A stretch of 64,000 nucleotides of DNA from Mycobacterium sp. Root265 (GTDB lineage Bacteria > Actinomycetota > Actinomycetes > Mycobacteriales > Mycobacteriaceae), in the NCBI RefSeq assembly GCF_001428895.1, contig NZ_LMJA01000031.1:315975-379974 (forward strand), read 5' to 3'. A program made the position numbers and the translations under genes. Positions 1 to 64,000 of the stretch are shown here, piece by piece. Numbering within the stretch: the stretch's first letter is position 1; each line of letters opens with the position of its first letter. The notes beneath the pieces were generated by a model. The model was not told where the DNA came from. It saw only the letters and a list, made by a program, of their open reading frames with translations, and did no database searches.

Positions 1-978
1 GCGGGCGCTGAGCTGCACCGGGGATTCCAGCCGCAGGATCTCCTCGACGGCCGTCGGCCACAGTTCGGGACGTTCGGCGAGCGTCTGCAGGTGCTCGGGG
101 TGTTCCAGCAGCAGCCGGATCCCGCTACCCAGCAGGTTGACCGTGGTCTCGAAGCCGGCAGCGAGCACCAGCCCGGCGGTGGCCACCAGCTCGCGCTGCG
201 TCAGCGGCCCTTCCTCGGAGGCCTCCGAAGCGCGGATGATCTGGCTCATCAGGTCATCACCGGGATTGCGCCGCAGCTCCTCCAGATGCGCGGACAGCCA
301 GTCGTTGAAGCCCTGCACGGCCCCGCTGACCACCTTGTACTGCGGCCAGGTCAGTCCGATGTCCAGGCTTGCGGCGCCGTGCTCGCCGAATTCCAGGATG
401 TGCGGACGGGCGTCTTCGGGTACCCCGAGGATGTCGCCGATGACGGTGACGGGCAGTTGCCCGCAGTAGCGCGCCACAATGTCGACGGTGCCGCCCTCGT
501 CGGCGAGGTCGTCGAGCAGCCGGTTGGCGGTGTCCTGCACCCTGTCCCGCAGCGCGGCGACGGCCCGGGTGGTGAACACCGAGGACACCAGCTTGCGGTA
601 GCGGGTGTGATCCGGCGCCTCCACCGACAGCATGGACGGCGGCTGCAAGGGGTGCAGCACATCGGGTTTGGTGCGGTCGATGACCCACTGCAACGGTTTG
701 GGCAGATTGGATCCGAGCGCGATGACGCGGAAGTCCTCGGAGCGCAGCACGTCGCTGCAGATCTTGTGGTCGACGCTCATGTAGACGACGCGGGCCTTCA
801 CGATGGGGCCTTGGGCGCGCAGTTCCTCGGTGAACGCGACCGGGTCCGCCCGCACCGAGAGGTCGGCGATCAACCGGCCCTGCGGATCGCCGCGGCGGGC
901 GAACACCTTGGATATCCCGCGGATGACGCCGTGCATCGCCAGCCAGTGCAGACGTTGTTGAATCGGGCCTTGCTTCAT
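1..978 (-). CDS. Cytochrome P450, 3' end cut by the window edge
   Basis: This is the first 326 residues of a cytochrome P450 monooxygenase; the C-terminal part with the haem-binding cysteine lies outside the window. Visible motifs are the I-helix AGFETT and the K-helix ExxR in EEILRLESP close to the cut end. The ATG at 978 is preceded by a GGGGAT ribosome-binding stretch. It is divergent from the TetR gene at 1078, and two copies of an 18-bp palindrome lie between them, so that TetR probably controls it. Substrate unknown. The family call is sure; the subfamily is not. Confidence 0.9.
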   Translation of the reverse strand, partial: MKQGPIQQRLHWLAMHGVIRGISKVFARRGDPQGRLIADLSVRADPVAFTEELRAQGPIVKARVVYMSVDHKICSDVLRSEDFRVIALGSNLPKPLQWVIDRTKPDVLHPLQPPSMLSVEAPDHTRYRKLVSSVFTTRAVAALRDRVQDTANRLLDDLADEGGTVDIVARYCGQLPVTVIGDILGVPEDARPHILEFGEHGAASLDIGLTWPQYKVVSGAVQGFNDWLSAHLEELRRNPGDDLMSQIIRASEASEEGPLTQRELVATAGLVLAAGFETTVNLLGSGIRLLLEHPEHLQTLAERPELWPTAVEEILRLESPVQLSAR

Positions 979-1025
979 GACATCCCCTTTGATTCCCGGG
1001 TCGCTTCGCTCCTGCCCGCCGGGAA

Positions 1026-1043
1026 ACCGAATCGTGGTTCGGT
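1026..1043. promoter_or_regulatory. Operator copy 1 (TetR/P450 divergent promoter)
   Basis: ACCGAATCGTGGTTCGGT, an inverted repeat with ACCGAA/TTCGGT arms. It shares its arms with the perfect copy 34 bp downstream. It lies in the 99-bp gap between the divergent P450 (start 978) and TetR (start 1078) genes. Inferred binding site of the adjacent TetR. Confidence 0.7.
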
Positions 1044-1059
1044 ACTGTGATGGCAGCCT

Positions 1060-1077
1060 ACCGAATTACAATTCGGT
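1060..1077. promoter_or_regulatory. Operator copy 2, abutting the TetR start codon
   Basis: ACCGAATTACAATTCGGT, with perfect 8-bp arms and a 2-bp centre. It ends at the base before the TetR ATG. A site here would block the TetR gene's own transcription or translation start, as expected for autoregulation. Confidence 0.75.
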
Positions 1078-1695
1078 ATGGCAAGGACTCGGATCCCGGC
1101 GGCACAGCGGCGTGCCCGCATCCTCGATGCGGCCGTCGAAGCCTTCGCCGAGCACGGATTCGCCGAGGCCAAGATGCAGGACATCGCCAAGCTCGCCGGC
1201 GTGGTGCCCTCGGTGCTCTACGACCATTTCGGTTCCAAGCGCGAGCTGCACATCGCGGTGCTGGAGCTGCACGCCGAGCAACTGCGGGAGCGTTCGCTGC
1301 GCCGGGTCGAAGGCGCCAGCGCCGAGGAACTGGTGCGCGCGAGCATCGCGAACTACTTCGCGTTCGTCGAGGCCGATCCGTTCATGTGGCGCTTCCTGCA
1401 CCGCGATCCCCCGGCCGACCCACAGACCGCGGCGGTGGTCCAGGAGATCGCCGACCGCGGCACCGCGGCCATCGCCGACCTGATCCGGTTCGGCGCCGGT
1501 GACACCACCTCGGTGCGGGGCATCAGCCTCGACGATTCGGCGTGGATCCTGGCGCGCGCCACCCAGTCGGCCTGCCACGGGGTGGCCACCTGGTGGTACG
1601 AGAACCGCGAGGTGCCCCGTGAACGGGTCGTCGAGCTGGTGTCCATGCTGCTGTGGCAGGGCTTCGACGGGATGCTCAAACAGGCATCGCGTTAG
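1078..1695 (+). CDS. TetR/AcrR-family transcriptional regulator
   Basis: A 205-aa regulator with the usual TetR layout. The N-terminal helix-turn-helix is at about residues 31-54 (KMQDIAKLAGVVPSVLYDHF), followed by a helical ligand/dimerisation domain. It is divergent from the P450 gene, and two matched palindromes occupy the shared promoter, one touching its ATG. This suggests autoregulation and control of the P450. Its 3' end overlaps the SDR gene on the other strand by 4 bp (tail to tail). The ligand cannot be read from sequence. Confidence 0.92.
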   Translation: MARTRIPAAQRRARILDAAVEAFAEHGFAEAKMQDIAKLAGVVPSVLYDHFGSKRELHIAVLELHAEQLRERSLRRVEGASAEELVRASIANYFAFVEADPFMWRFLHRDPPADPQTAAVVQEIADRGTAAIADLIRFGAGDTTSVRGISLDDSAWILARATQSACHGVATWWYENREVPRERVVELVSMLLWQGFDGMLKQASR

Positions 1696-2393
1696 GTGTT
1701 GCGGCCGCCGTTGACGCCGAGGATCTGGCCGGTGATGTAGCCGGCTTCCTCCGAGATCAGGAACGAGCATGCCGCGGCGATGTCCTCGGGCCTGCCCATC
1801 CGCCGCACCGGCGTGGCGGCGATGGTGTCGTTGATATCGCCCAGCAGTCCCCGGCTTTCGGCGCCGCGCAGCATCGGGGTGTCGATGAAGCCCGGCGGCA
1901 CCGCATTGACGGTGATGCCGAACTGGCCGTATTCCAGGGCCAGCGATTTGGTCAGGCCGTTGACCGCCGACTTGGCCGACACGTAGTGGCTCATGAACGG
2001 CACACCGGAATGCGTGCTGGAGGAGGAGATGTTCACGATCCGCCCCCAGCCGGCGTCGATCATGTCGGGCAGGACGGCCTGCACCGTGTGGAAGACGCCA
2101 TGCAGGTTCACGTTGATCACCCGCTGCCACTCCTCGAAGGTGATGTCGGTGAACTGCTTGAAGCCGTCCAGGCCTGCCGAATTCACCAGAATCGCCACGG
2201 GGCCCAGCTTTTCGCGGATCTGGTCCAGTGCGGCGTCGACCTGGGCGCGGTCGGTCACGTCGGCCGTGAAGGAGAAGTCCTCGCCGGAAGCGTTCAGATC
2301 GAGGGTGGCGACGTTGTAGCCGTCGGCCGCCAGGCGTTGCGCGATGGCCCGCCCGATACCGGATCCGCCGCCCGTGACCACTGCTGTCTTCAT
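1692..2393 (-). CDS. Short-chain dehydrogenase/reductase (SDR)
   Basis: A 233-aa classical SDR: cofactor motif TGGGSGIG at residues 7-14, NSAG at 71-74, catalytic serine in NISSSS near 122-126 and YxxxK at Y137/K141. It should oxidise or reduce an alcohol/ketone with NAD(P). The start ATG overlaps the stop of the upstream TetR gene (ATGA), so the two form an operon with the regulator first. The tandem operator at 2998-3040 would then control both. The substrate is not predictable. Confidence 0.92.
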   Translation of the reverse strand: MKTAVVTGGGSGIGRAIAQRLAADGYNVATLDLNASGEDFSFTADVTDRAQVDAALDQIREKLGPVAILVNSAGLDGFKQFTDITFEEWQRVINVNLHGVFHTVQAVLPDMIDAGWGRIVNISSSSTHSGVPFMSHYVSAKSAVNGLTKSLALEYGQFGITVNAVPPGFIDTPMLRGAESRGLLGDINDTIAATPVRRMGRPEDIAAACSFLISEEAGYITGQILGVNGGRNT

Positions 2394-2977
2394 CTGGTTC
2401 CCTTCGTGGAATCGGTTGCGGGCGAACGCCGCGGGGCACGCAGGCCCAGCGTCCGTCGCCCGGTCTCGACCAGATGGCCGAGCAGGTCGTCGTCGTCGAT
2501 GCTGATCCAGGCGGGCCCGACGGCGCCGGCGATGCCGCCGACCACGACGGCCGCCTTCACCAGTCCGCCGGGGCCGGGTTCGACGTCGGCGAGCAGGCTC
2601 ATCTGTCGTTCGATGAGTTCGGCCCAGCCGGGTTGGGTGCTGAGTTGGCGGATGACGCTGGGGTCACCGCCGAGCACGGAGACCAGCGCGCGATGTCGGA
2701 CCGCCATCTCGGCGTAGCCGCAGAGCACGGCGTCCGCCCGGGCCGACACGCTGCGCAGTCCCTCGGCGGCGTCGACGACGGTCTCCAGCTGCCGGAAGAT
2801 CGGCTCGACGACTCCGGTGAGCAGCTGCTCGCGGGAGCGGAAGTGGTAGTAGATCGCGGCCTTGGTGAGGCCGAGTTCATCGGCAATCATCTGCAGCGAG
2901 GTGCCGGCGAAGCTGTGCTGCTGAAAGAGTTCGATTGCGGCGTCGATGAGCCGCGCGCGGGTGCCCGCTGCGTCCAT
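2390..2977 (-). CDS. TetR/AcrR-family transcriptional regulator
   Basis: A 195-aa TetR protein with the HTH at roughly residues 25-48 (SLQMIADELGLTKAAIYYHF). It is the first gene of a two-gene operon with the SDR at 1692, which it overlaps by 4 bp. Just upstream of its start, two directly repeated copies of an imperfect palindrome centred on CGATCG look like its own operator. A local switch for the SDR is the simplest reading. The ligand is unknown. Confidence 0.92.
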   Translation of the reverse strand: MDAAGTRARLIDAAIELFQQHSFAGTSLQMIADELGLTKAAIYYHFRSREQLLTGVVEPIFRQLETVVDAAEGLRSVSARADAVLCGYAEMAVRHRALVSVLGGDPSVIRQLSTQPGWAELIERQMSLLADVEPGPGGLVKAAVVVGGIAGAVGPAWISIDDDDLLGHLVETGRRTLGLRAPRRSPATDSTKGTR

Positions 2978-2997
2978 GGCCCACTCCCCACTCCCGG

Positions 2998-3040
2998 TCT
3001 ACTTGCCGATCGTAAAGTAATCTACTTGCCGATCGTAAAG
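2998..3040. promoter_or_regulatory. Tandem operator upstream of the TetR-SDR operon
   Basis: A 20-bp direct repeat occurs twice, at 2998-3017 and 3021-3040 (23-bp period). Each copy contains ACTTGCCGATCGTAAAG, an imperfect inverted repeat around CGATCG (ACTT..CGATCG..AAG). The repeats start 21 bp upstream of the TetR start at 2977. The period is close to two helical turns, so two dimers would sit on nearly the same face. Confidence 0.7.
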
Positions 3041-3098
3041 CGGGGCAGGTCAAAAATCGGGCCGCGCCCGAAGACGCGGCCCGACCTGTGGCGAAATG

Positions 3099-4715
3099 TC
3101 AGTTGCAGAAGATCAGGAAGCAGTTGCCGCCCTGGCCGCCGCCACCCTGACCCCCAGGGCCGCCGCCACGGCCACCGGAATCGCCGCGGCCGTAGTCACT
3201 GCGTGAACCGGAGTCACCACGAGAACCCTCGGAATTGCCTCCGCCCGAACCGTTTCCACCGTTACCGCCGGTCGGCCAGGGCCACTGCGGTTGCTGCGGT
3301 TTGGGCTGCTGCGGCTGCGGCTGTGGAGGCTGCGGCTGCTGCGGGTAATTCGGGTAATCGTCGTCGTCATAGTCCGGATAGTCGGGCCGCTGCGGCTGCT
3401 GCGGCTTCTGCTCCCACGGCGGACGCCAGACCGGCCACTGCGGGCGCGGCAGCACGATCACCGGCGGCGGCAGCACCACCGGCGGTGTCCACACCGGCGG
3501 GACCACGGGCGGCGCGACCGGGGCCGGAGCCGGCGGCGGGGCCGCCGGAGCCGGGGCAGGTGCCTGCGGCGCGGGAGCCCGTTCGACGTACACCTGGCGC
3601 GGCGCCTGCTGCGGGGCCTGCTGCACGACGGGGATGGGCGCCTTGATGGTCTCGGCCGCCGCCGGAGGCGGAGCCGGGGCGGGCTGCACGGGACGGGCCT
3701 CGGGCACCGCGGCGGGCGGGGGTGCCTGCACGCTCGGTGCCACCGCAGCGCGCGCCGGGGCGGGCCGCTCATCGGCGGTCGGGCGGATGCTCACGGCCAA
3801 CGAGACCGCCAGTGCGACGACGCCGATCACGAAGATCGACGCCATGCTGCCGACCAGGAGGAAGGGTTTGTGCCCCTCGGGCGCGGGTTCCACGTCCAGG
3901 CCGGCGATATCGTCGGGGACGTCGACGTAGTTCGGGACCGAGGCCGGGGCCAGCTGGGTGTCGGCTGCGGCGAGCACCGAACCCGCGGTGGGACCGTCGG
4001 GGTCCAGCGAGTAGGCCAGCCCGACGGTGGACGCCTCGAAGGCGGGCGCGCTGGCCGAGGCCAGGGCCGCGCCGCGTGCCAGCGCCAGTCCGGATTCCTC
4101 CGGCGCGCTGACCGGGATGTCGACGAGATCGCTCAGGTGCGCTTTGACCGAGGCCACGTCGACACCGGAGCCGACGATGAACATGCCCTCCGGGGCGGTG
4201 TCCTGCCCGGCCACCGCGGCGGCCATATCGGCGAGCACGGCCATCGCGTCGGTGCTGTGCAGGCTGCGGCTGAGCACCTTGACCACCGAGCCGTCGTCAC
4301 CGCGCACCACCGACAAGGTGGCGGTGTCGCGGTTGAGGAACAGCAGGGCCGTGGAGCTGTAGCCGACCGCGCGCCCGGCCGCCTGCGCCAGTGCGCCGGC
4401 GGCGTGCAGTTCGGACACCAGCATCACGTCGGTGATGCCGTGCGCGTCGAGCGCCTCGCGCAGCGCGGAGGCGTCGGTGTGATCGGTCCAGGTGACGCCG
4501 ATCGACTTCAGATGGTGTCCGCCGGCCTGCGCGCTCTCCTGGGTTCCGAGCACCGCCTGGACGACCTGATCGGCCGCGTTGAGCGTTGCTGAGTCACCCG
4601 ATGCCGATACCTCGAAGACATCGTGGTCGACGGTCGCGCCGTCGCCCTTCTCGCCTTCGACCAGCACCATGCGCACCGTGGTAGGTGTCATCGACACACC
4701 TAATACGATGTCCAC
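3099..4715 (-). CDS. DUF7159-type membrane protein with long proline-rich tail
   Basis: A 538-aa protein of a mycobacteria-typical type. The N-terminal ~270 residues begin MDIVLGVSMTPTTVRMVLVEG, an actin/Hsp70-ATPase-like first strand and loop. A single transmembrane segment follows at about residues 281-308. The C-terminal part is low complexity: alternating Pro/Ala, then PQQPQ-type repeats with YDDDDY acids, then Gly/Ser/Asp-rich sequence ending NCFLIFCN. The topology suggests a cytosolic head and an extracytoplasmic tail. Function unknown; a cell-envelope role is only a guess. No partner genes are adjacent. Confidence 0.85.
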   Translation of the reverse strand: MDIVLGVSMTPTTVRMVLVEGEKGDGATVDHDVFEVSASGDSATLNAADQVVQAVLGTQESAQAGGHHLKSIGVTWTDHTDASALREALDAHGITDVMLVSELHAAGALAQAAGRAVGYSSTALLFLNRDTATLSVVRGDDGSVVKVLSRSLHSTDAMAVLADMAAAVAGQDTAPEGMFIVGSGVDVASVKAHLSDLVDIPVSAPEESGLALARGAALASASAPAFEASTVGLAYSLDPDGPTAGSVLAAADTQLAPASVPNYVDVPDDIAGLDVEPAPEGHKPFLLVGSMASIFVIGVVALAVSLAVSIRPTADERPAPARAAVAPSVQAPPPAAVPEARPVQPAPAPPPAAAETIKAPIPVVQQAPQQAPRQVYVERAPAPQAPAPAPAAPPPAPAPVAPPVVPPVWTPPVVLPPPVIVLPRPQWPVWRPPWEQKPQQPQRPDYPDYDDDDYPNYPQQPQPPQPQPQQPKPQQPQWPWPTGGNGGNGSGGGNSEGSRGDSGSRSDYGRGDSGGRGGGPGGQGGGGQGGNCFLIFCN

Positions 4716-4865
4716 TTTACCCCTCCAAAGTGTTTGCTACGTAGCTCATTTCGTCGACGCCGAGCACTCGACACAAACCGGCAACTAGATAGTTCATCGC
4801 CGTGAGCAGCGCCTCCGTTACACATGGCGGCGTTAGCTAGAGCACGAAATAAACCCTACTCGGGT

Positions 4866-5435
4866 TCAGGGTTTGACGAAGTTCAGATAGGACTTCGACG
4901 GGGTCGGCCCGCGCTGCCCCTGGTACTTGGATCCGGCCGCCGAGGAGCCGTAGGGATGCTCGGCCGGGCTGGTCAGCCGCAGCAGGCACAGCTGCCCGAT
5001 CTTCATGCCCGGCCACAGCGTGATCGGGAGGTTGGCGACGTTGGACAGCTCCAGGGTGATGTGCCCGGAGAACCCCGGGTCGATGAATCCCGCCGTCGAG
5101 TGCGTCAGCAGCCCGAGCCGTCCCAGCGAGGACTTGCCCTCCAGCCGGCCGGCCAGATCGTCGGGCAGCGCGCACCGCTCCAGCGTCGACCCGAGTACGA
5201 ACTCACCGGGGTGCAGCACGAACGGCTCACCCTCCTTGGGCTCGACCAGGGTGGTCAGATCGTCCTGGCGCAGCGCCGGGTCGATGTGGGTGTAGCGGGT
5301 GTTGTTGAACACCCGAAACAGACTGTCCAGGCGCACGTCGATGCTCGACGGTTGGATGAGGGAGTCATCGTGCGGGTCCAGCGCCAGCCGGCCCGCGGCG
5401 ATCTCGGCGCGGATATCGCGATCGGAGAGCAGCAC
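4866..5435 (-). CDS. dcd: dCTP deaminase, probably bifunctional (dCTP to dUMP)
   Basis: This 189-aa enzyme matches the mycobacterial Dcd/Dut type, which converts dCTP to dUMP by deamination and diphosphatase action. Visible motifs are QPSSIDVRL at 28-36, [13 protein letters not shown] at 97-109, [12 protein letters not shown] at 111-122 and the C-terminal [13 protein letters not shown] loop at 168-180, which closes on the nucleotide. The length is typical of the family. It is a core housekeeping gene and marks this side of the tRNA-Gly as normal chromosome. The 150 bp between it and the DUF7159 gene hold nothing I can identify. Confidence 0.96.
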
Positions 5436-5458
5436 GCGACGAGCGTAACCGCCTCAGG

Positions 5459-5893
5459 TCATGGGCATGCCGGTGGCGCGTCCACGCGCACGGGCGCATC
5501 GGCGGGCAGCGTGTAGGTGACGACGGCGTTGGCGTCGTGCGGGCTGTCGTTGCGCACGATGTGCGGCACACCCGCCGGAATGAAGATGGCCTGGCCGGCG
5601 AGATAGGGCGTCGGCGCGCACTGCTGGGCGGCCTGAATGGACACCGTGCCACCGGTGATGACGGTGTGTTCCGGGCCCGGGTGGGTGTGCCAGCCGCTGC
5701 TCGACGGCGGGTGCAGCAGCAGTTCCTGGACATAGAGCGTGGTCGGGCCGGTGGTGTCGATCTGCACCGGCTCGGAGCTGGTGCCGCTGGCCAGGTCGGT
5801 GCGTTCGACGTCGCCCTCGGCGGGTGTGGCTGTTGCGCTCGGTGCGGTGATGACGGCCAGCGCGGCTGCAGTGGTGGCGGCGAGACGTTTCAT
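5459..5893 (-). CDS. Secreted cupin-domain protein
   Basis: A 144-aa protein with an N-terminal signal peptide (KR followed by an Ala-rich core, cleavage likely after about residue 24). A single small cupin barrel follows. Metal-ligand candidates follow the cupin pattern: H69, H71 and E75 in GWHTHPGPEHT, and H111 in PAGVPHIVRND. The ligand or substrate is not known. It sits between dcd and the tRNA, 23 bp from dcd on the same strand. A mature protein with two cysteines suggests an exported fold. Confidence 0.85.
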   Translation of the reverse strand: MKRLAATTAAALAVITAPSATATPAEGDVERTDLASGTSSEPVQIDTTGPTTLYVQELLLHPPSSSGWHTHPGPEHTVITGGTVSIQAAQQCAPTPYLAGQAIFIPAGVPHIVRNDSPHDANAVVTYTLPADAPVRVDAPPACP

Positions 5894-5950
5894 GGATCCC
5901 CCAACTCACGAACTGGCGCGAACTGGGTGCTAGCCTTCCTGATCGAGCAT

Positions 5951-6024
5951 GCCGATGTAGTTCAATGGCAGAACATCAGCTTCCCAAGCTGAATACGCGG
6001 GTTCGATTCCCGTCATCGGCTCCA
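5951..6024 (+). tRNA. tRNA-Gly (anticodon CCC)
   Basis: A complete cloverleaf. The acceptor GCCGATG pairs with CATCGGC at 6014-6020. The D arm is GTTC/GAAC, the anticodon stem TCAGC/GCTGA with loop TTCCCAA (anticodon CCC, reads GGG), and the T arm CGGG-TTCGATT-CCCG. CCA is encoded (6022-6024). It lies at the boundary between core genes and the integrated element, and its 3' end is the likely attachment site. Confidence 0.97.
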
Positions 6025-6191
6025 GGTTTACCAGCATGAATGGTGTTCGAAGCGTTCGAACACCACTGCTCGGTGTCACACGATGTCACAACTGCGCCTC
6101 AACTGGCTGCCTCCCGCTTGCACGCCACTAAGCGATCAGGTTGCAGCCAGACACCTATTGCGGCCCTCTGGTCGCCGCCCCAGTCCGCTCC

Positions 6192-8000
6192 TCACTCGGG
6201 TGCCGCTTCCGAGGAAGGCTTGCCCTCCACGTCGGCGCTCCTGCCGAGAAGGAAAAGGTGCGCGTCAAAATCGAGGGCGAGCTCCCCAGACTGCAACCGT
6301 TCTTCCCAGGCGATCAAGTTCACGTCACCAGGACATTCCTCGACCGCGTTTGCGGCAAGAACGATTGCCTCCTCGTGGCGCCCTGCAGCTTCCAATTGTT
6401 CCGCGGCTTCAAGCTGCAAGAGTGCATCGACCTTCGCAGGCAGCGGCAAATCTTTGCCTTTGCGCCTCGCAGCGTGGCGACTCGCGGCCATGGTCGCCCA
6501 CTCATCAGGGCTCCAAACAGGTAGTTCACGATTGGAGAGAACACCCACGGCGAAGGCGTGCGGTGTGGGGAGATCGAGGCACGATCCATATCGCTCGATA
6601 AATTTCTTCGCGCTACTGGTGTGGTCTTCCGGGCGCAGCCACTCATGCCAGAGAACGTGGATCGCCACCAAAGTGTCCCTAGCCTCCCCTTCTGACATCC
6701 CTGGCACCAATTGCTCGATTCGCTCGATGACGCCGGTCAGGTTAAAACGGTCGCCGTCCTCGTCCGATAGCCAGGCGATCAGGGCGTCGGCAGCGCCATT
6801 GAACCAACGGGGCGCGCTCTTGACGTTGAATCCCTCAGCTTGACCGATCCAGTACTGGGGTGCGAGCTGAGCTCGAATCAGTCCCGGCAACGCTTCCCGG
6901 TAGTCCCACGGTTCTGACCCAACCTTTTGAGCGTCGACAACGAATCGACGCACTACGTGCCGGACTAGCCTCCACAGCCCGGCGAGCGTGAGTATGCGCT
7001 CGAAGTTCGCCTCGAACGTCGTCTCAGCACCGTCGGTGAAGACCCACGCTTCACTGCCTAAATCTTGAAGAACATGGCTACGTCGTGAACGAATGTCGTA
7101 AGCGATAGCCAACATTCGTTCAAGTTCCGCCGCGCGGGGCGATTGCACACTCTTGACGGATTCAGCGCGATAATACGAGGGAGATACGCGAGCCAATGTG
7201 GACGATATGAAGCGGCGCCTAAGGCCCGCCCTGTCCGCTTCGAGGACCGCTGCGCGCACCCGCTCCACGACCGAACTGTCAACGTCCTTAAGTGCTCCAT
7301 CAATAATCTTGCGCTTAGCTGAGTCGTACCTATCCCATGTCGCTGGCGTAGTGAGACTGTCTTCACCTAGCGATTCGAGCGCTGCAACGATGTCAGTGTA
7401 GGCACCGGTAGGGTCGTCAATTGCTGTTCGCGTCGCATCGACTGTATTGCGAATAACTCGCATAACACGAGCGAAATTGTCGCGATCGAGTGCGATCAAG
7501 TCACCCATGAACACCTTTAATGAAACTAAATCGCCCTCCGCAACGATCTGCGAGGGTTCAAACAATCCGGGAAACAAGTTGGCTGCCGTGTGGCGGCGAT
7601 GGGACACGCCGTCAGATGTAATAAGGCGATTCGCCTGGTCGTGGCTTCGACAAAAAGTACGGTTCAGCATAAACGTCGTTACATACGTGATGTCGTCAAT
7701 TAGGTCATCGCCATTTGTCGCGAACAGGAACTCTGGAACACCGCCCCAAGAGGTCGCTTCGAGGCGGTCCGTTGCTTCGACCATAACCGTGGACACTTCT
7801 CCTCGTTCGGTCGACGCGGTGACTGTTCCGACGGGTAGCTCGACAGGCTCCTTGCTGGAAAGCTCCGCGTTGGTGTACACCGTCCGACGATGGAGACGTT
7901 CGTTGATTTCGACCCCAGTGCGGAAGAACCGCCCAGCAGCAATCTGCAGCATTAGCTGGCCGCGGAGCTCCAACGGGGTTTTGTCCTTTTTCTTTGCCAT
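6192..8000 (-). CDS. Hypothetical protein with HEPN-type RNase motif (candidate defence protein)
   Basis: A 602-aa protein I cannot assign to a named family. The most informative stretch is YDIRSRRSHVLQDLG at residues 301-315: R304-x4-H309 following Tyr-Asp-Ile, the pattern seen in ApeA-like HEPN ribonuclease domains. It lies between helical segments. The N-terminal ~150 residues look like a mixed alpha/beta domain, and the C-terminus is helical (LLQLEAAEQLEAAGRHEEAIVLAANA, TPR-like) then acidic. A GGTAGAG ribosome-binding site precedes the ATG at 8000. It is divergent from the HNH gene at 8340 across a 339-bp gap. Inference: an RNA-cutting effector of a phage-defence or abortive-infection locus. 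Confidence 0.6.
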   Translation of the reverse strand: MAKKKDKTPLELRGQLMLQIAAGRFFRTGVEINERLHRRTVYTNAELSSKEPVELPVGTVTASTERGEVSTVMVEATDRLEATSWGGVPEFLFATNGDDLIDDITYVTTFMLNRTFCRSHDQANRLITSDGVSHRRHTAANLFPGLFEPSQIVAEGDLVSLKVFMGDLIALDRDNFARVMRVIRNTVDATRTAIDDPTGAYTDIVAALESLGEDSLTTPATWDRYDSAKRKIIDGALKDVDSSVVERVRAAVLEADRAGLRRRFISSTLARVSPSYYRAESVKSVQSPRAAELERMLAIAYDIRSRRSHVLQDLGSEAWVFTDGAETTFEANFERILTLAGLWRLVRHVVRRFVVDAQKVGSEPWDYREALPGLIRAQLAPQYWIGQAEGFNVKSAPRWFNGAADALIAWLSDEDGDRFNLTGVIERIEQLVPGMSEGEARDTLVAIHVLWHEWLRPEDHTSSAKKFIERYGSCLDLPTPHAFAVGVLSNRELPVWSPDEWATMAASRHAARRKGKDLPLPAKVDALLQLEAAEQLEAAGRHEEAIVLAANAVEECPGDVNLIAWEERLQSGELALDFDAHLFLLGRSADVEGKPSSEAAPE

Positions 8001-8339
8001 ATCTCTACCTTCGGGTCCACCCGTCTCGGTTGCCCGCGACTTGCCGACTTGGATTCAATGAAAACTCCGTAAACCATTCCCTCAAGAGGCAACATCGCCG
8101 CCGACCTCCAATTGAGGCAGGTTGAGACGCCAGGCATTTCGCAAGACTTTCAAGAAGCCATGCGGACTACCCCGTGCGGGGTCGTGGTGGCAACCGAACC
8201 CGACTGGGCGAACCGTCGCCCTCACGCCCTCATGTGTCCCCGTAATGTGCGATGGTGCCTCGAACCTTGACGCCGCGGTTTCGGGATGAGCCCACGACGA
8301 TAAACGCGAGTAGTGGGGACAACTTAAGGACAGGTGCGC
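8001..8339. other. 339-bp divergent intergenic region
   Basis: Separates the HEPN-motif gene from the HNH gene. No convincing ORF. It contains a short hairpin ACCCC-GTGC-GGGGT at 8169-8182 and must hold both promoters. AAGGA at 8326-8330 serves the ATG at 8340. I see no repeat array or operator. Confidence 0.5.
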
Positions 8340-9980
8340 ATGACGGACTCTGAGTATCCACGACCGACACTGTCGACAGTGCGACAGTTGTACGGGTCCG
8401 CCTTTCGCTGCGCACATCCAGAGTGCACTCGACCGCTATACAAACTGACCGACGACTCGGGCGACCGGGTACTCAACAGTCGAGTTGCACACATTCATGG
8501 ACGACGCAAGGGAGCTGCGCGATGGATCGACATGCCTCCCGAGGAAAATCGAGCCTTGGACAATCTTGTACTGCTATGCATTGAGCACTCGTACGAGATC
8601 GACGAGGCTCCGGAGCTATTCCCACCCGAAACGCTTCGCGAGTGGAAAGCCGCGCAGGTCGCAGAGTACGACCGTCTTCAACGCAACTGGCCGATCAATG
8701 ACGACGAGGTGGCTGAAGTGCTCGTCGCGTCCGAGTCGTTTGATGCTTTGCACGCTCCGGCAATTGTCGAGTTGGCTCGTCGGGTTGAAGCACTTCGGCT
8801 CGCTGCCACTAGAACCCGAACCGCCGCTCGATCTTGGTCTCGCAAATGGCAGCAGGCGAACGAACGGGCACGGCAGTCCTTCACCGCTTGGGATGACGAA
8901 GGAAATCCCCTGTACCTCCAACCCTCATACATGGAGCTTCTCCCCATAAAAGAAGGCCTTCAGGCTGCCCTAGCTGCCGCGCTTGTTGAAGTCCAGCCGG
9001 CGGCGGAGTCAGCTCAGATCGAAATCGCGGCAGTCCGCGTCACGCGAACACAGATGGCCCCGTGGTGCGAAGCGCTCGATCGGGCGATCACCAACCTGGT
9101 CGAAAACGTTGCGACATGGTCAGGGGGCCCTGATCCGCAAGCGGACAACGTATTTGAGGACGCAATTGCCACCCTTCAACAATCCGCTACCGACCTAGGA
9201 CGGGCATCTCGCGGCGAGCAGGTTGACTTGCCAGAGCCCCAACACGTCGCCGCCGAGCAAACAGAGGTAGATCCTCTCGCAGCCCACCGGATCCTCCTTG
9301 ACGAAGCGCGACCGTTCTCACGAGTTGACCATCTTCCCTACAACCCGGAGCTACGCGAAAGTGTTGCAGTGGCGACCGGCCAAGCGGCGGCTATCCCGTT
9401 CGCGTTTCACTTTTTGACGATCGGACTGGACACCACAGCCAGCCTCGCTATGTCAGTTGCGAGGAACGCGAGCGATGAAGAGTTGCTCGACCTAGTGGAG
9501 CGCGACAGGACTCGGCTTCCAATATGTGCCGCGGCTGCGCTACTTCAGGCCGCCACCCTTCGCGGTGACGGAGAAAATGCTCCCGCCCATGCCGCGCGCG
9601 AGAACTTGCGCCGTCTATGGTCGGAATCGGATTGGTCGAGCGAAACCTCTTGGGTTGGAAACGATGTAAACGGCCGGCAAATGATGCAAGCGTTCGCCCG
9701 CGTGACCTCAGACGAACAGGTGCGGGATTGCTTGTCCCAAGCTCTCGAAACGAACCCCGAGTTACTAGAGACAATTGTTGTCTCCTGTGCAGGTTGGAGC
9801 GAGGAGCGAGACTCTCACACGTGGGCCATCGTTGGGCTTGAACGCGACTATCCCGACACTCCTCCGTGGCTCCCGATCGAGACGATCAAGGCGATGGCCT
9901 TAGATGTATTCGGCGGTGATCGTGGCCTTGATGAGAAGGCGGTCCTAGCCGCGGTGTTACAGAAGTCCAAACACCACTAG
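8340..9980 (+). CDS. HNH-nuclease-like protein with long C-terminal region
   Basis: A 546-aa protein. Residues about 20-110 form an HNH-type zinc finger nuclease fold: C24 and C29, H51/H53 in VAHIHG, N75, then C80-x2-H83, followed by FPPETLREWK. The remaining ~430 residues are helical with no family I recognise, and may sense a trigger or bind a partner. The ATG at 8340 was chosen over the GTG at 8334 because AAGGA lies 9 nt upstream. It is divergent from the HEPN-motif gene. Its HNH region resembles that of the second HNH gene at 14689 in this element. Inference: DNA-cutting component of a defence locus. Confidence 0.65.
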   Translation: MTDSEYPRPTLSTVRQLYGSAFRCAHPECTRPLYKLTDDSGDRVLNSRVAHIHGRRKGAARWIDMPPEENRALDNLVLLCIEHSYEIDEAPELFPPETLREWKAAQVAEYDRLQRNWPINDDEVAEVLVASESFDALHAPAIVELARRVEALRLAATRTRTAARSWSRKWQQANERARQSFTAWDDEGNPLYLQPSYMELLPIKEGLQAALAAALVEVQPAAESAQIEIAAVRVTRTQMAPWCEALDRAITNLVENVATWSGGPDPQADNVFEDAIATLQQSATDLGRASRGEQVDLPEPQHVAAEQTEVDPLAAHRILLDEARPFSRVDHLPYNPELRESVAVATGQAAAIPFAFHFLTIGLDTTASLAMSVARNASDEELLDLVERDRTRLPICAAAALLQAATLRGDGENAPAHAARENLRRLWSESDWSSETSWVGNDVNGRQMMQAFARVTSDEQVRDCLSQALETNPELLETIVVSCAGWSEERDSHTWAIVGLERDYPDTPPWLPIETIKAMALDVFGGDRGLDEKAVLAAVLQKSKHH

Positions 9981-10037
9981 GCCCGACGTGTTTGGCGAGA
10001 ACGCAACTGAACGCAAAGGGGCGAATCTACATGTCGT

Positions 10038-11225
10038 TCAAGCCATATCGCGGCTCGGCAGCTGACGATTCAGCGCCGCGCCGGCGGCCTTGAGGGCCTC
10101 ATCCTGCGAGTGCACGTAGAGCTTCATCGTCAACGTTGCGTCCTTATGTCCTACCCAGGCCGCGATCACCGCCGTCGGTACCTGCTGGAAGTGCATCAAC
10201 GTTGCGCACGTATGGCGCGCCCCGTGCAACTTAATGTGGCGTACCCCAGCTGCTTTCACGCGATCCCGCCAGTATCGGGACAAAACAGCCGGCGAGTATG
10301 GTTCACCCATTTCATTGCTCGCGACGTATTTGAATACTCCCCCGCCAAGCGCCAGGCGTTCGGCAGCCTGACGGGCTTTCGCCGCGCGGAGAACCGCCAC
10401 CAACCGATCGGGCAAGGGCAGCGTCCTCCTAGACGCCGCTGACTTCGGAGCGTTTTCGACCGTGCGACCGCCCGCCGACACCCTGTTATTGTCAATTTTC
10501 AGCGTTCCGGAATCCAGATCGACGTCACTCCAACGTAACCCAGCAACTTCGCCACGACGTAGACCTGAGAGCGCCAGCTCCCACGCGTGCCCCAGCCGAT
10601 CGTTAGCGATCGCGGCAAGGATGACGCAGACTTCGCGTTCTGTGTACGTGTCCACCTGCACGTCACCCATCGGCAGTCGATCCACCAAAGCTCCGACGTT
10701 CCGCGGCACGAGCCCTTGCTTCCTGGCGTCTTCAAGCACCTGCTCGACAGTCGCGATGAACTTATTAACCGACGACGGCGACCACGGCTTGCGAGTCCTC
10801 CCCTTCGTAGTTGCGGTCCCGCCGGCTACCAGCTCGTTAACGAGGCCATCGACGTGCGCCTTCGAAAGTCTCTGAACCGCAAGCATTCCATGGCGTTCCA
10901 CCAGCGGCGCGAGGTCGTATTGCAGTTTCGCCCGCGACGACTCCCGGAGTCCTCGACGCCCAAGGACGTAGGCCTCGACCACCTCGCCGACCGAAGTAGT
11001 CGCACGGGTGACGAAATCACCCTTCACTCGGGCACCTTGAAGCTCCGTCAGCGCAGAACGCGCCGCCTTTTCCGTCGGGAACCGGCGCTTCGCCTGCTGG
11101 CGCTTACCCGTTGTCGGATGCGTGCCCACGTCAACCGTAACCTGATAGCTCACAACAAGTTTTCCGGTCGAGCGGTCCTTCACTGTGAGCTTCTTGATCT
11201 GCGGCGGCAGTTGCTGTCGCGTCAT
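10038..11225 (-). CDS. int: Tyrosine-type site-specific integrase
   Basis: A 395-aa phage-type integrase. It has an N-terminal arm-binding domain, a SAM-like core-binding domain (about residues 80-185) and a C-terminal catalytic domain with all key residues: R223 (SGLRRGE), K261, H334 and R337 (HGARH), H360 (WVGHKD) and nucleophile Y370. It is expected to recombine the element's att site with a chromosomal site, most simply the neighbouring tRNA-Gly 3' end. Its start overlaps the end of the XRE repressor gene (11222) by 4 bp, so the two are co-transcribed. Confidence 0.95.
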   Translation of the reverse strand: MTRQQLPPQIKKLTVKDRSTGKLVVSYQVTVDVGTHPTTGKRQQAKRRFPTEKAARSALTELQGARVKGDFVTRATTSVGEVVEAYVLGRRGLRESSRAKLQYDLAPLVERHGMLAVQRLSKAHVDGLVNELVAGGTATTKGRTRKPWSPSSVNKFIATVEQVLEDARKQGLVPRNVGALVDRLPMGDVQVDTYTEREVCVILAAIANDRLGHAWELALSGLRRGEVAGLRWSDVDLDSGTLKIDNNRVSAGGRTVENAPKSAASRRTLPLPDRLVAVLRAAKARQAAERLALGGGVFKYVASNEMGEPYSPAVLSRYWRDRVKAAGVRHIKLHGARHTCATLMHFQQVPTAVIAAWVGHKDATLTMKLYVHSQDEALKAAGAALNRQLPSRDMA

Positions 11226-11893
11226 TCCTTGATCCTTTCTACGGACGCTTCGCTCGGGATTTTAAGAACTCGGTCCTCAGCCGGCTCCCATAGGTCAACA
11301 AGAGCTTCCTCAAGTTCGCGTTTTCGCAGCGCAAGCTCACGGTTGTTCACTTCGATCGCCTGTTGAGTAATAGCGACCAGATCACTAGCTCCCGAAAGTT
11401 GGTACTCGAGAAGACGGTCAGTTAGGTCAGCTTCAGCTCTCATAGCTCGCCTAAGACCAAAATCCGCCGAAATGAGCTTAGTTCCATGTGATCTGAAGCC
11501 AGAATCAATAGAGTTGTTATGTCGGGCATCGATGTCCTGCGGGAAAACCACCTCACCGGCCAACCAGGCGACCGCCTCACTGCTTTCGGCTATCACTTGC
11601 GGCAGTACGCGCGCCGCACGGTAAGGAAAATCCGGAAAAAGCATCAGCACCGGCGGGATCTTCAACGCAGCCGCCAAAACGAGCAGTTCTGCCACGTCGA
11701 TCTTGCCGCCGCGCGAGTTGCTCTCCATTTTTGCGATGGCCCCTCGACTGATCGGATATCCGAGCTCCTCCGTGCGCCGGGACAGCTCGATGGCTGTGAG
11801 CTTGACCGCCCGGCGTCTCCGACTTAGCGCCTTCGCGAACTGGCCCGCCAGGTCCTCTTCATAGGCCTTCGCCTCTTCGTTCATGCTCGGCAT
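11222..11893 (-). CDS. XRE-family repressor of the integrated element
   Basis: A 223-aa protein with a Cro/C1-type HTH in residues about 17-84 (AKALSRRRRAVKLTAIELSRR, then ISRGAIAKMESN). The C-terminal half is rich in Glu/Lys/Arg and may form a coiled coil (NNRELALRKRELEEALVDL). The ATG at 11893 has AAGGAG 8 nt upstream and was preferred to the longer reading from 11989. It is divergent from the excisionase-like gene, and inverted and direct GGAGCA repeats lie between them, the classic lysogeny-switch layout. Probable role: keep the element silent. Confidence 0.85.
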   Translation of the reverse strand: MPSMNEEAKAYEEDLAGQFAKALSRRRRAVKLTAIELSRRTEELGYPISRGAIAKMESNSRGGKIDVAELLVLAAALKIPPVLMLFPDFPYRAARVLPQVIAESSEAVAWLAGEVVFPQDIDARHNNSIDSGFRSHGTKLISADFGLRRAMRAEADLTDRLLEYQLSGASDLVAITQQAIEVNNRELALRKRELEEALVDLWEPAEDRVLKIPSEASVERIKE

Positions 11894-11922
11894 TGGATCA
11901 CTCCTTCTCGACACTTGACGCA

Positions 11923-11988
11923 TAACGGAGCATACCTTAGGCTCTAGATCGGCGCATTCAAGCTTCCAATTTGCTCCATATCGGAGCA
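11923..11988. promoter_or_regulatory. Candidate repressor operators between XRE and xis-like genes
   Basis: TGCTCC-atatc-GGAGCA at 11972-11988 is a perfect inverted repeat with a 5-bp spacer. A further copy of one arm (ACGGAGCATA) lies at 11925-11934. Both are in the 113-bp divergent promoter region. Inferred target of the XRE repressor. Confidence 0.6.
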
Positions 11989-12006
11989 CTCTAACAGGAG
12001 ACCCCC

Positions 12007-12201
12007 ATGACCGACCTCTTCCGCCTGAACAGCATCAAGGACGTGATCGCACGTACGCGGCTGAGCCGTTCCACCATCTACTTGGAGATCGAGCGAGGTC
12101 ATTTGCGCTCCGTGAAGGTTGGCAGTCGACGGCTGATCACCGAAGCAGCACTGATCGACTACATCAGCTCCCTCGACGACGGCTCGGCCGACGCCGCCTA
12201 A
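12007..12201 (+). CDS. Excisionase-like small HTH protein
   Basis: A 64-aa MerR-like helix-turn-helix protein (HTH_17/excisionase type): SIKDVIARTRLSRSTIYLEI then a wing at HLRSVKVGSRRLITEAALIDYI. Such proteins direct excision with an integrase or act as element regulators. AGGAG lies upstream of the ATG. It is divergent from the XRE repressor and 53 bp ahead of the DUF3987 gene, so it probably leads the element's early transcript. Confidence 0.88.
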   Translation: MTDLFRLNSIKDVIARTRLSRSTIYLEIERGHLRSVKVGSRRLITEAALIDYISSLDDGSADAA

Positions 12202-12254
12202 TCGTTCATCACCACCGACCATCTCCGACCCACGACCAATCAGGACTCACTGTT

Positions 12255-13769
12255 ATGACTCTGTACGACACAGCCAGCAGCACCGATGCGGCCAGCCCGG
12301 CCGAGCATGGCCTCGACGACAACGTTGCACCCATCCCGCTCAATTCCGGGCAGGCGGCGATCCCAGGCTTTCCTGTTGATGCGTTTCCGGGACCCATCGC
12401 CGAGATGGTCGAGGCGCTGGCTGAGGCGACTCAAACCGATCCGGCAATGGCGGCCACGTCGGCGCTCACCGTACTCGCGGCGTGCGTCGGCGGACGGGCA
12501 GAGATTCAGGTACGGCCCGGATGGCGCGAACCGCTGTGCCTGTACACCGCGTCCATCGCGAATCCCGGCGAGCGTAAATCCAGTGTCCAGGCTGCCATGA
12601 CACGGCCCCTGCGTGAGTACGAAGCAGTTCTCGTCGAGCGCACGTCTGCACACCGTGACGAGACAAGCACCCGCCAGAAGGTCGCGGTGAAGGTGGCCGA
12701 ACGGATGCTGAATGCCGCTGCGAACGAAGGCACAGATGCCGCGTTAGCGAATGCGATTAGCGCTGACAACTATGCAAAGAGCATCACCATCCCACCAGTG
12801 CCTCTGATCGTTGCGGACGACATCACGCCCGAAGCGGCCGTGAGTGCACTGGCTGATCAGGGCGGCCGTCTCGCCATCATCTCGGCCGAAGGCGGCATCT
12901 TCGACATCATGGCGGGCCGCTATACCTCAATCCCGAACATGGACATTTGGCTGAAGGGCCATTCCGGAGACACCGTGAAGGTGGACCGGAAGGGGCGCCC
13001 GGCAGAACGCATCCCGAGCCCAGCGCTGACGCTCGGACTGATGATCCAACCCGCCGTCGTTGAGGCCATCGCGTCGACTCCGGGCTTTCGCGGGCGTGGG
13101 TTACTGGCTCGCTTCCTCTACGCTTACTTGACGTCGCGCGTCGGACGGCGGGAGATCGCGCCTTCCCCCGTTCCCGCCAAGGTGCTCGATGATTACTCGC
13201 GTTTCATCACCACTCTGATCGACGGGACGTTGCGGCGCAGCGGAACGCCAGCTGTGATCCGCCTAGACGAGTTCGCGCAGGCAGCCTTCACGGCGATCGA
13301 GCGTGCGGCCGAACCCACCCTCGTCGGCAAAGGCGAACTTGCAGGCCTCGCCGACTGGGGCGCCAAATATGCTGGTGCGACGGCGCGCATCGCAGGTCTC
13401 ATCCACATGGCCAAGCACGGCCACCACGGTAGCGTCCAACAGCTCGTCGACGCTGACACGGTATCTCGCGCGGAACGCATGGCGATCTACTACAAGGCTT
13501 GTGCCATTCAAGTTTTCACCGAGATCGGTGCAGACCCCGAGGTCGCGAAGGCCGCCTACCTTCTGAGGCGCCTCGTTGAGCTCGGTGAGGAGGTGGTCGA
13601 TCAGCGTGACATGCAGCGACTCGCCCAAAGTTTCAAGACCAAGGCTGAACTCGTCTCTGCCATAGAGTGCCTGGTTCAGCATCGACATCTGCTGCGGCTG
13701 CCGGCCCCGGAGCGTGCCCGCGGTCGGCCGAGGTCGCCTCAGTACTTGTTCAACCGCCCTGCGGCATAG
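12255..13769 (+). CDS. DUF3987 (YfjI-like) replication-type protein
   Basis: A 504-aa protein of the DUF3987/YfjI type found in phages and satellites, often in the place of a primase/helicase. A degenerate P-loop-like NPGERKSS lies at residues 103-110, followed by a long helical region. The core has VADDITPEA and IISAEGGIFDIMAGRY, which match this family, and GFRGRGLLARFLYAY further on. It probably helps the excised element replicate. It follows the xis-like gene on the same strand, and directly after its stop lie three 9-bp repeats. Confidence 0.8.
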   Translation: MTLYDTASSTDAASPAEHGLDDNVAPIPLNSGQAAIPGFPVDAFPGPIAEMVEALAEATQTDPAMAATSALTVLAACVGGRAEIQVRPGWREPLCLYTASIANPGERKSSVQAAMTRPLREYEAVLVERTSAHRDETSTRQKVAVKVAERMLNAAANEGTDAALANAISADNYAKSITIPPVPLIVADDITPEAAVSALADQGGRLAIISAEGGIFDIMAGRYTSIPNMDIWLKGHSGDTVKVDRKGRPAERIPSPALTLGLMIQPAVVEAIASTPGFRGRGLLARFLYAYLTSRVGRREIAPSPVPAKVLDDYSRFITTLIDGTLRRSGTPAVIRLDEFAQAAFTAIERAAEPTLVGKGELAGLADWGAKYAGATARIAGLIHMAKHGHHGSVQQLVDADTVSRAERMAIYYKACAIQVFTEIGADPEVAKAAYLLRRLVELGEEVVDQRDMQRLAQSFKTKAELVSAIECLVQHRHLLRLPAPERARGRPRSPQYLFNRPAA

Positions 13770-13770
13770 C

Positions 13771-13797
13771 AGTTCTGTCAGTTCTGACAGTTCTGTC
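13771..13797 (+). repeat. Three tandem 9-bp repeats (AGTTCTGWC)
   Basis: AGTTCTGTC, AGTTCTGAC and AGTTCTGTC are placed back to back, starting just after the DUF3987 stop. An inverted copy (GACAGAACT) lies at 14321-14329, beyond the next ORF. The iteron-like arrangement beside a replication gene suggests an origin or a protein-binding site, but three units are few. Confidence 0.6.
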
Positions 13798-13896
13798 AGC
13801 GCGTTGCCGTATGTCACGGACGGCAATGCGTAACCCCCCAATCTTCATCCGGCGCCCACCGGAAGAAGGAAACAATAACAAACGGAAGGTAGCACA

Positions 13897-14262
13897 ATGA
13901 TGGATTACAAGGAGCTTCTCAAGCACTGCACGGGCGAGATCTACTACCCAGCAAATGAGTTCGCGAACGACCTAGCAATGAGCGATGCTGGTGGCCACGT
14001 GGGAGTCCGTGAACTCTTCTTCACCGCAAAGGATTTCATCCACAACACCACGGACGAGAGCAGTGATGACCCGGTACGTCCCGATGAACTCATCGAGTAC
14101 TTGTGTGAGCACTTTAAAAGTACGGTCGACAAGATCGAGATGCATTTCGGTATGCTCTTCGGTGCGCTGTCCGCGAGTCCAAGCATCGACTTCGAAGAGC
14201 TCTGCGTGTGCTGTGGAGCATTCGGATTTCGTTGGACTGAAGCGAGACGCGACATAGCGTAG
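13897..14262 (+). CDS. Hypothetical acidic 121-aa protein
   Basis: A 121-aa protein (MMDYKELLKHC...) with no recognised family. It is acidic and mostly helical, with a C-terminal CVCCGAFGF cysteine cluster that could bind metal but has too few spaced ligands to claim a zinc finger. It lies 127 bp after the DUF3987 gene, bracketed by 9-bp repeats upstream and a strong stem-loop plus an inverted repeat copy downstream. It probably belongs to the element's transcript. AAGGTAG lies upstream of the ATG. Confidence 0.65.
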   Translation: MMDYKELLKHCTGEIYYPANEFANDLAMSDAGGHVGVRELFFTAKDFIHNTTDESSDDPVRPDELIEYLCEHFKSTVDKIEMHFGMLFGALSASPSIDFEELCVCCGAFGFRWTEARRDIA

Positions 14263-14273
14263 AGCATCACATC

Positions 14274-14310
14274 GGTCGGGTGGCGCCTAGCGGACAGGCG
14301 CCACCCGACC
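14274..14310 (+). terminator. Perfect 15-bp stem-loop after the element's rightward operon
   Basis: The arms 14274-14288 and 14296-14310 pair perfectly (GGTCGGGTGGCGCCT and its complement) around a 7-nt loop AGCGGAC. It starts 11 bp after the stop at 14262. No T tract follows, as is common for mycobacterial terminators. Confidence 0.8.
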
Positions 14311-14383
14311 ATGTGTCACTGACAGAACTGACACAACCGACAAAGCTCCAACCCGATAGGGCAGAGCAATCGCGAAACTATTC

Positions 14384-14560
14384 CTACACGACGCGATACA
14401 CGCAGATGGTGCTCATATCAACCCACGCAACGGTATTCGGAGTATCGCTGCGCTGTTGAAGCCAGATACCGGTCGCACGTACACCACCAGTGAGTTCGCG
14501 GACGCGGTGATAGTCGCCCGCTGACGGAGTGTACTGTCGCGTTTCACCATCGTTGAGCAT
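14384..14560 (-). CDS. Possible small protein (58 aa)
   Basis: A short ORF starting at an ATG at 14560, with GAGAGGAC about 8 nt upstream. The sequence MLNDGETRQYTPSAGDY continues into alternating strand-like segments (ATGIWLQ, TVAWVDM, TICVYRVV) that look protein-like rather than random. No family is recognised. It is downstream of the second HNH gene on the same strand. The short length keeps confidence modest. Confidence 0.45.
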   Translation of the reverse strand: MLNDGETRQYTPSAGDYHRVRELTGGVRATGIWLQQRSDTPNTVAWVDMSTICVYRVV

Positions 14561-14688
14561 CCGAGTTGTCCTCTCCCTCGCTAGCAACCAGCGAAGGGTG
14601 GGGGGTACCCCCCATGCAAGAAGCGGCCGCCTCGTTCCGCCTCAGCGCCTTCTCTCTCTCTGGCGATGCGGCCGAACTCCTGCGGGAA

Positions 14689-15477
14689 CTAGCTCTGGCG
14701 TCCAAAAGCGATTGGCAGCGATTCACTTTCACCATCAGTATCGGTCGGTCGAACGACCGCGACAGCCATCGTGCAAGGCACCGGTGTTGCCCCTCCTGTC
14801 AAGAGCATGGCACGCAGCGCACCGAACGCTGACAGGCGTTCGCGTTCCAAATTATCAAGTCCCGAACGCAGGTCCCGTTGTGCGCTCCGGATCGCTTGGG
14901 GACCGCCGTCTGAAATCACATCGTAGATTTCTGCGGTATCGCGTAGGAGTGCGAGGAATGAGTCCGCCGCCTCACAGGCCGCAGGGCCGCCCTCATCCTC
15001 ATCAATACTTTCTAATAGATAGAACGATGAGCCAGCCACCGCATGCCAGGCGTCCTTGCCATTTCGAAGTCGTGGCAGGATCATGCCCGATCCCGAGGAC
15101 TTATGCCGCAAACCGAACGGATGGTTGTCGACGTCGCCGTCTATTACGTGTAGACGATTGCGAACCCACTCTTCATGCTGACTCTTGATTTCTCGCAGCT
15201 TTTCGACCGGGAAAGCATTCGTCTGCTCATCGACGATACGATGGTGGACGCGGCACAGAAGTATCTTGTTGTAATACCCGTCGAGATCCATACCAGCAAC
15301 GGATGCTGCGCCACGGGGTCCCCGTCGAGAAGCACTGATAATGTGTGCCTCTTCTCCGATGAGCGCATCAGGATCTGACGCATTGCTCGCGATGGAAACG
15401 AGCGGCTTGCGACACATGCTGCAAGTTGCGGCGGCCTGGCCCCAAAGTTTCTTTCGGTCGTGATCTTTCATCGTCAT
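14689..15477 (-). CDS. HNH-endonuclease-like protein
   Basis: A 262-aa protein with an N-terminal HNH finger: C19-x2-C22, H45 in EEAHI, N70, C75-x2-H78-H79, then FPVEKLREIKSQHEEW. The HNH block resembles that of the 546-aa protein at 8340 (same order of Cys pair, His, Asn, Cys-x2-His and a following FP-x-E-x-LRE-x-K), so the two are probably related. The C-terminal ~150 residues are helical and unassigned. It is the last gene of the element before the esterase at 15566. It may nick or cut DNA, in mobilisation or defence. Confidence 0.7.
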   Translation of the reverse strand: MTMKDHDRKKLWGQAAATCSMCRKPLVSIASNASDPDALIGEEAHIISASRRGPRGAASVAGMDLDGYYNKILLCRVHHRIVDEQTNAFPVEKLREIKSQHEEWVRNRLHVIDGDVDNHPFGLRHKSSGSGMILPRLRNGKDAWHAVAGSSFYLLESIDEDEGGPAACEAADSFLALLRDTAEIYDVISDGGPQAIRSAQRDLRSGLDNLERERLSAFGALRAMLLTGGATPVPCTMAVAVVRPTDTDGESESLPIAFGRQS

Positions 15478-15565
15478 TGGAGACCTCTCTCCACGACGAG
15501 ACTAATCGATCCTCACGAGTGGGTGCTAGGACCGTCTGCTGGCCTAGTGTCGTGCTGTCAGCCCT

Positions 15566-16447
15566 CTATCTGATTGCAGCTTCTAGGTCAGCAGCCATAA
15601 GTTGAAGCTGTGCGCGCCAGGTCGCCCAGTCGTGTTGGCCTGGTCCACCGATGTCGAAGTGCCCGTTGTTGCCACGGACCCTGCGGTAGTTCTGATAGAA
15701 GGTGCGGTTGCTTCCTTGGGCTTGATCGCAGTAGCCGATCATTGCGGCAGGATCCGTGCACTCAACCGCCCCCGGGCTGTGAATCCACAGCCGAGCACTA
15801 TTGTCGACGAGCAACTGCGCGTGAACATCTGGGTCGTGCCACTTCCAACGCCCGAGTTGGGCCGCGCCCCACATTGCTTGCGTATTGACTCCGCCGAAGC
15901 GGGCCATTCCGGCTGTGATGGCACCATTCATAGCCGTGTTCGATGGGGTGAGAAATCCGGAAAACGATCCAGCGTATCGGTATCGCCCGGGGTGGAACGC
16001 TGCCATGGTGACCGCTGCGGTGCCGCCCTGCGACACGCCAACGATGGCGTGTCCACCCGGTTCTTGGCCCTTCTGGGCAGCTAAATAGTTGGGTAGTTCG
16101 TTTGCGAGGAAGGTCTCCCATTGCTTTGCGCCATCTTGTTCCCAGTTGGTGTAGAGGCTCCACGCTCCGCCTGCTGGAGCCGCTACAGACATGCCCCGTC
16201 CGGCCAAGGTGGTGAAAGCTCCGGCGCCGACCCAGTTGCTGACGTCCGGGGCGGCGTTGAAGGCGTCAAGTAGTACCACGGTGTGGGGACCACCGTGCTG
16301 GAACGCTACCGGTATGCCACGCCCCATCGCCGCCGAGGGAACCATGAGGTACTCAATAGTGTCGGCCTTCGTCGATACCGCCGGGAAGAGCGCCATCGCC
16401 AGTAGGGTCGCTGTCAGTACGCTGGCGAGCTGACGTGCACGTTTCAT
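15566..16447 (-). CDS. Secreted antigen-85-fold esterase/mycolyltransferase-like protein
   Basis: A 293-aa exported alpha/beta hydrolase of the Ag85/MPT51 family: signal peptide (residues ~1-28), S139 as nucleophile in GVSQGGTAA and a C-terminal histidine in GQHDWATW, so an active triad is possible. Ag85 proteins transfer mycolates onto trehalose or arabinogalactan; some relatives only bind or hydrolyse esters. GGAGG lies 5 nt upstream of the ATG at 16447. It follows the LLM gene by 22 bp on the same strand and so falls under the palindrome at 17448. Inference: it may release an ester substrate outside the cell for the pathway. Confidence 0.85.
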   Translation of the reverse strand: MKRARQLASVLTATLLAMALFPAVSTKADTIEYLMVPSAAMGRGIPVAFQHGGPHTVVLLDAFNAAPDVSNWVGAGAFTTLAGRGMSVAAPAGGAWSLYTNWEQDGAKQWETFLANELPNYLAAQKGQEPGGHAIVGVSQGGTAAVTMAAFHPGRYRYAGSFSGFLTPSNTAMNGAITAGMARFGGVNTQAMWGAAQLGRWKWHDPDVHAQLLVDNSARLWIHSPGAVECTDPAAMIGYCDQAQGSNRTFYQNYRRVRGNNGHFDIGGPGQHDWATWRAQLQLMAADLEAAIR

Positions 16448-16469
16448 GATTGCCTCCATTGCGGTTTCG

Positions 16470-17420
16470 TTAGCCGGACGGTGTGCGCGCGTCGTCGGGA
16501 AAGTGGGGCATGACGTTGCCGGCGAACCACTCGATACGCCGACAGAGGTCTGCGGGCGTCTCCCATGCCGTATTCAGAATGAGCGAGGTGAATCCGGCGG
16601 CTTCGTGCGCAGCAATGGATTCGATCGTCTGCTGCGTCGTGGCGGCGGTGGTCTGGACGTGAGCATTGTTGACATGGCCGAGAGCCCGGGTGACGGAACG
16701 ATCCGGCTCGCCGTAGGTCAGGCCGAATGAGAATTCGACCGCGTCCGTGTCTCGACCCTCGTCTGTCAGCGCCCTTTTGATTGCTGCGATAGCGGATGCG
16801 AGCTCTGGCAGCTGCCCGGCCATCGGTGCCCAACCCGCGCCGTAAGCGATCAAACGTTCCAGCGGCCGCTTACCGGATCCGGCCACCCAGATGGGGACGT
16901 GCGGCGTCTGCGCACACCGAGGTGCGAATTGGACGGAATCGAACTGGGCATACTTGCCATCGAAGCTGGGCCGCTCCTCGGTCCACAACGCGATCATCGC
17001 CTGGAGATACTCGTCGGTCAGCGGGCCACGCTGCCGAAAGTCGAGCCCAAGTCTGTCGAATTCGTCGGCGCACCAGCCAGACCCAGCCACCACGATCAAT
17101 CGCCCGTCCGACAGCTGATCGAGCGTGGCGATGGCTTTTGCCTGAAGTAGAACTGGTCGATATGGGATGACGGCGGCGTAGAGCAGCAGTTTCATTGTCG
17201 TGGTGTGCGCGGCGATGTGGGAGGCCACAAGAAATGGATCAGGCCACACGGGGCCTAACGGTGCACGCCCGTCAGCGTTTTCGGGAGCAATGATGTGGTC
17301 GGGTATCGCTACAGCGTCGAACCCGCACTGTTCGGCCAGTGTCGCCACGGCTGCGATATCTGCAATCCTGGGCCATCGATCCCACGGATACACCTGGAAC
17401 CCAAACCGCACAGCAGCCAA
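16470..17420 (-). CDS. LLM-class (F420-dependent type) oxidoreductase
   Basis: A 316-aa luciferase-like monooxygenase-fold protein. FGFQVYPWDRWPRI and VAIPDHIIAPE are near the N-terminus, GRLIVVAGSGWCADEFDRLG is the characteristic LLM loop, and IWVAGSGKRPLERL follows. In mycobacteria such proteins commonly use F420, sometimes FMN, to oxidise or reduce ring or alcohol substrates. It is the first gene of a unit with the secreted esterase (22-bp gap). Its start is 28 bp from a copy of the regulon palindrome shared with the divergent CAP gene. Substrate unknown. Confidence 0.88.
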   Translation of the reverse strand: MAAVRFGFQVYPWDRWPRIADIAAVATLAEQCGFDAVAIPDHIIAPENADGRAPLGPVWPDPFLVASHIAAHTTTMKLLLYAAVIPYRPVLLQAKAIATLDQLSDGRLIVVAGSGWCADEFDRLGLDFRQRGPLTDEYLQAMIALWTEERPSFDGKYAQFDSVQFAPRCAQTPHVPIWVAGSGKRPLERLIAYGAGWAPMAGQLPELASAIAAIKRALTDEGRDTDAVEFSFGLTYGEPDRSVTRALGHVNNAHVQTTAATTQQTIESIAAHEAAGFTSLILNTAWETPADLCRRIEWFAGNVMPHFPDDARTPSG

Positions 17421-17447
17421 TCCCTTCGGTAGCTAGTGTCCTTTGTT

Positions 17448-17463
17448 ACTTTACATGTACAGT
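17448..17463. promoter_or_regulatory. Regulon palindrome, site 1 (LLM / CAP divergent promoter)
   Basis: ACTTTACATGTACAGT matches the consensus ACTATACATGTATAGT at 14 of 16 positions. It lies between the LLM gene (start 17420) and the CAP-domain gene (start 17516), so it can serve both directions. Confidence 0.8.
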
Positions 17464-17515
17464 TCGATTTGCTGTAAAGAATCGGTCGAAACCCTCTGCG
17501 TGACTAGGTGACGAG

Positions 17516-18043
17516 ATGCGCTATCCATCAGACATATACCTGCATGCCGCGCGGCGTCCTGCTAACGCGGCCGCCCTGGCCGCCCTGGCCGCCGCAGTAG
17601 CGCCCTTGTTGCCCGTCGCACCAACGGCCCATGCCGATAATCGGCGACTCAACGAGAGCGTGTTCGTCAATATCTTCACCGCGCAGCACCGCAATGGATG
17701 CAGGACCGACACTCGACTTGATCCGCGCCTGGTAGAAGCGGCACAACGTCACACGTTCGATGTCCGTGACCACCGAAACATAAACGGCAGCATCGGCTCC
17801 GACGGAAGCACCACACAGGACCGAGCCCTCGCCGCCGGCTTCGCGGGATCGGTCGCGGAGACAGTTGCGATTAATCCCGCGCTGGCGATCAGCGGCGTCG
17901 AGATACTTAATCAGTGGTGGCACAACCCGGTCAGTCGAGCGATCATGCAGGACTGTAGTCATGATGCTGTCGGAGTCTGGTCGGAGAACAGTCTCGACCG
18001 CACCGTGGTCGTCGCTGTCTACGGCAGCAGCGCGGTCCAATGA
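17516..18043 (+). CDS. Secreted CAP-domain (SCP/PR1-like) protein
   Basis: A 175-aa protein with a long signal peptide (alanine-rich core, cleavage near AHA-DN at residue ~41) and a CAP fold. Visible features are HRNGCRTDTRLDPRLVEAAQRH, then AETVAIN and a C-terminal CSHDAVGVWSENSLDRTVVVAVYG. CAP proteins in other groups bind sterols and lipids, which fits a place beside a lipid importer, but that role is inferred here. Its stop overlaps the start of the DUF732 gene (ATGA), so the two are translated together. Palindrome site 1 lies 53 bp upstream. Confidence 0.85.
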   Translation: MRYPSDIYLHAARRPANAAALAALAAAVAPLLPVAPTAHADNRRLNESVFVNIFTAQHRNGCRTDTRLDPRLVEAAQRHTFDVRDHRNINGSIGSDGSTTQDRALAAGFAGSVAETVAINPALAISGVEILNQWWHNPVSRAIMQDCSHDAVGVWSENSLDRTVVVAVYGSSAVQ

Positions 18044-18396
18044 GCGTCACGCGGAGGGTGTCGCTGTCCGCGCTGATCGCCGGATGCGGCATTGCAACAA
18101 GCATGGTGCTCAGTACACCGACAGCATTGGCCGACGAGGTCGCCTATCTGGTCAATGTGACTGTGCGACCGGGTTACAACTTCGCGAACGCAGAAGCTGC
18201 ACTGGCCTATGGCCGTTCGATATGCGGACGGGTCCGCAACGGACTGGCCTACCCTGAACTCATCTCGACCGTCAAGCACGACTTCGCCACCAACGACAGT
18301 TACCAGGCGTCCTACCTGATATCTCAGTCTGCTCAGGAGCTCTGCCCCGACGTCATCTGGCAGCTCAGGCATTCGGCCGCCGGATTTCGGGGCTGA
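18040..18396 (+). CDS. Secreted DUF732 protein
   Basis: A 118-aa exported protein: signal peptide to about residue 31 (TALA-DE), then a DUF732-type domain of ~80 residues with two conserved cysteines (SICGRV and ELCPDV) that could form a disulfide. DUF732 is typical of mycobacteria and has no known function. It is translationally coupled to the CAP protein and convergent with the last mce-associated gene, 6 bp away. Both exported proteins sit under the same palindrome as the esterase unit, an unusual set beside an mce operon. Confidence 0.85.
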   Translation: MSVTRRVSLSALIAGCGIATSMVLSTPTALADEVAYLVNVTVRPGYNFANAEAALAYGRSICGRVRNGLAYPELISTVKHDFATNDSYQASYLISQSAQELCPDVIWQLRHSAAGFRG

Positions 18397-18402
18397 GGCG
18401 GT

Positions 18403-18972
18403 CTACACGGGGTCGAAACCGGAGACCAACCACTTGCCGTCGACGTGGTCCATCGTGACGCGCACGCTGGATGTGCTGGCGGTGGGAGGGTCATCACCGA
18501 CAATCAGGGTCTGATTGACAAAGACCAAGACCACGGCGCGGTTCGGGGTTGCCGACACCGATGCTGCGGCGGGCACACTCGCTTCGGCTGAAACGCCCTT
18601 GTCTCTGGCACCCGGTATCACGACGTCTTTGGTGAGCGAGCGGTAGGAGTCGCGGAATGCGCCGGTCAGCTTGGATTCAGCTTCGGTCAAGTCTTGTTCT
18701 ACGGTGTCCGGCTGGTACGACAGGATCGCCACAGCGGCCTCGGAGGCCGCAGCGAACGAGCTTTGCGCAGCTGACCCGGACGATTCCAGCGACCATTGCT
18801 GCCAGCGCAGATAACCAAGGCCACCAGCGGCGCCGACGATCAGCACCGCAAGCGCGCCATAGGTCAAAAATTTCCGTCCCACACGACTCCGCGGTTGCGG
18901 CGCTGTCGCGGATTCTGCTGGTGACGGTGTCGACTCTACGATGTCTGTTTTAGGTGTGCTGATTTCGGTCAC
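18403..18972 (-). CDS. Mce-associated membrane protein (second)
   Basis: A 189-aa Mas-type protein: short cytosolic N-terminus, one transmembrane helix (FLTYGALAVLIVGAAGGLGYLRW, about residues 36-58) and an extracytoplasmic domain ending in a cystatin/NTF2-like strand pattern (VRVTMDHVDGKWLVSGFDPV). Mas proteins are thought to stabilise Mce transport complexes. The GTG at 18972 was chosen because GGAG lies 6 nt upstream; a longer in-frame ATG at 19077 would overlap the previous gene. It is the last gene of the ten-gene yrbE-mce operon. Confidence 0.85.
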   Translation of the reverse strand: MTEISTPKTDIVESTPSPAESATAPQPRSRVGRKFLTYGALAVLIVGAAGGLGYLRWQQWSLESSGSAAQSSFAAASEAAVAILSYQPDTVEQDLTEAESKLTGAFRDSYRSLTKDVVIPGARDKGVSAEASVPAAASVSATPNRAVVLVFVNQTLIVGDDPPTASTSSVRVTMDHVDGKWLVSGFDPV

Positions 18973-19001
18973 GTTGGCTCCATTTGCCCGACGGGGATTG
19001 A

Positions 19002-19619
19002 TTACGGGACGAACTGCACATTGGACACCTTGGCTTCCTGCCCTGGTGGCTGTGTCACGGTGATACGCATCCGCCACGCCCGGGGCTGTGCCTCTTCGGC
19101 TCCGGCGAGCGACGTTTGGACCGCTACTGCCACGAGTACGTCCGCGGACTCGCCGTCCTGAGATTCCAGGCCGGCTTCGGTCACCGTACCCACGGATTTC
19201 GACTGCGATTCAGCTACGGCAGCGACGAATTCTCCTGCACGCTTCTCAAAGTCATCATGGAAGTCGCCGACGCTACCCGTGAGGATCCTCTCGATGTCGG
19301 CATTGACGGTCGTGTGGTCGATGGTCGTGAGGTTGAGCGCAGTTTGTCGCCCGACGTCCACCAGCATCTGCCGGTGTTGGACGGCACGACGCTCTTCGGA
19401 AACGTTGTTGAACATCCACACTCCGGCGCCCGCGAGCCCAGCCAGTACGACCAGCATCAACAGCAAGGCGATCCGCGCGATGGGTCGCGACTTCTTCAAA
19501 GTGGGGACCTCGTCAGTCGCGCGGGGGTCGGCGCTGGTGTTCTGCTCGACCGGCTGGTCGGAAATATCATCGCCGGTCAGCTCTACGGGCTGGCCGGGGG
19601 TGTCAGCATCGATTGCCAT
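19002..19619 (-). CDS. Mce-associated membrane protein (first)
   Basis: A 205-aa protein with an acidic cytosolic N-terminus, one transmembrane segment (IALLLMLVVLAGLAGAGVWMF, about 51-71) and a periplasm-side helical/strand domain ending VTQPPGQEAKVSNVQFVP, the Mas pattern. Its start overlaps the end of mceF by 37 bp, which argues for tight coupling. It probably forms part of, or steadies, the Mce transporter together with the next gene. Confidence 0.88.
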   Translation of the reverse strand: MAIDADTPGQPVELTGDDISDQPVEQNTSADPRATDEVPTLKKSRPIARIALLLMLVVLAGLAGAGVWMFNNVSEERRAVQHRQMLVDVGRQTALNLTTIDHTTVNADIERILTGSVGDFHDDFEKRAGEFVAAVAESQSKSVGTVTEAGLESQDGESADVLVAVAVQTSLAGAEEAQPRAWRMRITVTQPPGQEAKVSNVQFVP

Positions 19620-21031
19620 GTCTTGTCTTTCGGGGCGGTGTGGGCGAGGTCGGCTTGTGTGTAGAGCTTGCCGTCAGGTCCGAGATAACTGCCGGTGGCT
19701 GGGTCATACTCGGCAACGGCTACCGGTGGCAGGGGCTGCGCCGCGGGAACCATCGGAGTGTTTTCCGGGAGTTGCGGAACACCTTGACCGGACAGGGTGG
19801 CGTTGGGATCGCCTTTCCAGTTGTATCCGTCGTTGAGCGGAACGTACGGTTGGTCGCTTTCGCACATCTTCACCGTGGGTGCTCGCTTGCCGGGGACGGT
19901 CAGGCACGGCAGGTTGCGCGCACCACGCACGTTGCGGTCTGCGTCCTGCGGAATCCGGCAGTAAATGTCACCGGCCGGACGCTCGGGCGAGTCCACTGAG
20001 GCCGGTGTGCGCATTTGTTGGGCAGGAAGGAAACCGGTCGCGCACGTTGTCGGATTGTTCAAGTTCAGGTTGAAGCTCAGGAATGCGCCCTTGAAGTCCT
20101 GCTTGGTGCCGAGGTTGGCGATGACGCCGGCCTGAAGCGCAGCCACGCCCTGCGGAAGCAGAACGAGCAGCTGCTCCACCGCAGGCTGATACGTCACGGC
20201 AATCTGACCGAGACTGACCAGATTGGACAACAGCACCGGCACGGTTGGCTGTATACGGTCGATGAGCTGTTGCGCCTCCGCGGCCGCGGGACCACCGTTG
20301 GTCAGGATGCCCGAAACGGCTGAATCGCTCGTACGCAGTTCGTCGGTGACGGTGGCGACGTGGCTGGCCCACGCATCAATGGAGTCGGCGGTGTCGGCTT
20401 GGGAATCCAAAACAGGTTGGGCTTGTTCGATGAGGGCCGTAAGCGAGTCGAGATTTGCCTGAGCATCGATCGCGAGGGTGGTCGACCCTCGGACAAACCG
20501 AGCGATTTCGGCTCCGAGTCCGCCTATCGCGGTATGGGATTCGTCGATAACGGTCTGCAGATTCTCGCGCGGTATGGCCTGCAGGCCGGTGTTCGTGGCA
20601 TCCAGCAGGGCATTGATGTCCGGCGGGACCGTCGCGTCGGCCGCCGGGATGAGGGCGCCGTCAGCCAGCGACGGTCCATCGCCGCTTCGGGGTAGCAGGG
20701 CAACATACTGCTCACCGACCGCGGACTGGCTGTGCACCTCTGCCCGGACATCGGCAGGAATGGCGACACCCGAGTTGAGCGACAGCCTGGCGACGACACC
20801 AGTGGGCGTCAGGTCCACCGATTGGACGCGGCCGACTTCAGTACCCCGGTAGGTGACGTTAGCGTTCTTGTATAGACCGCCTGTCTCCGGCAACTGCAGT
20901 GTCACCGTGTAGCGACCCACGCCGAACAATTGTGCGGGCAACTTCATGTAGCCGAAGATCATGACCCCGGCGAAGATTATTGCGACGACGGTGAACACGG
21001 CCAACTGCACCTTGACGCGACGAGTGAGCAT
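19583..21031 (-). CDS. mceF: Mce-family protein F
   Basis: A 482-aa Mce protein. It has an N-terminal transmembrane anchor (VQLAVFTVVAIIFAGVMIFGYM), then the MCE/MlaD domain (TVTLQLPETGGLYKNANVTYRG to about residue 115), a long helical stalk and a C-terminal Pro-rich tail. Six Mce subunits are thought to build a tunnel carrying lipids across the envelope to the YrbE permease. It follows mceE after 1 bp. Position and MCE-domain form (GGLYKNANVTYRGTEVG) identify it as the F-type subunit. Confidence 0.93.
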   Translation of the reverse strand: MLTRRVKVQLAVFTVVAIIFAGVMIFGYMKLPAQLFGVGRYTVTLQLPETGGLYKNANVTYRGTEVGRVQSVDLTPTGVVARLSLNSGVAIPADVRAEVHSQSAVGEQYVALLPRSGDGPSLADGALIPAADATVPPDINALLDATNTGLQAIPRENLQTVIDESHTAIGGLGAEIARFVRGSTTLAIDAQANLDSLTALIEQAQPVLDSQADTADSIDAWASHVATVTDELRTSDSAVSGILTNGGPAAAEAQQLIDRIQPTVPVLLSNLVSLGQIAVTYQPAVEQLLVLLPQGVAALQAGVIANLGTKQDFKGAFLSFNLNLNNPTTCATGFLPAQQMRTPASVDSPERPAGDIYCRIPQDADRNVRGARNLPCLTVPGKRAPTVKMCESDQPYVPLNDGYNWKGDPNATLSGQGVPQLPENTPMVPAAQPLPPVAVAEYDPATGSYLGPDGKLYTQADLAHTAPKDKTWQSMLTPPASP

Positions 21032-21032
21032 G

Positions 21033-22166
21033 TCACGGCCCCTGATTCAGGTTGTAGGGAACGGTCAGCGGATTTCCCGATGTGTATGGGCTGGGGATCT
21101 GTCCGATGGTGCGTCCCCACTGCAATTCGAGGCGGGTTAGCGCACCCTCGAACCGAGTGCCGGTCAGGAATGAATTATCGAGCCGACTCAGTGTGAGATC
21201 GACGATCGCGGTGAGGTTTCCGGTGTCGCCGCGGATCCATTTCTCGATCGTTTCGTTCGGGAATGGGTAGGTGGTGATCATGCTCAACGACTTGGTCATC
21301 GCGGGCCCCGCGTTGGCAAGTGACTGCAGCACCGGACCGAGGTTCTTTAGATTCTGGACCAGCGATTCCTTGGTCTGATGTGCTGCATCGGCGGCCAGGG
21401 CGCTGAATTGTCCGATCTGAACGAGTGCTTCGGACAGGTTATTCCGTTGCTCGCTCAGCACTGCCAGTGCGTCTGGCAGTGTGCGCAGAGCTTCGTCGAC
21501 GACCGTCTTATTCTCAGCAAATGTCCCGACGAGTCCGTTGAGACTTTCTGTCGCAGCGATGATGTCGTCGGTCTGGGAATTGGTGTTGGCGATGAAGATG
21601 TCCAGCTGGTTGATGAGGTCGCGTAGGTCCTGTTCGCGGCCGGCGAAGGCTGTGGCGAATGCCGTGGTGATGTCCTGAATCTGCCCGATCCCGCCGCCGT
21701 TGAGCAGCATCGACACCGTGGCCAGGGTCTGCTCGGTGGTCGGGTAGGCGCCTGCACGTTCGAGGGGGATCAGCGATCCATCGTGCAGCTTTCCTTCCGG
21801 TGGGAGATCAACTGGGGGCGCCAATTCGATGTGCAGCGACCCCAGAAGGCTTGTCTGACCAACCTTTGCCGTCGCGTTGGCGGGTAGGACGACATTCGGG
21901 TCGAGTTGCATGGTGACCAGAGCGTGCCAGCCTTGCGGCTGGATGGCGGTCACACTGCCCACCGTCACGTCACCGACACGAACCCGCGAATTACGTTGAA
22001 TATTGGTTACATCCGGCAGCTGTGCCTGCACGCTGTAGGACCCCGGCCCCTTGCCGGCGGTGCCGGGCAGAGGCAGCGAGTTCACGCCCTGCCATTCGCA
22101 GCCGGCCAGCACTGCACAGGCTGCTGCCGCGGCGGCGACGACACGCACACGATGCGAGCCGGTCAT
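21033..22166 (-). CDS. mceE: Mce-family lipoprotein E (LprK-like)
   Basis: A 377-aa Mce subunit and the only lipoprotein of the set: signal peptide with lipobox LAGC, lipidated cysteine C23. The MCE domain follows (SYSVQAQLPDVTNIQRNSRVRVGDVTVG), then a helical region and a C-terminal GNPLTVPYNLNQGP. It overlaps the mceD stop by 4 bp. Lipidation would anchor this subunit at the outer face of the plasma membrane, part of the lipid-conducting complex. Confidence 0.94.
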   Translation of the reverse strand: MTGSHRVRVVAAAAAACAVLAGCEWQGVNSLPLPGTAGKGPGSYSVQAQLPDVTNIQRNSRVRVGDVTVGSVTAIQPQGWHALVTMQLDPNVVLPANATAKVGQTSLLGSLHIELAPPVDLPPEGKLHDGSLIPLERAGAYPTTEQTLATVSMLLNGGGIGQIQDITTAFATAFAGREQDLRDLINQLDIFIANTNSQTDDIIAATESLNGLVGTFAENKTVVDEALRTLPDALAVLSEQRNNLSEALVQIGQFSALAADAAHQTKESLVQNLKNLGPVLQSLANAGPAMTKSLSMITTYPFPNETIEKWIRGDTGNLTAIVDLTLSRLDNSFLTGTRFEGALTRLELQWGRTIGQIPSPYTSGNPLTVPYNLNQGP

Positions 22167-23533
22167 GAGCCGGCCACCGGGGGCACCATGAGTCCGGGCA
22201 GACCGGCACTGGGCGTGGTCGCGATCGGGTCGGGCGGTAGCAGCGGCGGCACGTCGGCGGGGTGCGCTTCAGCAGCCAGAGCGGGCCCGCTCGACGATGC
22301 AGGCGGACCGGCCGCGTCCGGTGGGGTCGGCGCCTGTGCCGGTGCAGGCGCCGGCGGTGGTGGCACGTAATCGGGGCGCATCCACTCTTCGCTATAGGTG
22401 ACCTCGTTGGGTCGCGTCTGTGCGCCAACGATGGGGTTGAGGCCGATCGGTGGGAAATTGAACATCCGGTTCTTGACGATCGGCGAAAGGTACTGGACGC
22501 AGAGCTTGGCTGATTGCTCGGCATTGAGCCGAGAAGCGGCTTGTATTGCGCCGCAGAGGAAACCGACTGGGTTGGAGAAGTTCTGTGCTGCCAGCACCCC
22601 GGTGAATGTTGCCTGGGCTGGTTGGTAGATGTTGACGAAGTTGCTGATCGAGGTCGGGGTGACGTGCAGGGTCTGCTTGATGTCGTCGCGACTGTCGTTG
22701 AGTGCCTGCGTGATAGATGCCAGTTTGTCGGTGGTGATGCCCACCGTTTCTCGGTTGTCGGCGACGAAGGTTTGTACCTGACCGACTACGGTATTGAGGT
22801 CTTCTGCTGCTGTCGACACCTCGGTCGGGTCGTTGGCGAGCACGCCGGTGACCGCGGCGAGATTCCGGTTCAATTGTGCCATCAGATCTGCACTCCCCTG
22901 TAGGCCCGACACCAGCGTGGACAGGTTGCGCACCGTGGAGAAGATATCTGTCGAATGATCGCCAAGCGCGGAGAACGCTTGCGAAAGCTTCACCAAGGTG
23001 TCGCGGATGTTGGCGCCCTCTCCGCGCAGGTTGTCTGCGGCCGTGTCGATGAACGCTCCCAGCGTGCTGACCCCCCCGGGTTCGGCGGGTTGCAACGTCT
23101 CGGTGAGGCGCTCCAGCTGGGCTCGGAAGTCGTCCCACTCCACCGGCACGGCGGTGCGCTCTTGGGGAATGACCGCGTCGTCTTGCATGGTCGATCCGCC
23201 GGTATAGGCGGGGGTGAGTTCGAGCGCCCGGGATGTCACCAGGTTCGGCGACAGGATGACGGCTTTGGCCTCGGCGGGCACCTTGTACTGCCTACCGAAA
23301 TAGAACGTGATCTTGACCCTGTCAGGTTCGGGTTCGATGCGTTCGATCTCGCCGACAGGAATTCCCAGAATCCGCACCTCGTCACCGGTGAAGATTCCGT
23401 TGCTGTTCGCGAAGTAGGCAGTGACCGTGGTCCGGGTGAAACGATTTGTTGCACCCAATGCGTACACCAGTCCGCTTAAGACCAGTACAACCAGCGTGAA
23501 CGCCAGGCCGATGCGGAGTCGGCTTACGGTCAT
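22163..23533 (-). CDS. mceD: Mce-family protein D
   Basis: A 456-aa subunit. TM anchor near residues 7-27 (GLAFTLVVLVLSGLVYAL), MCE domain (VTAYFANSNGIFTGDEVRILG, IPVGEIERIEPEPDRVKITF), helical needle region and a long Pro/Ala-rich tail. The ATG at 23533 overlaps the mceC stop (ATGA); the longer ORF reading from 23722 is inside mceC and rejected. Part of the six-subunit lipid import tunnel. Confidence 0.94.
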   Translation of the reverse strand: MTVSRLRIGLAFTLVVLVLSGLVYALGATNRFTRTTVTAYFANSNGIFTGDEVRILGIPVGEIERIEPEPDRVKITFYFGRQYKVPAEAKAVILSPNLVTSRALELTPAYTGGSTMQDDAVIPQERTAVPVEWDDFRAQLERLTETLQPAEPGGVSTLGAFIDTAADNLRGEGANIRDTLVKLSQAFSALGDHSTDIFSTVRNLSTLVSGLQGSADLMAQLNRNLAAVTGVLANDPTEVSTAAEDLNTVVGQVQTFVADNRETVGITTDKLASITQALNDSRDDIKQTLHVTPTSISNFVNIYQPAQATFTGVLAAQNFSNPVGFLCGAIQAASRLNAEQSAKLCVQYLSPIVKNRMFNFPPIGLNPIVGAQTRPNEVTYSEEWMRPDYVPPPPAPAPAQAPTPPDAAGPPASSSGPALAAEAHPADVPPLLPPDPIATTPSAGLPGLMVPPVAGS

Positions 23534-24867
23534 GGGAGAGGTCCCATCTGTTGCGGTGAGGGCTCGCCCGGCGCCTGCTGGAAGATCGGCGGATAGAGAG
23601 GAATTTCTGCCGTACCCGGCGCCGGCGGACCCGGGGGCGGCCCGCCGGGGGCAGGTGCGGGCAGTGGCTTGCGGTAGGGATAGCAGCCCGGTCCGGGGGT
23701 GGGCGCCCCTGGCGCTCCGCATGCTTGGTCTCCAGCGTTACCGGTGATGGCATCAGGCACGGTCAAGCGTGGTTCACCACCTTGGCCCGTCCGCGGGAAC
23801 GGGGCGGGCAGGGCCGGAGTACCGGGCTGTCCGACTTGGGGATCGACGAGTTGCGAGGGCAGCAACACATTGGGGTCCAGACCCAGATCGGAGAAGGCAG
23901 CGTCGACAAAAGGCTGCACAAACTGCCCGGGCAGAAGGTTCGAGATGTAGGCGTTGAAGAATGGCCCTGAGGACACCGACTCCCCCAATGACATCGAATA
24001 GGCGTTCAGCCGGACGATCGATTCCTGGACTTTGCCTTTGCGGTCATCGACGATCGTCAGAACGCCGTTGAGTTTCTCCAGGGCGGGTTTGAGCGTCTCG
24101 TTGTTGTCCTCGATGAACCCGCCGAGTTCGCGACTTGCCGCAGAGATGTTGCGGGATATGGCGTCCAGGGAAGCGCTCTGATTGCGCAGCTCGGCCAATA
24201 AGGCGTTGGTCGCTGACACCAATGTCACGATCTGGTCGGTACGTTCGCGCAGAACAGTCGTAGCTTTCCGGGCATTTTCGAGCAGGCTACGCAGCTGGGC
24301 GTCGCGTTTGTTGAGTGTGTCGGCGAACCGTGCCGCTCCCTGAATCGCGATCTTCAGATCGGGCGGCGTCTGGGCAAAAGTCTGGGCGATCGTGTCTAGG
24401 GACTGAGACACTTGACCGGTGTCCAATCCGCTGATCGTCTCGGTCAGGTCACCGAGTGCCTCCGGCAGCTGATACGGCGATGTCGTGCGCGTCAGCGGAA
24501 TCGGCCCAGCGATCGAGGAGTCTCCACGCGGGATGACTTCCAGCACTTTTGAACCCAGCAGGGTCTTGGTCTTGATGGCCGCTTCCGTTCGGTCACCGAG
24601 CGGAATCGATTCATCTACGGTGAAGGTGACGAGCACCTGCGCGCCGTCGAGTTGAAGTCCGGTCACTTCACCGACGCGATACCCGCCGACCTGTACCGCC
24701 GCCCCGGAGGTCAGGCCCCCGGCTTGGGCGAAGAACGCTTCGTAGGTCTCACCAGAGTTGAAGAACGGCAGCTTCTTGTATTGCAGCGCGCCGAGGACCA
24801 GTGCGATGGCGATGACGACGCCGACGGCACCGACGATGTAGGGGTTACGTTCGGAGAAACGTTTCAT
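23530..24867 (-). CDS. mceC: Mce-family protein C
   Basis: A 445-aa subunit. It starts MKRFSERNPYIVGAVGVVIAIALVLG, the usual MceC anchor, then an MCE domain (YEAFFAQAGGLTSGAAVQVGG), a helical stalk and a Pro/Gly-rich end. The ATG at 24867 overlaps the mceB stop by 4 bp, deciding the start over the ATG five residues upstream. Same complex as its neighbours. Confidence 0.94.
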   Translation of the reverse strand: MKRFSERNPYIVGAVGVVIAIALVLGALQYKKLPFFNSGETYEAFFAQAGGLTSGAAVQVGGYRVGEVTGLQLDGAQVLVTFTVDESIPLGDRTEAAIKTKTLLGSKVLEVIPRGDSSIAGPIPLTRTTSPYQLPEALGDLTETISGLDTGQVSQSLDTIAQTFAQTPPDLKIAIQGAARFADTLNKRDAQLRSLLENARKATTVLRERTDQIVTLVSATNALLAELRNQSASLDAISRNISAASRELGGFIEDNNETLKPALEKLNGVLTIVDDRKGKVQESIVRLNAYSMSLGESVSSGPFFNAYISNLLPGQFVQPFVDAAFSDLGLDPNVLLPSQLVDPQVGQPGTPALPAPFPRTGQGGEPRLTVPDAITGNAGDQACGAPGAPTPGPGCYPYRKPLPAPAPGGPPPGPPAPGTAEIPLYPPIFQQAPGEPSPQQMGPLP

Positions 24868-25898
24868 GGTTTCGGTGCGCACCGTCCTGACGACTGTCCG
24901 GCCGCCTTGACGTAAACCGGCTGTCCGCCTTTGCCATTGAGTTTGAGAATGACATCACACAGATAGAAGCTGAAGAAGTCGCCGTAGAGTCCCTGGCGGC
25001 CCAACGCGCGGTACTTGTCGGGCAGTGTGTCCAGGAGGTTGGCGAGGTACTCGTGGTCGGTGAGCGCCTGTGCGGCCACCCGGTCGGTTTGGTTCACCAC
25101 CATGTTCAGCGGGGGCCGCGCCTCGGATAGCAGATCGGCGATGGTGCCGGCGGCGTCGTTGGCGTATGCCACGGTATTGCTGATATCTCCCCGTCGATCC
25201 GACAGGGCCGTCACCAATTCCGACAGCGAGCGGACACCCTTATCGAACTGGGTGTTTTGATCTCCCAACGATGTCAGCACTGTGTTGAGGTTGGTGATCA
25301 CCTGGCCGATCAGTTCGTCACGGTCAGCAAGAGTGTTGGTCAACGTCGATGTCTGGCTCAAGAAGGAACTGATGGTGGTTCCCTGGCCTTGCAGTGCCTG
25401 GATCAACTGGCCGCTCAGCGCGTTGACCTGATCGGGATCCAGTGCGCGAAACAGAGGCCGGAACCCTCCGATGAGGGCGTCCAGGTCAAGTGCGGAGTCG
25501 GTGCGCGCCAGCGGGATCGTCTGACCGGGCTGTAGCTGACGTACGCTGCCTGCACCTTCCTCTACTGCCAGATAGCGGTCGCCGATCAGATTGTCGTAGC
25601 GCACCGCGGCGCGGGTGCCCTCGGTCAAACTTACCGCTGCGGGGTCAACGCTGAATTCGACCAGAACGACTGCATTCGGCTGCACCGCAATTGATTTGAC
25701 CTTACCCACTTCGACGCCGGCCATGCGAACAAAGTCGCCGTCTTTGAGGCCTGAGACGTTGTTGAATTCGGCGCGGAAGGTGTTCTCTTCGTTGAAGCGT
25801 AGTTGTGCGAACACTGCGAGCAGACCGACCAAGCCCAGAACGCACACCACGACGAAGACGATGAGTCTCCAGATTGCTCCTGCGAGATTGTCTTTCAC
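24864..25898 (-). CDS. mceB: Mce-family protein B
   Basis: A 344-aa subunit with a GTG start at 25898 preceded by AGAGGTGG. TM anchor (LIVFVVVCVLGLVGLLAVFAQL), MCE domain (FRAEFNNVSGLKDGDFVRMAG, VEVGKVKSIAV), helical stalk and a C-terminal FFSFYLCDVILKLNGKGG, the conserved MceB end. It lacks the Pro-rich tail of its neighbours, as is usual for B. It lies 31 bp after mceA. Confidence 0.94.
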   Translation of the reverse strand: MKDNLAGAIWRLIVFVVVCVLGLVGLLAVFAQLRFNEENTFRAEFNNVSGLKDGDFVRMAGVEVGKVKSIAVQPNAVVLVEFSVDPAAVSLTEGTRAAVRYDNLIGDRYLAVEEGAGSVRQLQPGQTIPLARTDSALDLDALIGGFRPLFRALDPDQVNALSGQLIQALQGQGTTISSFLSQTSTLTNTLADRDELIGQVITNLNTVLTSLGDQNTQFDKGVRSLSELVTALSDRRGDISNTVAYANDAAGTIADLLSEARPPLNMVVNQTDRVAAQALTDHEYLANLLDTLPDKYRALGRQGLYGDFFSFYLCDVILKLNGKGGQPVYVKAAGQSSGRCAPKP

Positions 25899-25929
25899 TG
25901 TGCCACCTCTTTTCGGGCTGGTGTGGTCG

Positions 25930-27309
25930 TCATGGGACGGGCGCCGGCGCCACGGGTGGGGGCGCGGGTGCCGGTGGCGGGGGCGGTGCTGGCGGAATCC
26001 CGGGCCACAGTGGCACTCCACCGGGGCCGTACAGCGGGGCTCCGTAGGGCGGTGCGCCCGGGTAGGGCACCGGACCGATCGCCGGGCCGGGCAGACACTG
26101 CCGAATGCTGGGTGGCTCAGGTACCGCCCGGGTAACCGGCAGATAGTTTCCGTAACAGGGGCTGCCGATTCCCAGGTTGGGCCGGATGTCGACGCCAGTG
26201 CCCCACCCAGTGTTGGTGATCAGTTGGCGCACCGGGAAGTTCTTGCTGGCGTCGGGAAGCGAGCCGCAGCCCGGCTTGCCGCCGGGTCCGCCCTTCGCCG
26301 CTACCTTCGGAAGATTGTCGGGAAAACGATAGGGGTCTTTTCCCCATAGCAGCGCAGCGTCAGCGACATCGGAATAGCCGTTGCCTCCGACTGCGTCGTA
26401 ACCACCGTTGTCCAGCCACCATTTGGCGCCGACAAGCAGGCAGGTGTAAGAGGGGTTGTACTTCATCAGCAGGTCGGTGGTGGGACGCAGAATGTTGACC
26501 GAGTCGATGAGGTTCTGCTGGTTGGGTGCCAGCAGGTTGATCGCCGAGTTGGACAGACCAATGGTGTTGAGTAGCAATGCGTCCAAGTCGTCCGCTTGTT
26601 CGGTGACGGTAGCGCCGGTGGTGGTGGCAGCATCCAGGATCCGCACGATGTTCGGTGCAGCGCTGCCATACGCGTTGCTGAAGGCCTCCAGGGAACGCCA
26701 ATCCCCGCGAAGCGTATCGGCGCGTGCGTTCAGGGCGGTCAACACTTGTGTGGCCCCCGTGGTGGCCTCGCCGATCCGTTCGCCCTGGCCCCGAACACCG
26801 TCGGCCAGCGCTGTCAGTACCGAATTGAGCTTTTCCGGCTGGACCTGCTCCAGGACGCCGGTCAGATTCTCGAAAACAGTGTTGACTTCGGTGCTGACAT
26901 TGAGCGACTGGACGACTGCGCCCGCAGCGATGTGCTTGTCGCTGGGATCGGCGGGCATCACCAGGTCGACATACTTCGCGCCGAAGGCGGTAGTGGCCCG
27001 AATGCGGCCCTCTACGTTGGCCGGGATGAAGTGCAGCTGATCGGGATTGAGGTCGAGTGTGAGCCGTACGCGGTCATGATCCCCTGCAATCGTGCCGACC
27101 TCGCCGACCTGCACACCGCGTAACTTCACCTTCGCGCCGGACTCCATCACCAGGCCTGCTCGATCCGAGGACAAGGTGACAGTGACCCGTGGCCGCAGCG
27201 TGCCCGCGAACAGCAGTGAGCACACCACAACGAGCAGGACGACGACGAGCATCAGGATGGCTGCCGCCCACTTCGGTCGCAGCCGGGTATCCCGGAAAAG
27301 GGTTTCCAT
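25930..27309 (-). CDS. mceA: Mce-family protein A
   Basis: A 459-aa subunit: TM anchor (AAILMLVVVLLVVVCSLLFAG), MCE domain (VTVTLSSDRAGLVMESGAKVKLRG, VQVGEVGTIAGDHDRVRLTL), helical region and a Pro-rich tail. First of the six Mce genes, 6 bp after yrbEB. In characterised mycobacterial systems the paralogous operons import cholesterol (Mce4) or fatty and mycolic acids (Mce1). The cargo of this copy is not readable. Confidence 0.94.
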   Translation of the reverse strand: METLFRDTRLRPKWAAAILMLVVVLLVVVCSLLFAGTLRPRVTVTLSSDRAGLVMESGAKVKLRGVQVGEVGTIAGDHDRVRLTLDLNPDQLHFIPANVEGRIRATTAFGAKYVDLVMPADPSDKHIAAGAVVQSLNVSTEVNTVFENLTGVLEQVQPEKLNSVLTALADGVRGQGERIGEATTGATQVLTALNARADTLRGDWRSLEAFSNAYGSAAPNIVRILDAATTTGATVTEQADDLDALLLNTIGLSNSAINLLAPNQQNLIDSVNILRPTTDLLMKYNPSYTCLLVGAKWWLDNGGYDAVGGNGYSDVADAALLWGKDPYRFPDNLPKVAAKGGPGGKPGCGSLPDASKNFPVRQLITNTGWGTGVDIRPNLGIGSPCYGNYLPVTRAVPEPPSIRQCLPGPAIGPVPYPGAPPYGAPLYGPGGVPLWPGIPPAPPPPPAPAPPPVAPAPVP

Positions 27310-27315
27310 CGTTGG

Positions 27316-28167
27316 CTATCCAGAGAGGTTGAAGTTGCCGGATTGGCCATAGATGGCCAGTGAAACGAACAGGGTGACCATGACCGCGCAGATCAGGGAG
27401 GTTCGGACTGCACGCCCGACCGCCTCTCCCACACCGGCGGGTCCGCCACCGGCGGTGAAGCCGTAATAGGTGTGTACGAGCATCACCACGATCGCCATGG
27501 CGATCGCCTGCAGGAACGACCAGATCAGATCGGTCCAGTTCAAGAAGGTTCCGAAATAGTGGTCGTACACGCCGGTCGACTGCCCGTAGATCGCTGTGGT
27601 GGCAAAGCGTGCCGACAAGAACGACATGACGACCGCGACGCAGTACAGGGGGATGACGACGATGATGCCGGCGACCAGCCGGGTGGAGGCGAGGTAGGCG
27701 ATCGAGCGGATACCCATGACCTCCAGCGCGTCGATCTCGTCGTTGATTCGCATCGCACCCAACTGCGCTGTTGCGCCTGCGCCGATGGTGGCGGCGAGTC
27801 CGATGCCTGCGACCAGGGGCGCCGCGATGCGAACGTTGATGTAGGCGGAGATGAATCCGGTGAGCGCTTCGACTCCGATACCGGACAGCGAGTTGTACCC
27901 CTGCACGGCCAGGACGGCGCCCGCGGAGAGCGTGAGAAACCCGATGATGACGACCGCGCCGCCGACGATTGCTAGCGCACCGGTGCCAAGGCTCATGGTG
28001 GCGATCAAACGCAGCAATTCGGTGCGGTAGTGCAGGAAAACATCCGTGACGGAGGTCAGTGTCCGACCGTAGAACAGGGTTTGGAAGCCAACCCGATCAA
28101 GTCCATCTGACCATCGTTTGAGCCGGCGGTGGATACGCGGGAAGTTGCGCGGGGAGACGGCGCTCAT
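27316..28167 (-). CDS. yrbEB: YrbE-type permease B (MlaE family)
   Basis: A 283-aa integral membrane protein of the MlaE/YrbE family with about five or six hydrophobic segments. Characteristic features are the cytosolic coupling segment AQLGAMRINDEIDALEVMGI (contacts the ATPase) and GFTAGGGPAGVGEAVGRAVRTS near the end. Forms the permease with yrbEA; the ATPase (MceG/Mkl type) is not in this window, as usual, since it is encoded elsewhere and shared. Overlaps yrbEA by 4 bp. Confidence 0.95.
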   Translation of the reverse strand: MSAVSPRNFPRIHRRLKRWSDGLDRVGFQTLFYGRTLTSVTDVFLHYRTELLRLIATMSLGTGALAIVGGAVVIIGFLTLSAGAVLAVQGYNSLSGIGVEALTGFISAYINVRIAAPLVAGIGLAATIGAGATAQLGAMRINDEIDALEVMGIRSIAYLASTRLVAGIIVVIPLYCVAVVMSFLSARFATTAIYGQSTGVYDHYFGTFLNWTDLIWSFLQAIAMAIVVMLVHTYYGFTAGGGPAGVGEAVGRAVRTSLICAVMVTLFVSLAIYGQSGNFNLSG

Positions 28168-28937
28168 GCGCCTGCCTGCACGCCGACGGCCGTCGTGATG
28201 ACGTTGATGAAGAACAGCGCCATGAAGGAGAACACCACCGTTTCGTTGACGGCGTTACCCACGCCGGCAGGTCCGCCGGCGACGTGCGTGCCCTTGTAGC
28301 AGGCGATGAGGCTGGCGGCAAAGCCGAACAGCGCGGCCTTGACGACCGACGTGATGACTTCGGGTAGTCCGACAAGAAGTGTCAACCCGGCGGCGAACGC
28401 ACCTGGGGTCACATGCTGGATGAACACCGAGAAGATGAACCCGCCTGTCAGACCGATCAGGGTGACGATTGATGACAGCAGCAACGCGACCAGGGTCGCC
28501 GCCAGCACACGCGGCACCACCAATGCCTGTATCGGATCGACACCCATCACTCGCAGGGCATCGAGCTCTTCCCGGATCGTGCGTGCGCCTAGATCCGCGC
28601 ACATCGCGGTGGCTCCGGCGCCAGCCACAACCAGCACCGTGACCACCGGGCCGATCTGGGTGACCGCACCTAGTGCCGCACCGGCGCCGGATGCGTCGGC
28701 AGCGCCGATCTCTACTAGCAGAATGTTGAGGATGAAGACGGTCAGCACCGTAAATGGGATCGACAGCATCATCGTCGGAACGAGGGAGACCCGCGCGACA
28801 AACCAAGTCTGCAAGAGGAATTCGCGCCAGGCGAAGGGCGGGCGGAACATCAGCATTACGGTGTCCAGCGACATGGCGAAGAACTGGCCCAGCGCCCGGG
28901 CGGGACCCGAGATCGCGCCGAGCGAGAGGGTTGCCAT
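28164..28937 (-). CDS. yrbEA: YrbE-type permease A (MlaE family)
   Basis: A 257-aa membrane protein, first gene of the mce operon. The coupling motif is ADLGARTIREELDALRVMGVDPI and the C-terminal signature AGGPAGVGNAVNETVVFSF. The ATG at 28937 has AGGAG 10 nt upstream and gives the usual YrbEA N-terminus; the longer reading from 28991 would begin inside the operator. The regulon palindrome variants at 28993-29027 lie directly upstream. Confidence 0.95.
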   Translation of the reverse strand: MATLSLGAISGPARALGQFFAMSLDTVMLMFRPPFAWREFLLQTWFVARVSLVPTMMLSIPFTVLTVFILNILLVEIGAADASGAGAALGAVTQIGPVVTVLVVAGAGATAMCADLGARTIREELDALRVMGVDPIQALVVPRVLAATLVALLLSSIVTLIGLTGGFIFSVFIQHVTPGAFAAGLTLLVGLPEVITSVVKAALFGFAASLIACYKGTHVAGGPAGVGNAVNETVVFSFMALFFINVITTAVGVQAGA

Positions 28938-28992
28938 TCGGATGTTCTCCTGCCTGTCGGGCGACCGTGTCAGTGACGGCACGCACACCACA

Positions 28993-29027
28993 GCTTTACA
29001 TGTAAGGCAGAACTATACACGGTAAGC
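28993..29027. promoter_or_regulatory. Regulon palindrome, site 2 (mce operon promoter, two variants)
   Basis: GCTTTACATGTAAGGC at 28993-29008 keeps the TTTACATGTAA core. A weaker second copy, ACTATACACGGTAAGC, lies at 29012-29027, 19 bp further (centre to centre). Both are upstream of yrbEA (start 28937). The left half of the second copy matches the consensus exactly. Confidence 0.65.
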
Positions 29028-29202
29028 GATGTGACTCAAACCACATGGTCAGAGCAACTTTTGCGCGGCTTCGCAGCCTCATCACACTGCTCGCGAGCAA
29101 TCAGCACTGTCAGCGCAATGCGAAACCCAGCAACGATTTTGCACAAACGGGGCAACCGTGCGCGTTACAGTTCGCCGTACCGGCTACGGCGGTTGGCGAG
29201 GT

Positions 29203-30210
<1,008 letters not shown>

Positions 30211-30963
30211 CTACCGGGGCGCCATGCGGATTGCGCCGTCGAGGCGAATCACCTCACCGTTGAGCATGGGATTCTCTACGATGTGCACGGCCAGCGCACC
30301 GTATTCATCGGGGTCGCCCAGCCGCGCGGGGTGCGGGACCTGTTGTCCGAGTGACTTCTGCGCCTCTTCGGGCAGCGAGCCCAGCAGCGGCGTCTTGAAC
30401 AGGCCGGGCGCGATGGTGACGACACGGATGAGACTTCGCGCAAGGTCTCGCGCGATAGGCAGGGTCATTCCGACCACTCCCCCTTTGGATGCCGAGTAGG
30501 CGGCCTGGCCGATCTGGCCATCGAAGGCCGCGACCGAGGCGGTGTTGATGATGACGCCTCGTTCACCGTTGGTGGGTTCGGTTTTCGCGATGCTTTCGGC
30601 AGCCAACCGGATGACGTTAAACGAGCCGATGAGATTGATTTCGACGACATTTCGGAAGTCTTCGAGCGGGAACGGACCAGCCTTTCCGAGCGTCTTGACC
30701 GCGTTGGCGACTCCCGCGCAATTGACCGCGATGCGCAGCGGGCCCTTTTCTTCGGCGGCATCCACTGCAGCGGCTACCGCGTCGGGGTCGGTGACGCTTC
30801 CCTGCATGAAATGGGCTCGTGCGCCCAGCGATTGGCGCTCCGGTGTGTCCTTCAGGTCGAGTACCACGACGGTGGCGCCGTGATCGACGAGTCGCTTGGT
30901 GGTCGCCAGGCCGAGGCCTGATGACCCACCGGTGACAATGGCGACAGATACGTCGATATCCAT
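30211..30963 (-). CDS. SDR, 3-hydroxyacyl-CoA dehydrogenase type II-like
   Basis: A 250-aa [11 protein letters not shown] at 11-18, NCAG at 81-84, S143 region ([11 protein letters not shown]), Y156 and K160 (YSASK). The pattern, including [20 protein letters not shown] and the C-terminal [15 protein letters not shown], resembles HSD17B10-type 3-hydroxyacyl-CoA dehydrogenases. It would do the third step of beta-oxidation. First gene of a two-gene unit with the NMO-like gene; the perfect palindrome at 31005 lies 41 bp upstream. Confidence 0.9.
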
Positions 30964-31004
30964 GGTCCGATCCCCTTCAGTGCCAGGCCCGCCAACGGGT
31001 CGGT

Positions 31005-31020
31005 ACTATACATGTATAGT
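31005..31020. promoter_or_regulatory. Regulon palindrome, site 3 (perfect)
   Basis: ACTATACATGTATAGT, a perfect 16-bp palindrome. It lies between the SDR (start 30963) and DoxX-like (start 31086 or 31041) genes, which are divergent. Confidence 0.9.
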
Positions 31021-31085
31021 AGGGCTGCCGTCCAAGCCGGGTGAAGGCTGCCATTCGATACGAAAGTCGTCGAGAGAGAATTACG

Positions 31086-31601
31086 TTGACTACACAGCCC
31101 GCTGTTGATGTAGCCCTTCTGATTTTGAGGGTTTGCCTGGGACTCACGATGGCGGCCCATGGCTTCAATAAGTTCTTTGCCGGTGGCCGTCTTCCAGGGA
31201 CCGCCGGATGGTTCGACAGCATGGGGATGCGTCCGGGGTGGCTGCATGCGCGCGTCGCCGCCGGTACCGAGGTCGCTGCGGGTATCGGACTGGCGGTGGG
31301 CTTGCTGACTCCGATCGCTTCGGCAGGGTTCGTTGCGTTGATGTTGGTGGCTGGCTGGACCGTCCATCGACACAACGGGTTCTTCATCGTCAAAGAAGGC
31401 TGGGAGTACAACCTGGTGCTCGCGGTCACGGCGGTGTCGGTTGCGGCGATGGGCGCGGGGCGGTTCAGCCTGGACTCGGCGCTGTCGTGGACGTGGCTGG
31501 CAGGCTGGTCCGGGTTGGCGATTGCCCTGGGTTTGGGTCTGGCCGGGGGTATCGGTCAACTGCTGCTGTTCTACCGCCCGCGGTCCTCGGCCGCTGGCTA
31601 G
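31086..31601 (+). CDS. DoxX-family membrane protein
   Basis: A small membrane protein of the DoxX type with four hydrophobic segments; ILRVCLGLTMAAHGFNKFFAGG near the start is the family signature. Start: a TTG at 31086 with GAGAGAG 7 nt upstream gives the usual DoxX N-terminus (171 aa); a GTG at 31041 would add 15 residues but has no ribosome site. DoxX proteins are linked to membrane redox processes, with little known in detail. It is alone under site 3 on this strand. Confidence 0.82.
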   Translation: MTTQPAVDVALLILRVCLGLTMAAHGFNKFFAGGRLPGTAGWFDSMGMRPGWLHARVAAGTEVAAGIGLAVGLLTPIASAGFVALMLVAGWTVHRHNGFFIVKEGWEYNLVLAVTAVSVAAMGAGRFSLDSALSWTWLAGWSGLAIALGLGLAGGIGQLLLFYRPRSSAAG

Positions 31602-31607
31602 GGGCGG

Positions 31608-32387
31608 TTACCGGTAACGCGCTGCGCGCTTGGCAAGAAAGGCGTTCACGCCTTCGTGCCCGTCGGGACTGCCGGCGTTGTGGGCGATGAGGGCAGCTTC
31701 CAACTCCATCTGCTCTTCCAGGCCGTTGCCGAACGTGGCGAGCAGCAGCTTTTTTACTGCGGTGTTGGACTGCTTGGCGGACTGCGCGAAGTGTTCGGCC
31801 AGGGTGTCCAGCCGTTTCGCAAGTTCGTTGTCGGGCACCACTTCGGTGACGATGCCCCACTCGAGTGCTTCGGTTGCGGTGAGGGTCCGGTTGGTCAGCA
31901 TCAGCTCTTGGGTGCGCCGCAGCCCGATAAGCCTTGGTAGATAGTACGATCCGGCGCCGTCGGGGCTCAGGCCGACACGGGTGTAGGCCATGGTGAAGGT
32001 GGCGGACTCAGCAGCGACCACGATGTCGGCTCCGGCCACCAGCGACAGTCCTGCGCCGGCTGCGACGCCGTTGACCCCCACGATGACCACAGCGTCCGTG
32101 CGTGCCAGCGTCGACACTGCGCGGTGCAGGGTATCGGCGATCACTTTGATGTGTCCCGACCGGTCCGTGGCAGCCGCAAAGTCGCCAAGATCACCTCCGG
32201 CGCAGAAGAACCTGCCCGTGGCATCGAGCACGATGACTTTTGTGTCGCTCGCCGCGCACCGGGCCGCGACGTCAGCCAGCTCGGCCACCATCACGAGGTC
32301 CATCGCGTTGGCGGTTCTGGGCCGGGCGAGGGTGATGCGCGAGATGCGTTCACCCAGATGCGCTGTGAACGTGCTGTATTCGGCCAT
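31608..32387 (-). CDS. Enoyl-CoA hydratase/isomerase (PaaG-like)
   Basis: A 259-aa crotonase. Oxyanion-hole segments are CAGGDLGDF and NGVAAGAGLSLVAGADIVVA, and YTRVGLSPDGAGSYYLPRLIGLRR has Asp at the position where hydratases carry the second Glu, as in isomerases such as PaaG. It probably hydrates or shifts a double bond in a CoA ester. The ATG at 32387 has CGGAG upstream. It is the last gene of the unit led by the PaaK-like ligase, with a 130-bp gap before it. Confidence 0.88.
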   Translation of the reverse strand: MAEYSTFTAHLGERISRITLARPRTANAMDLVMVAELADVAARCAASDTKVIVLDATGRFFCAGGDLGDFAAATDRSGHIKVIADTLHRAVSTLARTDAVVIVGVNGVAAGAGLSLVAGADIVVAAESATFTMAYTRVGLSPDGAGSYYLPRLIGLRRTQELMLTNRTLTATEALEWGIVTEVVPDNELAKRLDTLAEHFAQSAKQSNTAVKKLLLATFGNGLEEQMELEAALIAHNAGSPDGHEGVNAFLAKRAARYR

Positions 32388-32517
32388 CAGTTCTCCGATG
32401 CATCGATTCGAGAGGGTTGCCATGGCAATGCAGTGACGCCGCGTTCCGCTGAATGCCGACAACGGAAGTACCCCGGCCGGCCCGTGATGTGGTTACGGGG
32501 TGTGCCGATGGGCGGCT

Positions 32518-33216
32518 TTAGCTGACGGGGTCACCGTAGACGGCGAGCTCGTCTCCCACTGCTGTCACGGTGCCGCGGAATCCGCTGGCGATCTCGCGGA
32601 ATGTGGTCGCGCGCTCGGCGATATTGGAGACCACCAGACCGGCTTCGGTCGAGGTAACATCCCATTCTTTGGCGTTGACCGCGCCGCCGCGGACCCCGGG
32701 CAGTCCCAGCGCCAGTGCCGGTCCGAATCTGGCGTAGGGCAGCACGTCGCGACGGATCTCGGCCAGCGCAGCGGCCGCTTTGGGCCGCGCCCAGATGAGT
32801 TCGGTGTGGGAAAGCAGTTCGGCGGTCTTTGCACCGGCGTCTGACAGCCCAGTCAAGGTCTGGCCGCTCAGCCCGATGACCGCCTTAATCGGGAAGCGTT
32901 GCAAGAACATCAAGACCCGTCGCACATCCCAGCCGAACACCTCGGCGGTCACGTAGGTGATGCCGAGGTTGCGCAGCGCGTGGACGATGGGGCTGGCCCA
33001 GGGCGACTCCCAATTGGTGACAGTCACCAGAACCATGTCGCCGGAACGCAAACCAGAGCGATGCAGAACCGATTGGGCCCATGCGGTATCCCGCTCGAAC
33101 TCCGGCCAGCCGATTTCGAAGTCCAGGTGTTGCGACCCCACCAGGCAGCTGGCCAGCCCATACAGTGGCGGCCGATCCAGGTCGGCGGTGGCATCGATCA
33201 TTGTCTGTCTGCTCAT
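32518..33216 (-). CDS. Adenylate-forming-enzyme N-domain-like partner of the PaaK-type ligase
   Basis: A 232-aa protein resembling the N-terminal part of an acyl-CoA synthetase (SGLRSGDMVLVTVTNWESPWASPIVHALRNLGITYVTAEVFGWD, like the phenylacetate-CoA-ligase group) but lacking the SGTTG P-loop and the C-terminal catalytic domain, so it cannot activate acids alone. It overlaps the stop of the full PaaK-like gene by 4 bp, so the two are made together and may form a complex. Alternative: a degenerated paralogue. Its C-terminal third (GFRGTVTAVGDELAVYGDPVS) is unassigned. Confidence 0.65.
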   Translation of the reverse strand: MSRQTMIDATADLDRPPLYGLASCLVGSQHLDFEIGWPEFERDTAWAQSVLHRSGLRSGDMVLVTVTNWESPWASPIVHALRNLGITYVTAEVFGWDVRRVLMFLQRFPIKAVIGLSGQTLTGLSDAGAKTAELLSHTELIWARPKAAAALAEIRRDVLPYARFGPALALGLPGVRGGAVNAKEWDVTSTEAGLVVSNIAERATTFREIASGFRGTVTAVGDELAVYGDPVS

Positions 33217-34562
33217 GCTTTGACCACCCTGGCGAATTTGGCGACGCTGGTGCTCTTGGCGAGCAGATCGTCGCACGTGAACAACTCGATGTCGACCTCC
33301 ACCCCCAGGCGTTCGCGCAGCACCGCCGTTGCCCGGATCAGGAGCTCGGCCTTGTCTGAGGTCCGGTCGGGGGCGTATCCGGTACGTAGACGCAATCGGT
33401 GCATCGCTTCGGGTGCGCGCACGATCTGGAATATGCCGTCGGAAAGCTCAGAGATGGTTTCCACTGCTTCCCACACCTGCGAGACCACGATCGCCTTTCC
33501 ATCGACGACGGTTTCGTCGCCTTTTCGTCCGGCTACCCAGAATCGGCTGTGCGTGCGTCCGTGCGCGCCAGGTTGGCGGGTGAGACGCACGAGATCGCCT
33601 GACCGGAAGCGGATGTAGGGCGAGGCCCAGTTGTCGAGGTCGGTAGCGATGAGTTCACCGAGGCCGCCGTCTGCGGCGGGCTCGTAGGTGACGGGGTCTC
33701 TGGTCTCGGCGAATACGGTGTCTTCCCAGAGGTAGTAGCCGTCGTGTTCGCGACCCTCCCATGCGGTTCCGGTGTCACCGGCGCTGGTGTAGGTGTAGAG
33801 GTCCACGCCCCAGTCGTTACGCACCTTCTCGGTCAGTACCTTGCCCAGCGGCTGGCCGGCAAAAGCCGCACCCTTCAAGCTGGCGAGCATCTTGCGCATG
33901 TCGTATTTCGTTTCCAGACGCTCGAACTCCATGACCAGCGGCAGCATCAGTTGCAGGTATGCCACGTGATACTTCTCGATGGCCTGCAAGACGCGTTCCC
34001 CTTCGCCGACCCAGGTGTCGATAAAGATGGGGACCACACCGAGTTGATGCAGGAAGTCATCGAAATAGTTGCGCATCGTGCCGGTCTGGACGATGACACG
34101 GTCCCCGGGGCGTACGCCGATCTCCCACATGTCGCGCGCGGAGATCGTCGGCAGCGGCGGCGCGGCCGACCAGATCTCGGGAAGTGGCTCGGGCAGCGAC
34201 GTCGTGCCGGAGGTCGAAGTGATGGAGGTCAGTTCGGTCGGGGCGACACACAATAAGCCACCGTAGGGGTCCCCCGTGCGGTCGCGATAGGCCTGGATGT
34301 CTGACTTCGACATCGTGGGAATGATGTCGAGAAAGTCTCGGATGGAGTTGACGGCTTCTGGATCGACACCGGCTTTGGTCCAGTGGTCCCGATAGAACGC
34401 TGAGTGTGTCCATGCGTAGCGCACCAAGTCAGTGATGCGACGTTCCTGGAGCTCAGCCAGCTGCGTTCGCGGCATTGTCTCGATATGCGGTTCTAAGAAC
34501 CGTCGGGACGTGGCACTGGCGCTCGGTGTTGCAGCGTCTGGCACGTTCACGTTGACCGTCAT
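33213..34562 (-). CDS. PaaK-like acyl/aryl-CoA ligase
   Basis: A 449-aa adenylate-forming enzyme of the phenylacetate-CoA-ligase type: LQERRITDLVRYAWTHSAFY, a P-loop ITSTSGTTSLPEPLP, YTSAGDTG, YLWEDTVFAET, and GELIATDLDNWASPYIRFRSGDL. It should join a carboxylic acid to CoA with ATP. The P-loop continues SLPE where PaaK has GxPK, a difference worth noting. First gene of a unit with its 232-aa partner and an enoyl-CoA hydratase, divergent from the FadD-like gene at 34713 across variant palindromes. Confidence 0.87.
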   Translation of the reverse strand: MTVNVNVPDAATPSASATSRRFLEPHIETMPRTQLAELQERRITDLVRYAWTHSAFYRDHWTKAGVDPEAVNSIRDFLDIIPTMSKSDIQAYRDRTGDPYGGLLCVAPTELTSITSTSGTTSLPEPLPEIWSAAPPLPTISARDMWEIGVRPGDRVIVQTGTMRNYFDDFLHQLGVVPIFIDTWVGEGERVLQAIEKYHVAYLQLMLPLVMEFERLETKYDMRKMLASLKGAAFAGQPLGKVLTEKVRNDWGVDLYTYTSAGDTGTAWEGREHDGYYLWEDTVFAETRDPVTYEPAADGGLGELIATDLDNWASPYIRFRSGDLVRLTRQPGAHGRTHSRFWVAGRKGDETVVDGKAIVVSQVWEAVETISELSDGIFQIVRAPEAMHRLRLRTGYAPDRTSDKAELLIRATAVLRERLGVEVDIELFTCDDLLAKSTSVAKFARVVKA

Positions 34563-34621
34563 GACCCTCGACTCTCCTCACGGCGACTTTGCCGCGGTTG
34601 CTGTGCGTTTCGCCGACTCCA

Positions 34622-34661
34622 GGTATACGCGTAAAGTGGATTCGATTCTTACACGTAAGGT
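34622..34661. promoter_or_regulatory. Regulon palindrome, site 4 (two variants, PaaK-like / FadD-like promoter)
   Basis: GGTATACGCGTAAAGT at 34622-34637 (11 of 16 to consensus) and TTCTTACACGTAAGGT at 34646-34661 (weaker), 24 bp apart centre to centre. Both keep the TAC-RY-GTA core. They lie between genes starting at 34562 and 34713. Confidence 0.55.
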
Positions 34662-34712
34662 AGCTCACAAGCAACGCCGTAGACCATGTCCGAACAACCC
34701 CGGAGGACACCC

Positions 34713-36251
34713 ATGCCATCTGTGAACCTTTCCGATGTCTGTCGCGAGAACGCCCGCCGATTTCCACAAGGTGTCGCCGCGATCGACGGGGATATCCGCT
34801 ACAGCTGGCCGGAGTTCGATAGGCGCATCGACCAAGTGGCACGCATGCTGGCTGATCAGGGCGTCGTTGCCGGCGACCGGGTGTTGTGGATCGCGCAGAC
34901 CTCGGTGCGCTTCCTGGAATTGATGTTGGCCTGTGCTCGGCTGGGCGTGATGATCTGCCCGGTGAACTGGCGACAATCCGGCGAAGAGTTGGCGTTTGTC
35001 ATCGCTGATTTCGACCCGGCCGTCATCGTGTGGCAGGAAGAGGAGATCGGCGCCGCCGTCGCCGAAGCGCGCCGACTGTCCTCCGATTACGCCGGGAGCT
35101 GGATCCGCCACGACACCGATGAAGCGGGTGGTTACCTGGATCTGGTGGCAGATTCTGACGGCGCCCCTGTGGAGGTACCGGTGGACGCTGATTCTGCGCT
35201 TCTGGTGATCTATACCGCTGCAACGGCCGGCCGGCCGGCCGGCTCGCTGCTAAGTCAGCGCAATCTGATCGCGATGGCCACCATGACCGCTGCCATCACC
35301 GGCGTCGATCACGGTGATGTGTTCATCAATTCGGGTCCGCTGTTCCACATCGGAAACTTCCAGTTCGACTCGCTGCCGGTGTTCGTCCGGGGCGGGACAA
35401 ATGTCTATGTGCGGCGGGTCGAGGAGGAGCAGCTACTTCGCCTTGTGGCGCAGGAGCGGGTCACCTCGGCCTTCTTGATGCCGCCGACCATTCTGAAGAT
35501 GAAAGAACTCAACGCCGAACTCAAACTGGATATTTCCTCGCTTCGGGCCGGCCCGTTCGCTCCGTTGTGGGGTGATGCACTTGCACCCGACACCAGCACC
35601 TGGGCCCGGCATACGGGTGGGTTCGGTCAGACTGAGCTGACCGGATTGTGCATTCTCAACGGGTATGGGGGCAAGGGCACCGGCAACTCCGGAAGGCCCA
35701 CACCGCTGTGCCAGGTGCGTATCGTCGATCCCGAAGGTAACGAGGTGCCCGTCGGCGAGGCAGGCGAGATCACCGTGCGCGGGGATACCGTGCACCTCGG
35801 ATACTGGAACCGCCCTGACCGCAACGCCGAACGGATGCGTGACGGCTGGTGGCACACCACCGATCTCGGTCGCCTCGAAGCCGACGGAACGTTGGAGTTC
35901 CTCGGCACGATGACCAGGATGATCAAGTCCGCTGCGGAGAACGTCTATCCCGCCGAGGTCGAACGCTGTCTGAGCACCCACCCAGCTGTATCCGGCGCCG
36001 CTGTCATAGGGGTCCCGGATCCGAAGTACGCCCAGTCGGTAAAGGCGGTCGTCGTTCTCAACGAGGGCGCCGAAGCCAGCGCACAGGAGCTCATCGAGCA
36101 CTGTCGGGCCCGGATCGCGTCCTACAAGAAGCCGAAATTCGTCGAATTCGTCGACCAACTACCCCTCGTCGGCGGCCGACCGGACTACGACGCGCTTGAT
36201 GCACGATTCGGCGGAGGCGGATACCCCGGTGGACGAAACGTCGCGACTTAG
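34713..36251 (+). CDS. FadD-like acyl-CoA synthetase with altered catalytic motifs
   Basis: A 512-aa ANL-superfamily protein. The fold is clear (AIDGDIRYSWPEFDRRIDQVARML, GGFGQTELTGLC, GYWNRPDRNAERMRDGWWHTTDLG, FLGTMTRMIKSAAENVYPAEVE), but the P-loop reads YTAATAGRPAGSLLS instead of TSGTTGxPKG, and the C-terminal A10 region reads LPLVGGRPDYDAL without the usual PRTxxGK lysine. It may therefore not adenylate its substrate in the ordinary way. GGAGG 8 nt upstream sets the ATG at 34713 over 34686. It is alone on this strand, under variant palindromes. Confidence 0.82.
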   Translation: MPSVNLSDVCRENARRFPQGVAAIDGDIRYSWPEFDRRIDQVARMLADQGVVAGDRVLWIAQTSVRFLELMLACARLGVMICPVNWRQSGEELAFVIADFDPAVIVWQEEEIGAAVAEARRLSSDYAGSWIRHDTDEAGGYLDLVADSDGAPVEVPVDADSALLVIYTAATAGRPAGSLLSQRNLIAMATMTAAITGVDHGDVFINSGPLFHIGNFQFDSLPVFVRGGTNVYVRRVEEEQLLRLVAQERVTSAFLMPPTILKMKELNAELKLDISSLRAGPFAPLWGDALAPDTSTWARHTGGFGQTELTGLCILNGYGGKGTGNSGRPTPLCQVRIVDPEGNEVPVGEAGEITVRGDTVHLGYWNRPDRNAERMRDGWWHTTDLGRLEADGTLEFLGTMTRMIKSAAENVYPAEVERCLSTHPAVSGAAVIGVPDPKYAQSVKAVVVLNEGAEASAQELIEHCRARIASYKKPKFVEFVDQLPLVGGRPDYDALDARFGGGGYPGGRNVAT

Positions 36252-36254
36252 CGA

Positions 36255-36842
36255 TCAGCGAGTGACGTCGCCCGCCCCGTCAGTGGGTGGCGTCGTCGTT
36301 GATGCTGACCGCGACGCCAACCAGTGCTGGTGGCGGTCGAAGTGATCGCCGGGGCGCCGGATCATCACTGCGGCACTGGTGGCGACCACGTCGCCGCCGG
36401 CATCGGCCAAGCGTAGTTCGGCTTCCACGTGTACTCGGCGTCCCTGCCGCGCGGTGATCCATGCCCGCCCGAGCAACGCGTGGGCCAGTGGAACGGGTTT
36501 GCGAAAGTTGACGGTCAGACTGCCGGTGACGGCGAACTCGTCACGCAGCAGCAGCGCATGTCCCGACATTTCGTCCATCACGCTGGCGGTCCATCCGCCG
36601 TGGGCCACCATGGGCCCGCCCTCGTGGTCAGGTGGGCAGGTGACCTCTGAGTGCACCGACCCATCGGCGTTCAGCGTCTCTCGTTGGATACCGAGTCGGC
36701 AATGACGCAGCGCGCCACATCCGCGGCATAGCAACACTCCGGACTCGGACCTGTCGACGAACAACGCCGATTCGCGGTCGCGATGCTCCAGCTTGGCCCA
36801 GCTTTCGTCGGACCCACGCTGTGGGCCGCAGTCGGGCGGCAT
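36255..36842 (-). CDS. PaaI-type hotdog thioesterase
   Basis: A 195-aa protein with a short N-terminal cysteine-containing region (LLCRGCGALRHC, perhaps a zinc knuckle) and a hotdog domain (GGPMVAHGGWTASVMDEMSGHAL, then VTGSLTVNFRKPVPLAHALLGRAWI). Such enzymes hydrolyse aryl or medium-chain acyl-CoA thioesters, recycling CoA. Its ATG abuts the SDR stop (TGATG). It is the last of seven genes running from 43438, and convergent with the FadD-like gene 3 bp away. Confidence 0.85.
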   Translation of the reverse strand: MPPDCGPQRGSDESWAKLEHRDRESALFVDRSESGVLLCRGCGALRHCRLGIQRETLNADGSVHSEVTCPPDHEGGPMVAHGGWTASVMDEMSGHALLLRDEFAVTGSLTVNFRKPVPLAHALLGRAWITARQGRRVHVEAELRLADAGGDVVATSAAVMIRRPGDHFDRHQHWLASRSASTTTPPTDGAGDVTR

Positions 36843-37657
36843 CAGATTTTGGTTGCACCCATGTCGAGGGTCAGCTGAGTGCCCGTGACCGCTCGCGACG
36901 CCGATCCAGCCAGCCATACGACGGCATCGGAGATGTCGTCGGTCTCGGCGACCGGCAGCGCGGGTAGCGCTGCGGCGAAAGACGCTAGGAAATTCGGGTG
37001 CGCGTCCAGCATGGCGGCGGTAGAGGGGTCTTCTAGCATGGCGGTGTTCACACCCCACGGGTGAATTGAATTGACCCGAATTCCGTACTCCCCCAATTCC
37101 AGTGCGGCGGACTTTGTCAGTCCGACCACCCCGTGTTTGGCGGCGCTGTAATGAGCCTGACCGGGCAGCGCCTTGATTCCGGCCACCGAGCTGACGGTGA
37201 TGATCGATCCACCGTTGCTGGCCGCGATCATAATGGGTGCACATGCCCGCAGGGTGCGCCACACCCCGGTCAGGTTGACGTCGAGCATGGTCTGCCACTG
37301 GTCATCGGACATCTCCCAGAAGCGGTTCCAGTTGCAGATGCCTGCGTTGGCCACCACCACGTCGAGGCGGTCTCCCAGCGCCGGAACAGTCTCGGACAGC
37401 ACCGCCTCCAGCGATGCTGAGTCTCGAACATCGGTGATTCTTACGTGATGAGGCCGACCTTCGCCGGTGAGAAGTCGTGCAGTTTCTGCGAGATCGTCTT
37501 CGGTGGCCGATGGATAGCGGCTGTCGTCGCTGACCGGACCGGCGATGTCCACGGCGATGACGCTGGCACCTTCGGCGGCCAGCCGTACGGCGTGGGAGCG
37601 TCCCTGGCCGCGTGCGGCGCCGGTGACGAACGCTACTTTTCCGTCGAGCACACCCAT
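36842..37657 (-). CDS. Mycofactocin-type SDR (carveol-dehydrogenase-like family)
   Basis: A 271-aa SDR with the longer N-terminal loop of the mycofactocin-coupled family: TGAARGQGRSHAVRLAAEG at 12-30, IAVDIAGPVSDDSRYPSATEDDLAET (the insert), NAGICNW, Y170 and K174. These enzymes hold NAD tightly and pass electrons to mycofactocin. It probably oxidises a secondary alcohol or a hydroxyacyl-CoA in the pathway. It follows the ACAD10/11-like gene by 42 bp and precedes the thioesterase. Confidence 0.88.
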   Translation of the reverse strand: MGVLDGKVAFVTGAARGQGRSHAVRLAAEGASVIAVDIAGPVSDDSRYPSATEDDLAETARLLTGEGRPHHVRITDVRDSASLEAVLSETVPALGDRLDVVVANAGICNWNRFWEMSDDQWQTMLDVNLTGVWRTLRACAPIMIAASNGGSIITVSSVAGIKALPGQAHYSAAKHGVVGLTKSAALELGEYGIRVNSIHPWGVNTAMLEDPSTAAMLDAHPNFLASFAAALPALPVAETDDISDAVVWLAGSASRAVTGTQLTLDMGATKI

Positions 37658-37699
37658 GGATAAATTCCTTTCTCGAACGTCACGATCTGTCGGTATGGG

Positions 37700-38923
37700 T
37701 CAGCAGACCGCGGCAGCCAGAGCCGACTTGTCGCGGCCCAGTTCGGCGCGCGCGATGGTGCGCATATGCACCTCGTCGGGACCGTCGAACAGGCGCATGG
37801 CGCGATGCCATCCGTAGAGCCGCGCCAGGGGCGTGTCGTCGGTGACCCCGGCGCCGCCGTGGACCTGGATGGCGCGGTCGATGACGTTGCAGGCCATTTG
37901 TGGGGCGACAGCTTTGATCTGTGACACGAGCACGTGGGCTGCTTTGTTTCCGTGCTGATCGATGGTCCACGCGGCCTTCTCGCACAGCAGCCGCGCCTGG
38001 TCAATCTCGATGCGGGATTTTGCGATTGCTTCGCGTACCACGCCCTGTTCGGCGAGTGTCTTGCCAAAGGCCACCCGCGTCTGTACCCGCTCAACCATCA
38101 ATGCCAGTGCGCGTTCGGCGCAGCCGATCGCACGCATGCAGTGGTGGATGCGACCCGGGCCCAAACGTGCCTGGGCGATGGCAAAACCGCTGCCCTCCTC
38201 GTGGAGCAGGTTGCTGGCTGGCACCCGGACATCGTCGTAGGTGATCTCGCAGTGACCGTGCTGGTCCTGCCATCCGAAGACTGGTGTCGACCGCACGATG
38301 GTCACGCCGGGAGTGTCCATCGGCACCAGGACCATCGACTGTTGTTGATGGGCAGCGGCATCGGGGTTGCTCCGCCCCATCACGATCAACAGCCGGCAGC
38401 GGGGATCCGACGCGCCCGTGGTCCACCACTTTCGTCCGTTGATGACGTAGTCGTCGCCGTCCCGGACGATCGAAGTCTCGATGTTGCGGGCATCGCTGGA
38501 GGCTACCGCCGGTTCGGTCATGGAAAAGGCGCTGCGGATGTCGCCGCTCAGCAGGGGTTCCAGCCACCGCACTCGCTGCTCGTCCGTGGCGAACAGGTGC
38601 AATGTTTCCATGTTTCCGGTGTCGGGGGCGGCACAGTTGAGCACTTCGGGTGCGATGTCCATGCTCCACCCGGTCAGTTCGGCCAGCGGTGCGTATTCCA
38701 CATTGGCCAGTCCGGAGATGGCGGGCAAGAACAGATTCCACAGTCCCTGTTGTTTGGCGAGCTCCTTCAGCTCTTCGACGACGGGGGGAACGGTGTGGTC
38801 GCCGGGACCGGCTTGGCGTCGGTACTGTTCGTAGCTGGCTTCGGCCGGCACGACGTGCTCGACGATGAAATCGGTGAGTCTGCGGTGATAGTCGGCGGCG
38901 GTGGCAGACATCGCGAAATCCAT
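37700..38923 (-). CDS. Acyl-CoA dehydrogenase, ACAD10/11-like
   Basis: A 407-aa acyl-CoA dehydrogenase of the ACAD10/11 type: [32 protein letters not shown] and [17 protein letters not shown] are characteristic of that branch. FAD and substrate regions are intact ([26 protein letters not shown]). In animals and Pseudomonas levulinate users, such proteins work with an APH-like kinase on 4-hydroxyacyl-CoAs; a matching kinase gene lies at 62560. AGGAG 6 nt upstream favours the ATG at 38923 over 38926. It is in the seven-gene unit under palindrome site 5. Confidence 0.9.
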
Positions 38924-38942
38924 CATGGTCTCCTTGACGTGT

Positions 38943-40571
38943 TCAGGGCTGTCCAACTTGGGCCGGCTCGGTGCCACGCAGGTTGCGTCGCAGGATTTTG
39001 CCGGTGGCAGTCTTGGGGATGTCGTCGAGAATCTCGACTGCGCGGGGATATTTGTAAGCGGCCAACTGGTGGCGGCAGTAGTCGATCAGTTCGTCTGCAG
39101 TGACGGACATACCCTCGCGCACAGACACGAATGCCTTGACCGTTTCCCCGCGGTAGGGGTCTGGTTCCCCGACGACAGCAGCCTCGCGTACCGCTGGGTG
39201 GGTGTAGAGGACGTCCTCGACTTCGCGTGGCCAGACCTTGTAACCGCTGGCGACGATGACGTCCTTCTTACGGTCGACGAGATAGAACCAGCCTTGCTCG
39301 TCGACGTAGCCGACGTCGCCGGTCAGCAGCCATCCGTCACGGAATGCGGCCGCGGTCTGTTCGGGTTTGTTGAAGTAGCCGGGAACCACCTGCGGGCCCA
39401 TGGTGGCGAGTTCGCCGACCTGCCCCGGCGGCACCGGCTGCCCTTCCTCGTCCACAACGGTGACCGAGGCTGTGAGCATGGGCTTGCCGACCGACAGTGC
39501 AGCAGTTTGCAGGTCGACGGGCGCCGTGCTGCCCACCGGCACGGCGAGCACCGGCGAGGTCGTCTCGGTCATCCCGTAGACGTTGTGTATATATGTGCCG
39601 TAGGTGTCCACGAATCGCTGCAGCACGCCGGCGGCGACCGGGGCGCCCCCGGAGGCGAGTTTGCCGAGGCTGCTGAGGTCTTCGCGCGTGACCCCGGATT
39701 CCAGGAGGGCGATGAAGACGGTGAGTGCGGCGACGGTAAAGGTCGGTCGGTATGTCCGGATCATGTCGGTCAGGACGCCGGCGTGGAATCGGTACGACAA
39801 GATCAGCGGCCCGCCCGCTGTGATGGCGGCGGCGATATGCCCAGACAGTCCGGTCACGTGGAACAGGGGTGCGACGCCGAGGATACTGTCGTTCGCATCG
39901 AGGTCGAACCAGGTGCAGTAGGCCTGACCACCGGTGAGCACATTGCGATGAGTGTTCAGGGCTCCCTTGGGTTTTCCCGTAGTGCCCGAGGTATAGGTGA
40001 TGACGGCGACATCGTCGGGACCGGCAGGCACGGCGGCGACCGCTTGCCCCTGATGACCTTCGATCAACGTCATCAGGTCTTCGGCGCCGGCAGCGGCGGT
40101 GTGCCGTGGCGATGGCAAAACCCGAGTGTCGTTGCTGTGCTGCAGATCCCAGGCACTCGTGGTGACGATGCGCCGGACCGCGGTGCCGGCCAGCACTTCG
40201 GTCAACTCAGCGGTGCACAGCGCGTCCAGGGCGATGAGGACCTGCGGATCTGCATCCTCGACCAGCTTATGCACCTCGTGCGGGGTGAGCATGGGATTCA
40301 CCGGAACCGCGGTCGCGTTGAGTTTCCACACTGCCAGGAGGGCAATGACGTACTGCGGCATGTTCTGCAGGTACAACGCAACCCGCTGGTGCGGTCGGAC
40401 GTCGAATTGCAAGGCGGCGGCCAGCGCGTCGCTCATGTCGTTGAGCTCAGCCGCGGTCACGGTGGTGTCGAAGTACACCAAGGCGGCCGACTGTGGTGCT
40501 GTCGCAACCGTACGTGCGAACACCTCCAAGATGGTGTCGGACTGGGGATGGTGGGTTGGCTGCCCGGGCAT
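38943..40571 (-). CDS. Acyl-CoA synthetase (FadD-type, all motifs intact)
   Basis: A 542-aa ANL ligase: P-loop [65 protein letters not shown] and the A10 lysine in [14 protein letters not shown]. It should convert a free carboxylic acid to its CoA ester at the start of the pathway. It lies 28 bp after the thiolase-like gene and 19 bp before the ACAD10/11-like gene. Chain or ring preference unknown. Confidence 0.92.
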
Positions 40572-40599
40572 GCGGGGCCTCCTGTCGTCGGTGGGCTGA

Positions 40600-41769
40600 T
40601 CAGGCTGCCCGGAGCATCAGACCTTGTGCGTTGAAGAAGAACCCGCCGGCGGTGATCAGAGCGGTGCGCGCTCCCGGCACCTGGCGGGTGCCGGCGGTGC
40701 CCTGCAATTGATGCACTGCTTCCCGGATGTGTCCGGATCCCTGGGTGCCACCTTCGGCCAGGGATCCCCCGTGCGGATTGACCGCGATGGTGCCGCCGAT
40801 CAGGACTCGTCCGGATTCAGTCGCGTGCTCGCGCAGGAAGGCGGGTGCTTCTCCGAAACCACACCAGCCGGCATTCTCGATCCAGTTCAGGGTGATGGGA
40901 GTGAACCCATCGTAGGGAAAGTAGACGTCCACGCCGTCGAGCCAGAAGTCACTCTTGGCGCGCAGGGTGTCGATCACGATTTGCTGGCCGTGGTGGCGAA
41001 GGCTGGTGTTCTGGTCCTCCTCGGCCGGGCTTGCCTGACCCAGAACTGCAGCATGGATGAACACCGGCGGTAAGGCGAGGTCGCGGGCACGCTCGGCGGT
41101 GGTCACGATGAATGCATCGGCGCCGTCGACGGCCACATCCATATCGTGAACCGAGAGCGGCCAGCGGACCATCCTGCCGTTGTGGTAATCGTCCAGAGTC
41201 AACGGTTCTCGGCGCGCTGCTGCCGGGTTGTCGGCGGCATTGGCACGTGCATTGAGCGCCACCGGGGCGAAAGCGTCGCGATGCAAACCGAACTCGTACA
41301 GATAGCGGGCAGCCCACCCGGCGTATCCCACGCTGGAGGCCATCGATTCCGGGCGCGGGGGGCGGTCGTTCAGGCCTGGCGTGGCCAGTCGCCGGAACGG
41401 ATCTTTCAGCGCGGCACCGGTATTCCACGCCGACCGGTAGGCGGCGTGGTACACCAGTACCGTCTCGCACAACCCGGCGTGCACGGCGGCGGCGGCGGTG
41501 GCGATATGGTCGACCAGGGGAATCACCGGGTTGCCTGACCAGGTGAGCCGGGGCAGCCCGAGCGTCGACTGCAAAACCGCAGTGCTCGGCCAGCTGCCAC
41601 ACAGACCGTCGATGTCTTGAGCGGTCAGCCCCGCGGCGCGTATCGCGTCGATACCGGCGCGTGCGGCCAGCGCAGTCTGGGTCGTCGCGGTGTTCGCGGC
41701 GGTGAAGCCGGTGGTGGTTGCCGCAACGATTGCCACCTGGTCCTTCATAGCGTTGCGCAGAGGGCTCAT
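40600..41769 (-). CDS. Thiolase-like / lipid-transfer-type protein
   Basis: A 389-aa thiolase-superfamily protein of the SCP2/Ltp kind (VAIVAATTTGFTAANTATTQTALAARA, NPHGGSLAEGGTQGSGHI with the conserved HGG). It pairs with the DUF35 gene just upstream, with a 4-bp overlap. Such Ltp-DUF35 pairs act in steroid side-chain degradation as retro-aldolases, and others as thiolases. It lacks an obvious N-terminal nucleophilic Cys, which favours an aldolase-like role; that is inference. Confidence 0.87.
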   Translation of the reverse strand: MSPLRNAMKDQVAIVAATTTGFTAANTATTQTALAARAGIDAIRAAGLTAQDIDGLCGSWPSTAVLQSTLGLPRLTWSGNPVIPLVDHIATAAAAVHAGLCETVLVYHAAYRSAWNTGAALKDPFRRLATPGLNDRPPRPESMASSVGYAGWAARYLYEFGLHRDAFAPVALNARANAADNPAAARREPLTLDDYHNGRMVRWPLSVHDMDVAVDGADAFIVTTAERARDLALPPVFIHAAVLGQASPAEEDQNTSLRHHGQQIVIDTLRAKSDFWLDGVDVYFPYDGFTPITLNWIENAGWCGFGEAPAFLREHATESGRVLIGGTIAVNPHGGSLAEGGTQGSGHIREAVHQLQGTAGTRQVPGARTALITAGGFFFNAQGLMLRAA

Positions 41770-42164
41770 TGCTGATCCTCGGCCAGGACAAACACCGGCA
41801 TCGGCGCGCGATCGACCTCACGCCACACCAATTCGACGCGGGCGCCGATGGCCGGGGTGTTGGCTTCGGCATCGACCACCGTGGAGGTGAAACGCACGCC
41901 CGTCTGTTCGTCGAGTTCCACGGTCACGACTGGATAGGGCTGCTCATAACTGACACCGGGTGCCGGCGGTCCCTGGTGCAGGAGCGTGAGCAGATGGATC
42001 GTCCCGGATCCGGCGACCGCGGTAGGGGTGATGGCAGACGACCAGCAGCGCGGACAGATCGGTTTGGGCGGCGCATGCCAGTTCTGGCAGTCATCGCAAC
42101 GATTGACCAGCAACTCGCGGCGCAGGCGTCCCCGATAATGCTCGGCGTTGTCGTGTGTCAGCAC
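41766..42164 (-). CDS. DUF35 OB-fold zinc-ribbon protein (partner of the thiolase-like gene)
   Basis: A 132-aa protein with a rubredoxin-like zinc ribbon (CDDC and CPRC) followed by an OB-fold. Such subunits bind acyl-CoA beside Ltp-type thiolases. The GTG at 42164 is the only ordinary start. The reading frame, however, stays open upstream to 42233, where a CTG overlaps the amidohydrolase stop (CTGA). The extra codons read DDELVDRFPGE, which looks like a normal N-terminus for this family, so the true start may be that CTG. It overlaps the thiolase-like gene by 4 bp. Confidence 0.85.
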   Translation of the reverse strand: MLTHDNAEHYRGRLRRELLVNRCDDCQNWHAPPKPICPRCWSSAITPTAVAGSGTIHLLTLLHQGPPAPGVSYEQPYPVVTVELDEQTGVRFTSTVVDAEANTPAIGARVELVWREVDRAPMPVFVLAEDQQ

Positions 42165-42229
42165 TTCGCCAGGGAACCGGTCAACGAGCTCATCGTCGCT
42201 GACCTGACCCCCGGTCGCCGTCTCGGCGT

Positions 42230-43438
42230 TCAGTTGATGCCCTCAGTGAGCTTGATGCCGTTCTCGCGCAGGAAGTTGCGCTTCATGGATTCGTTCAGGC
42301 CGTCGACCTTGTTGTAGAAATCGGCGGGCTCGCGCAGTCCTTCGGCGTGCGGCCAGTCCGACCCCATCAGCAGGGTCTCGTCGGTTCCCAGTTTCTCGAT
42401 CATGGCGACCGTGTCGTCCTCCGGGTACGGAACCACACGCACGTGCTTCTTGAAGATGGTGCTGGGTCGTTCGTCGAGCTGGCCGCCCAGCCACTGCCCG
42501 TTGCGCGCCATTCCGCGGCTCTTGTCCATGTGCCGGATGAAGTGTGGCACCCACTCTGCACCGAACTCGCTCACCAGCACCTTGATGTTGGGATAGCGTC
42601 CGAAGACGTTGTCGAAGATCAGCGCCGAGATGGTGTCGGTGATGGGGCGTTCGCCGTAGGTGTTCTGCCATTGCCATGCCGAGAATTGGAACGGCGGCAC
42701 CAGACCCCAGCCCCACCCGGATGCGACGTGGTCCTGGTAGTAGAACTCGGCAATGTGGTAGCAGACCACTGCCCGGGCTTCGTTGATGCGTGCCCAGAAC
42801 GGATCGAAGTACGGGTCGCCCGGAGACCGCCCGTAGGCGGGGCCCGCCGGAAGGACGATGAACCGGGCACCCGCATCGAGGATGCGGTCGAGTTCGGCGC
42901 AGGCCCGGTCGAGGTCTCGCATCGACAACAAAGCCGGTGCGTAGATGCGGTTCTTGTAGTTGAAGCCCCAGTCCTCGTTGATCCACTTGTTGAACGACTC
43001 GATGTTGTCGTACAAGGGGTCGATGCCCTGCAGGTACTGTTCGGCCATCAGGGCCCAACCGCCGGGGTACATGATGGTTCGCTCGATCTGCTGTTCGGTC
43101 AACTGGACCAATCGCGCATCACGGTCGAGGTACTCGGTCTGCATCGGCTCATAGAAGCGGTCGGCATCGGTGGCGTTGCCCGACGCCCGCTGCTTGAGCA
43201 TCTCGACCAGCGACCCTGGGACGTAGGCCTGGTCCAGATCGTTTTCCAGCGCCGTCACCACCCGGTCGTTGGCCAGCAGAATTTTGCGTCCCGACGGAGC
43301 AATGATCGGACGGACCGCGGTGTCCAGCTTTGCTTTCGGCATGAATCGCGTGAAGCAATCTTCCGATTCGTAGGAGTGCTGGTCAAAGTCGGTGAGCTGG
43401 TATGGGAGTTCACCAACGGTGTTCTCGATAACCGCCAT
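42230..43438 (-). CDS. Amidohydrolase-family (Amidohydro_2) enzyme
   Basis: A 402-aa TIM-barrel hydrolase/decarboxylase-type protein: metal-ligand motif DFDQHSYE (D19-Q-H21) near the start and MGSDWPHAEG near the end. The family includes decarboxylases and C-C or ring hydrolases of aromatic and keto-acid substrates, so a ring-opening or decarboxylation step is plausible. It is the first gene of the seven-gene unit; the ATG at 43438 has AAAGGA upstream. Paralogue of the gene at 52731. Confidence 0.88.
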   Translation of the reverse strand: MAVIENTVGELPYQLTDFDQHSYESEDCFTRFMPKAKLDTAVRPIIAPSGRKILLANDRVVTALENDLDQAYVPGSLVEMLKQRASGNATDADRFYEPMQTEYLDRDARLVQLTEQQIERTIMYPGGWALMAEQYLQGIDPLYDNIESFNKWINEDWGFNYKNRIYAPALLSMRDLDRACAELDRILDAGARFIVLPAGPAYGRSPGDPYFDPFWARINEARAVVCYHIAEFYYQDHVASGWGWGLVPPFQFSAWQWQNTYGERPITDTISALIFDNVFGRYPNIKVLVSEFGAEWVPHFIRHMDKSRGMARNGQWLGGQLDERPSTIFKKHVRVVPYPEDDTVAMIEKLGTDETLLMGSDWPHAEGLREPADFYNKVDGLNESMKRNFLRENGIKLTEGIN

Positions 43439-43515
43439 GAGACTAGTCCTTTCGCCGTATTCACCCGTCCATTCGCGCGCAAACACCGACGTGCTGCGCT
43501 GCAGGCGATTGCCCT

Positions 43516-43531
43516 ACTATACATGTATAGT
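43516..43531. promoter_or_regulatory. Regulon palindrome, site 5 (perfect)
   Basis: ACTATACATGTATAGT. It lies between the seven-gene unit (start 43438) and the divergent small operon starting at 43577. Confidence 0.9.
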
Positions 43532-43576
43532 TTGGTGCGGGGAAGCCCTCCGGAGACGGCTTCGGGAGTGATACGC

Positions 43577-43963
43577 ATGGGGAGCCTACGAGCGGGACAC
43601 CGCATCCGCACCGGGCCGGCGACGCAGCTGGCATCGCAGTTCACCGTGCTGAACACAGACCGCCTGTGGGCTGCCCTTCGCGTCCGTCACGATGGACTCA
43701 CTCGGCTGGGGGCCAGTCAGGTGGTTGCTTATCAGGCGGTGCACAACCACCGCGACGTCGTGCGACCCGTTGCGGCCAGCGCGACCGCCTCCGTGAGTCG
43801 CCTGCTGGCCAATCCTGCGGTCATGCAATGGTTCGACGCAGCCGGCGTCATCGACATCCCGCCGGTTTTCGCCGGAACACACCGAGGCACAGTGCATTTC
43901 GGTGACGAACAGCCTGCGGATCTATCCGCCGGTCTTCACCGGCACCAGACTCGCCGCTGCTGA
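43577..43963 (+). CDS. Hypothetical 128-aa protein
   Basis: A 128-aa protein starting at ATG 43577, 45 bp after the perfect palindrome. The middle and end (VVAYQAVHNHRDVV, LANPAVMQWFDAAGVIDIPPVFAGTHRGTVHF) have the feel of a small dimeric alpha/beta-barrel (antibiotic-monooxygenase-like) protein, but I do not recognise the family. It is the 3' part of a much longer open frame that runs antisense to the amidohydrolase and is not itself coding. A Bfd-like ferredoxin gene follows after 27 bp. Confidence 0.6.
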   Translation: MGSLRAGHRIRTGPATQLASQFTVLNTDRLWAALRVRHDGLTRLGASQVVAYQAVHNHRDVVRPVAASATASVSRLLANPAVMQWFDAAGVIDIPPVFAGTHRGTVHFGDEQPADLSAGLHRHQTRRC

Positions 43964-43990
43964 TCTGCGAGCCGATGGCGACCCGGCCTG

Positions 43991-44185
43991 ATGTATGTCT
44001 GTTTGTGTACGGGCGCCACCGACACGCAGGTGCTCGATGCCATCCGTGGCGGAGCGTCCACCTCGCGCGAAGTGGACGAAGCGTGTGGAGCCGGAGCGCA
44101 GTGCGGACGGTGTCGACGCACCGTGCGCACGTTGCTCGCGGATTCGGCGCCCGGCGCTGCGCCGCCTGACGTTATCGACCGGTGA
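43991..44185 (+). CDS. Bfd-like [2Fe-2S] ferredoxin
   Basis: A 64-aa protein MYVCLCTGATDTQVLD... with C4, C6 and a later CGAGAQCGRC: the C-x-C and C-x4-7-C-x2-C spacing of bacterioferritin-associated ferredoxin / BFD-like [2Fe-2S] domains. It could pass electrons to or from a pathway oxidoreductase, or handle iron for the P450/ferredoxin demand. Second gene of the rightward unit under site 5; its end overlaps the convergent enoyl-CoA hydratase by 14 bp. Confidence 0.82.
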   Translation: MYVCLCTGATDTQVLDAIRGGASTSREVDEACGAGAQCGRCRRTVRTLLADSAPGAAPPDVIDR

Positions 44186-44978
44186 AGTTGGGTTTGCGCC
44201 GCTCCAGAAACGCGGCTTTGCCTTCAGCGGCATCATCGCTGGGCCCCACCCACAGCACCGCCTGCTGTGCGTCACCGAGCGCTCCGTCGAGGGTGCCCTC
44301 TAACGCTCGGCGCATCATGAATTTCACCGCTCGCAGGGCGAGAGGCGCACCGGCAGCGAGGTGGCGCGCCAGCTCCATTGTGCGCGAGAAGAACTGATCG
44401 TCCTCGACCACTTCGGTCGCCAGACCCAAGCGTTGAGATTGCGCTGCGTCATAGATTTCAGACAAAGCCACCATCCGGAAAGCATTGTCATAACCCATTG
44501 CTCGGGGAAACAGCCATGCACCACCCTCGTCGGGCAATAAACCGGCACGGGTGCTGGTGTCCCCCATTCGGGCACTCGCGGCGACGAGCCGGATATCGCA
44601 GGCCAGTGCGAGCGCCAATCCCCCGTTGACCGCGATGCCGTTGACCGCACACACAACGGGCTTGTCGAGACGATGCAGTGCGCTGATGACCGCGTGCGCA
44701 TCTTCTCGCAGCTCGCGGGCACGCCCGATCTGGTGACTCAACGCATCGGCGAAGCCGGCGTCAGGTGAGACGTCTCCGCCGGTGCAGAAGCCTCGGCCGG
44801 TTCCGGTGAGGACCAGTACCCGCAGATCGTCGTCGAGCCGGTAGGTCCGCAGATGTGCCAGCAGCTCCTGGCACATCTGCGGCGTGTAGGCACCGAGCCG
44901 GTCGGGCCTGTTGATTCTTATTACGGCGATACCCGGCTCGGGTGTGCTGAATTCGGCATGGACGTCTATCGGCGTCAC
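44172..44978 (-). CDS. Enoyl-CoA hydratase/isomerase
   Basis: A 268-aa crotonase: CTGGDVSPDAGF and NGIAVNGGLALALACDIRL form the oxyanion hole. TRAGLLPDEGGAWLFPRAMG has Asp-Glu near the catalytic position. Expected to hydrate an enoyl-CoA. The GTG at 44978 overlaps the ACAD stop at 44975 (GTGA) and was chosen over the ATG at 45050, whose extra residues look like shadow sequence. Last of five genes in the unit from 48696. Confidence 0.88.
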   Translation of the reverse strand: MTPIDVHAEFSTPEPGIAVIRINRPDRLGAYTPQMCQELLAHLRTYRLDDDLRVLVLTGTGRGFCTGGDVSPDAGFADALSHQIGRARELREDAHAVISALHRLDKPVVCAVNGIAVNGGLALALACDIRLVAASARMGDTSTRAGLLPDEGGAWLFPRAMGYDNAFRMVALSEIYDAAQSQRLGLATEVVEDDQFFSRTMELARHLAAGAPLALRAVKFMMRRALEGTLDGALGDAQQAVLWVGPSDDAAEGKAAFLERRKPNFTGR

Positions 44979-45907
44979 AGCCGACCACCGGGGGGAACTG
45001 CCACCGCGCCCAGCAGCTGAGCACCTATCTCGGTGATGGCATCCGACCACGAGCCGTAGAGCGCATCCAACACTCGGGCGCGCTTCACAAAGGTCGGCAG
45101 CTCATGCTCGGTGGTCAGGCCGATCGCCCCGCAGACCTGCAGGCAAGCCCGACTGGTGGTGTCCAACGCGTGCCCGGCGTAGGCCTTTGCGACCCGCGCA
45201 TCCCAGGGCGTGCCGGACTGCCAGGCCATCTTGACCAACTCAGCGGCACCGCTGAGCAGCGCGTAGCTTTCGGCGAGCCGGTGACGCGGGCTCTGGTTGG
45301 CGCCAATCGGCCGACCGAATTGCTGACGATCGGCGATCTGGTTGGTGGCGATGGCCAGCATGGCGTTGCCGTTGCCCACCAATTCGGTGGCCAGTGCTCG
45401 GTGGGCGACCGCTCTCACCGACGTCCAATCGAACGCCACCGACTCGAGGGCGGAGGCGTCGAGCTGGGTCCTCACTCGTCGCAGCCGGGATCCGGCGTGA
45501 AAACCGCTCACTGGCGTGGACGCTGATTCGATGATCTGCGGTCCGACAAGATAGCCGAGACCTTCAGCGGTCGGCACCATGATCGGTCCCTGCGGGTCGG
45601 CCAGCAGCACGCCGTCGATGCCGATAGTGCTGTCGTCGTTGCGATGTCCGGGCGCGGGGGCGCCGAATGGATGCACCACCGGATAGGTGCCGTCATCGGT
45701 GGTGGCGTAGGCGATGGTGTCCAGAGCAGAAGAGGATTGTCCGCTGCGACCTTGTTCATTGAAGAGCAGGTCGATGGCTGCGTTGGGATCGTCGGCGACG
45801 ACGTCCTCCCATCCGAGATCGCTTAACCCGGTGACGATGTCGTCGTCACCGGCGGCGAACATCTCACGCACCGAACCTCGGAGCAGATCCTGGGTTTCAA
45901 CGTCCAC
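44975..45907 (-). CDS. Acyl-CoA dehydrogenase, small subunit-like (pair A)
   Basis: A 310-aa acyl-CoA-dehydrogenase-like protein, shorter than the usual ~380. The start is degenerate (DLLRGSVREMFAAGDDDIVTGLSDLGW), and the C-terminal helical domain is intact (SVAFDWTSVRAVAHRALATELVG, QFGRPIGANQSPRHRLAESYALL). GTG start at 45907, overlapping the previous ACAD by 11 bp. Adjacent unequal FadE pairs in mycobacterial steroid clusters form heterotetramers in which only one subunit is fully catalytic; this looks like such a pair. Confidence 0.85.
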   Translation of the reverse strand: MDVETQDLLRGSVREMFAAGDDDIVTGLSDLGWEDVVADDPNAAIDLLFNEQGRSGQSSSALDTIAYATTDDGTYPVVHPFGAPAPGHRNDDSTIGIDGVLLADPQGPIMVPTAEGLGYLVGPQIIESASTPVSGFHAGSRLRRVRTQLDASALESVAFDWTSVRAVAHRALATELVGNGNAMLAIATNQIADRQQFGRPIGANQSPRHRLAESYALLSGAAELVKMAWQSGTPWDARVAKAYAGHALDTTSRACLQVCGAIGLTTEHELPTFVKRARVLDALYGSWSDAITEIGAQLLGAVAVPPGGRL

Positions 45908-47066
45908 TGGTGTTCTCCCTGGGCAGTTTGAGGATGCGGTCGGCGATGATGCTGTACTGGACTTCGCGGGCGCCGCCGTAGATGGAGGCCGCGCGTGAGT
46001 ACCACCAGCGATCGCGCCAGTCTGCTGCGTCCTCGTCGTCGGACAGTAGGGCTTCTGTCCCCAACAGCGACAGGGCAGTATCCAGGACGTCTTGTTCAGT
46101 GGTGGACAACAACAGTTTGTCCACACTGGTTTCCGGGCCAACGGTCTGCTGGTCGGCCAGACGACGCAAGGTGCTCGCCGTCCGTGCGCGCAGGGCCGCC
46201 AGGTTGAGATAGGTCCGGCCGATTGCCGCGGCGGTACGCGCGTCGGTGTGGTCGTCCCGGTTGGTCAGTGTGGTCAGTAGCTGCTGCAGATAGGCCGTGG
46301 CGGTAGCCATCCGCATCCACGCGTAGGTGCCGCGTTCGTATTGCAACAGATCCATTGCCACCGCCCATCCGCTGCCGTCGTCGCCGATGAGACGGTCCGC
46401 GGAGGTGGCCACATCGGTGAAGAAGACCTCGGCCAGCTCCTCGCGGCCGCTGGCCAGCGCGATGGGGCGCCGTTCGATGCCGGTTGCGTCGAGGTCGACC
46501 AACAGCATGATCAGTCCTCGGTGGCGGTCGATGAGCGCGCCGCTGCGGGCCAGCAGCACGATCCGGTCGGCGAACGCCCCGTAGGATGTCCAGATCTTCT
46601 GACCGTTGATGAGATACGTACCGTCGCCCTGGGTAACCGCTTTGGTACGCAATGCCGCCAGGTCACTGCCGGCTTCGGGTTCGGAGAATCCCTGGCACCA
46701 CAACTCATCACCACGAAGTGCCGCGGGCAGGTACTTCGCCGCCAACTCGGGTGCATAGGTGACGACCGCTGGGCCGACCACTTCCAAAACCAGCAGATGC
46801 TCTGGGATGCGGTACCCGGCCAGCGCCAGGCGTTCGAGGATTTGGCACCGGATCAGCGGCGAACCGCCCACGCCGCCGACCTCCTCGGGCCAGCCCCAGC
46901 GACTCCAGCCTCCGTCATACAACCAGTTCATCAGGCTCCGCGAGTGCGCCAGTTCGGTGGCCACATCAGTTGCAGGTGCACGCAGCGGTGCCAGTTCGGT
47001 CGCCGCCGCCGACAGAGCAGCGGTGAAGTCATCCAAAATTGCCGATGTGTCCACTGTGGCGGTCAT
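45897..47066 (-). CDS. Acyl-CoA dehydrogenase (pair A, full-length)
   Basis: A 389-aa acyl-CoA dehydrogenase: WPEEVGGVGGSPLIRCQILERL, CQGFSEPEAGSDLAALRTKA, NGQKIWTSYGAFADRIVLLARS and the C-terminal YGGAREVQYSIIADRILKLPR. The start ATG at 47066 overlaps the thiolase-like stop (ATGA). It should form the alpha,beta-double bond of an acyl-CoA, probably as a heterotetramer with the next gene. Confidence 0.9.
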   Translation of the reverse strand: MTATVDTSAILDDFTAALSAAATELAPLRAPATDVATELAHSRSLMNWLYDGGWSRWGWPEEVGGVGGSPLIRCQILERLALAGYRIPEHLLVLEVVGPAVVTYAPELAAKYLPAALRGDELWCQGFSEPEAGSDLAALRTKAVTQGDGTYLINGQKIWTSYGAFADRIVLLARSGALIDRHRGLIMLLVDLDATGIERRPIALASGREELAEVFFTDVATSADRLIGDDGSGWAVAMDLLQYERGTYAWMRMATATAYLQQLLTTLTNRDDHTDARTAAAIGRTYLNLAALRARTASTLRRLADQQTVGPETSVDKLLLSTTEQDVLDTALSLLGTEALLSDDEDAADWRDRWWYSRAASIYGGAREVQYSIIADRILKLPRENTSGR

Positions 47067-48220
47067 GGTGCGGAATCTTTGGACAGGATGGTGCACGCAC
47101 TGATGCCTGGGGCGCCATAGACGTGGGTGAAGCCGGTGCGCGGGTCGCGGACCTGGCGCTCGCCCGCAGCGCCGCGTAGCTGCGTGCAGATCTCAAAGAC
47201 CATCCGCAACCCGGAGGCCCCGACAGGTTCGCCGTTGGCCAGCAGACCGCCATCGGTATTGACCGGGTGGGCACCGGCGATCGTCGTGGCACCTGCCTCG
47301 ATGAGGGTCGGTTGTGCGCCGTGTTCGCACAGTCCAACCTCGGCCATGTGCATCACTTCCGCGCCGCTCTCGGTGTCCTGCAGCTGCCACACGTCGATAT
47401 CCGACGCTGTCAGCCCGGCTGCGGCGTACGCGCGCTGGGACGCCAATTCAGAAGGGGTGGGCGGCAGTTGGGTCGGCAAGGAGGTCTGAAAGAGCTCGAA
47501 GGACCCATTCTTGCGGCTGGCCAGTTCAGCGGCCCGCAGATAGATCGGGGTGTCGGTGTACCGGTCGGCGACCTCTGCCCGGCAGACCACCAGTGCGACG
47601 GCACCTTCGCTGGGTGAGCACACCATGTACTGACGCAGCGGATCGTTGATCATCCTGGAGGTGAGGATCTGTTCCCGACTCAACGGCTTGCGGCGCCATG
47701 CGTTGGGGTTGCGCTCACCGTTGTTGAACGCCTTTTCAGCCACTGCGGCAAGGGTTTCCACCGGGATCGAGTGCTCGTGCATGTACCGCTGCGCCTTCAA
47801 CCCGAAGAACTGCGGATTGATGAACATGCCGAGCTCGCCGTACCAGCTGCCGACGCCCCAGGTGGTCACATCGGTGGCTGCGAATGCCCCGCGCGGATGC
47901 TTGTCGAAGCCGACCACCAGGCCCAGGTCCCCCATGCCGGCCGAAATCATGTTGCGGGCGGTGATGAGGCTGGCCGTGCCGGTCGCGCAGCCGTTGAGGA
48001 CGTTGATGAACGGGATGCCGGTGGGGCCGAGTTGGCCGACCATGACGTCGGCCTGACCCCCGTCAAGGCTGCCGCCGACAGCCAGCTCGATGTCGGGCCA
48101 GGCGACGCCGGCATCACCGAGTGCGTCAGCGATGGCGGCCAGCGCCATCTGTTGTGCACTGAGATCGTGTCGGCCGAACGGGTAGATTCCGATGCCAACG
48201 ATGGCCATGGTTGCGCTCAC
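47063..48220 (-). CDS. Thiolase-like / lipid-transfer-type protein (second copy)
   Basis: A 385-aa protein of the Ltp/thiolase type: MAIVGIGIYPFGRHDLSAQQMALAAIADAL, NVLNGCATGTASLITARNMI with a Cys in the nucleophile region, and TDGGLLANGEPVGASG where ordinary thiolases have HP-x-G. Paired with a DUF35 gene upstream (4-bp overlap), like the pair at 40600/41766. Unlike that copy it has a cysteine (NGCATG), so true thiolase chemistry is possible. Third step partner of the ACAD and ECH genes in the same unit. Confidence 0.86.
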   Translation of the reverse strand: MSATMAIVGIGIYPFGRHDLSAQQMALAAIADALGDAGVAWPDIELAVGGSLDGGQADVMVGQLGPTGIPFINVLNGCATGTASLITARNMISAGMGDLGLVVGFDKHPRGAFAATDVTTWGVGSWYGELGMFINPQFFGLKAQRYMHEHSIPVETLAAVAEKAFNNGERNPNAWRRKPLSREQILTSRMINDPLRQYMVCSPSEGAVALVVCRAEVADRYTDTPIYLRAAELASRKNGSFELFQTSLPTQLPPTPSELASQRAYAAAGLTASDIDVWQLQDTESGAEVMHMAEVGLCEHGAQPTLIEAGATTIAGAHPVNTDGGLLANGEPVGASGLRMVFEICTQLRGAAGERQVRDPRTGFTHVYGAPGISACTILSKDSAP

Positions 48221-48696
48221 TGGCGAACCTCCTGAGTCGCGGTAGCAGAGTTGACGGGCCGGAACGCGTAGACGTGCACAGGTTGTCCATCGGCGTCGGT
48301 GGTGAATTCGATGGCCACCGATTCCATCTCAGTGCCTATGGCCGCAAGGGCTGCCGCCTGATCGGCGGGGACGTCCAAGCGGGCCTGCACCCGGCACGCT
48401 CCTGGCAGATCGACATATCCGACGACGAAGCCTGTGAAGTTGTCTTCGGTTTCAGGACCCATGTATGGGGCCTTGGGCAGAAATGACTGGGTCGTCCACG
48501 TCCATACCGTGCCCCGGCGGGGCAACAGCTCGCGTTCGATGGTGGTTCCGTAGCACTGTCCGCACCGCGCACGGGCAGGAAAGGTGACCTGGCTGCAGTC
48601 GGCGCACCGACCTCCGATGAGGCTTATGCCTTCATCGGTGTCGCAGAACAGGTCTTCGGCGATGGGATTCAACCCCACTGTGGGCTCCTCGAACAT
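48217..48696 (-). CDS. DUF35 OB-fold zinc-ribbon protein (second copy)
   Basis: A 159-aa protein: zinc ribbon GGRCADCSQVTFPARARCGQC then an OB-fold (VWTWTTQSFLPKAPYMGPETEDNFTGFVVGYVDL). Expected acyl-CoA-binding partner of the thiolase-like protein it overlaps by 4 bp. The ATG at 48696 was chosen; longer readings from 48840 translate the operator itself. First of five genes (DUF35, thiolase-like, two ACADs, ECH) controlled from palindrome site 6. Confidence 0.86.
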   Translation of the reverse strand: MFEEPTVGLNPIAEDLFCDTDEGISLIGGRCADCSQVTFPARARCGQCYGTTIERELLPRRGTVWTWTTQSFLPKAPYMGPETEDNFTGFVVGYVDLPGACRVQARLDVPADQAAALAAIGTEMESVAIEFTTDADGQPVHVYAFRPVNSATATQEVRQ

Positions 48697-48769
48697 CGGC
48701 GGCGCCAAGGGGTTCCGGCCGGGCGCCGCACACGGGAATGTCGTGCTGTGAGGCCGTTCACATCTCGTT

Positions 48770-48785
48770 ACTATACATGTATAGT
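48770..48785. promoter_or_regulatory. Regulon palindrome, site 6 (perfect)
   Basis: ACTATACATGTATAGT. It lies between the five-gene unit (start 48696) and the aldehyde dehydrogenase gene (start 48855), which are divergent. Confidence 0.9.
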
Positions 48786-48854
48786 TTGGTTGCGATAGAG
48801 GCCGCTGCCATATTTCCGGCGGCGCGGTGTCCACCCTCACGATGGGAAACGATC

Positions 48855-50333
48855 ATGACGTTCAGTGACGAATACGAAGGCCGCCTGTTCATCGATGGCA
48901 AGTTCACCGAGGGGGTGGCGGGGAGGCGATACGAGGTGGTCAACCCCGCCGACGAATCCATTGTCGGCACTGCGGTCGATGCCGATCCCGAGGATGTCAC
49001 CAAAGCCGTCGACGCGGCGGTCAATGCCGCACGCACTACCGATTGGGCCACCAACCACGAGTTCCGTCTGCACTGCTTGCAGCAGTTACAGACGGGTCTG
49101 CTCGAAGAGGCTGAGAGCGCACGCCAGCTCGCCGTCGCCGAGGCGGGCACACCGTACTCCGCGACACTGACACATGTCACCGCCCAGATCGAGGACATGA
49201 GTTACTTCAACGGACTCATCCAGACGTGGCCGTGGGAACGGGATCTGCCGGTCTATGAATTGCTCGGCATGCGCAGCAACCGGCGCATCCGTTACGAACC
49301 CTACGGTGTGGTCGGTGCCATCTCGCCGTGGAATGCACCGTTCATGACCAACATCTGGAAGGTCGGGCATTCCCTGGCCACCGGGAACACCGTGGTGCTC
49401 AAGAGCGCCCCCGACACCCCGCTGACGGCAGCACTCATTGCCAAAGTTGCCGCTGAGAAGACCGATCTGCCGCCTGGGGTGCTGAACACCATCAGTTCGG
49501 CGGACAAAGCAATTGCCGGTGAGGCGTTGACCACCGACCCGCGCGTTGGGCTCCTCCACTTCACCGGATCACCCCAGGTCGGCGAGCGCATCGCACAGAA
49601 CGCCGCGGTCGGCATCCGCCATACCGTCCTGGAACTGGGCGGGAAATCCGCCAACGTGTTGCTCCCCGACGCCAACCTCGATCTCGCGTGTGCCGTCGGT
49701 GTCGGAATGTGCATGTCCAACAGTGGACAAGGGTGCGCGCTCGCTACGCGGATGGTCGTCCATGCCGATATCTACGACGAGGTCATCGCACGCCTGGAGG
49801 CGGGTGTCGGTGCGGTGCCATGGGGCGACCCGCGCGACGAAACCACCATGGTGGGTCCGATCATCCGCGCAGAGCAGCTCGACCGCATCGAAGGTCTGGT
49901 CGACCGCGCCGTGGCGGCGGGCGCTCGGCTGATCGTCGGCGGCAAGCGCGCCGACCGAGGCGGCAAGGGCTTCTGGTATCTGCCGACCGTGGTCGCCGAT
50001 GTCGACGAGAACGCCGAGCTCGCACAGACCGAGGTCTTCGGACCCGTCCTAACAGTGATCCGTTACGACGGCGATGACGAGGAAGCCGTACGAGTGGCCA
50101 ACAACAGCCGCTACGGTCTGTCGGGATACGTGCAGTCCGCCGATGAGGACCGCGCGTGGAGGGTAGCCAATAAGCTGCAGGCCGGCACGGTGAACATCAA
50201 CAACTCCTTCTACCTGTCCCCCGACGCCCCGTTCGGCGGTTACGGCATCAGCGGCGATGGCGTCGAACACGGTGAAGACGGATTCCGCGATTACCTGCAG
50301 GTCAAAACAATCGCCACACCGGCCGGCGCGTAA
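48855..50333 (+). CDS. NAD(P)-dependent aldehyde dehydrogenase
   Basis: A 492-aa ALDH. GVVGAISPWNAPF (start of the cofactor fold), LHFTGSPQVGERIAQNAA, LELGGKSANVL with the general-base Glu, and SNSGQGCALATRM with the catalytic Cys. C-terminal FGGYGISGDGVEHGEDGFRDYLQVKTI. It oxidises an aldehyde to an acid, which the CoA ligases could then take up. The ATG at 48855 is 69 bp past the palindrome. The next gene, a GMC alcohol oxidoreductase, could supply the aldehyde. Confidence 0.93.
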   Translation: MTFSDEYEGRLFIDGKFTEGVAGRRYEVVNPADESIVGTAVDADPEDVTKAVDAAVNAARTTDWATNHEFRLHCLQQLQTGLLEEAESARQLAVAEAGTPYSATLTHVTAQIEDMSYFNGLIQTWPWERDLPVYELLGMRSNRRIRYEPYGVVGAISPWNAPFMTNIWKVGHSLATGNTVVLKSAPDTPLTAALIAKVAAEKTDLPPGVLNTISSADKAIAGEALTTDPRVGLLHFTGSPQVGERIAQNAAVGIRHTVLELGGKSANVLLPDANLDLACAVGVGMCMSNSGQGCALATRMVVHADIYDEVIARLEAGVGAVPWGDPRDETTMVGPIIRAEQLDRIEGLVDRAVAAGARLIVGGKRADRGGKGFWYLPTVVADVDENAELAQTEVFGPVLTVIRYDGDDEEAVRVANNSRYGLSGYVQSADEDRAWRVANKLQAGTVNINNSFYLSPDAPFGGYGISGDGVEHGEDGFRDYLQVKTIATPAGA

Positions 50334-50345
50334 GGAAGCCACTCC

Positions 50346-51950
50346 GTGACGACATTCGACTACATCATCGCCGGCGCCGGTTCAGCAGGTTGCGTACTGG
50401 CCAACCGCCTCAGCGCCGATCCCCGAAACCGGGTGTTATTGCTCGAAGCCGGCGGCAAGGACACCAGCCCGTTGATCAAGATCCCGAAAGGGTTCGGGAA
50501 GATCCTGGGCAACCCGAAGCTGGCCTGGCACCACACTGTGCGGCCGATCGGGCCGAACAACAAGGTCGAACAATGGGTACGCGGCAAGACCTTGGGTGGG
50601 TCCAGCGCCGTCAACGGCATGGTCTACAACCGCGGCCACCGCGCCGACTACGACGAACTGGTCGCGTTGGGCAATCCTGAATGGGGATGGGACGATATGC
50701 TGCCCATTTTCACCGCCATGGAGGATCACGAACTCGGCGCCACCGCGTTCCGCGGCGCCGGAGGACCCCTTGCGGTGTCCCTGGCCCCGGATTTCCCCGA
50801 GATCTGTGATGACGTGGTCGAGGCCGGACAGAAGATGGGCTGGCTTCGTACCAACGACATCAACGACGGTGACGGCGAACGCATCGGCCCGTCGGCACGC
50901 ACAATCAAGAACGGTCAAAGAGTCAGTGCGGCACACGCGTTCCTGCATCCGGTGCGGTCACGTCCCAACCTGACCGTTATCACCGGCGCTGAGGTCACTC
51001 GAGTGCTGATCGAGTCCGGACGCGCCGCCGGCATCGAGGCCGCGACCGCCAAGGGCAAAGCTCAGTACCGGGCCACAGGCGAAGTCATTCTGGCGTTGGG
51101 TAGCCTCGCCAGCCCGCGGGTCCTGCAACTGTCCGGTGTGGGCGCACGGCGACACTTGGAGGGACTCGGCATCAGGGTGCATGCTGAAAGCCCGCTCGTC
51201 GGGCAGCGCATGCTCGAACATCGCTGCCTTGCAATCCAATTCCGGCTCAACCGCGACATCGGCTACAACCGCCAGTTGTCCACCGGCACGGGCCAGGCGC
51301 TGACCGGGCTGAAATACCTGGCCACCAAGAAGGGGCCACTGGCGGGCGGCGCGTACGACGTGGTCGGCTTTCTCAAGACCGATCCCGGCACCGAGCGCCC
51401 CGACGCCCAGATTCTGGCGGCACCGTTCACCGCGGCACCGCTGCAGGCCGGAAAGGAACTCGGACTCGAGCGTGCTCCCGGTGTCTCAGCAATCGGATAC
51501 GTGTTGCGACCTACCAGCGAAGGTAGTGTCACCATCACCTCGTCAGATCCTGCGGCGCCCTCCGATATCGATCCGAACTTCTTCGACACCGACTACGACC
51601 GCCGGGTCGGAGTCGCGTTGTTCGCAAAGATGCGTCAGCTTTTCGAACAGGATCCGATTGCGGCACTGGTCGACCACGAGACGAATCCCGGCGCAGATGT
51701 CATCGACGATGACGCCATCATCGATGCGGCACTGGACAAGGGATACTGTGGCTACCACGCCGTCGGAACGGTCGCGATGGGTCCCGACGACAGCGATCCC
51801 GTGGACAGTCGACTTCGGGTCCGTGGGGTGCAGGGCCTACGCGTGATCGACTGTTCGGTGATGCCAACCATGGTTTCGGGGAACTTGAACGGTCCGATGA
51901 TGGCTATGGCTTGGCGGGCAGCCGATCTCATCATTGAAGATCGCGGCTAG
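50346..51950 (+). CDS. GMC-family FAD alcohol oxidoreductase
   Basis: A 534-aa choline-dehydrogenase-like flavoprotein. FAD-binding YIIAGAGSAGCVLANRL at the start, GKTLGGSSAVNGMVYNRGH (GMC signature), second signature GEVILALGSLASPRVLQLSGVG and active-site His in YHAVGTVAMG. GTG start with AAGGAAG upstream, 12 bp after the ALDH. It probably oxidises a primary or ring alcohol; the pairing with ALDH suggests alcohol to acid. Electron acceptor unknown; mycofactocin-linked GMC proteins exist, but that link is not shown here. Confidence 0.92.
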   Translation: MTTFDYIIAGAGSAGCVLANRLSADPRNRVLLLEAGGKDTSPLIKIPKGFGKILGNPKLAWHHTVRPIGPNNKVEQWVRGKTLGGSSAVNGMVYNRGHRADYDELVALGNPEWGWDDMLPIFTAMEDHELGATAFRGAGGPLAVSLAPDFPEICDDVVEAGQKMGWLRTNDINDGDGERIGPSARTIKNGQRVSAAHAFLHPVRSRPNLTVITGAEVTRVLIESGRAAGIEAATAKGKAQYRATGEVILALGSLASPRVLQLSGVGARRHLEGLGIRVHAESPLVGQRMLEHRCLAIQFRLNRDIGYNRQLSTGTGQALTGLKYLATKKGPLAGGAYDVVGFLKTDPGTERPDAQILAAPFTAAPLQAGKELGLERAPGVSAIGYVLRPTSEGSVTITSSDPAAPSDIDPNFFDTDYDRRVGVALFAKMRQLFEQDPIAALVDHETNPGADVIDDDAIIDAALDKGYCGYHAVGTVAMGPDDSDPVDSRLRVRGVQGLRVIDCSVMPTMVSGNLNGPMMAMAWRAADLIIEDRG

Positions 51951-51964
51951 ATTCGTCGACGGTG

Positions 51965-52600
51965 TGGCGCACCTGCACGGTCGACGGGATACCGATCTCC
52001 TTTTAGTGACATCGGATCGGGTCCGCCGGTGATGTTTGTCCACGGTGTGTATGTCACTGCAGCGCTGTGGAACGACGTGGTGACTACTCTTGGCGGGCGT
52101 GTTAGATGCCTTGCACCGACCTGCTGGCCGCTGGACGCCCACGAACCGGCTCCACCTGGGGTCGACTTATCCGCTGCTGCGACGGCGCGTCGTATCATCG
52201 AGATGTTGGCGACGCTCGACTTGAGCGAGGTCACCTTTTGGTGGCCAACGACACCGTCGGTGCACTGGTGTTGGCGCGCTCGGTGACCCGGTTCTAGACA
52301 TTTCTCGTATTGGGTGCGTTGGTGCTGACCGACTGTGACAGCTACGAGCACTTTCCGCCCAGGAACTTTTAAGCCGCTGGCGTGTGGTTATGTCGTCGTG
52401 TACCGCGCCTGGCCCCGGGCGCGTTGTATCTGCTGGCCAGCTCGATTGGCCAGCAGTTCTTCTTATCTCAGACGTGCGTGCGGGGCATATCGCCGGCAAG
52501 GCGATCCGAGGTGTTTGGTGCGTTCGCCCACAATTCACGCACCCGAAGGGAGGCAGTCGAGGCGGAGGCGCACGCGATCCTCGCGACCGCCACCGGATGA
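51965..52600 (+). pseudogene. Alpha/beta-hydrolase remnant, frameshifted
   Basis: No intact gene, but pieces of one alpha/beta hydrolase appear in order in shifting frames: VMFVHGVYVTAALWNDVVTTLGG (52032 on), then DLSEVTF, then VANDTVGALVLARSV in another frame near 52240, then LTDCDSYEHFPP after about 52320, then VPRLAPGALYLLASSIGQQF and VFGAFAHNSRTRREAV by 52560. These match a haloalkane-dehalogenase/epoxide-hydrolase-like enzyme with several frameshifts and a stop. It follows the GMC gene and could once have been in that unit. Confidence 0.6.
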
Positions 52601-52730
52601 TCCAACTACCAGCTGTTTTCACCGCGGATCACGGCGTCGCTACAACCGTCAGCAAAATGATATGCACGCGCCGGTCACGACTGCGGTGCGGGTCATAACC
52701 GGCGCCTCCTCAGGTGAAGGCAGTTCGTGC
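52601..52730. other. Short spacer between the pseudogene and the amidohydrolase
   Basis: 130 bp with no coding pattern, repeat or palindrome that I can see. Confidence 0.5.
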
Positions 52731-53810
52731 TCAGCGGGCTTCGTCGGCGGCGGTACGCTCGGGAATCCGGAACAGCTCAGCCATCGCGCCGCGCAGAACC
52801 CGGTCCTGGATCTCCGGGCTGACGCCGTCGAAGATCGTGCGCAACGTCTCCTGGGTGTGGCCGTACGTCCCTTCCAGGTGTGGGTAGTCATCACCCCAGC
52901 ACACGTTGCGATACCCGGTGCCCTCGATGATCTGCACACCACTGATGTCGTGCTGGAACGAGGCGTACACCTGGTGGCGAACGATCTCGCTGGGGAGTCG
53001 AGACAGTTTGGGCCGCACGAACATCCCGTGCTGGCGGTACGCTTCGTCCATCCGATCCCCGATCGCCGGCACCCAGGCCGCGCCACCCTCGGCGATGAGA
53101 ATCTTCAGATCGGGATGTCGATCGAGAGCACCGCCGGCCACCATGTGCGATACAACCCGCATCCCTGGATAGGTGGTTTCCATGTAGTTAACCACCGCCC
53201 CGCCGGGGCCGCGGTAGACAACGTTCTCCCCGCCAGTGCCGATATGGAACGACAACACAGTGTTATTGCGCTCAGCCGCCGTCCATAGCGGTTCCCACTT
53301 GTCGTGACCCCATTCCTCGCCGGGCCGGGTGCCGCACGGCAGGAAGATCGTTTGGAAGCCCAACTCGACTGCGCGTTCCAGTTCGGCCACGGCGTCCTGA
53401 ACATCGACCAGCGGGACGATCGCAGGGGTGAAGATCCGGTTGTTGCGCTGCAGGATATCTTCGTGAGCCCAGTCGTTCCAGGCGCGGACCACCTCTCGGG
53501 CCAATTCGGCATCACCGATCTCAACGGTCCAGAAACCCATCGAGGGAAAGGCCAACTGCGCCCACACCCCTTCTTGGTCGAGATCTTTGAGCCGGATGTC
53601 CAGGTCGCGCGCACCGGGCGGGCGGATGGCGTCCATGAAATCGTTGAGCTGGCGATTGATCTGCTTACCGTCGATGTAGAGGATCTCGTACTTGTCGCCG
53701 CGTTCGCTCCTGGGCGCCCGGTCGGCGAGTCGCTTGGGAAGCCGTTGCACCCACAGGTCGTCGGGTTCAAGGACGTGGGAATCGGCTGAGTTCGCCCAGA
53801 TCTTCGTCAT
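52731..53810 (-). CDS. Amidohydrolase-family (Amidohydro_2) enzyme (second copy)
   Basis: A 359-aa TIM-barrel enzyme: SADSHVLEPDDLW (D10-S-H12 and E15, metal site) at the start, a middle LSFHIGTGG and HPDLKILIAEGGAAWVP, and WGDDYPHLEGTYGHTQETL near the end. All metal-ligand motifs of the family are in place. Likely hydrolysis or decarboxylation of a ring intermediate. GGAGG 5 nt upstream of the ATG at 53810. It is a single-gene unit; palindrome site 7 is 60 bp upstream. Confidence 0.9.
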   Translation of the reverse strand: MTKIWANSADSHVLEPDDLWVQRLPKRLADRAPRSERGDKYEILYIDGKQINRQLNDFMDAIRPPGARDLDIRLKDLDQEGVWAQLAFPSMGFWTVEIGDAELAREVVRAWNDWAHEDILQRNNRIFTPAIVPLVDVQDAVAELERAVELGFQTIFLPCGTRPGEEWGHDKWEPLWTAAERNNTVLSFHIGTGGENVVYRGPGGAVVNYMETTYPGMRVVSHMVAGGALDRHPDLKILIAEGGAAWVPAIGDRMDEAYRQHGMFVRPKLSRLPSEIVRHQVYASFQHDISGVQIIEGTGYRNVCWGDDYPHLEGTYGHTQETLRTIFDGVSPEIQDRVLRGAMAELFRIPERTAADEAR

Positions 53811-53869
53811 TGCTGCCTCCGTATCGCGGTGGGCCACGCTGAGTGCGGTCCGCATAGATGTCATTTTCA

Positions 53870-53885
53870 ACTATACATGTATAGC
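53870..53885. promoter_or_regulatory. Regulon palindrome, site 7
   Basis: ACTATACATGTATAGC, 15 of 16 to consensus. It lies close to the amidohydrolase start (53810) and on the left side of the divergent gap. Confidence 0.88.
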
Positions 53886-53967
53886 TTCGTCGGTCGGAGG
53901 AAATGTGTGACCGCGGCCGTAAGCGGCAACCGAGCCCAACGCGTCACAAAAGCCGCAATTCCGGCTC

Positions 53968-53983
53968 AGCTTTACATGTATAG
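53968..53983. promoter_or_regulatory. Regulon palindrome, site 8
   Basis: GCTTTACATGTATAGT, 14 of 16 to consensus, 58 bp upstream of the ACAD start at 54041. With site 7 it gives each divergent promoter its own copy. Confidence 0.85.
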
Positions 53984-54040
53984 TGACCTTGTCATGGCTC
54001 CAGTTGAGTCCCCCAGTTCCCCACCAAGGACGGTGAGCGC

Positions 54041-55339
54041 ATGCCCGACTCGGCCGCACAGCTCGGACCCGATACCAGCAGCCCGCAGGCTTTCACTGAA
54101 TCGGCCCACCGGTTCCTGTCTGCCCACGCCGAACGCACTCATGACCAGGGTGTGACCTGGGGTTCGGGCAGCGACCGCGTGTCCTATTTCGCCTCAGGCA
54201 CCGCAGAACAGGAGCACGAGGCCGTGCAGGCCGCGCGTCGCTGGCAGGGCCTGCGATACGGGCACGGCTGGGGCTGGATCACGGGCCCACAGCAGTACGG
54301 CGGTCTGGGACTCTCGGTGGCCTACCAACTGCTGTATCAGCGCGCTGAAGAGGAATACGTAGTCCCTGATACCAGCCAGCTGTCGGTTGTCGGCCTCGGG
54401 ATGGTCGGCCCTACTGTGCTGGCGCACGGCCAGCAGGAACTCCGAGATGCGCTGCTGCCGCGGATGTACCGGGGCGAGGCGGTCGCCTGCCAGCTCTTTA
54501 GCGAGCCGGCCGCAGGATCGGATCTTGCCGGCGTGCAATCGCGCGCCGTCCGGGACGGCGACAACTGGATCATCAATGGCCAAAAAGTATGGACCTCGGC
54601 AGCCCAGCATTCCGATGTCGGCGAAATTCTGTGCCGCACCGACCTGGATGCCCCCAAGCACAAAGGCCTGACAGCCTTCATGATCGACATGAAGGCGCCC
54701 GGAGTGGAGATCCGACCGCTGCGGCAGATGACCGGTGGCAGCGAATTCAACGAAGTCTTCCTCACCGATGTGCGAGTGCCCGACGGCAACCGGCTGGGCG
54801 AGGTAGACGGCGGGTGGGCGGTTGCTCTGACGACGCTAACCGCAGAGCGCGATGTGGTGGCGGGCGTGGACTCGCCGGAAGTGGCGCGCGCACTGACATC
54901 CGAACATCTCTCGGCGCTGATGCGAGCGACCTACACATGGGATGACCGTTCTCTACGCCGGCAACTCGCTGCACTACTGGCCGAGGCGCGGGCGGTGGAG
55001 AGCCTCAATGCCATGGCCGCTCGGAAGATCGAGGCCGGCCAGCCCGTCGGCCCTGAGCGCTCGGTAGCCAAACTCGTGCACGCACGCAACATCACTCGCG
55101 CAGCACATTTCGTCTCCGAGGTACTGGGTCCGCGGATCATCGCCGACAGTGGACAATGGGGCACCTTTGCGTGGTCAGACCTGTTGCTGGCCTCTCCGGC
55201 GTTACGCATTCTCGGTGGCACCGAAGAAATCATGAAGAACATCTTGGGCGAGCAAGTCCTCGGCTTGCCCAAAGAGCCGGCCGCCACGATCAAGACAACG
55301 CCAACCCAACCCCCCGCTGCCAAGGGAGCACAGCTGTGA
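54041..55339 (+). CDS. Acyl-CoA dehydrogenase (pair B, first)
   Basis: A 432-aa acyl-CoA dehydrogenase: ITGPQQYGGLGLSVAYQLLYQ, CQLFSEPAAGSDLAGVQSRA, NGQKVWTSAAQHSDVGEILCRT, PLRQMTGGSEFNEVFLTDVRVP and RILGGTEEIMKNILGEQVLGLPK. Full length with a Pro-rich tail. It overlaps the next ACAD start (GTGA), so they form a coupled pair, probably a heterotetramer. The first step of a beta-oxidation round on a bulky acyl-CoA is likely. Confidence 0.9.
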   Translation: MPDSAAQLGPDTSSPQAFTESAHRFLSAHAERTHDQGVTWGSGSDRVSYFASGTAEQEHEAVQAARRWQGLRYGHGWGWITGPQQYGGLGLSVAYQLLYQRAEEEYVVPDTSQLSVVGLGMVGPTVLAHGQQELRDALLPRMYRGEAVACQLFSEPAAGSDLAGVQSRAVRDGDNWIINGQKVWTSAAQHSDVGEILCRTDLDAPKHKGLTAFMIDMKAPGVEIRPLRQMTGGSEFNEVFLTDVRVPDGNRLGEVDGGWAVALTTLTAERDVVAGVDSPEVARALTSEHLSALMRATYTWDDRSLRRQLAALLAEARAVESLNAMAARKIEAGQPVGPERSVAKLVHARNITRAAHFVSEVLGPRIIADSGQWGTFAWSDLLLASPALRILGGTEEIMKNILGEQVLGLPKEPAATIKTTPTQPPAAKGAQL

Positions 55340-56442
55340 CCGCGACCCAAGCCGAACTCGACGAACTGCGCGCCGCGATCCGCAAGTATCTGCAGAGCCG
55401 CCTGCCGGAGACCGAGTTAATCAACGTTGCCGACGGCAAGCCGCTGGGCGTTGATTTGTTCCGTGACATGAACGATGCGTTAGGTCTTCACAGTTTGGTC
55501 ATTCCCGAAAAGTTCGGCGGCGACGGTGCTGGCCTGCCGGTGCTGGCAGTGGTTTTCGAGGAGTTGGCGCGTGCGGTAGCGCCTGTCCCCTACTTCTCCA
55601 GCTTCGCGGCGATTCAGGCCCTGCTGCTGTCCGGCGACGAAGAGCAATGCCAGGAATTGCTTCCGCGCTTTGCCGAAGGCAAAAGCCGCCCCACCATTGC
55701 CATCGCCGAGCGCGACGGTTCCTGGGATGCAGCGGTCATCAGTACCCGCGCGGTCCAGACAGAGAATTCGTGGTCGTTGAGCGGGACCAAAAACTGGGTG
55801 CCCGATGCACATGGTGCGGAGGTGTTGCTGGTCCTGGCCCGCACGACCGCAGGTCCGACGCTGTTCCGGATCGACCCACGCGCTATAGGCGTGACCGTCG
55901 AACCGATGCGTGTCCTCGACGAAACCCGCCCCCTGTACACCGTCACACTCACCGATGCCGACGCCCAACTCGTCGGCCGCGAGGGTGCTGGAGGCCATCT
56001 ACTGTCGCAGCTGCTCGATGTCACCGTGCTGGCGCTGTGCGCCGAACAGGTGGGTCTCGCGCAACGATGCCTGGAGATCAGCGTGGACTACGCCAAGGTG
56101 CGCACGCAGTTCGGGCGCCCGATCGGCAGCTTCCAGGCCGTCAAACACCTGTGCGCGGAAATTCTCACCCATGTCGAGATGGCCCGCGCCGCAACAGAGG
56201 ACGCCATCCACAGCGCCGACGAACACTCGGATAGGGCCTCCGCTGATGCGGCGGCGGCGCATCTAACGTGCAGTGCGGCCGCGATGTTCGCGGCCAAGGA
56301 GACCATCCAGGTGCTCGGCGGCATCGGATTCACCTGGGACCACCCCGCCCATGTGTACTTCCGCCGAGCAGCATCATCGCAGCTGCTGCTCGGCGGGCCT
56401 GCCGTCAGCCATGAGCGTCTGCTGGACCGCTTGGGCATCTAG
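55336..56442 (+). CDS. Acyl-CoA dehydrogenase (pair B, second)
   Basis: A 368-aa acyl-CoA-dehydrogenase-like protein with GTG start at 55336 in GTGA overlap with the previous gene (AGGGAG upstream). GLHSLVIPEKFGGDGAGLPVLAVVFEELARAVAPVPYF, AERDGSWDAAVIS in place of the usual TEPxAGSD flavin loop, QFGRPIGSFQAVKHLCAEI and QVLGGIGFTWDHPAHVYFRRA. The altered flavin region fits the non- or half-catalytic partner of a two-gene FadE heterotetramer. Convergent with the hydrolase gene, 32 bp away. Confidence 0.88.
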   Translation: MTATQAELDELRAAIRKYLQSRLPETELINVADGKPLGVDLFRDMNDALGLHSLVIPEKFGGDGAGLPVLAVVFEELARAVAPVPYFSSFAAIQALLLSGDEEQCQELLPRFAEGKSRPTIAIAERDGSWDAAVISTRAVQTENSWSLSGTKNWVPDAHGAEVLLVLARTTAGPTLFRIDPRAIGVTVEPMRVLDETRPLYTVTLTDADAQLVGREGAGGHLLSQLLDVTVLALCAEQVGLAQRCLEISVDYAKVRTQFGRPIGSFQAVKHLCAEILTHVEMARAATEDAIHSADEHSDRASADAAAAHLTCSAAAMFAAKETIQVLGGIGFTWDHPAHVYFRRAASSQLLLGGPAVSHERLLDRLGI

Positions 56443-56474
56443 CCCGCGCGGACCAGCAGACGCTCGCTCGCGGC

Positions 56475-57575
56475 TCAGAAGCAGTCGGCGGCCATATTCG
56501 CGATGTTGATGATCCTGTTCAAACCGGCACGCGACTGCTCGTAGCCCGATGCCGGGTAGCCGTTGGTCAGAAATGCGAAGGACAAGCCGGTCTCGGGGTC
56601 GGCGAACCCGATCTGCGACGGTGCGCCACCGTGTCCGAAGGTAACGGGGCTGCACGCGGTGGGCAGGAATCCCCGAGACAATCCGTCGTCCCCGGCTACC
56701 AGGACGAACAACGCCACGTTGCCCGGCACGCTGCGGGTACCGCCACGCTCGCCAACGACCGGCAGGGTGACCCGCACCCGCAGCGCATCGGCTACTACAT
56801 CACGACGCCACAGCGACGATCCCATCAGCCCCTGATACCAGCCGGCGAGATCCGAGGCGGTGGCGACCATGGAGTGGCTGGGCTCACCGGCGGCCAGGAT
56901 TTCCGGGCGCGATAGATACCACGGCCCCCAGGGATTGACCTCGCCGCCGTCGTCGTCACCCGTGCGCACAAACGGCGCTACGTCGCCTTGATCCTCAAGT
57001 GAGGGACCGATTTCGATGGTAGGTAGGCCGAGGGGGCCGGTCAGCTCGTCTGCGAGATACTGATCGATGGGACGCCCGGTCACCCGCTGACAGAGTTCGC
57101 CGATGACCCAGGCGGCAGAGGTGAGATGGAACTGCAACTCGCTGCCCGGCGCGGCCGTGAGCCGCCACTTTGCGAACGCAGCAAGACGTTCCGGGCGGCT
57201 GAGCATTGCGGGATAAGCCAGCGGCGCCAGCGGAAAACCGCCGACATGGGTCAGGACCTGCTCCACCGTGACCGAGTCTTTGCCATTGGTGCCGAACTCA
57301 GGGATGTAGGACGCCACAGTACGGGTGATGTCGAGCAGCCCGTCGGATATCAGCTTCCACACCACCCCGGCGACCACGGGCCGTCCAGCTGACTGCAGTA
57401 CATAGCGCGTTGATGTGTCGGCGTCGCCGAAGGATTCAAAGGCATACTCGTGCCCAGCGACGTTGAAAGCTACCTGCGCCGAGGGCAACGTGCCCGCGTC
57501 GATCTCGAGTCGGACGCGATCCATGACCAGCGCAATACGCCGAGGATCCGGTACAGGGTGGGTGTGTTGAGTCAT
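56475..57575 (-). CDS. Serine beta-lactamase-like hydrolase with altered active site
   Basis: A 366-aa protein of the class-C beta-lactamase/esterase fold (DGLLDITRTVASYIPEFGTNGKDSVTVEQVLTHVGGFPLAP, TSAAWVIGELCQRVTGRPIDQYLADEL, GHGGAPSQIGFADPETGLSFAFLTNG). The serine position is S62, but the motif reads S-A-G-R65 instead of S-x-x-K, and the tyrosine position is F149 (QFHLTSAAW). So the lysine and tyrosine of the catalytic centre are replaced. It may be inactive or use other chemistry. Divergent from the TetR gene across palindrome site 9. Confidence 0.85.
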   Translation of the reverse strand: MTQHTHPVPDPRRIALVMDRVRLEIDAGTLPSAQVAFNVAGHEYAFESFGDADTSTRYVLQSAGRPVVAGVVWKLISDGLLDITRTVASYIPEFGTNGKDSVTVEQVLTHVGGFPLAPLAYPAMLSRPERLAAFAKWRLTAAPGSELQFHLTSAAWVIGELCQRVTGRPIDQYLADELTGPLGLPTIEIGPSLEDQGDVAPFVRTGDDDGGEVNPWGPWYLSRPEILAAGEPSHSMVATASDLAGWYQGLMGSSLWRRDVVADALRVRVTLPVVGERGGTRSVPGNVALFVLVAGDDGLSRGFLPTACSPVTFGHGGAPSQIGFADPETGLSFAFLTNGYPASGYEQSRAGLNRIINIANMAADCF

Positions 57576-57633
57576 GTTCTACCTTTCGTCTCTTTGCGTG
57601 TCACACTCGGCCAGGTGGCAATACATCCGTCGG

Positions 57634-57649
57634 CCTATACGCGTATGGT
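57634..57649. promoter_or_regulatory. Regulon palindrome, site 9 (variant, hydrolase / TetR promoter)
   Basis: CCTATACGCGTATGGT, 12 of 16 to consensus with CG instead of AT at the centre. It lies between the hydrolase (start 57575) and the TetR gene (start 57688). A weaker site at the regulator's own promoter is a common autoregulation layout. Confidence 0.7.
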
Positions 57650-57687
57650 CAAGTGCGGTATGTGGCTCATGATCGGTCGGAGGAAAA

Positions 57688-58362
57688 GTGGCCAAGCGAC
57701 GTAGTGCCGTCGAACGGGTTCCGCTGACGCGGGAGCTCATCTCATCGGTCGCCGCCGATCTGATCAAGGCGGAAGGCATCGAGGCCCTTACCATGCGCAC
57801 AGTCGCCGCCAAACTCGGCGTCTCGGCCATGGCGCTCTACCATCATGTCGCCGACAAAGACGAAATCGTGCGCCTGGTCGGCGACGACATCCTGGCCCAT
57901 ATCGAGCTTCCCGATCCTGAATCCGGCGACTGGCGCGACCTGCTCACCCAGGTGGTTCACGCCACGCACGAGGCACTGCTCAGCGTGCCGGGAATGACCT
58001 CTGTGTTGTTGACGCGCACCCTGCTGCCTCATGCGCGTCGGCTGCTGTTCTTCTGCATCGGCCAATTCGAACGTGCCGGCCTCAGCGCCGAAGAGGCCAA
58101 ACTGGCCTACGCAGGATTGCACCAACTCAGCATCGGACGCTTGATGGTCGAGTCGAGCTCCAACTTCGACATCCACACCCGTTTGCCCGACGACGATGAC
58201 CTCCTGGTCTACATGGACGCACTGCACAGCCGAGCCTCCTTCCATTCAGCGCTGGCGGGGCTGCTCGACCATTACGCGCCCGCGCCGCCCCCCAAGCGGA
58301 CCGCTCCGCGAAAATCGTTGGCTACACCGCGGAAAGCACCGGCAAAGCGGACCAAGCGCTGA
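57688..58362 (+). CDS. TetR-family regulator, candidate master regulator of the cluster
   Basis: A 224-aa TetR protein: HTH at about residues 35-57 (TMRTVAAKLGVSAMALYHHV), a C-terminal ligand domain and a Lys/Arg-rich tail (PKRTAPRKS...PAKRTKR) that may help bind DNA. It is the only regulator within the catabolic cluster, and a variant of the cluster palindrome lies in its promoter. It is therefore the most likely protein to bind the shared operators, probably as a repressor released by a pathway acyl-CoA. That link is inferred from position only. Confidence 0.9.
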   Translation: MAKRRSAVERVPLTRELISSVAADLIKAEGIEALTMRTVAAKLGVSAMALYHHVADKDEIVRLVGDDILAHIELPDPESGDWRDLLTQVVHATHEALLSVPGMTSVLLTRTLLPHARRLLFFCIGQFERAGLSAEEAKLAYAGLHQLSIGRLMVESSSNFDIHTRLPDDDDLLVYMDALHSRASFHSALAGLLDHYAPAPPPKRTAPRKSLATPRKAPAKRTKR

Positions 58363-58366
58363 TCGA

Positions 58367-58382
58367 ACTATACATGTAAAGC
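58367..58382. promoter_or_regulatory. Regulon palindrome, site 10 (ferredoxin-P450 promoter)
   Basis: ACTATACATGTAAAGC, 14 of 16 to consensus. It lies 21 bp upstream of the ferredoxin ATG. A TAGCAT -10-like hexamer at 58392-58397 is only 6 bp from the ATG, so the transcript may be leaderless and the operator would cover the promoter's upstream part. Confidence 0.85.
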
Positions 58383-58403
58383 TCTCCCTGTTAGCATGGT
58401 CAC

Positions 58404-58598
58404 ATGCGCTTGGAGATCGACCTGACCGCGTGCGTGGGGCACGGCCGTTGCTACGCCGAAGCACCGAACGTAATAGACGCCGACGACGAGGGACGCGCCA
58501 TAGCGCTGCTCACTGAGGTACCTGATCAGTGGCACACCGAAGCACGCTTGGCGGCTGACAGCTGCCCAGAGCAGGCTATCCACCTCCACGAGTCCTGA
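58404..58598 (+). CDS. Ferredoxin of the P450 type (single cluster)
   Basis: A 64-aa ferredoxin with C10-VGHGR-C16 and a later SCPEQAI: the C-x2-H/G-x2-C...CP pattern of [3Fe-4S]-type ferredoxins that feed bacterial P450s (the second Cys of a 4Fe motif is replaced by His). It should deliver electrons to the P450 encoded next, 44 bp downstream. No ferredoxin reductase gene is seen here. Only 21 bp separate it from palindrome site 10. Confidence 0.92.
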   Translation: MRLEIDLTACVGHGRCYAEAPNVIDADDEGRAIALLTEVPDQWHTEARLAADSCPEQAIHLHES

Positions 58599-58642
58599 TG
58601 ACGGACTGTCGAGAATCTGTCCCACGTCCAAAGGAGAGCGCA

Positions 58643-59869
58643 GTGCGCACAGACATCCACGAGATCGGCATGGCCGACATGACGCCCGCGATGCGCGCGG
58701 CCATCCTCTATGAAGCCAATCCGACCTTCAGCGTCGATGATCCGCGACCCGTGTGGGACGAACTTCTGCGCGATTATCCCGTCATCAAATGGGAGATGGG
58801 CGTCGGGTTCTTCCGCGCCGATGACATCACTGCGGCCGGCCGCCATCCCGGAGTCATTTCGGTCAACCCGTACACCGGGCTCTCGATGGGCATGGGGTCA
58901 CGAGATCAGTTGATACCCCTGCACTTAACCGGCGACACCCACCTTCGCTACCGCAAGCTACTGACTCCGCTGCTGACCGCCAAACGCATGGAACCGTGGG
59001 GGGATGCGGTCCGCGAGCTCACCGATGAGTTGATCGACGGATTCATCGGCGACGGCCACGCCGAACTCTACGAGCAAGTGTGCCAGCCACTTCCGACGAA
59101 GATCTTCCTCCGCTTGTTCGGTCTGCCGCAGGATGACCGGGAAGCTCTCATCCAATTCAAGGATGACATCCTGAGCGCCACCGGCGACACGCTCGACGGT
59201 CGCGAACAGGCCGGAATCGCCGCCGGGGACCGGTTGCGTGAACACCTGTCCAAGCGGCTCGCCGAGCGCAAGAACGAACCGCACGGCGAGGATCTGATCA
59301 GTCAATTCCTGACCTTCGAGCTCGACGGACACAAACTGACCGACGATGAGATCGTGAACCTGATGCACATGTTCACCATCGCCGGTCTCGATACTGTGAC
59401 CTCGTCACTATCGGTGCAGTTCGCCTTCCTGGCCACTCATCCCGAGGAACGCCAGCGGCTGGTCGCAAACCCTTCGCTGTGGCCGACTGCCGTGGAAGAG
59501 CTGATGCGCACCGAATCCCCTGTACCACAGGGTGGTTTGCGTTGGGCTGCAGAGGATATTGAGATCAACGGCGTTGAGGTCAAGAAAGGTCACATGATCT
59601 TCCTGGGCTGGGCCAGCGCCAACATCGATCCCTCCGTGTTCGAGGATCCAATGGGTGTCGACTTGACCCGAAAACCCAACCGGCACATGTCCTTTGCTGT
59701 CGGCCTACATCGTTGCCTGGGATCGCACCTGGCGCGTCTGGAGATGGTTGCGGCGTTGAACCGATTCCATGAGCGCATTCCCTCCTACACCGTGACCGAG
59801 GGCGACCCGATCCGGTACCAAGCAATCCCCGGTATCCGCTCGGCAACCCGAATTCCGGTCAGCTTCTGA
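58643..59869 (+). CDS. Cytochrome P450 monooxygenase
   Basis: A 408-aa bacterial P450: I-helix AGLDT (D250, T251), ExxR at E286-R289, haem ligand C358 in FAVGLHRCLG. The N-terminal helices are of normal length. The GTG at 58643 has AAAGGAG 6 nt upstream and was preferred to the ATG at 58598. It would hydroxylate the pathway substrate with the preceding ferredoxin as partner; a hydroxyl placed here could be oxidised by the GMC or SDR enzymes. Substrate class is not readable. Confidence 0.95.
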   Translation: MRTDIHEIGMADMTPAMRAAILYEANPTFSVDDPRPVWDELLRDYPVIKWEMGVGFFRADDITAAGRHPGVISVNPYTGLSMGMGSRDQLIPLHLTGDTHLRYRKLLTPLLTAKRMEPWGDAVRELTDELIDGFIGDGHAELYEQVCQPLPTKIFLRLFGLPQDDREALIQFKDDILSATGDTLDGREQAGIAAGDRLREHLSKRLAERKNEPHGEDLISQFLTFELDGHKLTDDEIVNLMHMFTIAGLDTVTSSLSVQFAFLATHPEERQRLVANPSLWPTAVEELMRTESPVPQGGLRWAAEDIEINGVEVKKGHMIFLGWASANIDPSVFEDPMGVDLTRKPNRHMSFAVGLHRCLGSHLARLEMVAALNRFHERIPSYTVTEGDPIRYQAIPGIRSATRIPVSF

Positions 59870-59959
59870 TCGCATCACCTCGGAGTGGACGGCAGCTGGC
59901 CCGCCCAGCGGCTACCCCACTCTGCCCCTTCTGCAGACCGCCAATCGAGAGGCGTTCAG

Positions 59960-60070
59960 ATGGACCCGAATCCTGACTACGACATCAGCGACGAAGTGGA
60001 GTACGGCTTCAGCTGGTTTGCCTGGATTCTGCGTGGCCAGTATCCCCCGCCGGGTTATCCGCCGGCCTGA
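59960..60070 (+). CDS. Possible 36-aa small protein
   Basis: A short ORF from an ATG at 59960, 90 bp after the P450 and on the same strand, with GAGAGG upstream. The sequence starts MDPNPDYDISDEVEYGFSWF and ends in PPPGYPPA, a composition that looks made rather than random (acidic front, aromatic patch, Pro-rich end). I do not recognise it. It ends 3 bp before the stop of the convergent FadD gene. Confidence 0.4.
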   Translation: MDPNPDYDISDEVEYGFSWFAWILRGQYPPPGYPPA

Positions 60071-60073
60071 TCG

Positions 60074-61684
60074 TCAACCCTGGCCCCGGACCATCCTACG
60101 AAGATCAGCTTTGCGGACTTTGCCCGCAGCTGTGCGTGGGAAGTCGGCTACCTGGTGTCGAATCTCCTCTGGCCATTTGTATTTGGCCAGTCCGGCTGCA
60201 GTCAGCGCCCGCTGCACAGCGTCGATTCCAGGCGGCGCGTGACCGGAATTCGGTCGAATGAAGGCGCAGCCATGTTCACCGGTGCGGGGATCTGGTGCCG
60301 CAACCACTGCAGCTTCCCTCACCTCCGGCATCGCGTTGAGAATGGCTTCGACCTCGGCGGCACTGACATTCATCCCGGCACGAATGATGATGTCTTTCTT
60401 GCGGTCCATGACCACGACATGGCCGCGATCATCACGGGTGCCGATGTCGCCAGTGCGAAACCAGCCACGGTCGAAGGCCTCCTCGTTCATCGCAGGATTG
60501 AGGTAGCCACTAAACAGGTCGGGGCCGCGAGTTTGGAGCTCGCCCGGTTGCCCTGAGCTGCAGACGCGGCCACTGTCATCGACGATTCGCACGTCGACGC
60601 CGGTGTTCACGTGCCCGTCGGTGCCTGCACGTACCGACAGTTCATCCTCGACACGTCCCAGGGAGATGCTTGGGTGTTCGGTACAGCCGTAACTGCGGGT
60701 AGCCACGATGCCGCATGATTGTGCCCGCTGCACCAGGGCCGCACTTACCGTCGCGCCGCCGAGGAACGCCTGACCGATCAGTTCATGATGCTTTGGCGTG
60801 CATGACGGATCGTCGAGCAGCGTTTGCAGAAAAATGGGCGCTCCGCTGCCGGCAGTGAGGTTGTGGCGTGTAATCAGCGCCAACGCCGCGGTCGCATCCC
60901 AATAGTCCATGAGATGGATATCGCGACCGATCAGCGGTGGCACCAGCAGCGAGATCAGCATCCCCGTGACGTGACTGACCGGGGACGTGCTCAACATCGG
61001 CCGTGGCGATCCGGCCAACATCGGTGCCATGTGCAGTCTGGCCTCGGCCACCAGCGCGCGATGAGTGAGTATCACGCCCTTCGGTTCGGCGGTGCTGCCT
61101 GATGTCCAGCCGATCACCGCGGGCGCCGCCGGATCGATGCGTACCGCGCTTCGGTCAATTGCGGAGTCGACAAGCGCGTTGAAACCGAGGACGCGGGTTG
61201 AGCGCGACGGTGCTCCGACAAGGACGACGTATTCGGTGCACTGCCCCACAAGTGCGGCAAGATCGGCCGCCTCTGGGCCGTGGGCGTCGAGAATCACTGC
61301 CCGGGCTCCGCAATGCTGAACGGCGGTGAGAACCTCACGGGGTGCCATCGCGTGGCTCAGCGGCACCAGAACCACGCCAGAATGCGCGAGCCCGTAGAAC
61401 ACCGCCGCGGCTTCAATACTGTTCGGCAACTGAAAGGCCACAACCTCGCCTGGGCGCAGCCCGCGGGCTGCCAATCCTGCACCCAATCGGTGTCCGAGAT
61501 CGCGGACGTCGGACATCGACACCTGTTGCGAAGCGGCGCGGCTGTGCAGCCACATCGTGCGATTGCCGGCGCCGCCCATAGATGTGGCCAGCAGGTCGGC
61601 CAGCGATGTGTCCGTCCACCAACCTTTTCGGCGATACCGGTGGGCGAGCTGCTGGTCCGGTTCCACGATGTCGAGGTCAAACAT
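60074..61684 (-). CDS. Acyl-CoA synthetase (FadD-type)
   Basis: A 536-aa ANL ligase: P-loop WTSGSTAEPKGVILTH (Ala replaces the second Gly; lysine kept), YGCTEHPS, GYLNPAMNEEAFDRGWFRTGDIG, DRKKDIIIRAGMNVSAAEVE and A10 lysine FPRTAAGKVRKADL. Expected to activate a carboxylic acid to its CoA ester. It is divergent from the enoyl-CoA hydratase at 61752 with palindrome site 11 between. One of three complete FadD-like genes in the window. Confidence 0.91.
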   Translation of the reverse strand: MFDLDIVEPDQQLAHRYRRKGWWTDTSLADLLATSMGGAGNRTMWLHSRAASQQVSMSDVRDLGHRLGAGLAARGLRPGEVVAFQLPNSIEAAAVFYGLAHSGVVLVPLSHAMAPREVLTAVQHCGARAVILDAHGPEAADLAALVGQCTEYVVLVGAPSRSTRVLGFNALVDSAIDRSAVRIDPAAPAVIGWTSGSTAEPKGVILTHRALVAEARLHMAPMLAGSPRPMLSTSPVSHVTGMLISLLVPPLIGRDIHLMDYWDATAALALITRHNLTAGSGAPIFLQTLLDDPSCTPKHHELIGQAFLGGATVSAALVQRAQSCGIVATRSYGCTEHPSISLGRVEDELSVRAGTDGHVNTGVDVRIVDDSGRVCSSGQPGELQTRGPDLFSGYLNPAMNEEAFDRGWFRTGDIGTRDDRGHVVVMDRKKDIIIRAGMNVSAAEVEAILNAMPEVREAAVVAAPDPRTGEHGCAFIRPNSGHAPPGIDAVQRALTAAGLAKYKWPEEIRHQVADFPRTAAGKVRKADLRRMVRGQG

Positions 61685-61703
61685 GGCTGCTCCCGATCGG
61701 ATC

Positions 61704-61719
61704 GCTATACATGTAAAGT
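61704..61719. promoter_or_regulatory. Regulon palindrome, site 11
   Basis: GCTATACATGTAAAGT, 14 of 16 to consensus. It lies in the gap between the FadD gene (start 61684) and the ECH gene (start 61752). Confidence 0.85.
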
Positions 61720-61751
61720 AGTCAGAAGATTACCGAATCCGAGGAGCTTCA

Positions 61752-62552
61752 ATGGCCGAGTTCGCCGACGCTGGATACGACCTCTCACCCGAGGTCACCG
61801 TCAGGCCAGACGGTCCGGTTCGCATTGTCACCCTGAACCGCCCCGATCAACTCAACGGCGCGAACCGGGCAATGCACCAGACGCTGGCACGACTGTGGCC
61901 ACTCATCGACGCTGACAACGACGCGCGGGCAGTCGTGCTCACCGGTAACGGATCTGCGTTCAGCGCGGGCGGCGACTTCGACTATATGCAGGAGAACCTC
62001 GACGATGAGAAGCTGCGCTCGCAGACCATGCAGGAGGGTCGATTGATCATCGAAGGCATGGTGCGTTGCCGAGTGCCCATAGTGGCCGCCGTCAACGGAC
62101 CTGCAGTCGGTTTGGGGTGCAGCCTGGCTGTCCTGAGCGACATAGTGCTGATGGCCGAGGGCAGCTTCTTGGCCGATCCACACCTGCGCATGGGATTGGT
62201 CCCTGGCGACGGCGGGATGGCATGGCCGGCGCTCATCGGCCTGTCACGCGCCAAAGAGTACCTGTTTCTGGGCAGCCGAATTCCTGCCGAGGAAGCCGTC
62301 CGTTTCGGGCTCGCCAGTCGCGTGGTGCCGGCTGCGACTCTGTTGGATGAGGCTCTGAGCCTGGCACATCGGCTGGCCGCGGTGCCCGCCCAGGCGCTGC
62401 AGAGCACCAAGAAGGCACTGAACGGCTATTTGGAGGCCCAGCTCTACAACGCCTTCGACACGGCGCTCACAGGCGAGCTGGCCAGTATGCACTCCGACGA
62501 ACATCGTCAGGCCGTGGCCGTTGCACGGGCAAAGTCGGCAGCGGCCCGCTGA
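61752..62552 (+). CDS. Enoyl-CoA hydratase/isomerase
   Basis: A 266-aa crotonase: SAGGDFDYMQENL and VNGPAVGLGCSLAVLSDIVLMAEGSFLADPHLRMGLVPGDGGMAWP, where the usual catalytic Glu positions read P-G-D-G-G (Asp only). This Asp form is common in isomerase or hydrolase members, so plain hydration is not certain. GAGGAG lies upstream of the ATG. Alone on its strand; convergent with the kinase gene 7 bp away. Confidence 0.88.
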   Translation: MAEFADAGYDLSPEVTVRPDGPVRIVTLNRPDQLNGANRAMHQTLARLWPLIDADNDARAVVLTGNGSAFSAGGDFDYMQENLDDEKLRSQTMQEGRLIIEGMVRCRVPIVAAVNGPAVGLGCSLAVLSDIVLMAEGSFLADPHLRMGLVPGDGGMAWPALIGLSRAKEYLFLGSRIPAEEAVRFGLASRVVPAATLLDEALSLAHRLAAVPAQALQSTKKALNGYLEAQLYNAFDTALTGELASMHSDEHRQAVAVARAKSAAAR

Positions 62553-62559
62553 CGAGCGA

Positions 62560-63588
62560 TCAGCCCGCCCCGCTCAGCAACTGCAGTCCCTTGGCGATGA
62601 GCGGGGCCACGGCATCGTCGGCTGCGTCCTCGGTGCCGTCGAGGGTGCGGCGCCGGTACGCGATGCCCGCCGCGATGATGGCCACTTTGAAGTAACCGGC
62701 CGCCAGGTGAAATTCCCAGTGCTGCAGGTCCCGTCCGGATGTCAGCGCATAGCGCTGAGCCATATCCTCGGCGCTCGGCATCCGGGGTGAGGTCCACGCA
62801 GCATCGGCGCCGATCACGAGATTAAAAACCGGCTCGCGGTAAACACACATCAATGCAGCGTCAGCCAGCGGATCACCCAGCGTTGACATCTCCCAATCCA
62901 CCACTGCACGAACACGATGCGGTGCGCCATTTTCCAGGATGGTGTTGTCAATCCGGTAGTCGCCGTGCACGATTGAGGTATCGCTCTGGACAGGAACAGA
63001 CTCTGCCAGCAACTGGTGCAACTTGTGTACCTCGGCGTCGCGCGAATCATCGGGATGACGTACCAGGTCCCATTGTCCTGACCACCGCCGAATCTGCCGT
63101 TGCAGGTAGCCGTCGCGTCGACCGAAGTCCCCCAGTCCGACGCTGTCGGGGTCAACGGCATGCAGCGATGCCAGCACGTCTACCAACCCGTAAGCACAAT
63201 CGCGAACTGCCGAATCGGTGTCAATGATTGCCAGTTCGGCACTGGTGCGGATCACCTGGCCCATTACATACTCCACCACAGCGAAGGGTGCGCCCAGTAC
63301 CGAGTCGTCTTCGCACAGGGTGACCGGACGTGCCACCGGTATTCCGGTGTCGGACAGCGCCTGGACCACCCGATACTCTCTGCCCATGTCGTGTGCTGAC
63401 GGTGTCACGCCCTGAAGCGGCCGTCGTCGCAGCACCCAGGTCGACTTATCGTCGAAAATCAGGAATGTCAGATTGGAACGTCCACCGGAGATCAGTTCGC
63501 TGCGCAGCGGGCCGGTCTGGGCGACACCGATGTCATCGAAGTGGCGGGCGAGTGCCTCAAGGTCCAAAGCTTCTGCAGTCGTGGTCAT
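62560..63588 (-). CDS. APH-type kinase, ACAD10/11-N-domain / LvaA-like
   Basis: A 342-aa phosphotransferase with the kinase loop SIVHGDYRIDNTILE (H208, D210, N215) and metal site VVDWEMSTLGDPLADAAL (D231). The nucleotide side (GGRSNLTFLIFD, VLRRRPLQG with the Lys replaced by Arg pairs) matches the kinase part of ACAD10/11. In Pseudomonas LvaA and animal ACAD10/11, this kinase phosphorylates 4-hydroxyacyl-CoA so that an ACAD partner can remove phosphate and make an enoyl-CoA. The ACAD10/11-like partner is at 37700. It directly follows a FadD gene (1-bp gap). Confidence 0.88.
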   Translation of the reverse strand: MTTTAEALDLEALARHFDDIGVAQTGPLRSELISGGRSNLTFLIFDDKSTWVLRRRPLQGVTPSAHDMGREYRVVQALSDTGIPVARPVTLCEDDSVLGAPFAVVEYVMGQVIRTSAELAIIDTDSAVRDCAYGLVDVLASLHAVDPDSVGLGDFGRRDGYLQRQIRRWSGQWDLVRHPDDSRDAEVHKLHQLLAESVPVQSDTSIVHGDYRIDNTILENGAPHRVRAVVDWEMSTLGDPLADAALMCVYREPVFNLVIGADAAWTSPRMPSAEDMAQRYALTSGRDLQHWEFHLAAGYFKVAIIAAGIAYRRRTLDGTEDAADDAVAPLIAKGLQLLSGAG

Positions 63589-63589
63589 C

Positions 63590-64000
63590 TCATGCCTTTC
63601 GGAGGTCAGTTTTACGCACCTTTCCAGATGCAGTGCGGGGTAGACGATCGGTCAGTCGAAGCTCTTCGGGCCATTTCGGTTTCGCCATGCCCGATGCGGC
63701 GAGGTGGTCGACGAGGGTTGCCAACGTGACGTGGTGATGCGGCGCCGGGACCACAAATGCGACGGCTCGTTCCCCCGTGCGGTCATCAGGAACGCCCACG
63801 ACCGCCACCTCGGCCACCGACGGCGCGGTCAGCAACACGTTTTCCACTTCGGCCGGTGCGATGTTAACCCCATTGCGAATGATCAAGTCTTTACGTCGGT
63901 CGGTCACTGCCAGTCGACCGTTAGCGTCGAGCACACCGACGTCCCCGCTGTCCAGCCAGCCCTCCCGGTCGAAGGCGACATTCGATTCCGCCTCTAGGTA
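63590..64000 (-). CDS. Acyl-CoA synthetase, 5' end cut by the window edge
   Basis: The last 136 residues of an ANL ligase: GWLDSGDVGVLDANGRLAVTDRRKDLIIRNGVNIAPAEVE and A10 lysine in LPRTASGKVRKTDLRKA. The rest is beyond 64,000. Its stop lies 1 bp before the kinase ATG, so the two are co-transcribed. A CoA ligase made together with a 4-hydroxyacyl-CoA-type kinase supports the idea of a hydroxyacid substrate. No palindrome is visible for this unit; its promoter lies outside the window. Confidence 0.9.
   Translation of the reverse strand, partial: YLEAESNVAFDREGWLDSGDVGVLDANGRLAVTDRRKDLIIRNGVNIAPAEVENVLLTAPSVAEVAVVGVPDDRTGERAVAFVVPAPHHHVTLATLVDHLAASGMAKPKWPEELRLTDRLPRTASGKVRKTDLRKA

Follow-up and report, generated by a model that had tools for sequence, protein, structure and literature searches.

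The 64-kb stretch of mycobacterial DNA analyzed here (the window) contains the start of a ~72-kb genomic island at a tRNA-Gly gene. The island displays the features of tRNA-integrated islands: a duplicated tRNA 3′ end, with 45-bp end repeats (left boundary at the tRNA-Gly 3′ end, 5980..6024, + strand; perfect 45-bp repeat at 77716-77760), a tyrosine integrase (10038..11225, − strand; Pfam PF00589, 1.3e-19), and a distinct composition (third-position GC of ~0.88 outside and ~0.72 inside). It carries a cluster of 51 genes spanning 15.5-70.5 kb, past the window end. An earlier note on this DNA, made from the sequence, had put the extent of the cluster at ~46 kb; it actually runs to about 70.5 kb.

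This ~51-gene cluster probably breaks down a bulky lipid-like compound. It contains an mce operon (19002..28991, − strand) encoding two MlaE permeases, MlaD/Mce proteins, and an accessory gene, a Pfam assignment that leaves out the protein at 23530-24882. Also assigned with Pfam were an operon of ECH2, ACAD_b, ACAD_c, thiolase_b, and the ChsH2-like OB_b (44172..48694, −), an aldehyde dehydrogenase (ALDH) with a GMC oxidoreductase (48840..51950, +; start set by ortholog alignments), the pair ACAD_d and ACAD_e (54041..56442, +), and a ferredoxin with a cytochrome P450 (58404..59869, +). The presence of ChsH2-like and SCP2-thiolase-like proteins together with paired ACADs is consistent with side-chain degradation in general. 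The label "CAP," given earlier to the protein at 17516-18043, received no Pfam confirmation at an E value of 0.001.

Two further proteins, Amh1 (PF04909; 42230..43486, −) and Amh2 (52731..53870, −; real start probably near 53823), had been described as amidohydrolases. Amh2 matches PtmU3 (PDB 6omp) over nearly its full length with an E value of 1e-137, and the ligand-type positions are kept. In the alignment to PtmU3, Amh2 retains the DxH, H, E, and DxxHxE residues, a pattern also present in Amh1; the assignment of these as metal ligands is taken from AibH2 and PtmU3, as given in the available part of PMC7782822. Given the similarity to PtmU3 and the residue pattern, both proteins are, on sequence grounds, more likely dinuclear oxygenases than hydrolases. 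A thioesterase role for PtmU3 itself was dropped in light of the same part of that paper. Kinship with the piperine cluster, whose PipM also belongs to the amidohydrolase superfamily, was considered and set aside, as the available text of PMC12753220 makes no link.

The 16-bp palindrome ACTATACATGTATAGT, with halves CTWTAC and GTAWAG, has exact copies in the window at 31005, 43516, and 48770, copies with one or two changes at 17448, 53870, 53969, 58367, and 61704, and a copy with four changes at 57634. All of the sites in the earlier note were found, although the one that it placed at 53968 is at 53969. The copies are real: at up to 3 mismatches the window holds 8 matches, against 0.01 expected from dinucleotide shuffles. 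The whole genome (6.67 Mb) was scanned with the consensus, allowing mismatches, rather than with a weight matrix. At up to 3 mismatches, 9/9 matches fall in C28:333422-383333, i.e., within 50 kb (8 inside the window and 1 outside, at window coordinate 67344 [C28:383318]), and the reversed ACTATACATGTATAGT control gives 2. With RCTWTACRYGTAWAGY at up to 2 mismatches, 13 of 15 matches genome-wide are in the same interval, and the reversed control gives 8. The motif is thus not scattered at random. Weaker copies were scored with a weight matrix (threshold, 9 bits), which gave 18.2 bits at 28993, 14.1 at 34622, 11.3 at 57634, and 11.2 at 29012, the last being in effect a half-site. Three of the four weaker forms described earlier (28993, 29012, and 34622) therefore reach the threshold, but the copy at 34646 does not, although the stretch that holds it is unchanged in M. 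aurum.

Strong and weak copies together, all 14 sites fall between genes, in a cluster with an intergenic share of 6.2%, which agrees with the earlier claim that every copy lies in a promoter gap and none in a gene. This count uses a gene list with the starts 28955, 48694, 48840, and 53823 trimmed to ortholog alignments; in the untrimmed longest open reading frames, 48770 is inside both OB_b and ALDH, 53870 touches Amh2, and 28993 is 2 bases from YrbEA. Chance open reading frames of at least 100 amino acids, common in GC-rich DNA, overlap several sites. In the open-licence PMC literature, TATACATGTATA returned no relevant title, TACATGTA with TetR and operator returned no paper on a TetR-family operator as judged by title and start of abstract, and the regulon was not reported among the matches listed for mycobacterial, terpenoid, diterpenoid, and TetR topics.

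Almost all units of the cluster have a site at their head. The leftmost predicted operator, ACTTTACATGTACAGT (17448..17463), separates the LLM oxidoreductase/esterase unit (−) from the 17516/DUF732 pair (+), and the corresponding gap in Root135 also carries sites. Upstream of the mce operon (−) are the weaker operator and half-operator (28993..29027); a site of at least 12.4 bits is present at the mce start in all 4 loci whose gap was read, and the half-site at 29012 is kept in this genome, G317, and G335. Perfect copies are found between SDR1-NMO (−) and DoxX (+) (31005..31020), upstream of the Amh1/OB_a/thiolase_a/FadD_b/ACAD_a unit (−) (43516..43531), and, intergenic with the trimmed starts, between the OB_b-thiolase-ACAD-ECH operon (−) and the ALDH-GMC unit (+) (48770..48785). 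The Amh1 promoter has a site of at least 17.9 bits in 14/14 TetR-bearing loci. A weaker operator at 34622 and the sub-threshold copy at 34646 (34622..34661) lie between the 33213 unit (−) and FadD_a (+). Amh2 (−) is preceded by ACTATACATGTATAGC (53870..53885) and the ACAD_d/ACAD_e pair (+) by GCTTTACATGTATAGT (53969..53984). The variant CCTATACGCGTATGGT (57634..57649) lies between a serine hydrolase (−) and a TetR gene (+), and ACTATACATGTAAAGC (58367..58382) between the TetR stop codon and the ferredoxin-P450 unit (+); the TetR gene is likewise flanked on both sides by sites in G317, G291, G390, and G117. The 57634 16-mer is identical in this genome, G317, G390, and G224, and a site of at least 9 bits directly precedes the TetR gene in 8 of 14 loci (absent in G335, G067, G055, G159, G098, and G295). 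Farther right are GCTATACATGTAAAGT (61704..61719), between FadD_c (−) and ECH3 (+), and a near-perfect copy beyond the window (67344-67359), between Thiol_c (−) and ACAD_f (+).

The predicted reader, TetR 57688 (57688..58362, +), contains the TetR_N DNA-binding domain (PF00440; E value, 1.1e-9; 38.4 bits; cut-off, 24). Its AF2 model, built from 11 sequences, has a pLDDT of 84.6 and an all-helical TetR-family fold, for which the best Foldseek match is ActR (E value, 2.6e-7), followed by TetR. The Streptomyces TetR-family repressors SimR and ActR are its nearest solved sequences and among its nearest folds, a likeness from the proteins alone and a low one (E values of 9e-15 and 5e-14; 24-26% identity by Foldseek). 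Of 13 orthologs, 12 share the recognition helix VSAMALYHHV unchanged; none of the 17 more distant TetR proteins that aligned (19 fetched) has it. The best NCBIfam hit was NF038211, yet at 87.5 bits against a cut-off of 285, and identification as the mycofactocin regulator MftR2 was rejected.

Orthologs of TetR 57688 (E value of 1e-35 or better) occur in 13 of 397 genus genomes and the exact motif in 11, all of them among the 13; the remaining two contain near-consensus sites. The Fisher value for this co-occurrence is 9e-20 with kinship ignored, and it overstates the association because related genomes are not independent. The reversed motif matches 3/397 genus genomes. Of 301 genomes sampled from the family, only this one contains the exact motif (reversed control, 2/301). 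Sites also precede orthologous genes elsewhere: a Rhodococcus plasmid and 12 further mycobacterial genomes carry them, so the motif is conserved at orthologous promoters. Fifteen loci contain 60 sites of at least 20 bits, whereas 100 column-permuted matrices gave a mean of 0.03 and a maximum of 1. Twelve of these loci were selected because the motif occurs in their genome, and the matrix had been trained on 9 of the sites. Independently of the motif, the locus in Rhodococcus BH4, found via amidohydrolase DNA, has 5 such sites, and loci found via the TetR have 2 (G224) and 1 (G295). Not all orthologous promoters are covered: G098, like G295, has one strong site, and no site precedes the further Amh1-like gene that G295 carries. 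Identity across orthologs is 90% in the sites and 40% in their flanks, a contrast inflated because the ortholog sites were picked with the matrix, and several promoters retain their own operator variant across species. Three other-family genomes with related enzymes (G679, G643, and G594), in which a TetR ortholog search of the 40 kb examined gave no hit, contain 0 sites of at least 15 bits, and two further Amh2-bearing 20-kb regions contain 0 sites. In three genus genomes whose Amh2 homolog is 54% identical (G017, G029, and G188), both the exact motif and a TetR ortholog are missing. Because TetR and motif co-occur and TetR-less regions are without sites, TetR 57688 very probably has its operators in these palindromes, through which it would repress the cluster promoters. 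The earlier note had proposed this protein as the reader, and the conserved recognition helix, alongside the co-occurrence and the TetR-less controls, argues for that role.

Another regulator, encoded elsewhere, could read the site while TetR 57688 merely travels with the cluster, as linkage alone yields co-occurrence when TetR and enzymes move together. We regard this as improbable: related enzymes without the TetR are without sites, the TetR gene is itself flanked by them, and Pfam scans of 49 of the 51 cluster proteins, five of which have no family, found no other DNA-binding regulator. The next-best TetR in the genome by E value is 30% identical and has a different recognition helix. The palindrome might instead be two back-to-back −10 boxes forming a compact divergent promoter with no operator. 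TATAGT can be read on each strand of the perfect 16-mer, and the genes on either side of a site are mostly divergent; support from −35-like hexamers at 15-19 bp is weak, however, with at least 5/6 positions matching at 3 of 18 strand-sites (control, 1.5%) and at least 4/6 at 6 of 18 (control, 15.9%). TetR-less genomes should have promoters too, yet the site is in 0/5 control loci and 0/384 TetR-less genus genomes, and its TACRYGTA centre is invariant in 60/60 strong sites, which the matrix favors by construction. A promoter without an operator is thus unlikely, although the operator may overlap a −10 box, which would make the promoter reading partly true.

TetR 57688 could also bind the sites as an activator, or act both ways, as some TetR-family proteins activate, e.g., AtrA (available part of PMC3511530). 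Most sites have sequence in common with −10 boxes and lie no more than 60 bp from a predicted gene start, which fits blocking, and the mycobacterial analogs KstR, KstR2, and BkaR are described as repressors in the portions available; there is little to favor activation. Many near-identical copies in one mobile island might suggest a small repeat element that spread there and left functionless traces. This is scarcely credible, since the flanks compared differ from promoter to promoter, no copy lies outside a promoter gap, several promoter-specific variants are kept across species, and conservation extends to Rhodococcus.

Operator control by TetR 57688 resembles known mycobacterial systems. 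KstR, the autoregulated TetR repressor of cholesterol catabolism, uses a 14-bp palindrome with an ACnnGT centre at many sites between divergent genes and controls lipid-catabolic genes (PMC1995591, in the part available). The KstR core TnnAACnnGTTnnA differs from the cluster core CTWTACRYGTAWAG and, like the KstR2 core AnCAAGnnCTTGnT and the BkaR core GTTAnTnnnnAnTAAC, has 0 matches in the 64-kb window, in keeping with the earlier statement that the motif is not the KstR or KstR2 operator. The KstR regulon reportedly includes an mce importer; the present system, in contrast to KstR, does not extend beyond a single island in this genome, and few genus genomes (13/397) encode its TetR. KstR2 and BkaR are likewise TetR repressors with palindromes (14 and 16 bp, respectively) in divergent gaps near the regulator, and their regulons are smaller than this cluster, at 15 genes for KstR2 (PMC3068626) and, for BkaR, 10 in M. 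smegmatis and at least 12 predicted in M. tuberculosis (PMC3920632), according to the available parts of both papers.

A TetR 57688 dimer would grip the CTWTAC and GTAWAG halves in the narrow spaces separating units and would repress the promoters on either side, which are often divergent. Provided that co-oriented neighbors are co-transcribed, operator-headed units could cover all 51 genes (15.5-70.5 kb), and the TetR gene is possibly self-controlled through the weaker 57634 variant. The inducer is probably a pathway acid or CoA ester which, once imported and formed, would release TetR 57688, so that importer, CoA ligases, oxygenases, and beta-oxidation enzymes would be induced jointly. The view of the region as one regulon thus holds as a well-supported prediction, and as a prediction because we infer binding and repression.

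The strongest clue to the substrate is PtmU3, a diterpenoid diiron hydroxylase that acts in antibiotic biosynthesis in Streptomyces platensis, according to the text available, whereas the genes around Amh2 are predicted to be catabolic and include an mce importer. The close resemblance of Amh2 to PtmU3 raises the possibility of a polycyclic terpenoid acid as the substrate; a steroid pathway was rejected as the sole reading, as nothing tested singles out steroids. We tentatively suggest a mobile, self-regulated module degrading polycyclic diterpenoid-type acids (ent-kaurane/ent-atisane class), a catabolic relative of a platensimycin biosynthesis step. It might, speculatively, combine a dedicated Mce importer, two dinuclear oxygenases, a P450, and paired ACADs under one new TetR operator, and, borne on an island and on large plasmids, it could conceivably be common to mycobacteria and a Rhodococcus.

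The analysis ties ~51 genes, including a complete mce importer, to one predicted switch and one candidate regulator. Many mce systems, to our knowledge, have no known substrate; this one comes with a likely catabolic pathway and a PtmU3-like enzyme hinting at bulky terpenoid acids. The results also suggest that the regulon, together with its operators, has moved between genera via the island and large plasmids.

The predicted operator is a 16-bp palindrome with half-sites CTWTAC and GTAWAG. Its perfect copies at 31005, 43516 and 48770 lie where the earlier note had put them, as do the imperfect copies, except that the one placed at 53968 is at 53969. With up to three mismatches, the motif matched eight times in the window, versus 0.01 times expected from shuffled windows. 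Across the 6.67-Mb genome, the same consensus-mismatch scan found not a random scatter but nine strict matches, all nine within one stretch of the contig containing the window (C28:333422-383333), the ninth beyond the window at window coordinate 67344; the reversed pattern matched twice. The form RCTWTACRYGTAWAGY, with up to two mismatches, matched 15 times genome-wide, 13 times in this stretch and twice elsewhere (reversed control, 8). A weight matrix trained on nine own-genome sites was run over the window and its surroundings (114 kb) and returned 13 sites of at least 9 bits, none of them outside 17448-67344; the copy at 34646 scores below this threshold. At the FadD_a (34622-34661) and mce (28993-29027) promoters, the first copy is accompanied by another operator-like one that is weaker, at a distance of about 24 and 19 bp, respectively; each is conserved in part and may bind a second dimer.

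The gene list comprised 51 coding sequences (15.5-70.5 kb); four starts (28955, 48694, 48840 and 53823) were cut back to agree with alignments to orthologs. On this list all 14 sites are intergenic, as claimed earlier for every copy, in a cluster with an intergenic share of 6.2%. In the longest, untrimmed gene forms, the site at 48770 falls inside OB_b and ALDH, and that at 53870 touches Amh2. The trimming is supported by the Rhodococcus sp. BH4 plasmid, since its annotated ALDH start (26426) is downstream of its site (26332). An acyl-CoA ligase gene (63590-65170, minus strand) spans the window end and is absent from the window ORF list; it is one open frame. Its counterparts in genomes G291 and G335 have an operator upstream, and no site of at least 9 bits was found at the ligase here.

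Exact matches to the IUPAC pattern were found in 11 of 397 genus genomes (reversed control, 3/397) and, among 301 genomes of the family, in Root265 only (reversed control, 2/301). Sites and genes were mapped in 13 genomes, including Root265, and on the BH4 plasmid (NZ_CP014942.1). Conservation at orthologous promoters, which the earlier note had proposed to check, is evident in these maps, where sites recur before orthologous genes. The Amh1 promoter has a site of at least 17.9 bits in 14/14 loci; G295 also has another Amh1-like gene, which lacks a site. Sites precede ALDH in nine loci and FadD_c/ECH3 in eight; those at the mce, FadD_a and Fd-P450 promoters, some of them weak, are present in the four large clusters (Root265, G317, G291 and G335). 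Several promoters keep their own operator variant across genomes, including ACTATACACGTATAGT at Thiol_c/ACAD_f (4/4) and CCTATACGCGTATGGT at the TetR gene (4 of the 7 loci shown). Between Root265 and three relatives, identity is 445/496 over the sites, which were picked by the matrix, versus 617/1550 over the flanks. Sites of at least 20 bits number 60 in 15 loci, counting the nine training sites and with 12 of the 15 loci selected because the genome has the motif, versus a mean of 0.03 and a maximum of 1 for 100 column-permuted matrices; the loci not selected by motif contain five (BH4), two (G224) and one (G295). No site of at least 9 bits lies directly before the TetR gene in 6 of 14 loci (G335, G067, G055, G159, G098 and G295), and G098 and G295 have a single strong site each.

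These data support the earlier reading of one regulon with one operator under TetR 57688 (57688-58362, plus strand), with binding and repression predicted. Orthologs (E value of 1e-35 or better) occur in 13 of 397 genomes, among them all 11 motif genomes (Fisher 9e-20, ignoring kinship); the two without the exact motif, G224 and G295, both have sites of about 25 bits. As a control, 394 genomes of the class were searched for Amh2, and 23 gave a hit at E 1e-90. Three of another family (G679, G643 and G594; L085-L090) represent a second cluster lineage, with a PtmU3-like Amh2 (73-75% identical), ACAD_d/e, thiolase, DoxX and FadD_a clustered; in the 40 kb read, they had no TetR hit and no site of at least 15 bits. 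Two further Amh2 control regions (20 kb) likewise had no site of that strength, and neither the motif nor a TetR ortholog was present in G017, G029 and G188, genomes of the genus whose Amh2 homolog is 54% identical. The segment VSAMALYHHV, taken as the recognition helix, is unchanged in all but one of the 13 orthologs and was found in none of 17 aligned, more distant TetR proteins (19 fetched). The AF2 model (pLDDT, 84.6) shows a TetR-family fold, with ActR and TetR as its closest structural matches. MftR2, the best NCBIfam match, was rejected as far under the cutoff. The BH4 plasmid carries two TetR orthologs (15644-16243 and 30918-31514; identity, 53% and 51%); the upstream site is near-consensus for one and weak for the other, and a division of labor is possible.

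KstR, KstR2 and BkaR are repressors acting on palindromes, according to PMC1995591, PMC3068626 and PMC3920632. Their operator cores had no matches in the window, consistent with the earlier statement that the motif is neither the KstR nor the KstR2 operator. The layout resembles that of KstR (ACnnGT center, 14-bp span), but the other bases differ. By analogy with these repressors, the TetR would bind the palindrome as a dimer and shut off both of the divergent promoters, and ligand binding would release it. Because TATAGT is present on each strand, the palindrome may overlap -10 boxes. Support for -35 boxes near the sites is weak, with matches of 5/6 or better at 3 of 18 strand-sites (control, 1.5%) and of 4/6 or better at 6 of 18 (control, 15.9%). 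No description of this operator was found among the open-licence papers that the literature searches listed.

The last 45 bases of a tRNA-Gly gene (5980-6024) are repeated perfectly beyond the window at 77716-77760, and these repeats bound an island of about 72 kb. Close to one end lie genes for a tyrosine integrase (10038-11225) and a DUF3987 protein (12255-13769), and close to the opposite end is a gene for a KAP NTPase (75104-77053). Third-position GC is about 0.72 within the island, compared with about 0.88 outside it. The protein at 14689-15477 has no Pfam match and, judged by eye, resembles an HNH-type nuclease. Related clusters are plasmid-borne in M. branderi (864 kb) and Rhodococcus sp. 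BH4 (704 kb).

Pfam was run on 49 of the 51 cluster proteins and NCBIfam on ten. The predicted functions include transport (MlaE permeases and MlaD/Mce proteins) and catabolism (CoA ligases, paired acyl-CoA dehydrogenases, crotonases, ALDH, a GMC oxidoreductase, a ferredoxin-P450, and SCP2-like thiolases with ChsH2-type partners). The two genes earlier called amidohydrolases, Amh1 (42230-43486, minus strand) and Amh2 (52731-53870, minus strand), keep that name in Pfam, but their residue pattern (DxH, H, E, DxxHxE), kept in both, is that of dinuclear oxygenases. Amh2 matches PtmU3 (PDB 6omp) at 1e-137 over 352 residues. According to PMC7782822 and PMC10811679, PtmU3 serves in diterpenoid biosynthesis as a diiron beta-hydroxylase and takes CoA-linked substrates; PMC10391625 gives ent-kauranes as intermediates in platensimycin biosynthesis. 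From the likeness of Amh2 to PtmU3 and the role of the latter, we infer that the cluster acts on a polycyclic terpenoid acid, with low confidence in the exact terpenoid class. The substrate is the more exciting part of the regulon.
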